From positions 1-41,700 of IMG/VR virus record IMGVR_UViG_3300030104_007686: a DNA stretch of 41,700 nt. The stretch is one strand, 5' to 3'. Under the pieces are notes generated by a model. That model saw nothing but the letters and a program-made list of their open reading frames with translations, searched no databases and was not told the DNA's origin. The position numbers and the translations under genes were made by a program. Shown here in pieces: positions 1 to 41,700 of this stretch (positions are counted from its first letter, which is position 1; each line of letters opens with the position of its first letter). This DNA is from a virus.

Positions 1-345
1 TCAGGTAATAATGCAAACATTCGACCAAATATGAGAATGTATTATTTAGAAACAGTATTACCTATAGTAAAGAAAATTCACTACGGATTTGAAAGATATT
101 TTGGATTTGAACTGAAAGAAGATACTGCTGATGTACCTGCTTTACAGCCCGAGATGAGGGATCAAGCACAATATTATTCAGCATTAGTAAATACCGGAAT
201 TATTTCTCCAAATGAAGCAAGAGAGCATCTTGGCTTCGAGCTAGTGGAAGGATATGATGATTTAAGAGTGCCTGCCAATATAGCAGGAAGTGCTACTAAT
301 CCTGATGAAGGTGGTAGGCCAACAGAAAGCAATGATGATGAATAA
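1..345 (+). CDS. Portal protein, C-terminal end (partial, HK97 family)
   Basis: The reading frame is open from the first base, so the start lies upstream of the window; the first ATG at 31 is internal. The portal forms the dodecameric ring at the capsid vertex through which DNA is packaged and ejected. The visible 114 residues look like the end of an HK97-type portal: a segment with YYLETVLPIV, then FERYFGFEL, then a GIISPNEAREHLGFE stretch, which is the conserved 'G.I..NEAR..LG' element of this family, and an acidic polar tail. The position directly before the protease-capsid gene agrees with this. The stop overlaps the start of the next gene. The call rests on motif recognition plus synteny; the clip and stem regions are not visible. 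Confidence 0.8.
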   Translation, partial: SGNNANIRPNMRMYYLETVLPIVKKIHYGFERYFGFELKEDTADVPALQPEMRDQAQYYSALVNTGIISPNEAREHLGFELVEGYDDLRVPANIAGSATNPDEGGRPTESNDDE

Positions 346-568
346 TTGGAATGATACTGTACAAAAAGGTCAAGTAGGATATATGACATACTCCCAGGAT
401 TTAATAAGAGAGGGAGAGCTTGAAGCTTTAAGTACTCTTTATAAAAAAGAAGTGAAGACCTGCAAAGATACAAAAGAGAAAAAAGAACTAACAGCAATGC
501 ATTTAGATGCGGTTGCTACAGTGGCAGGAGAAGACGTAGCAAGTCGTTTACTTAAGGAGCTATTTTGA
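332..568 (+). CDS. Small unknown protein between portal and capsid genes
   Basis: A 78-residue product if the first of three consecutive ATG codons (332, 335, 338) is used; the frame is open further upstream to 290 but that part lies inside the portal gene. It overlaps the portal stop by 14 bases and its own TGA (566-568) overlaps the next ATG, so it is translationally coupled on both sides. The sequence is charged, lysine- and glutamate-rich and probably helical, with no signal peptide or membrane segment. I do not recognise a family. The position suggests a role in head assembly, or a small structural protein kept with the portal, but that is only context. Confidence 0.65.
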   Translation: MMMNNWNDTVQKGQVGYMTYSQDLIREGELEALSTLYKKEVKTCKDTKEKKELTAMHLDAVATVAGEDVASRLLKELF

Positions 569-930
569 TGGGTAGCATAAGACGCAGAGATGTAGCTATA
601 CAAGCAGCAGCAATGGCAATGCTTGAAGAAGGTAAAGTTCTTACTAAAAAAGAGTTTGATAATATTGCTAAACCGACAGGTGTTCGGTCCGGTAATTTGA
701 TGAATTTATTTGGAAGCTGGTCTCGACTGATAGGATTTATCGAGAAAGATCATCCAGATATTTGGGCACAACTACATGGCGAAAAAGAAGAGGACTCAGT
801 TAAAGCTGAAGAACCTTGTGAAGTCTGTGGAGATCCAGAGTGTGACTGTGGACCTGACTGCGACTGTGCCGAGACTGATCCCTTAGCTGCCCTAGCTAAA
901 GCATCAGAAGGGAAGGAAGAAGATGAATAA
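568..930 (+). CDS. Small protein with HTH-like core and six-cysteine acidic tail
   Basis: A 120-residue product. ATG 568 is chosen because AAGGAG at 554-559 sits 8 bases upstream; a TTG at 565 in the same frame is less likely. Residues 10-60 contain a segment (LTKKEFDN, then GVRSGNLMNLFGSWSRLIGF) that resembles the small helical repeat found beside homing endonucleases (an 'R.FGSW..A' pattern), so a DNA-binding helical fold is possible. Residues 84-100 hold six cysteines (84, 87, 92, 94, 98, 100) in an acidic context, spaced C-x2-C-x4-C-x-C-x3-C-x-C, which suggests a metal-binding knuckle. No nuclease motif is seen. The last 8 bases overlap the capsid gene. Function is unknown; both similarities are inferences from pattern only. 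Confidence 0.7.
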   Translation: MGSIRRRDVAIQAAAMAMLEEGKVLTKKEFDNIAKPTGVRSGNLMNLFGSWSRLIGFIEKDHPDIWAQLHGEKEEDSVKAEEPCEVCGDPECDCGPDCDCAETDPLAALAKASEGKEEDE

Positions 931-2923
931 AATATTTAATCTAACCTCTACTTTCAAATCACAGACTGTTGAAGACGGAAGTGTGATGATTCGAGGTATG
1001 GCAAGCACGAACGACTTTGATCGTGCCGGGGATACTATTTCTCCTGATGCCTGGGCAAAAGGTGGCTTAAAGAATTTTGAAAATAATCCAATTATTCTTT
1101 TTAACCATGATTATAATAAGCCAATAGGTCGAGCCACGGGGTTGAAAGTAACTCCAAACGGTCTTGAACTAGAAGCAAAAATTAGTAAGTCCGCACCCGA
1201 AAGCGTGTGTGACTTAGTTAAAGACGGTGTCCTTGGAGCCTTTTCTGTTGGTTTCCGAGTCAAGGATGCTGATTATCTATCGGAAACTGACGGGTATAAG
1301 ATAAAGGACGCTGAGTTGTTTGAGGTATCGGTTGTTTCCGTTCCCTGCAATCAAGCAGCTACTTTTTCTCTGGCGAAGTCTTTTGACTCTGAATCAGAGT
1401 ACGAAGATTTCAAGAAAACTTTCACCAATCGTGTAGATCTAGCCAGTCAGTCTCTGGCTAAAGATGATAAGTTATCGGTAGCTAGTGACACACTGGACGG
1501 AGCGCAAGCTCAAAAGGAGATCAAAATGTCGGAAGAGGTAAAAACTCCCGAAGTCGACTTGGAAGCATTTGCTAAGAAGGTAGCAGAGGAAACTGCTGCT
1601 AAAATTGCAATGAAACAAGCCGAGACTAAAGCTGCGGAAGAAGCCGTAGCACAAGAAGCTGTTGAGAAGGCTGCTGCAGAAGCAGAAGCCAAGGCAGCTC
1701 AAGAAGAAGAAGTCAAGCAAGCTGTAGTAACTGGTGTTGAATCAGGTACTGAGAAGCTTCTTGAAGATGTTCAGAAAGAGCTTACCGCTCGTAATGCTGA
1801 CATGGAAGAAATTGTTGCTAAGTATAAGCAAGAATTGGCAGAAAAGTCTGATGAAATCACTAAGATGCGTGACTCTAAGCGAGTCTTCGCAGATCGTGCT
1901 GAAAAGAGCGATATTACTAAGTGGGGCCAGGACTTCTTGACTGCACACATGTTGGGTGTAATGACTCGCAAGGGTTGGGACACGAGCTATGGCCGTGACA
2001 TCCAAGAAAAGGCTGGTATCGACTATGCAACTAATGCTGGCGATATCGACCAAGAAGTTTCATCTCTTATCGAGAAGGAAATTCAAAATGAGCTGAAAGT
2101 AGCTCAATTGTTCCGTGAAATCCCTGTGAACGGTGGAGCGACTGTGCTACCGATTTCCGTAGATGTTGAACCTGCTACTTTCTCAGCAAGTGCAGCAACT
2201 TCTGGTAATTTGGAAAATCGTGGCGCATCTAACAGCACCTACCGTCCTAAGCAAGTAATCTTGAACGCTTATCGTTTGATCTCAAGCACCTTTATGGACA
2301 ATGATGTCGACGAGCAAGTTCTGATTAACTTGATGCCTATGCTGATTGAAGGCGTAGCACGTGCACACGGTCGTGCAGTTGAGAATGCTATCTTGAATGG
2401 TAACTCAAGCGCACCTGCAGGTCTTGCAGACTTTGCCGCAGCCGCAACGCTGTCTGGCACTGACAACATGGACATCTCTGATGGTGACCTGTTAACGGCT
2501 GCTAACTTATTGACCGCACGTAAGGCAATGGGTAAGTATGGTTTGAATCCTTCCGATGTAACTTACATCGTTAGCTCAAACAGCTACTATGATTTGTTGT
2601 CTGATTCCGCATTCCAAACTCTGGATGAAGTAGGATCAGATCTCGCAATACGAGTCACTGGTACGATTGGAGCCGTGTTCGGTTCTCCAGTTGTTGTATC
2701 AGAGGAATTCCCTGCGGACAACACCAACGGTAACATGGCTGCTTGTGCAGTTTATGCCCGTAACTATGTAATTCCACGTCTACGTGGTGTTACGGTTGAA
2801 CAAGATTACGAAGTAATGAATCAGCGACGTGTTATCGTTGCGACTCAGTCACTCGGATTTGAAGAAATCGTTGCCGGCGCATCTGCCGATCAACCTTCAG
2901 TTCGAATTAACTTCCAGTCTTAA
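923..2923 (+). CDS. Prohead protease - scaffold - major capsid protein fusion
   Basis: A 666-residue single frame combining the functions that HK97 splits between gp4 and gp5. Residues 1-155 match an S78-type prohead protease: His62 in a FNHD motif, Ser108 in GAFSVGF, and an acidic/valine strand with ELFEVSVVSVP around 131-141. Residues about 205-320 are rich in Ala, Glu and Lys and look like a coiled coil, as expected of a delta/scaffold domain. Residues about 330-666 resemble an HK97-fold capsid protein (LFREIPVNGG, then NRRVIVATQSLGFEE-like C-terminal strands). Start ATG 923 follows GGAAGGA at 911-917. The capsid part uses CGT and other codons favoured in highly expressed genes, unlike its AT-rich neighbours. 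A strong internal ribosome binding site at 1514 may allow the capsid part to be made separately. A terminator follows at 2935. Confidence 0.88.
   Translation: MNKIFNLTSTFKSQTVEDGSVMIRGMASTNDFDRAGDTISPDAWAKGGLKNFENNPIILFNHDYNKPIGRATGLKVTPNGLELEAKISKSAPESVCDLVKDGVLGAFSVGFRVKDADYLSETDGYKIKDAELFEVSVVSVPCNQAATFSLAKSFDSESEYEDFKKTFTNRVDLASQSLAKDDKLSVASDTLDGAQAQKEIKMSEEVKTPEVDLEAFAKKVAEETAAKIAMKQAETKAAEEAVAQEAVEKAAAEAEAKAAQEEEVKQAVVTGVESGTEKLLEDVQKELTARNADMEEIVAKYKQELAEKSDEITKMRDSKRVFADRAEKSDITKWGQDFLTAHMLGVMTRKGWDTSYGRDIQEKAGIDYATNAGDIDQEVSSLIEKEIQNELKVAQLFREIPVNGGATVLPISVDVEPATFSASAATSGNLENRGASNSTYRPKQVILNAYRLISSTFMDNDVDEQVLINLMPMLIEGVARAHGRAVENAILNGNSSAPAGLADFAAAATLSGTDNMDISDGDLLTAANLLTARKAMGKYGLNPSDVTYIVSSNSYYDLLSDSAFQTLDEVGSDLAIRVTGTIGAVFGSPVVVSEEFPADNTNGNMAACAVYARNYVIPRLRGVTVEQDYEVMNQRRVIVATQSLGFEEIVAGASADQPSVRINFQS
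1514..1528 (+). promoter_or_regulatory. Internal ribosome binding site and ATG inside the protease-capsid gene
   Basis: AAGGAG at 1514-1519 lies 6 bases before an in-frame ATG at 1526 (residue 202 of the fusion). It falls exactly between the protease part and the alanine/glutamate-rich scaffold part, the place where HK97-like phages start a separate capsid gene. It is a better Shine-Dalgarno match than that of the full-length start. Confidence 0.65.
1526..2923 (+). CDS. Nested major capsid protein (scaffold domain + capsid), internal start
   Basis: Translation from the internal ATG would give a 465-residue protein consisting of a helical scaffold/delta domain (about 115 residues) and an HK97-fold capsid domain, with no protease. 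This is the normal composition of an HK97-type capsid precursor. It would let the phage make many capsid subunits per protease from one frame. Seen directly: the Shine-Dalgarno sequence, the spacing and the frame. Inferred: that it is used, and that the fusion form is the minor product. A likely maturation cleavage lies near residues 315-335 of the fusion, at the end of the coiled coil, but no exact site can be read. Confidence 0.55.
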   Translation: MSEEVKTPEVDLEAFAKKVAEETAAKIAMKQAETKAAEEAVAQEAVEKAAAEAEAKAAQEEEVKQAVVTGVESGTEKLLEDVQKELTARNADMEEIVAKYKQELAEKSDEITKMRDSKRVFADRAEKSDITKWGQDFLTAHMLGVMTRKGWDTSYGRDIQEKAGIDYATNAGDIDQEVSSLIEKEIQNELKVAQLFREIPVNGGATVLPISVDVEPATFSASAATSGNLENRGASNSTYRPKQVILNAYRLISSTFMDNDVDEQVLINLMPMLIEGVARAHGRAVENAILNGNSSAPAGLADFAAAATLSGTDNMDISDGDLLTAANLLTARKAMGKYGLNPSDVTYIVSSNSYYDLLSDSAFQTLDEVGSDLAIRVTGTIGAVFGSPVVVSEEFPADNTNGNMAACAVYARNYVIPRLRGVTVEQDYEVMNQRRVIVATQSLGFEEIVAGASADQPSVRINFQS

Positions 2924-2934
2924 TAACCAGCAAA

Positions 2935-2965
2935 CTTGGGGGAGCTTCGGCTTCCCCAGGTTTTT
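2935..2965 (+). terminator. Rho-independent terminator after the capsid gene
   Basis: An 11-pair stem (2935-2945 with 2950-2960, including a few G-T pairs) closes a TTCG tetraloop at 2946-2949 in the stable C(UUCG)G form and is followed by TTTTT at 2961-2965. It lies between the capsid stop and the connector start, so it probably lowers transcription after the highly expressed capsid gene. Confidence 0.88.
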
Positions 2966-2977
2966 ATTAATTTACTT

Positions 2978-3568
2978 ATGGCAGATTTAGTTACATTATC
3001 AGATTATAAGGATGCGGAAGGAATAACAGGCCCTAAAGAGGATCTGAGAATTTCTCGTATCATACCGTCTGTGAGCGAATTAGTAAAAACCTATTGTGGA
3101 AATAGTTTTGTAGACTTTTTCTCGAATAATAAAATAGAAGATTTTGACATTTACTGGGATACTTTTGCAGTACAACTAACAGAGAGTCCTGTAAATGCTA
3201 TAGTAAGTGTACAAGAAAGGAGTGGATATGATCAATCCTATGCTACTCTCACTACAGGTGCGTATGAATATTATCTTGATAAGCGTACCGATAGTGTTAT
3301 TAGAACTAACGAGTCTGGTTCTCGTCTTAATTGGAAGCAGGGCGTTGGTGCAGTAAAGGTAACTTATACTGCGGGATATTCAGCTACACCCGAAGATTTA
3401 AAACTTGCAGTATTTGACTTAGTTACATACTACTTAAAAGATGAGCATAAAGAGAGAAGAACTCTTGGTGGAGCCTCTATACAAAATCAAAGCTCTAGTA
3501 CTCAGCGTGATAATGTGGCTTTTCCAGATCATATCAAGCGAGTTTTGGACTTGTACAAGAACTTCTAG
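2978..3568 (+). CDS. Head-tail connector protein (gp6-like)
   Basis: A 196-residue product. The frame is open from an ATG at 2936, but that start lies inside the terminator stem, so ATG 2978 (MADLVTLSDYKDAEG) is chosen; no good Shine-Dalgarno is visible before it. The N-terminus resembles head-tail connector/adaptor proteins of the HK97 gp6 type, which start with a short 'LV.L.D.K..L.I' helix and dock under the portal. A middle strand region (NWKQGVGAVKVTYTAGY) and a C-terminal helix (LKLAVFDLVTYYLKDEHKER) fit the family, where a 'vtYtAGy ... P.dlk.A...l...' pattern is common. The position between capsid and tail completion genes supports it. The TAG stop overlaps the next GTG by one base. 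Confidence 0.72.
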   Translation: MADLVTLSDYKDAEGITGPKEDLRISRIIPSVSELVKTYCGNSFVDFFSNNKIEDFDIYWDTFAVQLTESPVNAIVSVQERSGYDQSYATLTTGAYEYYLDKRTDSVIRTNESGSRLNWKQGVGAVKVTYTAGYSATPEDLKLAVFDLVTYYLKDEHKERRTLGGASIQNQSSSTQRDNVAFPDHIKRVLDLYKNF

Positions 3569-5013
3569 TGGCAAAATCAGAACTAAAAAGAGAAATGAAA
3601 CGGCTCAGTAAAGCTGTTGATGATGCTTTTGCAAGAGGAGTTCTGGATAGTGCAAGACAATTAGTTACTATTACAAAAGCAAACTTAGTAGAAAGTTATA
3701 TTGAAGGATATGAGCTTTTAAGAAAAAAACATAAAAATAATCCTAAAGCAAAGTTTCCTATTATACAAAGAAGAAGTTTTGTAGGAGCAGTTGATGGAGC
3801 TTTTCCAGAGATTATAGCAGCAATTAGTCGAAAGAAAGCCCATGAGATAGTAGAACAGGGTGCAGATTATTTTGTGTTTGCTCAAAATGATGGAGCGAAA
3901 AAAAGTGCTTTTGATACTATAAAGCAGCCTTTAGTTGATTTTGTAAAAGCAAAAGTAGAAAAGAAAGGTATTAAGCTTACAGGAGCAAAAGAAGAAGCTC
4001 AAATTTTATTTAATACCGATGATCCTACTGGCAAGCAAATATCTGCAGCTTCAGGAAGAAGTGATGTCGGAGTTTTAAAAAGAGGCGGAGAACGAGAACA
4101 CGCTGGAAAAACTACGGTAGGTGCTGCGCGGTTAGTTGCGGCTATGAAGTGGATGGAGACCGACAAATATTTTAAACGATATACGGGAATGAAAATCGCA
4201 AAGAGTTTTGCGGAAAAATATGGAGAGTTAGAGGCAGTATTTGATACAAAAGGTACAAAGAAAGGAAGCCTACAATTAAAGATAAAAGAAAACGTACAAG
4301 TATTTGTAGGACCAGGGTCTAAAAACTATCCAGGATCCCAAGTCAATGACTGGGATAGTGCTCCAGGAAAACAAGGCTTACGAGATAAGCTAGAAGGAGT
4401 AATGATTCGGCATCTCCAAAAACAAAAATTAGAAGATTTAAAAGGAAGTCCAAGTATTACTGACAATGCTGAAACTGCAGTTTCTCACGAACTTATGAGC
4501 AGTTTTAAAAAAGGTAAGCATATAAAAGTTACTGGACCAAAAACAAAAAATACTTCAAGACCAAAGAATAAAGCAACTGCCTCCTCTAAAAGCAAGAAAG
4601 GGCCAGCAAAAAGAACATCAGCTCCAAAAGCTTCTATTGCAACTCTTGCAGCAACTAGAGGAGCCGGAGGAAAGTCGGCTAAGAGCAGTCGATTATCATC
4701 GCCAATTAATTTATTAGCAATTTTAAATAGTAAAATAAATAGAACTGTTCAGAAAAATATGGGAGATCCTGCATTAAATAATATTACAGGAACATTTGCA
4801 AATAGTGTAAAAATAACGGATGTATCTGCAACTCCCCAAGGATTTCCAAGTATTGGATATACTTACCAAAGACGCCCCTATGAAGTTTTTGAGAGTTCAA
4901 GTGGAACTAGGTTTTCAAGCATACAAAGAGACCCAAGACGTTTAATTGATACTTCAATAAGAGAGATCGCAGCACAGCTCGTCGAGGGTCGAATATATAC
5001 TAGGAGGCAGTAA
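3568..5013 (+). CDS. Large basic virion protein in the tail-completion (lambda Z) position
   Basis: A 481-residue product starting at GTG 3568, one base into the preceding stop. It occupies the place of lambda Z or HK97 gp10, which join the tail to the head. It is much longer than those and very rich in Lys, Arg and Ser. Residues about 300-370 form a low-complexity basic linker (TSRPKNKATASSKSKK and onwards). The C-terminal 110 residues (FANSVKI, then RDPRRLIDTSIREIAAQLV) look like the end of a neck/tail-completion protein. No enzymatic motif is seen. The role is inferred mainly from synteny; the long N-terminal region is not recognised. Confidence 0.55.
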   Translation: MAKSELKREMKRLSKAVDDAFARGVLDSARQLVTITKANLVESYIEGYELLRKKHKNNPKAKFPIIQRRSFVGAVDGAFPEIIAAISRKKAHEIVEQGADYFVFAQNDGAKKSAFDTIKQPLVDFVKAKVEKKGIKLTGAKEEAQILFNTDDPTGKQISAASGRSDVGVLKRGGEREHAGKTTVGAARLVAAMKWMETDKYFKRYTGMKIAKSFAEKYGELEAVFDTKGTKKGSLQLKIKENVQVFVGPGSKNYPGSQVNDWDSAPGKQGLRDKLEGVMIRHLQKQKLEDLKGSPSITDNAETAVSHELMSSFKKGKHIKVTGPKTKNTSRPKNKATASSKSKKGPAKRTSAPKASIATLAATRGAGGKSAKSSRLSSPINLLAILNSKINRTVQKNMGDPALNNITGTFANSVKITDVSATPQGFPSIGYTYQRRPYEVFESSSGTRFSSIQRDPRRLIDTSIREIAAQLVEGRIYTRRQ

Positions 5014-5468
5014 TGTCCGCACGAACTTATACTTCAAGAAGAGCAAATATTTTAAAATCTCTTGCTGAAAAATTAAAAGATATTGACGGTTCTGGGGCCT
5101 TTCTTACAGATCTACAAAATAATGTAGAACCTAGATTAAAGTTTTGGGATGAAGTCGCAGAATTTCCTGCAGTTCATTTAAATGCAGGACCAGAGACCCG
5201 CGAGTATCAAGGTGGTGGGTTTAAAGATAGATTTTTAAGTGTAACAATTCGTTGTTATGTTCAAGATGAAGAAGACGCTACAGAGGGTCTTAATTTATTA
5301 ATGGAAGATATAGAAACTGTAATAGAAGAAAATTCTAGATTAGCATATACAGATGCTCAGAATAACTCTTTTACTACACAACAAATCACAATACTCAGTA
5401 TAAATACTGATGAAGGTGTACTCGAACCCCTAGCCGTAGGAGAAATTTCGATAGAGGTTCGTTATTAG
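5013..5468 (+). CDS. Tail terminator protein (lambda U position)
   Basis: A 151-residue product whose ATG at 5013 overlaps the preceding stop (TAATG). Tail terminators cap the tail tube after it reaches tape-measure length and then bind the head connector. The visible pattern fits: an N-terminal helix (ILKSLAEKLKDI), a strand with EFPAVHLNAGPE, a conserved 'R.L.VTIRCYVQ' strand, then the helix LLMEDIETVIEEN and a final EISIEVRY strand. This alternation is typical of the U/terminator fold. The order Z-U-V is kept. A 61-base gap before the tail tube gene holds no recognisable promoter. Confidence 0.7.
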   Translation: MSARTYTSRRANILKSLAEKLKDIDGSGAFLTDLQNNVEPRLKFWDEVAEFPAVHLNAGPETREYQGGGFKDRFLSVTIRCYVQDEEDATEGLNLLMEDIETVIEENSRLAYTDAQNNSFTTQQITILSINTDEGVLEPLAVGEISIEVRY

Positions 5469-5529
5469 AAAATACTGGCACGAACAAAAGTTCACGTCCA
5501 AGTCTTTTCAAGTTTCATAGGAGAAAACT

Positions 5530-6672
5530 ATGGCGGATACATTATATTTTAGTCGCGACACTAAAATGTACGTTAAGATTGGGTCAGCAATATGGGAGAT
5601 CCCTGTGTTGGACGGATTCAGTTTTTCACAAGCAAATAACTCTACGGAGATAACGCTTAATGAGGCAGAAAGCTCCACAGGCGTAAGTAAGCGTGGACGA
5701 AAAGTATTTAACGATTCGTTAGCACCTGTTGAATTTTCTTTTTCAACTTATGCTCGTCCTTTCTTATCAGCAGGCTCCGGAGCGGGCGCAGCAGACGGTT
5801 CAGGAAAGCAACACGCAGTAGAAGAAGTACTATGGGCACTTATGGCAGGTCCTGCTACTTATTCTAGTAATGCTTTTACTAATACAACTACTCATGGAAC
5901 GGGAACAAGTGCAGATTTAGCAATTGACTTCAGTGAATCAAACAAGTCTACTTTAGGAACTGCAGAAGTATTCTTTTCACTAGATGATGCCGGGTCAAAC
6001 CCCACGGTATATAAAGTTGCTGGTGCTGTTATAAACGAAGCAAGCATTGACTTTGATATTGAAGGTATTGCTACGATTAACTGGTCTGGATTTGGAAGTA
6101 CTCTTACAAGTGTATCCAAGCCTACAAAGACTATTTATGAAGCAATCAATGCTACAAATAACTACATTAGAAATAGACTTACCTCTCTTTCAATTACTGC
6201 AGCAGATACCTCAACATTCCCAGGAGCAGGAAGTGGCGTTTATAACTTAACACTTATTGGTGGTAATATAACTATAAGTAATAATATAACGTTCCTTACT
6301 CCAGAGACTATTGGAGCAGTGAATACACCAATTGGACACGTAACTGGAGCTAGGTCTGTAAGTGGTAGCTTTAGTTGTTACTTAGGGCTTGATTCTAGTA
6401 GTAATGTAGGTACTTCTACGGACTTCTTTGCAGACATGACTAGTGCTGCTGCAAAAGCAAAAGTAGTAAATTCCTTCAATACTGTATTTGCAATAGGTGG
6501 AGCTAGCTCACCTTTCTTGAAGTTTACAATGGCTACTGCACACTTTGAGATACCCGCCCATAATATTGAGGATACGATTGCTCTGGAAACTACATTCCAA
6601 GCACTGCCTTCAACTATTGGGGGAACGAACGAAACCGTCCTTGCATATAGGGGAGTAGTTCCAGACGTATAA
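5530..6672 (+). CDS. Major tail (tube) protein
   Basis: A 380-residue product, ATG 5530, preceded by TAGGAG at 5518-5523. The N-terminus (MADTLYFSRDTKMYV, then IPVLDGFSFSQANNSTEI and TLNEAE) matches tail tube proteins of long-tailed phages, in which stacked rings surround the tape measure. It is longer than lambda V (246 residues), and the extra length probably forms surface loops or an added domain. The gene lies in the V position, directly before the chaperone pair G/GT and the tape measure. It is followed at once by a strong terminator and a new promoter, so it probably marks the end of the head/tube transcript. Confidence 0.8.
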   Translation: MADTLYFSRDTKMYVKIGSAIWEIPVLDGFSFSQANNSTEITLNEAESSTGVSKRGRKVFNDSLAPVEFSFSTYARPFLSAGSGAGAADGSGKQHAVEEVLWALMAGPATYSSNAFTNTTTHGTGTSADLAIDFSESNKSTLGTAEVFFSLDDAGSNPTVYKVAGAVINEASIDFDIEGIATINWSGFGSTLTSVSKPTKTIYEAINATNNYIRNRLTSLSITAADTSTFPGAGSGVYNLTLIGGNITISNNITFLTPETIGAVNTPIGHVTGARSVSGSFSCYLGLDSSSNVGTSTDFFADMTSAAAKAKVVNSFNTVFAIGGASSPFLKFTMATAHFEIPAHNIEDTIALETTFQALPSTIGGTNETVLAYRGVVPDV

Positions 6673-6684
6673 TAGATACGCAAT

Positions 6685-6710
6685 AAAAAAGGGGCTTCGG
6701 CCCCTTTTTT
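6685..6710. terminator. Terminator after the tail tube gene, probably bidirectional
   Basis: AAAAAAGGGGC and GCCCCTTTTTT form a perfect stem around a TTCG loop (6696-6699), with a T tract on the right and an A tract on the left. The A tract could make it active in both directions. Confidence 0.93.
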
Positions 6711-6735
6711 ACTTCTACCTTTCAAAAAATACTTC

Positions 6736-6764
6736 TTGACATTTTTCCTGTTGTGAAGTAGAAT
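6736..6764 (+). promoter_or_regulatory. Sigma70-type promoter before the tail chaperone genes
   Basis: TTGACA at 6736-6741 and TAGAAT at 6759-6764 are separated by exactly 17 bases in an AT-rich region, directly after a terminator and 41 bases before the chaperone start (AGAGGA at 6792-6797, ATG 6805). The near-consensus form implies transcription by the unmodified host RNA polymerase. Confidence 0.85.
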
Positions 6765-6804
6765 ATACACTATCTAATTAACACTTTATATAGAGGACTT
6801 TTAC

Positions 6805-7227
6805 ATGACCGACACGCCCATTTCTTTAGCCAGTCTTATGACTGCAAGTAAAACTGTAAGCATAGATTTTCCTGGTTATTCCGGATTTTCTGTAGACTTA
6901 TGCTACTTAGCCCGAGAAGAGCTAGTAAAACTGCGAAAAAAATGTGTATCCACAAAATGGAATAAAAGAACGCATCAAGCAGAAGAAGATTTAGACGAAG
7001 AAAAGTTCATTGTAGAATATACAAAAGCTGTTATAAAAGGATGGAAAGGTCTCAAGTATCGTTACCTAGAAGAGCTTCTTTTGGTAGATGTAGGAGAACT
7101 TGATCCCGATGATGAATTACCTTATACATCAGATAATGCAGAACTTTTAATGAAGAACGCAACGTCTTTTGACACATGGGTAACAGAGGCAGTAGGTGAC
7201 TTGGAAAATTTTACTGGCGACAAGTAG
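6805..7227 (+). CDS. Tail assembly chaperone (lambda G analogue)
   Basis: A 140-residue product in the position of lambda gpG, between tail tube and tape measure. Such proteins coat the tape measure during assembly and recruit tube subunits, and are absent from the virion. It is acidic, mostly helical, and has no membrane segment. The start is supported by AGAGGA seven bases upstream. Near its end, A AAT TTT at 7206-7212 is a slippery heptamer that allows a -1 shift, so part of the ribosomes should go on into the frame ending at 7625. The unshifted product stops at TAG 7225-7227. Confidence 0.75.
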   Translation: MTDTPISLASLMTASKTVSIDFPGYSGFSVDLCYLAREELVKLRKKCVSTKWNKRTHQAEEDLDEEKFIVEYTKAVIKGWKGLKYRYLEELLLVDVGELDPDDELPYTSDNAELLMKNATSFDTWVTEAVGDLENFTGDK

Positions 7228-7625
7228 CAGAAGTACGAAAGCTGCTTGAGCGCTATGTACGCGAGTCCACTCAAAAATTAGATGTAAGTAAGTACATTGC
7301 ACTCTGTGAACAGTTAGGGCAAGAGCCAGATCCTGATAAAATGCCACTGGATGCTTCAGCGTTTCCGTATGAAGTACAGGTGGCATTTTTTATGTTTGAT
7401 CTTCTATCGGATAGATGGGATGGAATGTCGGGTATGTACTTAGGAAAGGACTGGTCTGCAGCCCATTTCCTATGTGAAGTATATAAGTTAGAAGATATTC
7501 CTACTATAATTTATTTTGCAAAAGTGTACGAAAATATAGTGGTATCGGCCAGATCCGAAGAGCTTGCTCGTAAGCAAAAGCAACGAGAACAACAAGCTAA
7601 AATGAAGGCGAATATTAGTGGCTAA
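6805..7625 (+). CDS. Frameshifted tail assembly chaperone (lambda GT analogue)
   Basis: If ribosomes slip by -1 at 7206-7212, 136 codons of the upstream frame join 137 codons of the frame beginning with TAC at 7212 and ending at TAA 7623-7625, giving about 273 residues. The second part has no good start of its own: its first ATG is at 7341, mid-domain, while the frame is open and protein-like from 7203 onwards (WRQVAEVRKLLERYV). Lambda and most long-tailed phages make GT in this way; the T part binds tube subunits. The end overlaps the tape measure start by 8 bases. The slippage itself is inferred from heptamer, frame and position. Confidence 0.75.
7206..7212 (+). other. -1 programmed ribosomal frameshift heptamer
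   Basis: A AAT TTT in the chaperone reading frame has the X XXY YYZ form, so both tRNAs can re-pair on AAA TTT after a one-base backward slip. It lies 12 bases before the zero-frame stop. A short possible stem (AGCAG 7226-7230 with CTGCT 7242-7246) lies downstream but is weak. Confidence 0.72.
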
Positions 7626-10600
7626 GCGTAAAGTACTTGTTGATGTAATAGTTGATGATAAAGGCACAACCAAAAAGATGGCCGTATCTCAGCGCCAGCT
7701 TAAGGGTGCTATGGATGGAACGGCCGCTTCTGCAACAAATGCCAGAAAGCAAATAAGAGGTGCAGCACAGACTGCAAGTGCAAGTGGCAAGCAATTTGCC
7801 GCATTAGCTTCCGGTACAGGAGGTTTAGTAGGTGCATATGCAACTCTTGCTGCACAAATCTTTGCTGTAACCGCTGCTTTTAACTTTCTAAAATCAGCAG
7901 GCTCTCTCAAGCTTCTACAGGAAGGACAGCTTGCATATACTTCTGCAGTTGGTACTTCTATGAAGGCTTTAACTACAGATATTCAAGCAGCTACAGGTGC
8001 ACAGTTAAGCTTTCAAGAAGCCGCCCAAGCAGCCGCCATAGGAACTGCTGCGGGTCTAGACCCCCAGCAAATAACAGCTCTAGGCAAAGCCGCAAAAGAT
8101 ACCTCCACAATATTAGGAAGAGACTTAACAGATTCATTTAATCGTTTAGTTCGTGGTGTAACAAAAGCAGAACCAGAACTCTTAGATGAACTTGGTATTA
8201 TTCTTCGTCTTGAAACCGCTCAACGGAACTATAAAAGGTCTCTTAAAATAACGGGTGAATTAAATGCTTTTCAAAGAAGTCAGGCCGTAACAGCGGAAGT
8301 ATTAGCACAGGTAGAAGAAAAATATGCTAAGGTTTTAGCGGTTACAGGCGCTAGTGAGAATGAATTTCAAAAACTAGGAAAAGCTTTCGATGATATAGTA
8401 AATAGCATACGAGAATTTTCCGTAAGTTTTCTTACACCAGTCGCACAAGTACTAGCAGAGTATCCTGCTTTGATTGCGGCAGCTTTCGCCCCGTTCACTA
8501 TTCAAATTTTAAGAAGTGCTTTACCGTCACTAGCTGGACTTTCTACTTCTTTAGAAAAAGTAGCAACTACAGCTAAAAAGAGTTATGCAAAAGCAAATTT
8601 AGATCAGAAAAAATATTTCAAAGACTTAGACAAGTTACGAGCAAGTCCAAAAGCACAACTTCAATTAAAAAAATCAGTAGATGATGAAATGAAAGCTAAC
8701 TTAAAGAAAGTTAAGCTAAATAAAAGATCTCTTTTGCAAAAGCTACGAGATGGGGATCAGCTGAGTGCTAGACAGCTTGCAAAGATAAAGCAAAATTTAG
8801 ATAAAGAAGTACGCGGATATAAGATAAAAGATGCTAAGGTTTTAGCAAATCTAAAAATTCATTTGAAAAAATATGAAATGCTAAACAAAGCTTCTGCAGG
8901 TGTAGTTACTACTGTATGGACTAGAACAGGAGCAGTAATTGGAGCAGCAACAGCTGCAGGTGTAGCTACAGCAAAACTTTCTCTTGCATCTCTTGCTGCG
9001 TTTGGGGCAAAAGTAGGAGCTTTTCTTGCAGGAGCACTAAGTATTCTTAGCTGGATTGGAATAATTGCAGCTATTGGCGGTCTTGTCTACGCTTTTGTTC
9101 GAGGCGGAAAAGTTATTGAAGAGACTACAAATAAGTTTGACCACTTAATTGAAAAGGAAAAAACCTTAAGCCAAGAAACAGATAAGTTTATTGAAACTCA
9201 AAATATTTTATTCGATACCTTTGAGACAGGAAATAGACAACTAGAAGCTTACGGTAAGCGTCTTGGAAATATAAGTAGTGGTAGCTTAAAAGCTATGTTA
9301 AATCAGGCGTCTCTCAATATTGCTTTTGAGGGGTTTGCAGAATCTATAGAAAAAGCAAATGCAGCTATTACTGAATATGAAAGTCAATTAAAAGTATTAG
9401 AGGACCAAGCTGCGGATCCTGTGAACTTTGGTGGTATAGGACCGCACGCTTCCGTGAGTGTAGCTGGGACAAATGCTGCAGCTACTGTGAAGGCGCAGGA
9501 GGATTTAGAAGCCGCTGTTGCTGCATCGGGGCGAACTTTCTTTGAATATGCACAAACACAAGAAGATATAGATTCTGCAACAAAATCTGCACTTGCAACA
9601 CTAGGTCGGGAGAGATTGGAGTATCAGGGACTAACAACTGCAGGGGAACGACAAAATAAAGTTGCTATTGCATATGTAGATATTCTGGATAAACTAGCAA
9701 AAGGCCAGCGAGTCGATTTAGCAGCATTATTCCAGAAAAGAGAAAAAATGATAGAGCTTTCTAATACTATGACAGCGTTAAATCGTGCTACTGACGAAAA
9801 TATTAAAAAGAATACTCAGCTTCGTTTTAAACAATTTCCTCTTACTGAAATAGATGCATTTATTACAGCTCTAATACAAGAAGAACAGCAGATGAGAGCA
9901 GTAATTAAGACTCAAGAGCAGGGTGCAGATGCTCAACAAGCGTCAAGATTGAAAGCCATTCAAACTGATCGAAATTTTATGGTAAATGCTGCAACAGCAG
10001 AATTTGAAACAAAAAAAGCCACATTAGTTATTCAAACTCAAGAAGCAAGACTTCTTGCTGGAAAAACAAAATTATTACAAGCAGAGATCAAATCTAGTGC
10101 TCAAATTGCAAAAAATCAAGTAAAAATGTTTGATGCAGAACAGAAAATACGAAGAGGCAGAGAGTTGATTGCTGAGAGAAGAGCAGAGGCACTAGAGCTA
10201 CAAAAAAACGGAACAAAAGAAGAAAAGCTTGCAGCAACATTAGAACTTGATAGCTTAGATGCTCGAGAGCGGGGTATCTCTCTAGAGGAAAATAGGTTAC
10301 TTTTCTTACGAGCACAAACAGACGAACTACAACGACAGCAAAATCAAATTGAACAACTAAAAGATGCTGCAGCACAAGCATTTGAAACAAATTTGAATCA
10401 AGGAATAAATAGTCTTATAAAAGGCACTAAGAACTTCGCACAAGCATTGAGAGATCTAGCAAAAGGAGTATTAGAGAGTGTTGCAGATACTCTTTCTAAG
10501 CAAATGACAACAAATATAATGAAAAAGCTTACAGGACAAAAAGATCCCTCGGAGCAGATGGCAGCTGCTATAAGAAACTCTACAGGTGTAGGTGCTGTAA

Positions 10601-11439
10601 CCCTACGCACAGCAATGGTAACGGGCGGCGACCACGCAGCTCGAGTAATTGCTGCAGCAATTAGTGGACGACCCCCGCAGCAGGGGCCTCCGCCTCCTCC
10701 AGGCACTGGAATAACGCCAGCATCTGGAGCGGCGCCATTATCCAGTAAAGAAAAAATACCATTTCTTGAAAGACTTCTTGGTAAAAAAGTAGACATAGAG
10801 CCGAACCCAAATATAGGTGTAGTTAGTGTTACTAATAAGGGTACTCCTGTAGTAAAAGACCCCGGAACAAAAAGAGTGGGCGGAACATTTGGTCCATTTT
10901 TAAATGACTTCGCAGCAATTTTTGATAAGAATAGTGGTGAAGGGGGCTTCCTAGGTAAATTAGGAAAAGCTTTTATGAGCGGAGCAAGCGGCTTTGGTAG
11001 TCTATTTTCAGATCTTATCGGAAGTATTGGTACAGGTGGAAATGCGGGTACAGGTCTCTTTGGGTTTATAAGTGGTCTTTTTGGAGGGGGTGGTACAGCG
11101 CGATATGGTATGAAGCCTATGGGTTATGCTACTGGCGGTATTGCAAGAGGCCCCCAAGCTGGATATCCTGCAATGTTGCATGGAAATGAAGCAGTAGTAC
11201 CTCTTCCAAGCGGTGGAAAGATACCTGTAGAAATGAAATCAGGTGGACCAGCTACTACAAATAATGTTGGTGTAACTGTAAATGTTTCTGGAGAAGGTGC
11301 AACCAGTAATGTATCTGGAGATCCAGGACAAGGTGAAGCTCTTGGACGCGCCATTTCATCAGCAGTTCAAGAAGAGCTACATAGACAAAGACGTCCGGGC
11401 GGTATATTAAGTCCATACGGAGCGGCTGGAGGAATTTAA
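7618..11439 (+). CDS. Tail tape measure protein (lambda H analogue)
   Basis: A 1273-residue product starting at GTG 7618 inside the end of the chaperone frame. It is long, alanine-rich and helical, as expected for the rod that fixes tail length and enters the cell at ejection. Features: an N-terminal helical part with a GTGGLVGAYATLAAQIFAVT segment; a long hydrophobic stretch at about 442-496, probably membrane-inserting; extended coiled coil at about 780-930; a proline-rich stretch near 1020; and a glycine-rich C-terminus with YATGGIARGPQAGYPAMLHG followed by an EAVVPLP motif at about 1170-1200, common to many tape measures. At about 0.15 nm per residue the tail would be near 190 nm. It is the longest gene of the tail block except J, as expected. 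Confidence 0.92.
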   Translation: MAKRKVLVDVIVDDKGTTKKMAVSQRQLKGAMDGTAASATNARKQIRGAAQTASASGKQFAALASGTGGLVGAYATLAAQIFAVTAAFNFLKSAGSLKLLQEGQLAYTSAVGTSMKALTTDIQAATGAQLSFQEAAQAAAIGTAAGLDPQQITALGKAAKDTSTILGRDLTDSFNRLVRGVTKAEPELLDELGIILRLETAQRNYKRSLKITGELNAFQRSQAVTAEVLAQVEEKYAKVLAVTGASENEFQKLGKAFDDIVNSIREFSVSFLTPVAQVLAEYPALIAAAFAPFTIQILRSALPSLAGLSTSLEKVATTAKKSYAKANLDQKKYFKDLDKLRASPKAQLQLKKSVDDEMKANLKKVKLNKRSLLQKLRDGDQLSARQLAKIKQNLDKEVRGYKIKDAKVLANLKIHLKKYEMLNKASAGVVTTVWTRTGAVIGAATAAGVATAKLSLASLAAFGAKVGAFLAGALSILSWIGIIAAIGGLVYAFVRGGKVIEETTNKFDHLIEKEKTLSQETDKFIETQNILFDTFETGNRQLEAYGKRLGNISSGSLKAMLNQASLNIAFEGFAESIEKANAAITEYESQLKVLEDQAADPVNFGGIGPHASVSVAGTNAAATVKAQEDLEAAVAASGRTFFEYAQTQEDIDSATKSALATLGRERLEYQGLTTAGERQNKVAIAYVDILDKLAKGQRVDLAALFQKREKMIELSNTMTALNRATDENIKKNTQLRFKQFPLTEIDAFITALIQEEQQMRAVIKTQEQGADAQQASRLKAIQTDRNFMVNAATAEFETKKATLVIQTQEARLLAGKTKLLQAEIKSSAQIAKNQVKMFDAEQKIRRGRELIAERRAEALELQKNGTKEEKLAATLELDSLDARERGISLEENRLLFLRAQTDELQRQQNQIEQLKDAAAQAFETNLNQGINSLIKGTKNFAQALRDLAKGVLESVADTLSKQMTTNIMKKLTGQKDPSEQMAAAIRNSTGVGAVTLRTAMVTGGDHAARVIAAAISGRPPQQGPPPPPGTGITPASGAAPLSSKEKIPFLERLLGKKVDIEPNPNIGVVSVTNKGTPVVKDPGTKRVGGTFGPFLNDFAAIFDKNSGEGGFLGKLGKAFMSGASGFGSLFSDLIGSIGTGGNAGTGLFGFISGLFGGGGTARYGMKPMGYATGGIARGPQAGYPAMLHGNEAVVPLPSGGKIPVEMKSGGPATTNNVGVTVNVSGEGATSNVSGDPGQGEALGRAISSAVQEELHRQRRPGGILSPYGAAGGI

Positions 11440-11852
11440 TGGCACTCGGCTTTACAACATCAAGCGCTTTCGGAAGTCTAACTGTTCTTCCTGATAAAGG
11501 TATGACTCGACAAGCAACTCCTCAAGTTCGACGAGTAAACTTTGGAGATGGGTACGAGCAGCGTACTACTTTTGGTATAAATAGCGTAAAAGAAGAGTAT
11601 AACGTTGCTTTTAAAAATCGTACTCGAGGAGAAATAGAAAATATAGCTGGGTTTCTTAAAAGCTTAAAAGGAGTAACTTCTTTTGTTTTTACAGTTCCAG
11701 ACCATGCTTCTACTGAAGAAGTTACTGGTATTCTTGATAACACTACTGATGATGAAAAATCAATTCGTGTAGTGTGCGATAGTTTTTCAGAAAATTATCA
11801 GTATGAAAATTTTTATAGTCTAACCGCAAAATTCAGACGAGTTTATGAATGA
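11439..11852 (+). CDS. Minor tail protein M
   Basis: A 137-residue product. The ATG at 11439 overlaps the tape measure stop (TAATG). The N-terminal motif VNFGDGYEQRTTFG is the signature of lambda gpM-type minor tail proteins, which join the distal tail complex (gpL) to the tube. The rest is beta-rich, with a final LTAKFRRVYE strand. The order H-M-L-K-I-J of lambda is kept, which strengthens the call. The stop overlaps the next ATG by four bases (ATGA). Confidence 0.9.
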   Translation: MALGFTTSSAFGSLTVLPDKGMTRQATPQVRRVNFGDGYEQRTTFGINSVKEEYNVAFKNRTRGEIENIAGFLKSLKGVTSFVFTVPDHASTEEVTGILDNTTDDEKSIRVVCDSFSENYQYENFYSLTAKFRRVYE

Positions 11853-13036
11853 CAGCGATTGTTGAAAATGTACAGAAGCAGGGAATTGAATCCTCCATAA
11901 TTGTACTATATGATCTAGAGTATGCAGATAATACTTTTGCGTATTTTACTTCGGCTATAGATAATGATTTAACTTCTATACAGTTTAGAGATACTTCTGG
12001 AAGTATCAAAACATATACACCAATACCGATACAGCTAGAGGGGTTTGATATATCTTCAGACGGAGCTATTAGCCGCCCAAAAATGACAGTTGCAAATATA
12101 GAGAGCACTTTTAAAGATGCGTTGGGCGGTCTTGGTTTTGAAGACTTAATTGGAAGAAGAATTACACGAAGAACAACCCAGGAAAAATATTTGGCTGGAG
12201 AAGCGGGAGATAGTACTCCTCCTGTTGAATTTCCTTCCATAACTTATGTCATTGATAGAATTGCAAGTAAGTCCATACTTGGAGTAACTTTTGAACTAGC
12301 AGCGCCTTTCGACTTAGCAGGAATTAAACTTCCTAGAAGAGTTGTTATAGGAGGGGCCTGTCCCTGGAAATATCAAGGAGCTTCCTCAACTTTAGCAGAA
12401 GCGGATAAAGAAGGTGGATGCTCTTGGCGACTTGATAATAAAATAAATATTAGTGGTACTGACCATTTACTTGCTGTAAATGAAAGTGATGAAGTAATAG
12501 TAACTTTTTCTGCACTAAGCGGAGCCACAAATGCTTCCGGTCAGAGTAGCTTTACTAAAAATACTATTTATTTTACCGCCACAACACAGCAAAGATATGG
12601 GGGAGATGGAGTTATACTTCCAAGTATTAATAATGCAGATACTCGTCAATATTGGTTATGTGTCAGAAATACTTCAAGTGCCCCTGCAACTACAAATACC
12701 TCTTTTAGAAAACTAAGATATTATAAAGCATTTAGTTCGAGTGATCCTTACTATGGTTATGTAGATAAAGCATTCAATAGTATTATTTTGAAAGATGGGG
12801 AGTTTTGGAGAGTAAAAAGAACTTCAGTTGTAGGAGCAGGCCCTACAGGTACTGTAGTAGCTGAAAATAACTTTTGGACAGAAGCCGATAGATGTGGTAA
12901 ACAAATAACTTCTTGTAAACTTAGGTTTCAAGCAAAAGTACATCCTTCGATTACTGGTGCTTTTGATGCCTTACATGATAATACAAAGGCTTTGCCTTTT
13001 GGAGGATACCCGGGTGTCGTACAGCGAAGACGATAA
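11849..13036 (+). CDS. Minor tail protein L with four conserved cysteines and a large insertion
   Basis: A 395-residue product. The N-terminal part (LEGFDISSDGAISRPKMTVAN at about 63-83, then LIGRRITRRT) is characteristic of lambda gpL. Four cysteines stand where gpL binds a [4Fe-4S] cluster: Cys171 in ACPWKYQG, Cys191 in GGCSWR, Cys349 in DRCGKQ and Cys356 in TSCKLRF; the last pair keeps the C-x6-C spacing of lambda Cys205/Cys212. About 155 residues, mostly beta-strand and Ser/Thr-rich, separate the second and third cysteine, where lambda has about 22. This is probably an inserted domain, perhaps exposed at the tail tip. The protein lies between M and K. The end overlaps the K start by 23 bases. 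Confidence 0.88.
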   Translation: MTAIVENVQKQGIESSIIVLYDLEYADNTFAYFTSAIDNDLTSIQFRDTSGSIKTYTPIPIQLEGFDISSDGAISRPKMTVANIESTFKDALGGLGFEDLIGRRITRRTTQEKYLAGEAGDSTPPVEFPSITYVIDRIASKSILGVTFELAAPFDLAGIKLPRRVVIGGACPWKYQGASSTLAEADKEGGCSWRLDNKINISGTDHLLAVNESDEVIVTFSALSGATNASGQSSFTKNTIYFTATTQQRYGGDGVILPSINNADTRQYWLCVRNTSSAPATTNTSFRKLRYYKAFSSSDPYYGYVDKAFNSIILKDGEFWRVKRTSVVGAGPTGTVVAENNFWTEADRCGKQITSCKLRFQAKVHPSITGAFDALHDNTKALPFGGYPGVVQRRR

Positions 13037-13712
13037 AGAAATACTCAAATATTTTCTAGATAAATATCCGGAAGAAGGATGTGGAATATTACAAAATAAA
13101 AAAGGAAAACTAGTCTGGGTTCCTTCAACAAATGAGGCAGAAGACCCAGAGGAAAATTTTGTAATAAATAGCGATGACTATTTACGAGCAAGTTTAACGG
13201 GAGATATATACGCAGTAGTTCATAGCCACCCAGATGCATCAGCAGAGTTGAGCGATGCAGATAAAAAGGCAAGTGATTATTTAGGCGTTAAATATATTGT
13301 TTACTCAATACCCGAAGGGGAGAAGGTAGAGTATACTCCTAGAAAAGAATCTCTACTTGGAAGAAAGTATGAGTTTGGTAAAAATGACTGTTATGTTCTG
13401 GCAAGAGACTTTTATAAAGAAAACTTTAATATTACTCTGCCTATAATACAGTTTAAGGACGATTGGTGGGAAGAAGGCTTAAATTATTTTGATGATTTAT
13501 TTGAAGAGTTCGGGTTTGTAGAGGTAGATCAGCCTCAGTTTGGAGATTTGGTGTTTTTTAAAGTATTTAATCATGTACCAAATCATTGTGGAATTTATTT
13601 AGAAGAAGACATTTTTATGCACCATGCGATTGATAGACTTTCTTGTAGAGAGAGTTTATACCCTTTGTGGATAAAGAAAGTTTCAAGGTATGTTAGATAT
13701 GCAAAAAGTTAA
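13014..13712 (+). CDS. Tail assembly protein K: JAMM protease plus NlpC/P60 peptidase
   Basis: A 232-residue product. GTG 13014 is chosen because GGAGG at 13001-13005 lies 8 bases upstream; the upstream ATG at 12957 would be deep within the L gene. Residues 1-100 are a JAB/MPN domain with Glu20/21, His70 and His72 in VVHSHP, and Ser80/Asp83 in the SDAD element, the zinc ligands of JAMM peptidases. Residues 115-232 are an NlpC/P60 domain with the likely nucleophile Cys126 (NDCYVLARDFY), the GDLVFF strand and His191 (NHCGIYL). Lambda gpK has the same two domains and is needed for tail tip assembly; a peptidoglycan-cutting role at entry is possible. All key residues are present, so both domains look active. 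Confidence 0.9.
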   Translation: MSYSEDDKEILKYFLDKYPEEGCGILQNKKGKLVWVPSTNEAEDPEENFVINSDDYLRASLTGDIYAVVHSHPDASAELSDADKKASDYLGVKYIVYSIPEGEKVEYTPRKESLLGRKYEFGKNDCYVLARDFYKENFNITLPIIQFKDDWWEEGLNYFDDLFEEFGFVEVDQPQFGDLVFFKVFNHVPNHCGIYLEEDIFMHHAIDRLSCRESLYPLWIKKVSRYVRYAKS

Positions 13713-14451
13713 GTTAGTAGGAGAAATATCTAAGTTTGGTAGTACTTGGGAAACCGAGTGCAGTAACATTCGTGATATATTCAAACTTATTGATTGTCAG
13801 ACTAAAGGGTTTCGTAAGCATATTTTAGATGCGGCAGATGCTGGTATCGGATATGAGATAAAGAGAGGAAAAGATTACCTTGAACATGAAGAAGAACTAC
13901 TACTTTCTCTAAATAAAGAAGACATAATTATTACGGAAGTACCTTCCGGATCAAAAGGCGGTGGTGGAAAAATACTTGCAGCAGTAGCAATTATTGCTGT
14001 AGTTGCAGCTACCGGAGGTTTTGGAGCACAAGGATATGCGGTTACTATGGGTACTGGATCAGCTGCGGGTACTGTTACGGGTTTAAACCTTACTGGTCAG
14101 TTATTAGTAGGGCTTGCAACAAACTTAGCTTTATCTGGACTTTCTCAGCTTATGGCTCCCGGTCCAGAAACAGACTCAAAGCAAGAAGAGGGATACCTTT
14201 TTCAAGGACCACAAAATAATATGCAACAAGGATTGCCAGTACCTGTTTGTTATGGAGAGCTTCTTGTTGGAGGAGCCCCTATGAGTACATCTTTTAGACC
14301 AGAAATTGCAAGCGGCTACGGCAGAGGCAGAGGACGAAATATTAGTCCATATAGCTTTGGAGGATATTATAACCCTTACAGTTCTTTTCTGAATACAGAT
14401 ATTGGACTAGCAATGGCATCCGATACGAATGAATTTGAGGTAGTTGCATGA
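13699..14451 (+). CDS. Tail assembly protein I
   Basis: A 250-residue product. ATG 13699 (MQKVKLVGEISKFG) is preferred over ATG 13690 because AAGG at 13685-13688 is well spaced only for the later codon. The first 80 residues have the ubiquitin-like pattern of lambda gpI (VKLVGEI at the start, then ADAGIGYEIKRG, then EDIIITEVPSGS). A glycine stretch follows and then a hydrophobic segment at about 91-108 (KILAAVAIIAVVAATGGF), as in gpI, which is not found in mature virions but is needed for tip assembly. The C-terminal part, with QGLPVPVCYGELLVGG and a Gly/Arg/Tyr-rich end, is also usual for the family. The stop overlaps the J start (ATGA). Confidence 0.88.
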   Translation: MQKVKLVGEISKFGSTWETECSNIRDIFKLIDCQTKGFRKHILDAADAGIGYEIKRGKDYLEHEEELLLSLNKEDIIITEVPSGSKGGGGKILAAVAIIAVVAATGGFGAQGYAVTMGTGSAAGTVTGLNLTGQLLVGLATNLALSGLSQLMAPGPETDSKQEEGYLFQGPQNNMQQGLPVPVCYGELLVGGAPMSTSFRPEIASGYGRGRGRNISPYSFGGYYNPYSSFLNTDIGLAMASDTNEFEVVA

Positions 14452-17400
14452 CAATAGGAACTTTTGAAAAACAGAGAGCAATTATATATGATTTAATTGC
14501 CGCTGGAGAAATACAGGGCGTAGTTGGCGGTCTTGGAGGAGTATATCTAAATGACACTGCAATAGTAGACGGCGGTACTATGCAAGAGTTCCAGCCTCTT
14601 CAGGGCATAGTAACAGTAAGTGGCACTAGCGTAACTAATGCGACAGCAGTAGGTGGAGGTAATTTATTTGCTGGATTAAGCACTTCAGAACTAGTTGCTA
14701 ATCCAAGATATATTCAGATTAAAGGAGCAGGAAAAACTTCAACTCTTGCTTCTAATATGAATGTAAACTCAAATGTTTTAATTTCATCCGCAAATAGTAT
14801 GTTTACTACGAGTATGATCCAGCCTATTGATGAGGATGATTCTTCCGGCCCCGGCAACGGGTATGATGCTCCAGTAGCTTTCTTGGTAAGAATACCAGGA
14901 GCCAGCGCTACGGGAGGAGTATATCAAGGTATACTTATAAATGTAGGAAATAGTGGAAGTGGCTCAGGAAATCGTGCAACTCTTTCTCCTCCTATAGGTA
15001 AAGCTGTTTCTGCAGGGACTACTTTTGAGATAGATTATGTTGCAAAAATAACAGCAATAAATTCTGCCAATTCTTGTACTATAGCCTCTGCAGCTACACG
15101 CTCTGCAACTGCAGTTAGTGCAAAAGTTAGCGGTGCTGTTCACTCAAGTGGCAGTCTTTCCTCTGGAAGAAGCAAGAGAAACTATGAAAGTGCTTCTGTA
15201 TCGTTTTATAGAGGAACTCGAAATCAACCAGCACATACTGCACCTGGATCAACTGCTGCAGCAACTTACACTCTTGGGCCGAACTTCGATCTAAAATGGC
15301 ATACTTCTCAAGATAGTTCTGGAGGACAATCAACCTACTTTATTACTGGGGATAGTTTTTCTATGTCTCAGAACTCAAAGCAGGAGACTGATAGAGTAAA
15401 AATAAACTTAGAGTTTCCTGGAGGTCTTTCATTTACCTCAGAATCTGGTAATAAGCACACTGCTTATGCAGAGTTTCAGATTACTTTAGAGTATAAATCG
15501 GATGCGAGCGATTCTGATTTTACAAAAGAGTTAATGATTGGAAGAAACTATGGTGGAACTGATTTTATTTCAAGTGTTCCAGCTTGGAATCAGCTCATGG
15601 AAACTCAAAGGGATGTTTTATATGGCGGATCTGGCACTAGATCTAGTAATGGTGTAATTTCCAAGAAGAATCAAAAAGTAGCTTTTATAAAAGAGTATGA
15701 TATAGATCTAAAACCTTTTCAACCCATGGCAGACTGGCGTATTGGTATAAAAAGATTAAGTCCCGATTCTTCAAAGGACTATACATTTGAAAAACATACT
15801 GTAGTTGCTCCTACCCGAGTAAAAACGGTAGAAGCAATTATCGAAGAAAGACTAAGCTATCCTATGTCTGCTTACAGTGTTGTTCAATTTTCCGCAGAAG
15901 ATTTTTCTTCCATACCAAAAAGAGCTTATCATATTAGAGGTAAAAAGATAAAAGTTCCCTCTAATTATCTTACAAGAGAAGAACTAGGTAGCAGCCAAGC
16001 AAAGTATACTAGAAATAAGACTAGCGGTGTAGATACAAATTCCTACGTCACCTGGGATGGAACTTTTAGAGGAGACGTTGGCTCTTCACATGTTGCTAAT
16101 AGATCAAAGGTATATACAAATAATCCTGCATGGATATTTTACGATATTCTTACAGATAAAGAGATAGGTCTTGGAAACTTTATAAAAGAGTCTGACATAG
16201 ATCACTTTTCTCTGTATCAAATTGCAAGACATTGTGACGAACTAGTACCAAATGAGCGGGGAGGCTTAGAGCCTCGCTTTGCCTGTAATGTTTATTTAGC
16301 ACGACAGGAAGATGCGTATAAAGTACTAAAAGATTTATCTTCTACTTTCCGTTCGATGATGTACTGGATAGATGGACAAATAGTACAAGTACAAGACGTA
16401 TTTAAAGAGCCTGTTTATACTTTTTCAAACGGAAATGTAAAGGATGGATTATTTGAGTATACTTTTACAGGTCAAAGATCTAGGGTTAATCAAGTAAATG
16501 TTACTTGGTCAAATCCCGAAGAATTATTTAAACAAACAGTCCTAACTATAGATGATACTGCAAATATTTTAGAGCAGAAAAAGGTTATCAGTAAGGATGT
16601 TGTGGCTTTTGGGTGTACTTCTGAAGGACAAGCAAAGCGTCTAGGAAAGTGGCATATGCTTACAGATACTCAGGAAACTGAGTTGGTAAGTTTTACTACC
16701 GGAATAAACGCATCTTTTTTGCGCCCAGGAGACCATATAAATGTACAAGATCATTATGCAGATAGTATTATTGCAAGCGGTAGAGTTTCATCAGCATCAA
16801 ATACTACTTCAATAGTACTCGATCGAGATGTTGCAGTAACGGGGTATGACCACGGTTCAGGCACAGCAGCAGATGCCAGTCATATACTATATTTAATTTA
16901 TCCTGATTCTGGCACTTATTTAAATCAAGCAGAACAAGTAGTAATAAATAGTGTAACGTACAAGAGAGGTTCTCTCATACTAGGAGATGCTAGTGGCAAT
17001 CCAATTACTTCTGAAGCAGCTGCAGCTAATTTAGTCGATGATAGCGGCAATTCAGTAGTAGCACAGTTTTCTTCAAATACTCGCATTGAAAAAGTAAAGA
17101 TTGGAAATACTAGTGCGGGTACGGGAAATGTAACTCTTCCTGCAGCATTAACAGTTTATTTAGGACTAACTTCTGTTCCTAATTCTGAAGTAATTTGGGC
17201 AATTGGTCCAGAATTAGAGCTTGAGAACTCTGACATAAAGCAGTTCAGAGTTTTAGCAATTGATGAAGAAAAAGAAGCAGCTTCTTATAAAATCAGTGCA
17301 GGGCTTGTTGCAACCGATAAATACGAAGAACTGGAAGTTAGTAGACCTGTTTATATTCCTGATTATTCCTCTTTTTCTGGGGCAGCGACAGAAGTACCTC

Positions 17401-20400
17401 CGCCTACAAATTTAAGTTTAGAACTTGTTAGTGCCTCGAGTACCTCAATAGATGGTGCTGAGCAGGGTTTTGATGCAATTATTGGTTGGACACCTCCCGA
17501 GATAACAATTACGGATACTAATAGTAATGCTAGAGTTGTTCCGTATGAGTTTATAAATAGATATGAAATAACTCATGATCTGTCTGATGGGCCTCTTGAA
17601 GGAGGATTTTCTCAGATAGAAGTAGGAGCAGGTACACAAAATATACGAATACCCAATGCTTCAGCAGGAACTTTTTCAATTCGTATTCGTACAATCTCTG
17701 ATACCGGTGCTAAATCTGTATATGAAACAGCAACTCGATCTATTACTGCACCTCCTCCTAATTTTAACCGTATTACAAATATTCCCTTAGGAGGAACTCT
17801 AACTACAAGTGTAGAGTTTGATAGCGGCAGTGAAAAAATAATATTTGAAGAAAATACTTATACATATATCACACCGGCAGGATTTAATTTTCCTGTTACA
17901 AGTGGAAACACAAACTTTACCGAACAAGCATTTAATGCAATGGCAAATAATACTACTGCCTATTTATACTACGATCATAGTGCACGGGCTTCAGATCCTT
18001 GGAAAGCTGTTCAGGTACATACAGATACTATAGCTATAGATGTTGGTGGTCAAACTATTGATTTTAATTACTATAAAGAAGTAGGTGCTTCAAATAATGG
18101 ACTATCTGCAACAGCGGGAACAGTTACAGCCGCTATTGGTAGTACTACAATTGCAGGCACATCTACAGCTTTTCTTACACATTTTGCTGCAGGAGACTTA
18201 ATAAAACTTACCTCAGCAAGTGCTCCTGGTACACAACAAACTGATGCAGAATATGGAGAAGTTGCGGAAGTAATAAGTAATACATCTCTTATTCTAAAAC
18301 AAAGTCTAACAAAAACTCATTCTGGAGTAAAAGTCTATAAGCAGTCCTTAAAGCCAGATTTTACTTTTGATGCAATTTTAGGAAAAGTAGAGAAAAGTAA
18401 CGCGGCGGCATACGCAGCTGAGTTCTATGTTAATTCTAGAGGAAGAAGGGGGCCAGGTCGTTGGCAGATTCCTATAACTACACTGCCTACAAATACTGCA
18501 CAGGCTCAAGCAGGTTGGGATAGTAATTGGTCAGATAGACCGGGTAATGCTGTTATTGGAGACCAAGCTACTTTCTTTGAAGGTACGCTAGCAAACTTTA
18601 CCGGCACCGCAGTATGGAGCTATGATGGATCTATTTGGATAAATCAAGCAGAAATAATTGATGGTGATTTAATTGTAACAGGTAGTATTACTACAGATAA
18701 AATATTTGCAAATGCAATTACAGCAGATAAGATTGCGGCAAACCAGATATCCGCAGATCAAATAGCTGCAAACTCTATTACAGCAAATCTTATTGCAGCA
18801 AATCAAATTACTACTTCAGAGCTGCTTGCAAACTCTGTTACTACAAATACGATAGCAGCCAATCAAATTACTACGGCACAGATAGCTGCGGGGTCAGTCA
18901 AAGCAGAATCTGTACAAGCAAACTCAGTTGTAGCAAATCTTCTTGCTGCAACAACTATTTCTGCGTGTCATATTACTACTCAAAGCTTATCTTCATTGAG
19001 TGCAAACTTAGGTGCAATTACTGGTGGTACACTAAGAAGTACAGGTGCAAATGCGCCGCCAGATGCAAATAATCCACCGTCTGGAAATGAACAGGGCGCG
19101 TTTCTTGACTTAACTGGCGGTAAGTTTACTTTTGGTAATTCCACAAAAAATATTACTTTTGATGGAACAAATATGTCACTAAATGGTGTTGACATTGACT
19201 CTACAAGTAATGTAAATGCTACAGCAACTCCTTCTGCCGTTGTAGAAGATAACACTGTCCAAAAAGCAAACAATATTGGTATATTTAATTTTAGTACGGG
19301 AATAGATGTCACAGTAAGTGGTACTCGTGCAAATATGACTGTAAACCAACCTTATATTCGCAGTTCTATATCTGGTGTAGATAGCGGAGGCTTGGGAAGC
19401 TTTTCATATAATCAAACAACAGGTGTAGCTAGTTATACAGGCCCGAGTGCTTCAGATGTTCGAGGACTCTTAAGTGTTGCAACTTCTGGTGATAGTGATC
19501 TTGGCTCTCTTACTTATGATAATACTCAGGGACAATATGCGTTTGCAGGACCAACAGCTGCCACAATACGAGGAAAATTTAGTGGTGGAAATGGTATAAC
19601 CTATACTTCAGGTACAGGTGCAATTGCTGTAAGTGCAGGAAGCGGTATCGCTATAAGTGGTGGTAATGTTATTGCTGATACTACAGTTATCCGTACTACG
19701 GGCGGACAAAGTATTGCAGGCACCACAACTCTTGCAAACGTGTCAATTAGTGGTGATTTAACAGTAAGTGGATCAACTACTACAATAAATACAACAAATC
19801 TTGTAATAGAAGATAATAAAATTGTAGTAAATAGTTCTCAAACCGGAACTCCTGCATCAACTGTTACAGCAGGTATAGAAGTAGAAAGAGGAAGCTCAAC
19901 TAATAAATCTTTTGTATATGCAGAGTCTGGAGTTGGAGAATCAGGAAATACTGCATCTGGCTGGACTTTTGGAAGTGAGCGAGTACAAGCAGGGACTTTC
20001 TTTGGTACATTTATTGGAGATGTAACTGGTACTCCTTCTTCTCTTGCAGGTCTTACTACAGATAATCTTGCAGAAGGTACAAATAATCTTTACTTTACGA
20101 ATGCAAGAGCAAGGGGTGCAGTTTCTGCAGGAAATGGTATTTCCTACAACAGTACAAGTGGAGCAATAAGTGCAAATGCAGGCAGTGGTATCTCCGTATC
20201 TGGAAGCGGAATAGCTGTTTCCGGTGTAACTACAAGCATGATAGATGCTAGTTCTATTCTTATTGGTGGAGAGACTTTTGCAGATAATGATAGTCAGTTA
20301 ATGACTGCTGCTGCTGTCAATGATAGAATTGAAAGCTTTGGTTATACTACAAATACAGGGGATATAACTGCAGTTACTGCAACAGCAGGATCAGGTCTTA

Positions 20401-21458
20401 CTGGTACTTCTACAACAAACTCTGGAGCTGCGAGTTTTACTTTTAATGTTGGAGCAACCTCTGGCGGAGGAATAACGGTAGCTGCAGATAGTATTGGTGT
20501 AGATAGCAGTGTTGTTCGTTTTGAAAGTAATGGATATATAAACGCAGATAACTGGATAAGAATTGCAAATAATACAGGACTTTATGCAAGTACTGGTCAT
20601 CATTTTTATATAAACAGTAGCTATGGCTGGAACTCAAGATCGAGCTCAACTAGTTCTTCAAGCATACTTCTTCAACTCAGTAATGGAACACAAAGAGGTT
20701 GGTACTATGCAGATTCTAGTGCAAATCAAGGCTTTTTAGATACAAGCGGAGCTTGGGCATTACAGGTAGATAATAGCAAAAATGTATATGCAAAAGGAAA
20801 TTTATATGCAACTACTTCAAATCATACTGTATGGCATGCAGGGAACGATGGCCCAGGAACAGGACTCGATGCAGATTTATTAGATAATCAGCATGGATCT
20901 TATTATTTAAATTATAATAACTTTTCCAACACACCATCAATTCCAAGTGTAGGAAACGGAACTATTACGATTAGTCAGACCGGTCAATCCGATCAAACAT
21001 TTACTCTTAATCAGTCCGGCAATACAACAATTTCTCTAACTGACAATAATACGGTTCCCAGTGTAGGAAATGGAACTATTACGATTCAACAGACTGGTAT
21101 ATCTGATCAAACATTTACTGTTAATCAGTCCGGTAATACAACAATTTCTTTAGCTGATACTAATACTGATACAAATACTACTTATACTGCAGGAACGGGT
21201 TTGACTTTAAGTGGAACTGAGTTTAGTATTGCAGGAACAGGCTCGTTAATTACAAACTTATTAAATGTAAATACAATTGTAGCGAATAATATTGATGCAA
21301 ATGCAATTACAGCAGAAAAAATTGCAACAGGTTCTATTACAGCAGAAGAATTAGCAATTTCAAATGGTAGTTCTGGTAGTGCAGGAATTTATTTCTCCAC
21401 TACGGCAATGGAAATACACGATGGCACAAGAATTAGAGTGAAGATAGGGGCATTATAA
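14448..21458 (+). CDS. Central tail tip / host specificity protein J with fibre-like C-terminal extension
   Basis: A 2336-residue product, about twice lambda gpJ (1132). The N-terminus (YDLIAAGEIQGVVGGLGG then VYLNDTAIV) is the conserved start of J. Tip-forming domains run to about residue 970, a fibronectin-III-like part follows after EVPPPTNLSLE at about 983, and a beta region extends to about 1400. Nine 10-residue repeats of the ITADKIAAN type fill 1412-1501. From about 1510 the protein resembles marine phage fibres: LAEGTNNLYFTNARARG, VWHAGNDGPGTGLDADLLD, and two 38-residue repeats. The IT-A repeats return just before the C-terminus. J trimers form the central tip and contact the outer membrane receptor; the C-terminal extension is probably the variable receptor-facing part. 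No autoprotease is visible. Confidence 0.9.
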   Translation: MTIGTFEKQRAIIYDLIAAGEIQGVVGGLGGVYLNDTAIVDGGTMQEFQPLQGIVTVSGTSVTNATAVGGGNLFAGLSTSELVANPRYIQIKGAGKTSTLASNMNVNSNVLISSANSMFTTSMIQPIDEDDSSGPGNGYDAPVAFLVRIPGASATGGVYQGILINVGNSGSGSGNRATLSPPIGKAVSAGTTFEIDYVAKITAINSANSCTIASAATRSATAVSAKVSGAVHSSGSLSSGRSKRNYESASVSFYRGTRNQPAHTAPGSTAAATYTLGPNFDLKWHTSQDSSGGQSTYFITGDSFSMSQNSKQETDRVKINLEFPGGLSFTSESGNKHTAYAEFQITLEYKSDASDSDFTKELMIGRNYGGTDFISSVPAWNQLMETQRDVLYGGSGTRSSNGVISKKNQKVAFIKEYDIDLKPFQPMADWRIGIKRLSPDSSKDYTFEKHTVVAPTRVKTVEAIIEERLSYPMSAYSVVQFSAEDFSSIPKRAYHIRGKKIKVPSNYLTREELGSSQAKYTRNKTSGVDTNSYVTWDGTFRGDVGSSHVANRSKVYTNNPAWIFYDILTDKEIGLGNFIKESDIDHFSLYQIARHCDELVPNERGGLEPRFACNVYLARQEDAYKVLKDLSSTFRSMMYWIDGQIVQVQDVFKEPVYTFSNGNVKDGLFEYTFTGQRSRVNQVNVTWSNPEELFKQTVLTIDDTANILEQKKVISKDVVAFGCTSEGQAKRLGKWHMLTDTQETELVSFTTGINASFLRPGDHINVQDHYADSIIASGRVSSASNTTSIVLDRDVAVTGYDHGSGTAADASHILYLIYPDSGTYLNQAEQVVINSVTYKRGSLILGDASGNPITSEAAAANLVDDSGNSVVAQFSSNTRIEKVKIGNTSAGTGNVTLPAALTVYLGLTSVPNSEVIWAIGPELELENSDIKQFRVLAIDEEKEAASYKISAGLVATDKYEELEVSRPVYIPDYSSFSGAATEVPPPTNLSLELVSASSTSIDGAEQGFDAIIGWTPPEITITDTNSNARVVPYEFINRYEITHDLSDGPLEGGFSQIEVGAGTQNIRIPNASAGTFSIRIRTISDTGAKSVYETATRSITAPPPNFNRITNIPLGGTLTTSVEFDSGSEKIIFEENTYTYITPAGFNFPVTSGNTNFTEQAFNAMANNTTAYLYYDHSARASDPWKAVQVHTDTIAIDVGGQTIDFNYYKEVGASNNGLSATAGTVTAAIGSTTIAGTSTAFLTHFAAGDLIKLTSASAPGTQQTDAEYGEVAEVISNTSLILKQSLTKTHSGVKVYKQSLKPDFTFDAILGKVEKSNAAAYAAEFYVNSRGRRGPGRWQIPITTLPTNTAQAQAGWDSNWSDRPGNAVIGDQATFFEGTLANFTGTAVWSYDGSIWINQAEIIDGDLIVTGSITTDKIFANAITADKIAANQISADQIAANSITANLIAANQITTSELLANSVTTNTIAANQITTAQIAAGSVKAESVQANSVVANLLAATTISACHITTQSLSSLSANLGAITGGTLRSTGANAPPDANNPPSGNEQGAFLDLTGGKFTFGNSTKNITFDGTNMSLNGVDIDSTSNVNATATPSAVVEDNTVQKANNIGIFNFSTGIDVTVSGTRANMTVNQPYIRSSISGVDSGGLGSFSYNQTTGVASYTGPSASDVRGLLSVATSGDSDLGSLTYDNTQGQYAFAGPTAATIRGKFSGGNGITYTSGTGAIAVSAGSGIAISGGNVIADTTVIRTTGGQSIAGTTTLANVSISGDLTVSGSTTTINTTNLVIEDNKIVVNSSQTGTPASTVTAGIEVERGSSTNKSFVYAESGVGESGNTASGWTFGSERVQAGTFFGTFIGDVTGTPSSLAGLTTDNLAEGTNNLYFTNARARGAVSAGNGISYNSTSGAISANAGSGISVSGSGIAVSGVTTSMIDASSILIGGETFADNDSQLMTAAAVNDRIESFGYTTNTGDITAVTATAGSGLTGTSTTNSGAASFTFNVGATSGGGITVAADSIGVDSSVVRFESNGYINADNWIRIANNTGLYASTGHHFYINSSYGWNSRSSSTSSSSILLQLSNGTQRGWYYADSSANQGFLDTSGAWALQVDNSKNVYAKGNLYATTSNHTVWHAGNDGPGTGLDADLLDNQHGSYYLNYNNFSNTPSIPSVGNGTITISQTGQSDQTFTLNQSGNTTISLTDNNTVPSVGNGTITIQQTGISDQTFTVNQSGNTTISLADTNTDTNTTYTAGTGLTLSGTEFSIAGTGSLITNLLNVNTIVANNIDANAITAEKIATGSITAEELAISNGSSGSAGIYFSTTAMEIHDGTRIRVKIGAL
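18681..18950 (+). repeat. Nine tandem 30-base repeats in J (10-residue units)
   Basis: Units read GSITTDKIFA, NAITADKIAA, NQISADQIAA, NSITANLIAA and so on to NSVVANLLAA. The regular hydrophobic spacing suggests a trimeric helical or beta-helical stalk. Two similar units return at 21298-21357. Confidence 0.85.
20940..21167 (+). repeat. Two tandem 114-base repeats in J (38-residue units)
   Basis: The two copies (20940-21053 and 21054-21167) each encode a PSVGNGTITI start and an NQSGNTTISL end and differ at a few positions, for example SQTGQ against QQTGI. The nucleotide similarity suggests duplication within the gene. Confidence 0.85.
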
Positions 21459-21476
21459 CCTACATAAAAATAATTC

Positions 21477-21505
21477 TTGACTCCTCACGTCCCCTTTGAT
21501 ATAAT
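21477..21505 (+). promoter_or_regulatory. Sigma70-type promoter before the fibre operon
   Basis: TTGACT at 21477-21482 and TATAAT at 21500-21505 are separated by 17 bases, with TG one base before the -10 box (extended -10). It sits in the 67-base gap between J and the next gene, whose ATG at 21526 follows GGAG at 21514-21517. No terminator is seen before it, so J transcripts probably also read through. Confidence 0.88.
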
Positions 21506-21525
21506 TTCATCATGGAGAAATTTAA

Positions 21526-21864
21526 ATGAGTGCAGCAAACCACGACCTAGTGATTGACCAAGGATCGACTTTTGTGATTGACTTAACAATCAAAGAGTCA
21601 GGATCCTTGAAAAACTTGACTGGCTTTTCGGGCAGGGCACAGATGCGCTCATCTAAGACTGCCTCAGCCGTGGCAGCTTCTTTTACTTGCACCATTGCTA
21701 ATCCTACAAATGGGGTATTAAAGATGGAATTACCAGCAACTACATCGACTGCGATGGCATCTGGTGTTTATTTTTATGATTTAGAAATTCATACAGCAAA
21801 TGATGCTATAGTAAAGAGACTTATTGAAGGAAAAGTTACTATAAATCAAGAAGTTACAAGGTAA
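21526..21864 (+). CDS. Small beta-rich tail/baseplate-type protein (BppU N-domain-like)
   Basis: A 112-residue product, the first gene after the promoter. The pattern LVIDQGSTFVIDLTIKE near the start, then LTGFSGRAQMRSSK, GVLKMELPATTST and GVYFYDLEIHTAND, is one I associate with small phage proteins placed beside fibre genes and with the N-terminal domain of lactococcal phage BppU, which attaches receptor-binding proteins to a baseplate. The all-beta composition fits. It ends VTINQEVTR. It could be a fibre adaptor at the tail tip. The family resemblance is from memory of pattern, and the role is inferred. Confidence 0.6.
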   Translation: MSAANHDLVIDQGSTFVIDLTIKESGSLKNLTGFSGRAQMRSSKTASAVAASFTCTIANPTNGVLKMELPATTSTAMASGVYFYDLEIHTANDAIVKRLIEGKVTINQEVTR

Positions 21865-21866
21865 TT

Positions 21867-22283
21867 ATGTCTACTGCAGCTACTCAAGTAACTATTACAG
21901 AACAAGTTACAGATTTAACTGTTACAAATACAAATGCAATTGCTCTGGATCTAACAACAGAGGATGTAAGTATTTCTATAAATAATTTTGCAATTCCAGT
22001 TAATTTTATGGATGCTGCAAATGTGGTTTTTACCCCACACAATACAATTTCCGCAAATAATGTAAGTGATGCTCTGAAGCAGCTTGCAGATCAACAATTT
22101 AGAGGAACTACTCCCCCTGCAGATGGAACAACAAACTTAGAGGAAGGAGATCTCTTTTATGATACTGATGATAATCAAGTCAAAGTATATCGCGAAACTA
22201 GTACAGGAAATTTCGAGTTCGTACCTATAATAGTAGGCGACGCTTCTGGAGATTCAGATACGCTAGACGCAGGAGCCTTTTAA
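21867..22283 (+). CDS. Short fibre-like/linker protein
   Basis: A 138-residue product starting two bases after the previous stop. It has a Thr/Val-rich N-terminus, then NTISANNVSDALKQLADQQF and a segment with NLEEGDLFYDTDDNQVKVYRE, both common in fibres of marine phages, where they act as short structural modules. It ends SDTLDAGAF, similar to the end of the next protein (SNTLDGGTF), so the two may be related in how they attach. It is too short for a full fibre and may be a fibre base or a split module. No enzymatic motif is seen. Confidence 0.6.
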   Translation: MSTAATQVTITEQVTDLTVTNTNAIALDLTTEDVSISINNFAIPVNFMDAANVVFTPHNTISANNVSDALKQLADQQFRGTTPPADGTTNLEEGDLFYDTDDNQVKVYRETSTGNFEFVPIIVGDASGDSDTLDAGAF

Positions 22284-22303
22284 GGCTAACCCCGGAGTTT
22301 TAG

Positions 22304-24229
22304 ATGGCTCAGACAATAAAAATCAAAAGAAGTACCAGTACTTCAGCCCCTACTTCTCTGGTAGCGGGCGAGTTAGCATACTCTGATGCCAGTGATAAAC
22401 TGTTTATCGGACAACCCTCTGATAATGCAGTAACTGCTATTGGTGGTAAAGTATATGTAGATATGCTTGACCATACTGCGGGTACTCTTACTGCATCAAG
22501 CGCAATACTTGTAGACGCAAGCAGCAAAATTGATCAACTTAAGACTGCAAATCTCACAATAGGTGCAAACTCAATTACGTCTGGGTCTGGCGATGTAGAT
22601 ATAGTCGCTGCTGCAAATCTTGATATTGATGCGGGCACAATTGATATTTCTACGCAGGCAACTCAATTCTCTATAATTGATAACTCTGCTACCGCACTTA
22701 CAATTGCCGAAGGCTCAAATACATTTATGAGCTTTATCACCACTAACTCTGGTGAAAAAATTACAACAGGAAAAACTCTTGTAGTTGATGGTGACGGCAC
22801 GACTGGAAACGGTGGTGTAAGTATTGAAAATGGTACAATTGATCTTAAGAATGGCGGAGGAAATGACTCTCGTATACGATTCTACTGTAGTTCATCAAAT
22901 GCTCACTTTCAAACCTTGCAAGCTGCTCCTCACAGTTCTTCGGCTTCAAATACTCTTCTTTTACCTGCAGCAGGTACTGAGTTAATATCAAACACCGGTA
23001 CTCAGACAATGACAAACAAGTCATTGACTTCGCCTACTCTTACAGGTACGGCCACAGTAGCTGCAGCAAATTTTTCAGGCAATGTAAGTTTTGCCGGTGG
23101 ATCTAGCCAGGGCGTAACTATTGTCCAAGGCGGTATACAAATAAAGAATGGTGGTACACAATCTTATGTAGATTTTTATTGTGAGTCTTCAAATGCTCAT
23201 AAAGTACGCTTACAAGCACCGGCTCACTCTGCTTTCTCTGGAAATGTTACTGTAACCCTTCCTGCAAATACTACAACACTTATTGGTGCGGATAGTACTG
23301 ATACTCTTACAAATAAGACTCTTACATCTCCAGATATTAATACACCAGATATTGATGGAGGTACTGTAGATGGTACAGTAATTGGTGGAAACACCGCAGC
23401 TGCTGGTACATTCACAGCGATAGTTGGTACTTCACTCGCAGTTGATAACGTATCTGTAGATACAAATACAATTTCAACTACTAACTCGAATGGTAACTTA
23501 GTACTTTCACCAAATGGTACAGGTACAGTAACAGTACCTTCTGGGTATAAAAATCGCGCAGGCTTTGGTGCAACTTCACTTGTTTCAAAAGAATATGTAG
23601 ATGCAGTAAAAGTTGGGCTTGATTTTAAAGACTCCGTACGAGTTGCTACTACTGCAAACGTAACTGTTTCTGGTCCTGGCGCAGCAATTGATGGTATAAC
23701 TTTATCGAGTGGTGACAGAGTCCTATTAAAGAATCAGTCAACTGCTTCTGAAAATGGTATTTATATATTTAATGGTGCTGCTTCTGCGCTTACAAGAGCA
23801 ACTGATGCAGATTCAAGTACCGAAGTTACTTCCGGAATGTTTACTTTTGTAGAAGAAGGTACTGTAAATGCTGATTCAGGCTTTGTACTTACAACCGATG
23901 GAAGCATAACTGTAGGTTCTACTTCTCTTGCTTTTGCTCAGTTCTCAGGTGCTGGACAAATTGTTGCGGGAGACGGTTTAACTAAATCTGGCAATCAGAT
24001 AAATGCAAACGATGATAACATTACTCTTGAAGTCAATAGCGATGCATTAAGAATAAAAGGTATCTCAGCAACAGCAGTTGGTGACTTGCTTGTAGGTGCA
24101 GCTTCAAATGCTGGATATACTCGACTTGTGAAGCCTTCTGGTAATGCAACTGCACATGATTACATTCTTTCTATGAATACAAGTGGTGCTGCACAATGGT
24201 CTAACACACTGGATGGCGGAACTTTCTAG
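22304..24229 (+). CDS. Tail fibre protein 1 (Mtd-N-like start, repeat-rich)
   Basis: A 641-residue product; ATG 22304 follows GGAG at 22294-22297. It starts MAQTIKIKRSTSTSAPTS followed by LVAGELAYSDASDKLFIG, which resembles the N-terminal domain of the major tropism determinant family and of many phage fibres, and probably joins the fibre to the tail. The body has two related blocks with RIRFYCSSSNAH and VDFYCESSNAHKVRLQAP, then TLTNKTLTSPDINTPDIDGG, all seen in cyanophage-type structural proteins. No receptor-binding module of known type and no S74 chaperone is seen at the C-terminus, which ends SNTLDGGTF. It may be a shaft or hub rather than the tip-bearing fibre. Confidence 0.72.
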   Translation: MAQTIKIKRSTSTSAPTSLVAGELAYSDASDKLFIGQPSDNAVTAIGGKVYVDMLDHTAGTLTASSAILVDASSKIDQLKTANLTIGANSITSGSGDVDIVAAANLDIDAGTIDISTQATQFSIIDNSATALTIAEGSNTFMSFITTNSGEKITTGKTLVVDGDGTTGNGGVSIENGTIDLKNGGGNDSRIRFYCSSSNAHFQTLQAAPHSSSASNTLLLPAAGTELISNTGTQTMTNKSLTSPTLTGTATVAAANFSGNVSFAGGSSQGVTIVQGGIQIKNGGTQSYVDFYCESSNAHKVRLQAPAHSAFSGNVTVTLPANTTTLIGADSTDTLTNKTLTSPDINTPDIDGGTVDGTVIGGNTAAAGTFTAIVGTSLAVDNVSVDTNTISTTNSNGNLVLSPNGTGTVTVPSGYKNRAGFGATSLVSKEYVDAVKVGLDFKDSVRVATTANVTVSGPGAAIDGITLSSGDRVLLKNQSTASENGIYIFNGAASALTRATDADSSTEVTSGMFTFVEEGTVNADSGFVLTTDGSITVGSTSLAFAQFSGAGQIVAGDGLTKSGNQINANDDNITLEVNSDALRIKGISATAVGDLLVGAASNAGYTRLVKPSGNATAHDYILSMNTSGAAQWSNTLDGGTF

Positions 24230-24240
24230 ATTTTTTCCTA

Positions 24241-24252
24241 GCGTATATACGC
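24241..24252. promoter_or_regulatory. Perfect 12-base palindrome between fibre genes 1 and 2
   Basis: GCGTATATACGC lies in the 40-base gap, 17 bases before ATG 24270. CCTA (24237-24240) and TAGG (24258-24261) could extend it as a stem that covers part of the AGGGGAG Shine-Dalgarno (24259-24265). It may be an RNA structure controlling initiation or a protein site; it may also be chance. Confidence 0.4.
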
Positions 24253-24269
24253 AGTTTTAGGGGAGCCAC

Positions 24270-27200
24270 ATGGCACAAACGATTAAACTAAAACGGTCTT
24301 CCGTTTCTGGTAATACTCCAGGTACCTCAGATTTAGAGCTGGGTGAGGTTGCAATCAATACCTATGATGGTAAGATGTTCATCAAGAAAAACGATGGATC
24401 AGATTCTATAGTAGAGATTGGCGGCACTTCCGGAACTGTAACAGAAGCATTTAAAACTATTGCTGTCTCAGGACAGAACAATGTAGTGGCTGATTCTGCA
24501 ACAGATACACTCACTCTTGTAGCTGGTAGTAATATGACTATCACTACAAATGCTTCTGGTGATACAGTTACGTTTGCGTCCTCTGGCGGTGGCGGAACTC
24601 AGAATGTATTTAATACTTTTGCTGTCTCCGGTCAATCAAGTGTAGTAGCAGACTCTACTACAGACACCCTTACTCTAGCTGCAGGTTCTGGCATTAATAT
24701 TACAACTAATGCTGGCACTGACACAATTACAATTGCAGCAACAGCTTCTGCAATTACAGTACAGGACGAAGGCTCCGCACTATCCACAGCAGCAACAACC
24801 CTTAATTTTGTAGGTGCTGGCGTTACTGCAAGTGGTACGGGTGCAACTAAAACAATTACCATTCCAGGCACTGGAACAGTATCGGAAGCATTTAAAACAA
24901 TTGCTGTATCTGGACAATCAAATGTAGTTGCCGATGGTGCAACCGATACTCTTACTTTAGCTGCTGGTAGTGGTATGACAATTACCACAAATGCTTCAAA
25001 TGATACTATTACATTTGCATCGTCTGGTGGTGGAGGTTCTCAAAATGTATTCTCAAATATTGCTGTATCTGGACAAGGTACGGTACAAGCAGATGCAACT
25101 ACAGATACTCTCACAGTTGTAGCGGGTTCAGGAATAGCTCTTACCACCGATACAAGTGCAGATTCTCTTACAATTACAAATACTGGTACTGTAAATGTAG
25201 CAAATGCTGCATCTTCCATAAAAGAGTTTAAATATGATATAAGCTCTAGTACTACAACAATTACTGGCTCTGATGCAAACTCAAATACTCTTGCGTATGA
25301 AGCAGAAGCGATTCAAGTATTTCTAAATGGTATATTACTTGATCCTGCAACTGACTATACTGCAAGTAATGGCACTTCTATAGTTTTAACAGATGCCGCA
25401 GTAAGTGGAGATGATGTACAAATTGTAGCTTTCAATCGAAAAATTGTAACTGCAAATGTTGGCTTAAGCACATTCACAGGTGATGGAACAACTACGGCAT
25501 TTACTCTTTCTAGTGACCCTGTGCATGAAAATAATACTCGTGTTCATATAGACGGTGTTTATCAAGAAAAGGCTGCTTATGCTGTAAGTGGTACAACTCT
25601 TACTTTTTCTGGAGCACCACCAAATAACTCTTCTATTGAAGTAGAGATAGGCTTTACACAAGCAGAGATAGGTTCTACACTTGACTTTGCTGACAATGCA
25701 ATACTCAGAATTGGTACAGGTAACGATCTTCAAATTTTACATGATGGATCAAATAGCATAATCAAAGATACTGGTACTGGCGATTTACAAATTGCTGCAA
25801 GTACACTTGAAGTTAAAAATTCTGGTCTAAACGAGACTATGATAAAGGCTATTGAAGACGGAGCCGTCGAGCTTTATCATGATAATGCCAAGAAGCTAGA
25901 AACGGTTACAGGTGGTGTAACTATTACTGGTACTGTCACCGCGACAACTTTTTCTGGAGATCTATCTGGAACCATAAATACTGCTACAACGGGTGCCACA
26001 CAAAGTGCGAGTGATAATAGTACGAAACTAGCAACAACTGCATACGTAACGACTGCACTTTCTAATCTTGTGGATTCGGCGCCGGGAACTTTAAATACTT
26101 TAAATGAGCTGGCCGCCGCGTTGGGAGACGATGCAAACTTCTCTACAACAATTACAAACAGTTTAGCCACAAAAGTTGGACTTACCGCGACTACAGGTGC
26201 GGCAAATATGCCAGCAGGCACAACTGCACAGAGACCGGGAAGCCCTGCAGCAGGACAGTTTCGTTACAATAGCACTCTTAGCCAATTTGAAGGATATACT
26301 TCCTCTTGGGGTGCAATCGGCGGTGGTGGTACAAATACATTTACTACAGATACTCTTACAACATCTGGTTCAGCAACCGTTACTTTATCTCAAGCTGTAT
26401 CAAGCCCGAATGACTGTATTGTACATATTGATGGTATCTATCAGACTCCAACAGATGCTTATACTGTAAGTGGTACTACTCTTACATTTACTGCAACTCC
26501 TGCGAGTGGCAGAAAGGTTGTAGTATATTCTGTAAAAGCTGGCGTAAGTGGAAATAATCTAAATACTCAAACATTCTCCGGAAATGGAAGCGCAACTTCC
26601 TTTACAATGAATGTAAATCCTATCAATGAAAATAATACGATTGTACACATTGATGGTGTATATCAGCAGAAGAGTTCGTACTCTACATCAGGAACTACAT
26701 TAGCTTTCTCAGCAGCTCCTGCAAATGGCACAACAATTGAAGTTGCAACCTTTACGCAGACTGAGATAAATGTTCCTGTAAATGATACTATAGATACAGT
26801 ACACATTAAAGATGACGCAGTTACAAGTGCAAAACTTGGAGGTAATCTTGTCGCACCCGGTACAGTTACAGCATCAGCAGGCTTTGTAGGACCACTTACT
26901 GGGAATGTCACAGGTAACGTATCTGGTACAGCAGCTACAGTTACAACTGCTGCACAAACAAACATTACAAGTTTGGGTACGCTAACCACGCTTACTGTAG
27001 ATGACATTACAATAAATGGTTCTACTATATCTGACGCAGCTGATTTAACGTTGGATGTTGCAGGTAACATATCTCTTGATGCAGATGATAGCGGACACGT
27101 TCGTTTTAAAGATGGCGGTACTGAGTATATTTCAATATATCAAAGTAGTAGCGATGCTATCCTTCAATCCTCTATCCAAGACAAAGACATACTTTTCAAA

Positions 27201-29129
27201 GGCAACGATGGTGGTTCTACTATCACAGCATTGACCCTTGATATGTCAGAGGGCGGCAAAGCTACGTTTGCTAATGACATCGCCGTTGCTGATAACCGTG
27301 GTCTACGGTTGGGCAGTGATAATGATTCTGTTATCTACAATGATGGCTCCAACCTTTACATAAAAAACAACACTAGTAATCAAGACATTATTTTCCAAGG
27401 CAACGATGACGGGAGCACTGGCACCACAGCCCTGACCCTTGATATGTCAGATGCGGGCAAGGCCACTTTCAATGCCGGAGCTGCGTTTGGCAATGATGTC
27501 ACTATTTCGGGAGGACTTACCACATCAGAAACAATATATATAACTGGTGATAATCATGATCTTATCATAAGTTCAAATGATCATGAAAATGTTTATTTAG
27601 GAAACAGAGGCGCAAGTGGAACAAACCTAGATAAAGGTTATTTCCGAATGAAGTCTGAAAGCACGAATACTGTTGTTATTGATACGGCGGGTAATTCTTT
27701 TTTTAATGGCGGCAATGTTGGTATCGGTACTAATAATCCCGGAGAACTATTGCATGTTTCTAAGTCTGTTGATGACGAAGTATCAGTTAGAATACAAAAT
27801 AGTAACGGCGGAAGTTCGGCGTATGCAGCGTTATATCTACAAGGAGACGGTAATAATTTTAGAATAAAAAATTGGGGTGATGGTACAAGCAAGGCAAACG
27901 CGACTGAGTTTATTTCAACAGCAGGAAGTTCGCAGTTTATATTTGCACCCTCAAATTCCGAAGCCATGCGCATCGACAGCAGCGGCAACGTGGGAATCGG
28001 TGTTACGCCCAGCGCCCCTATTGATGTGGTCACAAACAGCACCGTTTGGACGGGCGAATTTACTCAAAGCAATACGTCAAATGGTGACGGCGTACTTATT
28101 TCGGTAGGCAGCACTGCGGCAGCCGATTACGCCTTGTCTGTTAGAACAAACGCTGGCGCACACTCCGGTTTGGCTGTGAAGGCAGACGGTAAAACAGGCA
28201 TAGGCACTTTTTCACCGGAGCATAGTCTGCATGTTCTTGATTACGGATCATCAAGTGATGCAACAATAAAAGTTGGAGGCAGCGGGGCTTCTCTAGGTCT
28301 AGAAATTAGTTACAGCCAAGCTTCGACGACAATTGCCAATATTGTTTCTAATCCAACCTATACCAATAATGGTGCAAAGTTAAGACTGGCAGTGGATGGT
28401 GACAGGAATGCAAACCAGTTGGTGCTTAATGGGGAAGGCAATATTGGTATAGGTATTCTAGACCCCGCTACCTACTATGACACAGTTCTACATTTACACG
28501 ACGCGGGAGCTGGCACCAACACTCATATAAAAATCACAAACGGCACCACAGGTGCTAGCCAAGGCGACGGTACTGACCTTCTTGCCGCTGGCAGTGATTT
28601 CTATGTGATTAATAGGGAAGCAACTGGAACCGTTAGATTTTTAACGAATTCCCTAGAGCGCATGCGCATTGACGCCGACGGCGCAGTCACAAAGCCCTAT
28701 CAGCCAGCGTTCAGTGCTACACGAAGCGGTAGCGATGTGAGTTTTAATGCAAACACTACTACCGTGATCCCCTTCCAGAGCGAGATTTTTGACCAGAACG
28801 CTGATTACAACGCCAGTAATTACCACTTCACCGCGCCCGTTACTGGGAAGTACCAATTTAACCTGATTGTAAGGCTGAACGACATTGATGAGTCAACAGA
28901 CTATTACATCTTGTACATCAGAACCAGTAACAGAAATTACTACCACATTATTGATTCAGGCTGTTTTGATTTGGACCCTAACTACTACACGATGCAAGTA
29001 ACAGTGTTGGCAGATATGGATTCCGGAGATCAGGCATGGGGAGAGGTTTACCAAACCAACGGCGCAAATCAATCAAGCATTGATGGCGGAAACGGATCTA
29101 ATTCATTCTCAGGCTACCTAGTTGCTTAG
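24270..29129 (+). CDS. Tail fibre protein 2, with C-terminal C1q-like domain
   Basis: A 1619-residue product. The start (MAQTIKLKRSSVSGNTPGT and then DLELGEVAINTYDGKMFIKK) is a second Mtd-N-like domain. Residues 60-310 hold four copies of a 45-55 residue unit (VSGQ..VVAD..TDTLTL.AGS). Residues 402-834 hold three copies of another unit (HIDGVYQ...SGTTL.F), a SASDNSTKLATTAYVTTAL block and, further on, GNVTGNVSGTAATVT. From about 1140 there are GNVGIGT-type motifs. Residues 1474-1619 resemble C1q/TNF jelly rolls: PYQPAFSATRSG, then IFDQNADYN, then FTAPVTGKYQFNL, with a final SFSGYLVA strand. The last module is the likely receptor-binding tip. Base composition changes near 27085 from AT-rich to clearly GC-richer. 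No S74 domain is present. Confidence 0.8.
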   Translation: MAQTIKLKRSSVSGNTPGTSDLELGEVAINTYDGKMFIKKNDGSDSIVEIGGTSGTVTEAFKTIAVSGQNNVVADSATDTLTLVAGSNMTITTNASGDTVTFASSGGGGTQNVFNTFAVSGQSSVVADSTTDTLTLAAGSGINITTNAGTDTITIAATASAITVQDEGSALSTAATTLNFVGAGVTASGTGATKTITIPGTGTVSEAFKTIAVSGQSNVVADGATDTLTLAAGSGMTITTNASNDTITFASSGGGGSQNVFSNIAVSGQGTVQADATTDTLTVVAGSGIALTTDTSADSLTITNTGTVNVANAASSIKEFKYDISSSTTTITGSDANSNTLAYEAEAIQVFLNGILLDPATDYTASNGTSIVLTDAAVSGDDVQIVAFNRKIVTANVGLSTFTGDGTTTAFTLSSDPVHENNTRVHIDGVYQEKAAYAVSGTTLTFSGAPPNNSSIEVEIGFTQAEIGSTLDFADNAILRIGTGNDLQILHDGSNSIIKDTGTGDLQIAASTLEVKNSGLNETMIKAIEDGAVELYHDNAKKLETVTGGVTITGTVTATTFSGDLSGTINTATTGATQSASDNSTKLATTAYVTTALSNLVDSAPGTLNTLNELAAALGDDANFSTTITNSLATKVGLTATTGAANMPAGTTAQRPGSPAAGQFRYNSTLSQFEGYTSSWGAIGGGGTNTFTTDTLTTSGSATVTLSQAVSSPNDCIVHIDGIYQTPTDAYTVSGTTLTFTATPASGRKVVVYSVKAGVSGNNLNTQTFSGNGSATSFTMNVNPINENNTIVHIDGVYQQKSSYSTSGTTLAFSAAPANGTTIEVATFTQTEINVPVNDTIDTVHIKDDAVTSAKLGGNLVAPGTVTASAGFVGPLTGNVTGNVSGTAATVTTAAQTNITSLGTLTTLTVDDITINGSTISDAADLTLDVAGNISLDADDSGHVRFKDGGTEYISIYQSSSDAILQSSIQDKDILFKGNDGGSTITALTLDMSEGGKATFANDIAVADNRGLRLGSDNDSVIYNDGSNLYIKNNTSNQDIIFQGNDDGSTGTTALTLDMSDAGKATFNAGAAFGNDVTISGGLTTSETIYITGDNHDLIISSNDHENVYLGNRGASGTNLDKGYFRMKSESTNTVVIDTAGNSFFNGGNVGIGTNNPGELLHVSKSVDDEVSVRIQNSNGGSSAYAALYLQGDGNNFRIKNWGDGTSKANATEFISTAGSSQFIFAPSNSEAMRIDSSGNVGIGVTPSAPIDVVTNSTVWTGEFTQSNTSNGDGVLISVGSTAAADYALSVRTNAGAHSGLAVKADGKTGIGTFSPEHSLHVLDYGSSSDATIKVGGSGASLGLEISYSQASTTIANIVSNPTYTNNGAKLRLAVDGDRNANQLVLNGEGNIGIGILDPATYYDTVLHLHDAGAGTNTHIKITNGTTGASQGDGTDLLAAGSDFYVINREATGTVRFLTNSLERMRIDADGAVTKPYQPAFSATRSGSDVSFNANTTTVIPFQSEIFDQNADYNASNYHFTAPVTGKYQFNLIVRLNDIDESTDYYILYIRTSNRNYYHIIDSGCFDLDPNYYTMQVTVLADMDSGDQAWGEVYQTNGANQSSIDGGNGSNSFSGYLVA
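24447..25198 (+). repeat. Four imperfect repeats in fibre 2 (45-55 residue units)
   Basis: Copies begin near 24447, 24610, 24888 and 25052. Each encodes AVSGQ.{1,4}V.AD..TDTLT..AGS followed by a Thr-rich strand. Copies 1 and 3 also share EAFKTIAV and FASSGGGG, so the unit of duplication is probably a pair of copies. Confidence 0.8.
25474..26770 (+). repeat. Three dispersed VHIDGVYQ units in fibre 2
   Basis: Units at about 25474-25650, 26338-26535 and 26574-26770 encode a Thr/Ser-rich strand, HIDG(V/I)YQ, then SGTTL.F and a closing strand. They are separated by other modules, so they were probably copied and then split by insertion. Confidence 0.75.
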
Positions 29130-29160
29130 GCGAAATAACCAATCCTAAAGGAGATTAACA

Positions 29161-29427
29161 ATGGCAGATTTAACAGTAACAATAACACTAAACGATACTC
29201 AACAGGCTGTTCTAAACAACGACTTGTTAGACATAAAGACATGGATAGAAGACGCAGTAACTGGCAAAGAAAACAATTGCTGGAAACGTATGCAGACTGA
29301 ATGGACAACGAAGCTGATGAACGATGACAGCTTTACAGATCCCATCCCCAGCAACCAAGCGGATTTTATCACACTGGTGACTAGCAGGGACGATTATCAA
29401 ACTCGTACAGAAAGAGATGCTGTATAA
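29161..29427 (+). CDS. Small fibre-associated protein A (88 aa)
   Basis: An 88-residue product between fibres 2 and 3, with AAAGGAG at 29147-29153 seven bases before the ATG. It begins MADLTVTITLNDTQQAVLNN and continues with LLDIKTWIED, which resembles the 88-residue protein at 31559 (TLTLTSAEDKALKTV then IDIKEWA). Both have a short Thr-rich strand followed by an acidic helix and a variable C-terminus. No signal peptide, cysteine motif or membrane segment is seen. The strict placement after a fibre gene suggests a fibre chaperone or a tip-attached adhesin. Function is unknown. Confidence 0.65.
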   Translation: MADLTVTITLNDTQQAVLNNDLLDIKTWIEDAVTGKENNCWKRMQTEWTTKLMNDDSFTDPIPSNQADFITLVTSRDDYQTRTERDAV

Positions 29428-29449
29428 GCGGTCTAAAGGAGGCTAAATA

Positions 29450-31540
29450 ATGGCACTTACAACAGTAAAAAGTGATCAGATACAGACTAGTGTGGCCCTC
29501 GCAGGAAGCCCTACGACAACTACACAGTCTGCAAGCGATAACTCAACAAAGATTGCAACCACAGCGTATGCAGATACTGCTGTTGCAAACTTGGTTGCGT
29601 CTGCTCCTGCGTCACTGAATACTTTGGATGAACTTGCAGCCGCTTTGAATGATGATGCAAGTTTTAGTACTACTGTTACAAATAGTATTGCTGCGAAACT
29701 GCCGCTAGCTGGCGGAACATTAACTGGTGACTCTGCAATAACAAAAGAAACTCCTGTATTTACTTTAACAGATTCTTCAGCAAGCAGAACTTTACAACTT
29801 ATAGTAGATGACAATAACTCAGTAGTACGAGCAAGTGGACCTCTTTTACTTCAATCTGGAGGAGCATCATCTGCTATTACTCTTGATACTTCACAGAATG
29901 CAACTTTTGCAGGTAATGTTGGTATTGGAACAGCTCCAACAAGCCCTCTGCATATATCTAGTGCAGTAAATAGAACTCTACTTTTAAATTATACTGGGGG
30001 TTCGGGTACATTTTCTTGGGCCTCTTTTAAACAAAGCGGCACAGAAAAATTTAGAATTTTTGGTGATTATACATCTAGTTATTTATCCTTTTATAATGAA
30101 ACATCATCTACACATCAATTAACATTAGCTTCTAATGGCAATGTTGGTATTGATACTACAAATCCCGGGTATAAACTTCATGTAAATGGAACAGCACATG
30201 TTGTTAATACACTTACAGCCGGAGCAATTGGTATACCTTCACAAGGAATAACATTAAACCAAGGATTTGGTACTGGTGTTCCTACTATGACTATGCTTGG
30301 TACGGCAGCTAATGGTAGAGCTGGAGCAATAGTGTTCCAAGAACAAGGTGCCTCAAATACTGCTGCAATATATTCTACTGATGGAGGAACAGGTAATGCT
30401 TCATATGGTGGTTTAACGATAGCAACTTATCAAAGCGATCTTCGATTTGCTACAAATGGACTAGCTAGTACTAGAATGCTCATAGACAGCAATGGACTTA
30501 TCCAGATTGGAAATAATTTGCCTATCTGGTCTGGATCTTACGGCGGCGGTTTGTTCCTCAAAGGTAACAACGCAACCTCTGCTAGATATGCACAACTAGC
30601 TATAGTTGATTCAACTGGCGCTATTGCTCAACAGGGCTTAACCGTCAATAACACCGGTAACGTCAACATCGGAATGCCCTCTGGCTACAACGCTGAAGGG
30701 CGACTTCATGTTTATAAAGGCGCATCTGGCAAAAGCTATGCTGCTGACGCAGCTGACCAGCTGATTGTAGAGAACAGCGGCAGCGCGATGATAGACATTC
30801 GTACCCCGAATGGAAACACGGGCGGGATACTGTTCTCAGATAGTGATGGTCGTGGTCGGGGAGTTATTCAGTATGCCCACGGCGGCGGCGACACTATGTA
30901 TTTTAACACTGCCAGCGCAGAGCGGATGAACCTAAGCCATAACGGGCTTGTTATGAGCGTTGCCGTCAAAGCTGCTGATGTTATCGCCAAAGACTCCGGA
31001 GGTCTTTCATTACAAACAGATGAAGGTACCAAGCGGATCGTCATTGCTGACTCTGGTCCGGTAACTATGCCTACTCAGACTTATGCACAAGGTAGAGGAA
31101 ATACAGGATGGTCGTCTTTTAGCAGTGGAGCTTGGAATATTCAACCACATGGAAGTACTCCTGTAATGTCATCAAATCGCGGAAGTGCTTATAACACAAG
31201 TAATAAAAGGTTTACAGCTCCGGTTGCTGGTGTATACCTAGTTCAGGCAAGTTGGTACGTAAAGCAGACTACAGCCGCAAGCCCAGCAAGTCAGTACATT
31301 CATCCGGGGTTGTATGTAAATGGATTGATTGGTTGGAATGGGGGTCAGCAAGCCTATCAAATATTTGGTCACGAGATGAATCGTTCTGGTACAGCTACTA
31401 AGCACTATGAAGGAGTAAGTATCTCTTATACATTATACTTATCAGCAGGAGATTATGTTGAGATAAGAGTTTATTCTCCGAACGCGAGTCCTCAAAGTTA
31501 CGAATACTACCACTATTTTTCATATGCGCTATTATACTAA
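29450..31540 (+). CDS. Tail fibre protein 3, with C-terminal C1q-like domain
   Basis: A 696-residue product with AAAGGAGG at 29435-29442. It starts MALTTVKSDQIQTSVALAGS, a different N-terminus from fibres 1 and 2 but like fibres 4 and 5. A SASDNSTKIATTAYADTAV block and LDELAAALNDDASFSTTV follow, related to fibre 2. Repeated GNVGI motifs occur at 29914, 30140 and near 30665. Residues about 540-696 resemble a C1q-like jelly roll (FTAPVAGVYLVQASWYV, then YLSAGDYVEIRV), different in sequence from that of fibre 2. The middle, about 30520-31060, is markedly richer in G+C than both ends, so a foreign segment is probable. No S74 domain is seen. Confidence 0.78.
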   Translation: MALTTVKSDQIQTSVALAGSPTTTTQSASDNSTKIATTAYADTAVANLVASAPASLNTLDELAAALNDDASFSTTVTNSIAAKLPLAGGTLTGDSAITKETPVFTLTDSSASRTLQLIVDDNNSVVRASGPLLLQSGGASSAITLDTSQNATFAGNVGIGTAPTSPLHISSAVNRTLLLNYTGGSGTFSWASFKQSGTEKFRIFGDYTSSYLSFYNETSSTHQLTLASNGNVGIDTTNPGYKLHVNGTAHVVNTLTAGAIGIPSQGITLNQGFGTGVPTMTMLGTAANGRAGAIVFQEQGASNTAAIYSTDGGTGNASYGGLTIATYQSDLRFATNGLASTRMLIDSNGLIQIGNNLPIWSGSYGGGLFLKGNNATSARYAQLAIVDSTGAIAQQGLTVNNTGNVNIGMPSGYNAEGRLHVYKGASGKSYAADAADQLIVENSGSAMIDIRTPNGNTGGILFSDSDGRGRGVIQYAHGGGDTMYFNTASAERMNLSHNGLVMSVAVKAADVIAKDSGGLSLQTDEGTKRIVIADSGPVTMPTQTYAQGRGNTGWSSFSSGAWNIQPHGSTPVMSSNRGSAYNTSNKRFTAPVAGVYLVQASWYVKQTTAASPASQYIHPGLYVNGLIGWNGGQQAYQIFGHEMNRSGTATKHYEGVSISYTLYLSAGDYVEIRVYSPNASPQSYEYYHYFSYALLY

Positions 31541-31558
31541 ATTAAAGGAGAGAAAATT

Positions 31559-31825
31559 ATGAGCGATTATACACTAACATTAACTTCTGCAGAAGATAAA
31601 GCACTTAAAACTGTAATGATTGATATAAAAGAATGGGCAACAAACTTCACAAAAGTAAGAGCAGAAACTGCAATTGCAGACATAACTACAAAGCTTTTGG
31701 AACATTGTAATGCAAATAATATTGCTCTTGCAACAGGAGTAGAGGCACAAATAGACCAAGCATATAGCTTAGGATTAGTCAAAGAAGCAAAAGCAGACGC
31801 TTCACTTCCAGAGGGGATGGACTAG
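31559..31825 (+). CDS. Small fibre-associated protein B (88 aa), paralogue of A
   Basis: An 88-residue product after fibre 3, with AAAGGAG before the ATG. The first 30 residues (MSDYTLTLTSAEDKALKT then VMIDIKEWA) align by eye with the protein at 29161; the C-terminal halves differ. A single cysteine and an acidic end (ASLPEGMD) are present. Like its relative it is short, soluble and mostly helical. The stop TAG (31823-31825) is part of the Shine-Dalgarno stretch of fibre 4, so the two genes are translated together. A fibre-specific accessory role is inferred from placement only. Confidence 0.65.
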   Translation: MSDYTLTLTSAEDKALKTVMIDIKEWATNFTKVRAETAIADITTKLLEHCNANNIALATGVEAQIDQAYSLGLVKEAKADASLPEGMD

Positions 31826-31834
31826 GAGTAATAA

Positions 31835-34540
31835 ATGGCACTAACAACCGTACCAGCATCACTATCAGCAACCGCACTTACACTTACAACTGCGGCACAG
31901 CCGAATATTACGTCAGTAGGAACTTTGACGGGCTTGACTGTGAGTGGAAATATTGCTGGTACACTTACAACTGCTGCACAGACAAATATTACAAGTCTTG
32001 GTACTCTTACAAGTCTTAATTCTACTGGTGATGTAACGGTGACTAGTGGAACATCTGGTAAACCGCATTTAAATCTTATAAACACAAATGCAGATTCGTC
32101 GGCTCCAGTATTAAACTTTAAAAAAGATTCAGCTTCGCCAGCAGATAACGATGAAGTTGGTAGAATTTATATGTGGGGCGATGATGACGCAGGTAATCCT
32201 ACAGAAGCATTTTTAGCGATAGGCAAAATGACCGATGTAAGTAATGGGTCAGAGGATTCTTCACTTGATTTATATACTCTCGCAGCAGGCGCACAATCAG
32301 CTACACTTACCTTGAAAGAAGGCAAAGTTGGTATTGGTACTGCGAGTCCCGGCAACAAGCTAGACATCAAAGGAACCGTGGGATTTGAAGCAACCAATAG
32401 CACTAATAGGTGGTTGGCATACACTTACACAGATAATACATACAGACTTAACTACAACGGTGCAGGAGCGGATGAGGTAGTTGTAGACAGCAGCGGCAGG
32501 GTGGGCATCGGGACTAGCAGCCCATCGTCCTACTATGCGAAAAATTTCGTTGTGATGGCGGATGGCGACGGAACTGGGGGAATCACAATTGCTGCCCCTG
32601 CTACTGATGACAACACCTATCTCGCATTTGCTGATGGTACGTCTGGCGCAGCAACTTATGCTGGATATGTCGGGTATAGCCACAGCAGTGAGTATCTGTT
32701 CTTTGGAGCCGGTGCTACGACAGCTATGTATGTCAAAAGCGGTAATTTGGGCATCGGGGCTAGCAGTCCTGCGGCAGCTTATGGAAGCGACACAGTATTA
32801 GAAGTATCTGGCGCTAGTTCCCCAGGCATCGTCATAAACGACACTGGTCAAGCTCAAAAATACGGAATTCACGCGGACAGCAACGATCTAAAAATTACTT
32901 ATGGTTCTGGGGTGTTAGTAGATTTCCAAAACGATGGAAATGTTGGTATTGGTACAACGAGTCCAGCTCAAACTCTGCATGTTTCATCTACCGGTGCTAC
33001 AAGTAATGGTATAAGGATTTCTAACTCAGAAGGCTCTTTTGACGCTAGGGTAGATCAAGGAGAGTTTTACTTATATGATGTAGATGATAATAGGATTCCC
33101 TTTCTAATAGATACCAGCGGCAATGTTCTTTTGGGCACCAGTAACACAACGTGGGCTTCACAAGAAGGCGTGCGTTATTTCAACGGCGACTCCTTAGTGC
33201 TTACCCGCTCTGCTGGTGATGCGCTTTATGTGAACCGCCTTTCTAGCGATGGTCCGATAGCCAGTTTCTACAAAGATGGATCAGCTATAGGCTACTTGTC
33301 CACAAGCGGCGGCGACCTACTAATCCATAGCACCGCTGCAAACCACTCAGGGTTGCGATTTGGTGAGGGATATATATTCCCCACAGATAATAGTGGCAAT
33401 ACGTCAAACGGCGTTATGGATCTCGGACTTAGTGTTAGCAGATATAAAGACCTTTACCTAAGCAACTCTATTGATATATCCAAAACAACCGCAGGGAACA
33501 TCACAGGCGGAGCATCCCGCGCAGGAGCGGTGTTACGACTGCATCACGAAGCTCAATGGGAAAATGGTTACACAGGCGGCGATTTCCTTGGCGGCATTGA
33601 ATTCTCCACTGGTGACGGATCAACCGGCGAAGGTGTAAGGGCTGCGATCAAGACAAGTGTTGATAGCTACTACAACACAAACAAAATGCGGTTTTACGTT
33701 GCAGCATCCAACAACGCTACATTAACCGAGAGGATGCAGATAAAAAATGATGGGTCGGTTGGGGTGGGCACCACAGACCCAGAATATCGCTTACAAATAA
33801 ACGGCTCTAATGTTAGCTCTGGGGGCGGGTTAGCTACCGTTGGTATTTTTGACGAAGGCACTGCCTACAATGGCACGAAGCCTGGGGGCGGGATTGCTTT
33901 CAGAGGAAAGTATAATAGCAGCGGGAACATAACTAATTTCGGCAGCATTCAAGCCTTCAAAGAAAACGCCACGAACAATCAATACGGCTCCGCGATGGTG
34001 TTTACGACTAGGGCGCATGGCGGCAACCTAACCGAAACACTACGAATACGGTCAGATAAAAGTGTATCTTTGAATGATGGACATTTGATTATGTCCAATG
34101 GCTACGGTATTCAGTTTAATGCAACAGCTAACAGCGCGGGTACGATGAGTTCAGAAACGCTGGACGATTACGAGGAAGGGACTTGGACTCCAGTTATACG
34201 CGCTTCGGGTGGCAATACAGTCACTGGGCAAAGTAATGTCCAAGCGACTTACACAAAAATTGGACGACTCGTACAAATAAGCGCGTATATCTCCAGTGTT
34301 GATATGACTCTTATGACTAGCGGAACTTATGTCATTATGCAGGGTTTGCCATTTGCATGTACAACTTATGGAGATTTCAACATATCTTACCGTAGAGGAG
34401 GCACTGCTTTCCAAGGTGGCTATGTACAGACTGGAACTAGCTATTTGTACTTTGTAGATGACAATGGCGCGGAAATAAATCAGAGCAATAACCAAACAAT
34501 GACCGCATTTATGATTAATGCCACTTATATGGCATCTTAA
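31835..34540 (+). CDS. Tail fibre protein 4, DYEEGTWTP-type C-terminus
   Basis: A 901-residue product, ATG 31835 after AGGAG at 31824-31828. It starts MALTTVPASLSATALTL and goes on with TTAAQPNITSVGTLTGL, related to segments of fibres 2 and 5. From about residue 160 there are at least five GNVGIGT..P motifs (for example near 32323, 32500, 32750, 32942, 33765). Residues about 771-901 begin SSETLDDYEEGTWTPVI, a C-terminal module found in many marine phage fibres, then a beta-rich domain with YTKIGRLVQISAYI; this is probably the receptor-facing part. No C1q or S74 domain. The first 500 bases are AT-rich and most of the rest is GC-richer, with an AT-richer patch near 32930-33100. Confidence 0.78.
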   Translation: MALTTVPASLSATALTLTTAAQPNITSVGTLTGLTVSGNIAGTLTTAAQTNITSLGTLTSLNSTGDVTVTSGTSGKPHLNLINTNADSSAPVLNFKKDSASPADNDEVGRIYMWGDDDAGNPTEAFLAIGKMTDVSNGSEDSSLDLYTLAAGAQSATLTLKEGKVGIGTASPGNKLDIKGTVGFEATNSTNRWLAYTYTDNTYRLNYNGAGADEVVVDSSGRVGIGTSSPSSYYAKNFVVMADGDGTGGITIAAPATDDNTYLAFADGTSGAATYAGYVGYSHSSEYLFFGAGATTAMYVKSGNLGIGASSPAAAYGSDTVLEVSGASSPGIVINDTGQAQKYGIHADSNDLKITYGSGVLVDFQNDGNVGIGTTSPAQTLHVSSTGATSNGIRISNSEGSFDARVDQGEFYLYDVDDNRIPFLIDTSGNVLLGTSNTTWASQEGVRYFNGDSLVLTRSAGDALYVNRLSSDGPIASFYKDGSAIGYLSTSGGDLLIHSTAANHSGLRFGEGYIFPTDNSGNTSNGVMDLGLSVSRYKDLYLSNSIDISKTTAGNITGGASRAGAVLRLHHEAQWENGYTGGDFLGGIEFSTGDGSTGEGVRAAIKTSVDSYYNTNKMRFYVAASNNATLTERMQIKNDGSVGVGTTDPEYRLQINGSNVSSGGGLATVGIFDEGTAYNGTKPGGGIAFRGKYNSSGNITNFGSIQAFKENATNNQYGSAMVFTTRAHGGNLTETLRIRSDKSVSLNDGHLIMSNGYGIQFNATANSAGTMSSETLDDYEEGTWTPVIRASGGNTVTGQSNVQATYTKIGRLVQISAYISSVDMTLMTSGTYVIMQGLPFACTTYGDFNISYRRGGTAFQGGYVQTGTSYLYFVDDNGAEINQSNNQTMTAFMINATYMAS

Positions 34541-34551
34541 TTTCAAACTTA

Positions 34552-34570
34552 TGCCTAGTGGATCTAGGCA
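34552..34570 (+). other. Stem-loop between fibre 4 and the next small gene
   Basis: TGCCTAG and CTAGGCA form a perfect 7-pair stem around the loop TGGAT, in the 47-base gap after the fibre 4 stop. No T tract follows, so it is more likely an mRNA processing or stability element than a terminator. Confidence 0.5.
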
Positions 34571-34587
34571 CGGACAGGAGATAGAAA

Positions 34588-34851
34588 ATGGCTTTAGAAA
34601 AAACAACAAAAGAAGACAAGATTGAAGTGATAGATGCAGGGGATTGGAAGATGGTTCAAGTCAGAACCGCAACCATTATCACTGAAGACGGTACGGAGCT
34701 TAACCGCTCATTTAGCCGTCACGTTGTCTCACCCGCCGATGATTGGTCTTCAGCAAGTGCAGAGGTGAAAGCTATCTGTAATGCAGTACACAATGACACA
34801 ACCAAAGCAGCCTTTTTAGCTGCACAAGAAGCAGGTCCAGCAACGGAGTAA
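34588..34851 (+). CDS. Small fibre-associated protein C (87 aa), different family
   Basis: An 87-residue product between fibres 4 and 5; AGGAG at 34576-34580 lies seven bases before the ATG. The sequence (MALEKTTKEDKIEVIDAGDW then MVQVRTATIITEDGTELNRS, FSRHVVSPADDWSS) does not resemble proteins A and B. It has an N-terminal strand pair, an 'R.ATII.EDG.EL.RSF.RHV' core and a C-terminal helix (EVKAICNAVHND). I have seen this type near fibre genes of marine phages but know no function. It again sits after a fibre gene, now one with a DYEEGTWTP tip, so the companion may depend on the type of tip. Confidence 0.65.
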   Translation: MALEKTTKEDKIEVIDAGDWKMVQVRTATIITEDGTELNRSFSRHVVSPADDWSSASAEVKAICNAVHNDTTKAAFLAAQEAGPATE

Positions 34852-34854
34852 TAA

Positions 34855-37674
34855 ATGGCACTTACAAAAATAACACCACAGATGTTCGATACGAGCGCAG
34901 CTGGGCACGATTTTAATATCGACAACGGCACTTTCGTGGTGGACGCGAGTGCCAATCGTGTGGGTATTGGAACAGCTACACCAAGTACTTTGCTTCATAT
35001 ACTTACAGCATCTAATGGAGCTTCTACAGTAGGAAGTGCTTCGGATGAATTAATTTTAGAAAATAGTGGAGATGCTGGATTAACCATAAGAAGCGGCTCT
35101 TCAAGTGATGGAGTTATTAGTTTTGCAGATGCAGATGACCATAATATAGGTCAAGTATATTATAGTCATAGTAATAATACTATGACTTTTAGAACTAATG
35201 ATGCAATTGCAGCTACAATAAATAGTTCTGGTGTAGTTACAGCTTCTGCAGGTTTTGTTGGACCGCTTACAGGTAATGTTACAGGTAATGTATCTGGTAC
35301 AGCAGCTACAGTTACGGGTGCTGCACAGACAAATATTACTTCTGTTGGTACTCTTACAGGATTAACAACTACAGGAAACCTTGTAGGTACAACAGCAACT
35401 TTCTCAGACACGGTTACAATAGATGCTGCGGATGGTGACGCGGACGAAGCATATGTTCTTGCCGTTCGAAGTCAAGAAGCAACGGCGGGTAGAAACTACG
35501 GTATGTGGGTTCGTGCCGGCAGCAACTCAAGTGATGAGTCTTTTAGTGTACGTAACTTTGATAATTCATCAATGTATTTTAAGGTTCGTGGTGACGGCAA
35601 TGTGGGCATCGGCGAAACTTCCCCGTCAGCAAAATTTCATATTAAAAAGACCGCTGCATCAACCCAACACTATGATCAGTTTGCTACAGCAATAGTAGAA
35701 GATACAGAGGCTCGTTTACAAATTGTTGCTAGTGAAGGAGGAAGTAATGCTGCAGGCCTACTTCTTACAAATGAAGCAAAACATTGGGGCGTAGTTCATC
35801 ATGGTACTGGTAATAGCAATATTTTTTCAATAGGTTATTATGCAAGCAGCTCTAGTGGTGTTGACCTTTCTGATAATTTAAGTGATATACTTAATATAAC
35901 TACAGCGGGCAATGTTGGTATCGGAACGTCGTCCCCAAATTCTTATGGCGGCTATACAGCATTAACAATAAACGGGACAAACGGTGGCTTGCTGGACTTT
36001 GAAACAAACGGCACATTCGTCGGAGAGGTTTACGCAGATGGGACGAATGGCTTGGGTCTGCAATCAGTTGGTTCGCGGCATATTAAATTTGTTACTAACG
36101 GCGCAGAACGCATGCGCTTTGGATCATCAGGTGAGCTTCAGATCGGAGGTACGTCAAACGCCGGATTTGTTGACTTTGATGGAACAAACCTACAGCTTAA
36201 TACGCAGCGAAATCCAAACACTGGCGCGTTTGTAAATACAAGCAGAGCGCACGCAGGTATAACGCTTTCAAGCGCCAGCGCTAATAGCCATATTAAGTTT
36301 TATACCACCAGTGTCAATAACAGTACTGCTTCGGTGCGCATGCTCTTAGACCGATATGGAACGCTCGCAGTAGGAACTCAAGACACACATGCGTGGTCAA
36401 CCTTCGACGGTAAGTTTCGTATAGGCGCAAGGGGCATTGTCGCCACGACAACCACTAGCACACAGATTGGTCACAACTGGTATTACAACGGTGGATACAA
36501 ATATATTGGCGCTGACTACGCATCCCGAATAATCCAGTCAAGTGGTTATGTCAGTGTTGAAACAGCTACCAATGGCTCCGCTGATGGCGCAATAACTTTT
36601 GATGAAAAATTCAAAATACGGAACGATGGAAAAGTTGATATAAAACTCAACTCCAACGCTTTCGGCACTTTTGCCGACAACATAGGTGAAGTAGGCTCTG
36701 GCAACTTCTGTCTGCAAGTTGCGAACTCAGCCCAGAACGCACTCAAGCCGCTCGGCTTCCGCGCAGAAGAAATAAAGTTTGCCACTGGCAGCGCGACGCG
36801 AGGCTATTTCAACAGTAGTGGTCATTTAGTGCTTGGCAGCAGCAGCCATGCTGATGATCTTCTTTACTTAGTAAGATCTAACGCTGGGAAGCTACAGCGG
36901 TTTTATGTTGGTAGCGACGAGCAGGGCTGGATAGGTGCGGCTAATGGTGATCTAAACATCAATGGGGGACCTTCAAACCATTCGGGAATGCGTTTCCAAG
37001 CAACAAGCATCATGCCCCGCTACAACAACGCTGACTCAAACGGCACAGTTGATTTGGGTTTGACGAGCAATAAGTGGAAGGACATTTACGCAAGCAATTA
37101 TGTATACGCATTGGGTATTTGGTGGCAGAACGATACCGATACCGGCATGTATCGCAATGATACTGATTCAATATCGTTCCGAGTTGGCGGCAATGATTAT
37201 TTCACTATAGATGGTGACGCAAGCACTTACACGCACATGTTTAACAGCGGCACTTACTCATGGTATGTGGGAACAAGTGGCAACACTTTCAATTTTTACG
37301 ATGGTGGCGGAACTCAGAGGGGGTATGTTCATCCTGGCAACGGTTTTGTAAACGGATCTGATCGCGCATACAAAGAAAATATCTCAGACATCACCTATGG
37401 GCTGGAGACTGTAAAAAAATTGCAGCCTCGCAAATTTAAGTTCAAAGACACGGTGGACATGGCTGATGACAGTGTTACATACGTTGGCGAGGAAAGCGTT
37501 GGGTTTATTGCTCAAGAGCTAGAGCAAGAAATACCTGAGTTGGTTATGGGTGAAGATGGAACAAAAACCGTGGCATATTCTCAGCTAACAGCCGTTTTGA
37601 CCAAGGCGATACAAGAACAACAAGCACTAATTGAAGCACTACAGACAGAAGTGGCAGCACTTAAAGGAGGCTAG
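34855..37674 (+). CDS. Tail fibre protein 5, with S74 self-cleaving chaperone
   Basis: A 939-residue product starting three bases after the previous stop. The N-terminus (MALTKITPQMFDTSAAGHDF) is of the MALT type. It holds GNVTGNVSGTAATVT, GNVGIGT-type motifs near 34960, 35590 and 35905, and a long beta-rich body. The last about 105 residues are an S74 intramolecular chaperone: Ser835 and Lys840 in NGSDRAYKENIS, five residues apart as in the Ser911/Lys916 dyad of endosialidase NF, then VGFIAQELEQEIPELV and a final coiled coil (EQQALIEALQTEVAALKGG). The domain helps trimerise the fibre and then cuts itself off, leaving a mature fibre of about 834 residues. Composition switches between AT-rich and GC-richer several times. 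Confidence 0.85.
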   Translation: MALTKITPQMFDTSAAGHDFNIDNGTFVVDASANRVGIGTATPSTLLHILTASNGASTVGSASDELILENSGDAGLTIRSGSSSDGVISFADADDHNIGQVYYSHSNNTMTFRTNDAIAATINSSGVVTASAGFVGPLTGNVTGNVSGTAATVTGAAQTNITSVGTLTGLTTTGNLVGTTATFSDTVTIDAADGDADEAYVLAVRSQEATAGRNYGMWVRAGSNSSDESFSVRNFDNSSMYFKVRGDGNVGIGETSPSAKFHIKKTAASTQHYDQFATAIVEDTEARLQIVASEGGSNAAGLLLTNEAKHWGVVHHGTGNSNIFSIGYYASSSSGVDLSDNLSDILNITTAGNVGIGTSSPNSYGGYTALTINGTNGGLLDFETNGTFVGEVYADGTNGLGLQSVGSRHIKFVTNGAERMRFGSSGELQIGGTSNAGFVDFDGTNLQLNTQRNPNTGAFVNTSRAHAGITLSSASANSHIKFYTTSVNNSTASVRMLLDRYGTLAVGTQDTHAWSTFDGKFRIGARGIVATTTTSTQIGHNWYYNGGYKYIGADYASRIIQSSGYVSVETATNGSADGAITFDEKFKIRNDGKVDIKLNSNAFGTFADNIGEVGSGNFCLQVANSAQNALKPLGFRAEEIKFATGSATRGYFNSSGHLVLGSSSHADDLLYLVRSNAGKLQRFYVGSDEQGWIGAANGDLNINGGPSNHSGMRFQATSIMPRYNNADSNGTVDLGLTSNKWKDIYASNYVYALGIWWQNDTDTGMYRNDTDSISFRVGGNDYFTIDGDASTYTHMFNSGTYSWYVGTSGNTFNFYDGGGTQRGYVHPGNGFVNGSDRAYKENISDITYGLETVKKLQPRKFKFKDTVDMADDSVTYVGEESVGFIAQELEQEIPELVMGEDGTKTVAYSQLTAVLTKAIQEQQALIEALQTEVAALKGG

Positions 37675-37677
37675 ATA

Positions 37678-40368
37678 ATGGCAAAATCAAGAGGAAGAAA
37701 GTTTGCAGAGATAACAACGCCCACAAACGGTGTGTTTGATATTGCATCTGTACCTACAATAACCAATGCAAAGCTACAGAACTCTGCAATGACACTTGCA
37801 GGTAGTTCTGTATCTCTTGGTGGCACAGGTGTAGCGAACACAGATGCACTGTCAGAAGGGTCAAGTAATCTTTATTTTACTGATGCAAGAGTACAAACTT
37901 TTCTTGGAGGAGGAACACTTGCAGGAAATATTGTAGTACCTGACAACCGAAGTATTTATCTGGGATCAAGCTCAGATGTGCGTATTTATCACGACACTAC
38001 AAATACTCAACTTATAAATGCAACTGGTCAGCTGCAAATTACATCAAACGGTGGGTTTGCTGTGACTGGAGCTGCAACTTTTTCTAGTACTATCGCTAGT
38101 GGCGCAATTACAAGCAGTGGGCAGGTACAAGCTAATGTGTTTAGGTGTCATGTTGGGACAGACTCAGGAAGTCAGTTAAATCTATTTGCCAACAGTAGTG
38201 GTCATTGTTTTATTGCAGGTCATACACTTAGTTTTAATGTAGGTGCAAATAATTCAAGAGCAACTAAAGTCTTTATAAATGCAGACGGTGAAGTTGGTAT
38301 TGGGGGCACCGGGAATACCGTAGATGAACTTTTACATTTAGAAAAATCTGCAGGAACAACGCTAGTCAAAACAGAGGTTGCCGCGAATAGTATTGTTGGA
38401 TTTGAGATAGCTAAGACTAATGCAACCACTCAGTCTTGGAGAATTGTAGACGGTCAAACGGTCAATGGTGATTTAGAAATATATGATGTTACGGATTCAC
38501 GTCTAGTCACAAGTTTTAATGGTGCCGGTAATGTTAAATTTACTGGTTCTTTGGGTGTTAATAAAGCAATAAATACAGCCGTTGGACTAAGTGTTGGAGC
38601 AGACTCAACTGCTACTAATTCTTATGGGTTAGAGGTATGCAATGCCAGTGCTAATACAAGATTTTTAGTAGATGGTGTTGGTAATTCGTATTTCTATAGA
38701 TCGGACAATGCTCGAGGTTTGACATTTGAGGCTACCAGCGGGAACGTTGGTATTGGTACTGCAAGAGGAGGTATAAGTCCTAATGCCACTCTACATGTTG
38801 CAGGAGAAAATAATGGATATGATGGAACTGTAAGAGTTGGAGAACGAGGATACTTCGCGCATCGCGATGGTGGCTCGACAAAGACTTGGGTTGCCAATAA
38901 CTATAATAGTGATTCTGCAACCTTTGGTATAAGAATGAAAGGTATTGCGGATAGTAATGAAGTACTTACTGTGAAAGGTAACGGCTATGTTGGTATTGGT
39001 ACTTCCAGCCCTGATGCAAAATTTGAAGTAGAATGGACAGGTAATAATGTTTCTACAGATAATATAGCAAGAATTACAGCTCCTATATATCCTTCGCTTC
39101 AATTTTATAGTACAAATACAAATTCTAGTAATAGAAACTGGAAAATAGCAGGCGTTCACAATGCTTACGGGACGCTTGAATTTTTAAGAAGTTCTTCGGC
39201 AAATGGAACGCCAAGTGTAACAACTCTCGCTATGAATGCCCTTGGCAATATTGGTATTGGTACTCATGCTCCAATAGCTCTTGATGGAAATGCTAACCCA
39301 GGATTGACAGTTTCTTCAAATGGGCCGTTTATACTTCTACAAGATGCTAACAACTCAGACAAAGTTAGATATATGTCTAACAATACTGGTGAATTGCAAT
39401 TTGGTATAGTTGGCGATAATGGTGCAAGTGGTAAAACTGAACATATGCGTATTACTGCTGGCGGTAAAGTTGGTATTGGTGAAACTAATCCAATAGCTCC
39501 TTTATCTATAGAAGCAACTTCGACTAATACAGCTAATCATTTACTACATGTTTACCGTCCCGATGGTCTAACGCATCAAAGCGAGCCCTATTCATCAATA
39601 TTACTACAAAATCAAGAAACTACTTCAGGAGTCGAATATGATGGTATGACTATAATGAGTTCAAAACAAGCACATTATAGATTTCAAGTAGGAAATACTG
39701 GAAGTTGGGGAGGTTCTGGAGCTAAACGGTGGCAACTTCGTGTGGGGCAAGGAAATGCTGTAGATCAGATGAGTATTTATGGTTGGACAGCGGGAGGCAG
39801 CAATGGTGGAAATGAAGTAGTAGCGTGGGATGCTTCTGCAACACAAACTAATTATGTGGTTAGTGGAAATTATGTGCTTAGACTGAAAAGTAGTAATGGA
39901 GCAGATTTAGGTATTGGTCCATTAAATACTAGTTATTATCATTTTGTAATACAAAATAGCACTTCGAATACATTTTATTTCGGTCAACGTTGTGAAGCAA
40001 GTGGAGGATTTCACACATATTCTGATGAAAGATTGAAAAAAGAAATTACTCCTATTTCTGATGCTCTTACAAAAGTAAAGAAAATGAATGGAGTTACGTT
40101 TAAGTGGATAGATCCAGAGAATAGAGGAAGTGCAGATGCTGGAAAACAATTCGGAGTAACTGCTCAAAATATGCTAGAAGTAGACTCTGAACTTCCTACT
40201 TTAAATAAAGATCCACTTTACAATGTAAAGGAGGATGTTTCAGAAAATGATGAATATTACACAATGGATTATAGCAGAATTACTCCATTTTTAATAGAAG
40301 CAATTAAAGAGCAACAAGCACAAATAGAAGCTTTACAAGCAGAAGTTAAAGCTTTAAAAGGAGAATAA
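37678..40368 (+). CDS. Tail fibre protein 6, with S74 self-cleaving chaperone
   Basis: An 896-residue product with AAAGGAGG at 37663-37670. It starts MAKSRGRKFAEITTPTNGVF, unlike the other fibres, and has DALSEGSSNLYFTDARVQTF, a motif also present in J (LAEGTNNLYFTNARAR). GNVGIGT-type motifs occur near 38290, 38750, 38985, 39250 and 39470. The C-terminal about 115 residues are an S74 domain with Ser782 and Lys787 in TYSDERLKKEI, then FGVTAQNMLEV and a coiled coil (EQQAQIEALQAEVKALKGE) nearly the same as that of fibre 5. Predicted mature length is about 781 residues. It is AT-rich for most of its length, unlike fibres 4 and 5, and has no small companion gene after it. Confidence 0.85.
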   Translation: MAKSRGRKFAEITTPTNGVFDIASVPTITNAKLQNSAMTLAGSSVSLGGTGVANTDALSEGSSNLYFTDARVQTFLGGGTLAGNIVVPDNRSIYLGSSSDVRIYHDTTNTQLINATGQLQITSNGGFAVTGAATFSSTIASGAITSSGQVQANVFRCHVGTDSGSQLNLFANSSGHCFIAGHTLSFNVGANNSRATKVFINADGEVGIGGTGNTVDELLHLEKSAGTTLVKTEVAANSIVGFEIAKTNATTQSWRIVDGQTVNGDLEIYDVTDSRLVTSFNGAGNVKFTGSLGVNKAINTAVGLSVGADSTATNSYGLEVCNASANTRFLVDGVGNSYFYRSDNARGLTFEATSGNVGIGTARGGISPNATLHVAGENNGYDGTVRVGERGYFAHRDGGSTKTWVANNYNSDSATFGIRMKGIADSNEVLTVKGNGYVGIGTSSPDAKFEVEWTGNNVSTDNIARITAPIYPSLQFYSTNTNSSNRNWKIAGVHNAYGTLEFLRSSSANGTPSVTTLAMNALGNIGIGTHAPIALDGNANPGLTVSSNGPFILLQDANNSDKVRYMSNNTGELQFGIVGDNGASGKTEHMRITAGGKVGIGETNPIAPLSIEATSTNTANHLLHVYRPDGLTHQSEPYSSILLQNQETTSGVEYDGMTIMSSKQAHYRFQVGNTGSWGGSGAKRWQLRVGQGNAVDQMSIYGWTAGGSNGGNEVVAWDASATQTNYVVSGNYVLRLKSSNGADLGIGPLNTSYYHFVIQNSTSNTFYFGQRCEASGGFHTYSDERLKKEITPISDALTKVKKMNGVTFKWIDPENRGSADAGKQFGVTAQNMLEVDSELPTLNKDPLYNVKEDVSENDEYYTMDYSRITPFLIEAIKEQQAQIEALQAEVKALKGE

Positions 40369-40391
40369 AAAAGGGGCTTTCGCCCCTTTTT
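40367..40391. terminator. Bidirectional terminator between fibre and nrdB operons
   Basis: GGGGC (40373-40377) and GCCCC (40382-40386) form a stem around TTTC, flanked by an A tract on the left and a T tract on the right. The fibre 6 stop (40366-40368) and the stop of the minus-strand gene (40393-40395) lie directly at its edges, so it serves both converging operons. Confidence 0.9.
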
Positions 40392-40392
40392 A

Positions 40393-40644
40393 TTACTGCA
40401 CCACCTCCCCTTCAACTTCTTCAGGTTCTGTGGGATTTTCATCTTCCTCAATCTGATTAGTGAGAAGAGTTTTGAACCCTTCTGCAGCTACAGTGATTTG
40501 ATCAAGTTTGGCTTTCATTTGCCCCTCTTGAGTTTGCAGGTCTTGTAGCTGTGCTACAATATATCTAGCCTGATCTGACATATCTTCAATAATATAGTTT
40601 TTATCATTGAAGTTCAGAGTGGCTTTATCAGCGACTTCCGCCAT
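40393..40644 (-). CDS. Small protein of DUF6447 type, downstream of nrdB
   Basis: An 83-residue product; ATG at 40644-40642 is chosen because AGGAG (complement of 40652-40656) lies seven bases upstream, while longer starts run into nrdB. The core (LNFNDKNYIIEDMSDQAR, then IVAQLQDLQTQEGQMKAKLD) follows the pattern 'v.idGkeY.ld.LSdeAkaql..lq.vd.ei..Lq..lav..tar' that I recall for DUF6447 proteins, small phage proteins of unknown function. It has a short strand pair, a long coiled-coil helix and an acidic tail. It starts 11 bases after the nrdB stop and shares its transcript. The family match is from memory of pattern. Confidence 0.7.
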   Translation of the reverse strand: MAEVADKATLNFNDKNYIIEDMSDQARYIVAQLQDLQTQEGQMKAKLDQITVAAEGFKTLLTNQIEEDENPTEPEEVEGEVVQ

Positions 40645-40654
40645 TTTAGGACTC

Positions 40655-41614
40655 CTATTTAAAGATATCTTGCCAATTACCCGTAGTACTCGCTCGAGCG
40701 TACTCGGTGGCACGGTTTTCAAAGAAATTGGTGTGTTCAACACCGTTTAACATATAATCTAGCCAAGGAAGAGGGTTCTCTTCACTCGAAAAGATTTTTT
40801 TCAATCCAAGACCTAGTAACCTACGATCTGCAATATATCGAATATATGCCTTTACTTCTTCCGGCGTAAGGTCCGGAACTTCCGCTCCCTCAAAGCAAAG
40901 ATCAATAAATGCATCTTCTAGCTCTACAGTTCTTTCTGCAGCGCAGTAGATTTCGTATTTCAACTCGTCTGTCCATAGTTCTGGATTTTCTTTGATGTAA
41001 GTACGAAATAGCTGTGACATTCCTTCGACGTGAAGTGTTTCATCACGAATAGACCACGTTACAATTTGTCCCATACCTTTCATCAAGTTGTGTCGAGGAA
41101 AGTTCAATAGAATAGCAAAACTACTAAACAATTGTACTCCCTCTGTGAATCCGGAGAATACAGCCATGGTTTTTGCAATATCCATAGGTGTATCGACTCC
41201 AAAGTCATGAAGATACTCGTGCTTATCAAGCATCTCCTTGTGTTCAAAGAATTTCTGATACTCATCATCTCCGAACCCAAGTGTTTCCAGAAGTAAAGAA
41301 TATGCTTCCTGATGTACAGCTTCCATAGCTGCAAAAGCAGACAGCATCATTCTTATTTCTGGTTGTTTGAATGTAGGTAAATAGTGTTTTGCATACCCAC
41401 AACACACATCTACATCCGCTTGAGTAAAGAACCGAAAAAGGCTTGAAAGCAACTTCTTCTGTCCAACACTCATTTTCTCCCGATAATCTTTTAAATCATC
41501 CGCAAGTGGCACTTCATCAGGCAACCAATGCATGTGCTGTTGCGTCTTATAGTGCTCAAATGCCCAAGGATAATTAAAAGGCTTGTAATATTCTCTTTCT
41601 TGTAATAAACTCAT
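40655..41614 (-). CDS. nrdB: Ribonucleoside-diphosphate reductase, class I small (beta) subunit
   Basis: A 319-residue product that carries the di-iron/tyrosyl radical cofactor; with the large subunit it reduces ribonucleotides to deoxyribonucleotides in the cytoplasm for phage DNA synthesis. All ligands can be read: Asp67 (FTQADVDV), Glu98 and His101 (AMEAVHQEAY), Glu158 (SGFTEGVQLF), Glu192 and His195 (RDETLHVEG); Tyr105 is in the place of the radical tyrosine (E. coli Tyr122). Spacings D-E (31), H-Y (4) and E-E (34) equal those of E. coli NrdB. The C-terminal NFFENRATEYARASTTGNW is usual for the family. It is shorter than E. coli NrdB (376). The large subunit is not in the window. It lies on the strand opposite to the structural genes. 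Confidence 0.95.
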   Translation of the reverse strand: MSLLQEREYYKPFNYPWAFEHYKTQQHMHWLPDEVPLADDLKDYREKMSVGQKKLLSSLFRFFTQADVDVCCGYAKHYLPTFKQPEIRMMLSAFAAMEAVHQEAYSLLLETLGFGDDEYQKFFEHKEMLDKHEYLHDFGVDTPMDIAKTMAVFSGFTEGVQLFSSFAILLNFPRHNLMKGMGQIVTWSIRDETLHVEGMSQLFRTYIKENPELWTDELKYEIYCAAERTVELEDAFIDLCFEGAEVPDLTPEEVKAYIRYIADRRLLGLGLKKIFSSEENPLPWLDYMLNGVEHTNFFENRATEYARASTTGNWQDIFK

Positions 41615-41618
41615 ATTT

Positions 41619-41700
41619 CTACCAATTATGAACTACGTTCGCCATGATGAAAAAACAGGTCATAAAGTTGACTAGCACAATAAGAGTTCGTAGCAGTGCT
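41619..41700 (-). CDS. Possible 3' end of a further minus-strand gene (partial)
   Basis: Upstream of nrdB one frame is open to the window edge and ends with TAG (41621-41619), four bases before the nrdB ATG; it reads TLIVLVNFMTCFFIMANV and then VHNW, a hydrophobic membrane-like segment. A second frame is open too, ending at TAA 41628-41626. The tight packing of the other genes favours a coding end here, but with only about 27 codons neither frame can be confirmed. The sequence is not the cysteine-containing C-terminus expected of NrdA. Confidence 0.35.
   Translation of the reverse strand, partial: ALLRTLIVLVNFMTCFFIMANVVHNW

Follow-up and report, generated by a model that had tools for sequence, protein, structure and literature searches.

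A fibre array of an uncultivated virus as a putative operon for a jointed adsorption apparatus with exchangeable tip cassettes

Based on a comparison of a 19-kb fibre locus of an uncultivated virus with its relatives, we propose, with a probability of roughly 0.6, that the genes of the locus form one operon and build a jointed adsorption apparatus with several arms and exchangeable tip cassettes. According to this proposal, a collar protein (g112) and an adaptor (g138) would mount fibres near the tail tip; the C-terminus of g138 (LDAGAF) would plug into the KRS socket of the first long fibre protein, F1, and F1 would insert its own C-terminus (LDGGTF) into the corresponding socket of F2, in the manner of T4 gp36-gp37, to give one long two-segment fibre, and F3 to F6 would constitute additional fibres with other N-termini. 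A C1q tip would be folded or capped by a protein of the o88 family and an EGTWTP tip by one of the o87 family, encoded in each case by the next gene, and S74 tips would carry a chaperone in their own chain and have neither helper gene behind them. Recombination would either move a tip together with its partner or place a new tip on a retained N-terminus, and the tip repertoire would shift while the mounting stays fixed.

The window, i.e. the whole stretch of DNA analysed, is a 41.7-kb piece of an uncultivated marine virus of bacteria in IMG/VR which carries a siphovirus-type head and tail module comprising a protease-capsid fusion, a tail terminator, a major tail protein, a tape measure protein and lambda-like M, L, K, I and J. 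Its capsid protein is closest to that of T5-like Vibrio phages (36% identity with 74% of the query covered), and a megablast search of the array DNA against cultured phages returned no match; relatives of the array were drawn from IMG/VR contigs. The operon is located between J and the convergent o116-NrdB genes and contains eleven genes, all on the plus strand, running from a promoter at 21477-21505 to a terminator near position 40391. Six of these genes encode products of at least 640 aa, all with intact frames, and a ribosome-binding-like site is found ahead of each fibre gene. The six long intact ORFs in a row agree with an earlier sequence-only reading of this DNA, although its listing of the array had overlooked g112, g138, o88a, o88b, o87 and the terminator-like hairpin.

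That reading had also placed the array under its own promoter, which is borne out by the present analysis. The element at 21477-21505 (plus strand; TTGACT-N17-TATAAT with an extended -10) is the top-scoring sigma-70-like site within positions 21300-41000 and the only match to TTGACW/TATAAT in the window. The same element is positioned directly 5′ of g112 in all 31 sequences with upstream DNA, the window included, and its -35 hexamer TTGAC(T/A), 17-base spacing and -10 TATAAT are all kept in 31/31 despite variable surroundings. Shuffled sequences reached 11 of 12 promoter matches in 0.26% of trials, and the upstream stretches of seven other array genes scored 6-8. At the opposite end, a terminator-like hairpin between convergent genes (40364-40394; no strand assigned, scored on the minus strand), with a symmetric stem and A- and T-runs, closes the operon against o116-NrdB.

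In phage T5, p132 forms a dodecameric ring around the p140 ring and binds the N-termini of the fibres. The first gene behind the promoter, g112 (21526-21864, plus strand), is homologous to p132, as established by sequence comparison: a single-sequence search gave E=8e-4, a g112 profile matched two solved L-shaped-fibre proteins with E=1.2e-6 (7qg9) and 5.8e-6, and the g112 HMM matched p132 taken from the T5 genome with E=7e-11 in a set of eight sequences. The protein also matches phrog_3304 (3e-17), and its match to Pfam LtfC fell below the cut-off. The gene order J - g112 - g138 - F1 parallels pb3 - pb4 - p132 - ltf in T5. Since the L-shaped fibres of T5 are attached to p132, which forms a collar of twelve subunits (PMC10038345), the homology would suggest that g112 likewise acts as a collar and putative fibre anchor. 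Homologues of g112 are present in 81 phage records, mainly of cyanophages and pelagiphages, and in Mosig, P-HM1 and DC31 the homologue is followed by a small protein and then by an F1-like protein, as in the window. The gene behind g112, g138 (21867-22283, plus strand), is a putative adaptor which is kept in relatives; a search with it against solved structures returned chance-level matches only, and its functional assignment is suggested by its C-terminal plug motif and the statistics of that motif.

The array had been considered to encode six fibres; six long genes are indeed present, but they probably amount to a single fibre in two segments and four further fibres, because the N-terminus of F1 (22304-24229, plus strand) and F2 (24270-29129, plus strand) resembles a joint. 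KRS-socket genes were defined by an N-terminal MAQTIKxKRS and variants thereof. Of 47 non-redundant genes lying 5′ of such a socket gene, 45 end exactly in [DEN]xGx[FY] and the other two add one S; many of these cases share descent and do not represent 47 independent events. Elsewhere, this ending was observed in 6 of 1960 genes, four of which stand ahead of a variant socket or of an F1 that the search pattern had not picked up. The adjacency of plug and socket holds at both g138-F1 and F1-F2, consecutive junctions whose upstream proteins are unlike each other, and extends to distant phages. A socket HMM built from relatives matches residues 1-47 of T4 gp37 (i-E 1e-7 in a set of eight sequences), the N-terminal region of gp37 is bound by gp36 (PMC3004832), and gp36, encoded just 5′ of gp37, ends in DFGYY. 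In several relatives the F2 N-terminus occurs as a free 97-aa protein ahead of a much longer fibre. The N-terminus of F1 and F2 looks like a fibre-to-fibre joint of the T4 gp36-gp37 type and not like a tail-docking module. As the KRS socket matches gp37 and the preceding genes carry a gp36-like plug, F1 and F2 probably follow each other within a single jointed fibre, F1 forming the proximal and F2 the distal segment with a predicted physical joint between them.

The three N-terminal types previously noted were confirmed from the ORF starts, these being MAQTIK(I/L)KRS in F1 and F2, MALT.. in F3 (29450-31540), F4 (31835-34540) and F5 (34855-37674), and MAKSRGRK in F6 (37678-40368), all on the plus strand. 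The MALT N-terminus was also considered as an anchor of the T5 Ltf type on account of its MAITKI-like appearance by eye, and was rejected as such since the similarity was non-significant (E=0.05, best domain 0.37). With regard to the C-termini, the assignment of F2 and F3 to a C1q type, F4 to a DYEEGTWTP type and F5 and F6 to an S74 type was reproduced by HMM searches, which recovered C1q in F2 (6e-19) and F3 (3e-26), EGTWTP in F4 (4e-24) and S74 in F5 (4e-35) and F6 (3e-39), the C1q and EGTWTP models having been built from relatives only and the S74 model having been seeded with F5 and F6. Pfam concurs with the tip class of F2 (1.9e-8), F5 (8e-12) and F6 (2e-14), and the C1q of F3 is under the Pfam cut-off (E=0.033). 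The EGTWTP domain corresponds by profile to a tailspike C-terminal domain (E=1.2e-7 to 6f7d). None of the C1q, EGTWTP or S74 heads was detected in F1, the C-terminus of which reads NTLDGGTF.

The class of a tip is reflected in the gene that follows it. When tip and helper profiles were run on every ORF of all loci, with fibres made non-redundant by tip sequence, the next gene after the fibre was o88 for 40 of 50 C1q fibres, o87 for 78 of 88 EGTWTP fibres and neither for 53 of 53 S74 fibres, and no crossed pair was found among the 191 fibres; many of these cases are related by descent, so that the counts overstate their independence. Many loci had been fetched with a helper as query, hence a separate count was made for loci not so fetched, in which o88 follows 12 of 18 C1q tips, o87 follows 11 of 15 EGTWTP tips and a helper follows none of the 53 S74 tips (Fisher test: 7e-7 for the choice between C1q and EGTWTP, 2e-13 for S74 versus the rest). 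A scan with o88b alone gave three loci, and another member pair then served as query. Two of the ten helperless C1q fibres carry behind them an o88a-like gene undetected by the profile, and some C1q and EGTWTP fibres are without a recognisable helper. The window fits the pairing: F2 is followed by o88a (29161-29427, plus strand; HMM 2e-5), F3 by o88b (31559-31825, plus strand; 6e-26) and F4 by o87 (34588-34851, plus strand; 2e-40), and F5 and F6 have no helper. Tips and helpers also match in the cultured phages examined, for instance in the S-SRM01 gene run C1q, C1q, o88, EGTWTP, o87; in DSL-LC05 two genes stand between tip and helper, and in a few cultured-phage records the tip is weakly recognised. 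C1q tips co-vary with o88 (Mantel r=0.29, P=0.002; r=0.24, P=0.018 after thinning), N-termini do not co-vary with o88, and the co-variation of EGTWTP tips with o87 is non-significant (r=0.06, P=0.057).

AlphaFold2 models of the helpers are all-helical for o88b (pLDDT 89) and consist of a three-stranded sheet with two helices for o87 (pLDDT 91). Comparison of these models with known folds listed no PDB match above Z 3.7 and no clear relative, and a BFVD fold comparison retrieved a close relative, unnamed, for o87 only. Searches of o87 and o88 against Pfam and PDB sequences, and of o88 against PHROG, gave no convincing match; o87 corresponds to phrog_6228, for which function is not annotated, and matches 68 cultured-phage records, mainly of Prochlorococcus, Synechococcus and Pelagibacter phages. 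According to a T4 review, trimeric fibres require a chaperone module, which is either built into the fibre chain as a domain or supplied by another protein (PMC3004832). In view of their position, their tip specificity and their absence after self-chaperoning S74 tips, o87 and o88 are likely to be tip-specific chaperones or caps. The wider proposal, in which they are dedicated to EGTWTP and C1q, respectively, differently tipped fibres are co-mounted on a T5-type collar and tips are swapped as tip-plus-helper cassettes, is put forward tentatively and at somewhat below even odds.

The sequence-only reading had described interchangeable N- and C-terminal modules, and the DNA comparisons uphold this description. 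Relative to the related locus L053, the start of F4 retains 93-100% DNA identity over approximately 180 bases and that of F5 87-100% over approximately 150 bases, after which identity drops to chance level. Because this identity stops abruptly in both genes after the first 49-57 codons, modular exchange of fibre parts is, as judged from the sequences, real. In L053 and L025 the F4 N-terminus is carried by a fibre recognised by the S74 model (ending ..LLAFIIAAI), as opposed to the EGTWTP tip of F4 in the window. The F3 N-terminus, joined to a C1q tip in the window, is followed in L054 by DDYEQG, where the contig stops; these residues resemble the beginning of an EGTWTP tip. F3 and L054 share 92% identity over 287 bases by blastn and probably differ by an insertion or deletion. 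A match that takes in both the C-terminus of F3 and o88b extends over 750 bases in L225. Comparison with relatives bears out gain or loss of fibres and does not show the same six genes in unchanging order throughout: arrays bounded on both sides differ in content, their cargo spanning 3.9-18.9 kb and holding between 2 and 9 genes of at least 200 aa.

The array may alternatively be viewed as six independent fibres displayed together, with every N-terminus serving to attach its own fibre to the tail, which would be consistent with the three N-terminal types, with six intact frames in one operon and with the MAKS-type gene closing the fibre series next to the right flank in the window, L066, L091, L121 and L127, as fixed slots predict. 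We regard this as quite improbable, given that no tip is recognised in F1, whose C-terminus is the plug motif, that the F1/F2 N-terminus matches a part of gp37 which binds a fibre protein and not the tail, and that the corresponding part of F2 is a free gene in several relatives. A fibre store, in which the MALT-type F3-F5 compete for the same sites, virions are mixed and the array serves mainly for bet-hedging or as a recombination reservoir, is rather unlikely: the N-terminal type common to F3-F5 and the rapid gain, loss and tip exchange between relatives argue for it, but the gene map of the array gives no sign of an inversion system or phase-variable switching, of a frameshift or of silencing, and the genes are intact and preceded by ribosome-binding-like sites. 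The differing N-terminal types and the single promoter favour co-expression of the fibres, which in the jointed-apparatus reading may all be mounted simultaneously, but F3-F5, with their common N-terminal type, might compete for sites.

The helpers, for their part, could stay on the finished tip as adhesins, as gp38 does in T2-type phages, instead of acting as chaperones that depart. Position and tip specificity would be the same in this case, and the co-variation of C1q tips with o88 would be accommodated, but o87 is well conserved (mean column identity of 56% in its alignment) while the EGTWTP tips diverge (28%), unlike what is seen for a fast-evolving receptor-binding protein, and this role is considered unlikely. 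It is highly improbable that o87 and o88 are hitch-hikers with no functional tie to the tips and owe their position to common descent of a few cassettes; such an origin would agree with the failure of o87 and o88 to match a known fold or function and with the non-significant co-variation of EGTWTP tips and o87, and yet the pairing is retained where N-termini are unrelated and where tips have diverged, and also in several groups of cultured phages, without cross-pairs and without a helper after S74.

The chaperone or cap reading has precedents in T4 gp38, in Tfa and in the DUF4376 proteins gp27 of Alteromonas phage V22 and gp9 of A5, all encoded, like o87 and o88, by a small gene directly 3′ of the fibre and specific to that fibre. 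The Alteromonas phage chaperone caps (PMC7289586, PMC10579305) provide a functional precedent from a different protein family; o87 and o88 differ from gp38, Tfa and DUF4376 in being about half the size or less, in lacking a convincing Pfam match and in sorting by tip type. F5 and F6 end in S74 as do fibres with intramolecular chaperones of the endosialidase type, although in the window they share an operon with fibres which apparently use separate helpers. The L-shaped fibre and p132 collar of T5 (Demerecviridae) have the g112 homologue and the order tip proteins - collar - fibre in common with the window, but T5 has one side-fibre gene where the window combines a fibre array and helpers with a lambda-type J tip. 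The F1/F2 socket matches gp37 of the T4 gp36-gp37 joint, and the preceding protein bears the plug as gp36 does; unlike T4, the window would have two successive joints (g138-F1 and F1-F2) in a non-T4 tail.

The suggestion that no system of this composition had been described was too strong, since the array as a phenomenon is of a known kind: as far as the account in PMC3909814 extends, metaviromic islands of marine phages are hypervariable host-recognition regions of fibre and C1q genes between conserved genes, as in the window. The anchor of collar, adaptor and joint, the conserved promoter and the tip-helper pairing do not feature in that account of the islands, and both the anatomy of collar plus joint and the tip-helper code seem to be novel. 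The analysis offers testable functions for small genes without an assigned role found in many marine phages, and a rule for reading which fibre genes join serially and which tip pairs with which helper. It also suggests that fibres of other marine phages, T4-like ones included, are mounted on a p132-type collar, a structure that has been described as peculiar to T5-like phages. Taken together, the host-recognition parts of abundant, not yet cultured ocean viruses may be readable from metagenomes.

The variable cargo is set between recurring flanks. On the left, relatives share the promoter, g112, g138, F1 and the F2 N-terminus, an anchor preceded by J-like proteins in some and by tip proteins barely similar to J in others. 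On the right, o116 (40393-40743, minus strand; a weak DUF6447 match) and/or NrdB (ribonucleotide reductase small chain; 40655-41614, minus strand) are nearly always kept; NrdB stands without a recognised o116 in, for example, L062, L082, L094 and L121, and in L055, L057 and L058 o116 is followed by a different gene of approximately 625 aa.

The tip protein gene J, which directly precedes the fibre-gene array of the window, encodes a product whose final residues are RVKIGAL (21400-21458), and the same residues terminate tip proteins that are barely similar to J in the related loci L017, L037 and L040. Tip genes with this J-like end are frequently located directly 5' of the array promoter. In some relatives, namely L018, L019, L020, L031 and L039, additional genes intervene between tip gene and promoter.

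Concerning the fibres themselves, giant proteins of 2400-2600 aa replace the window-type fibres in L059, L060 and L061, the last of which carries three tandem fibres with the common N-terminus MAINFTDSPSDG. In the closest relative, L064, the second fibre gene (F2) is broken into two overlapping frames (4645-7000, reverse complement), which points to a frameshift or else to an error in the sequencing. An additional family of approximately 100-aa proteins with the N-terminus MAVTWTI.. was observed in L170, L172, L176 and other loci, where its genes frequently lie after S74-tipped fibres or genes of the small, putative helper family o87.

In the head and tail module of the window, capsid protein and prohead protease (S78) are encoded by a single fused gene (923-2923), whereas the T5-like Vibrio phages, which represent the nearest cultured match, possess two separate genes; JAB-type and NlpC/P60 domains are both present in one K-like tail protein (12957-13712).

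Cassettes containing g112, the putative collar protein gene, were also identified within assemblies labelled as bacterial, namely uncultured gammaproteobacterium AG-333-E20 and Betaproteobacteria bacterium TMED41 (loci L284 and L285), labels which provide a possible hint as to the hosts.
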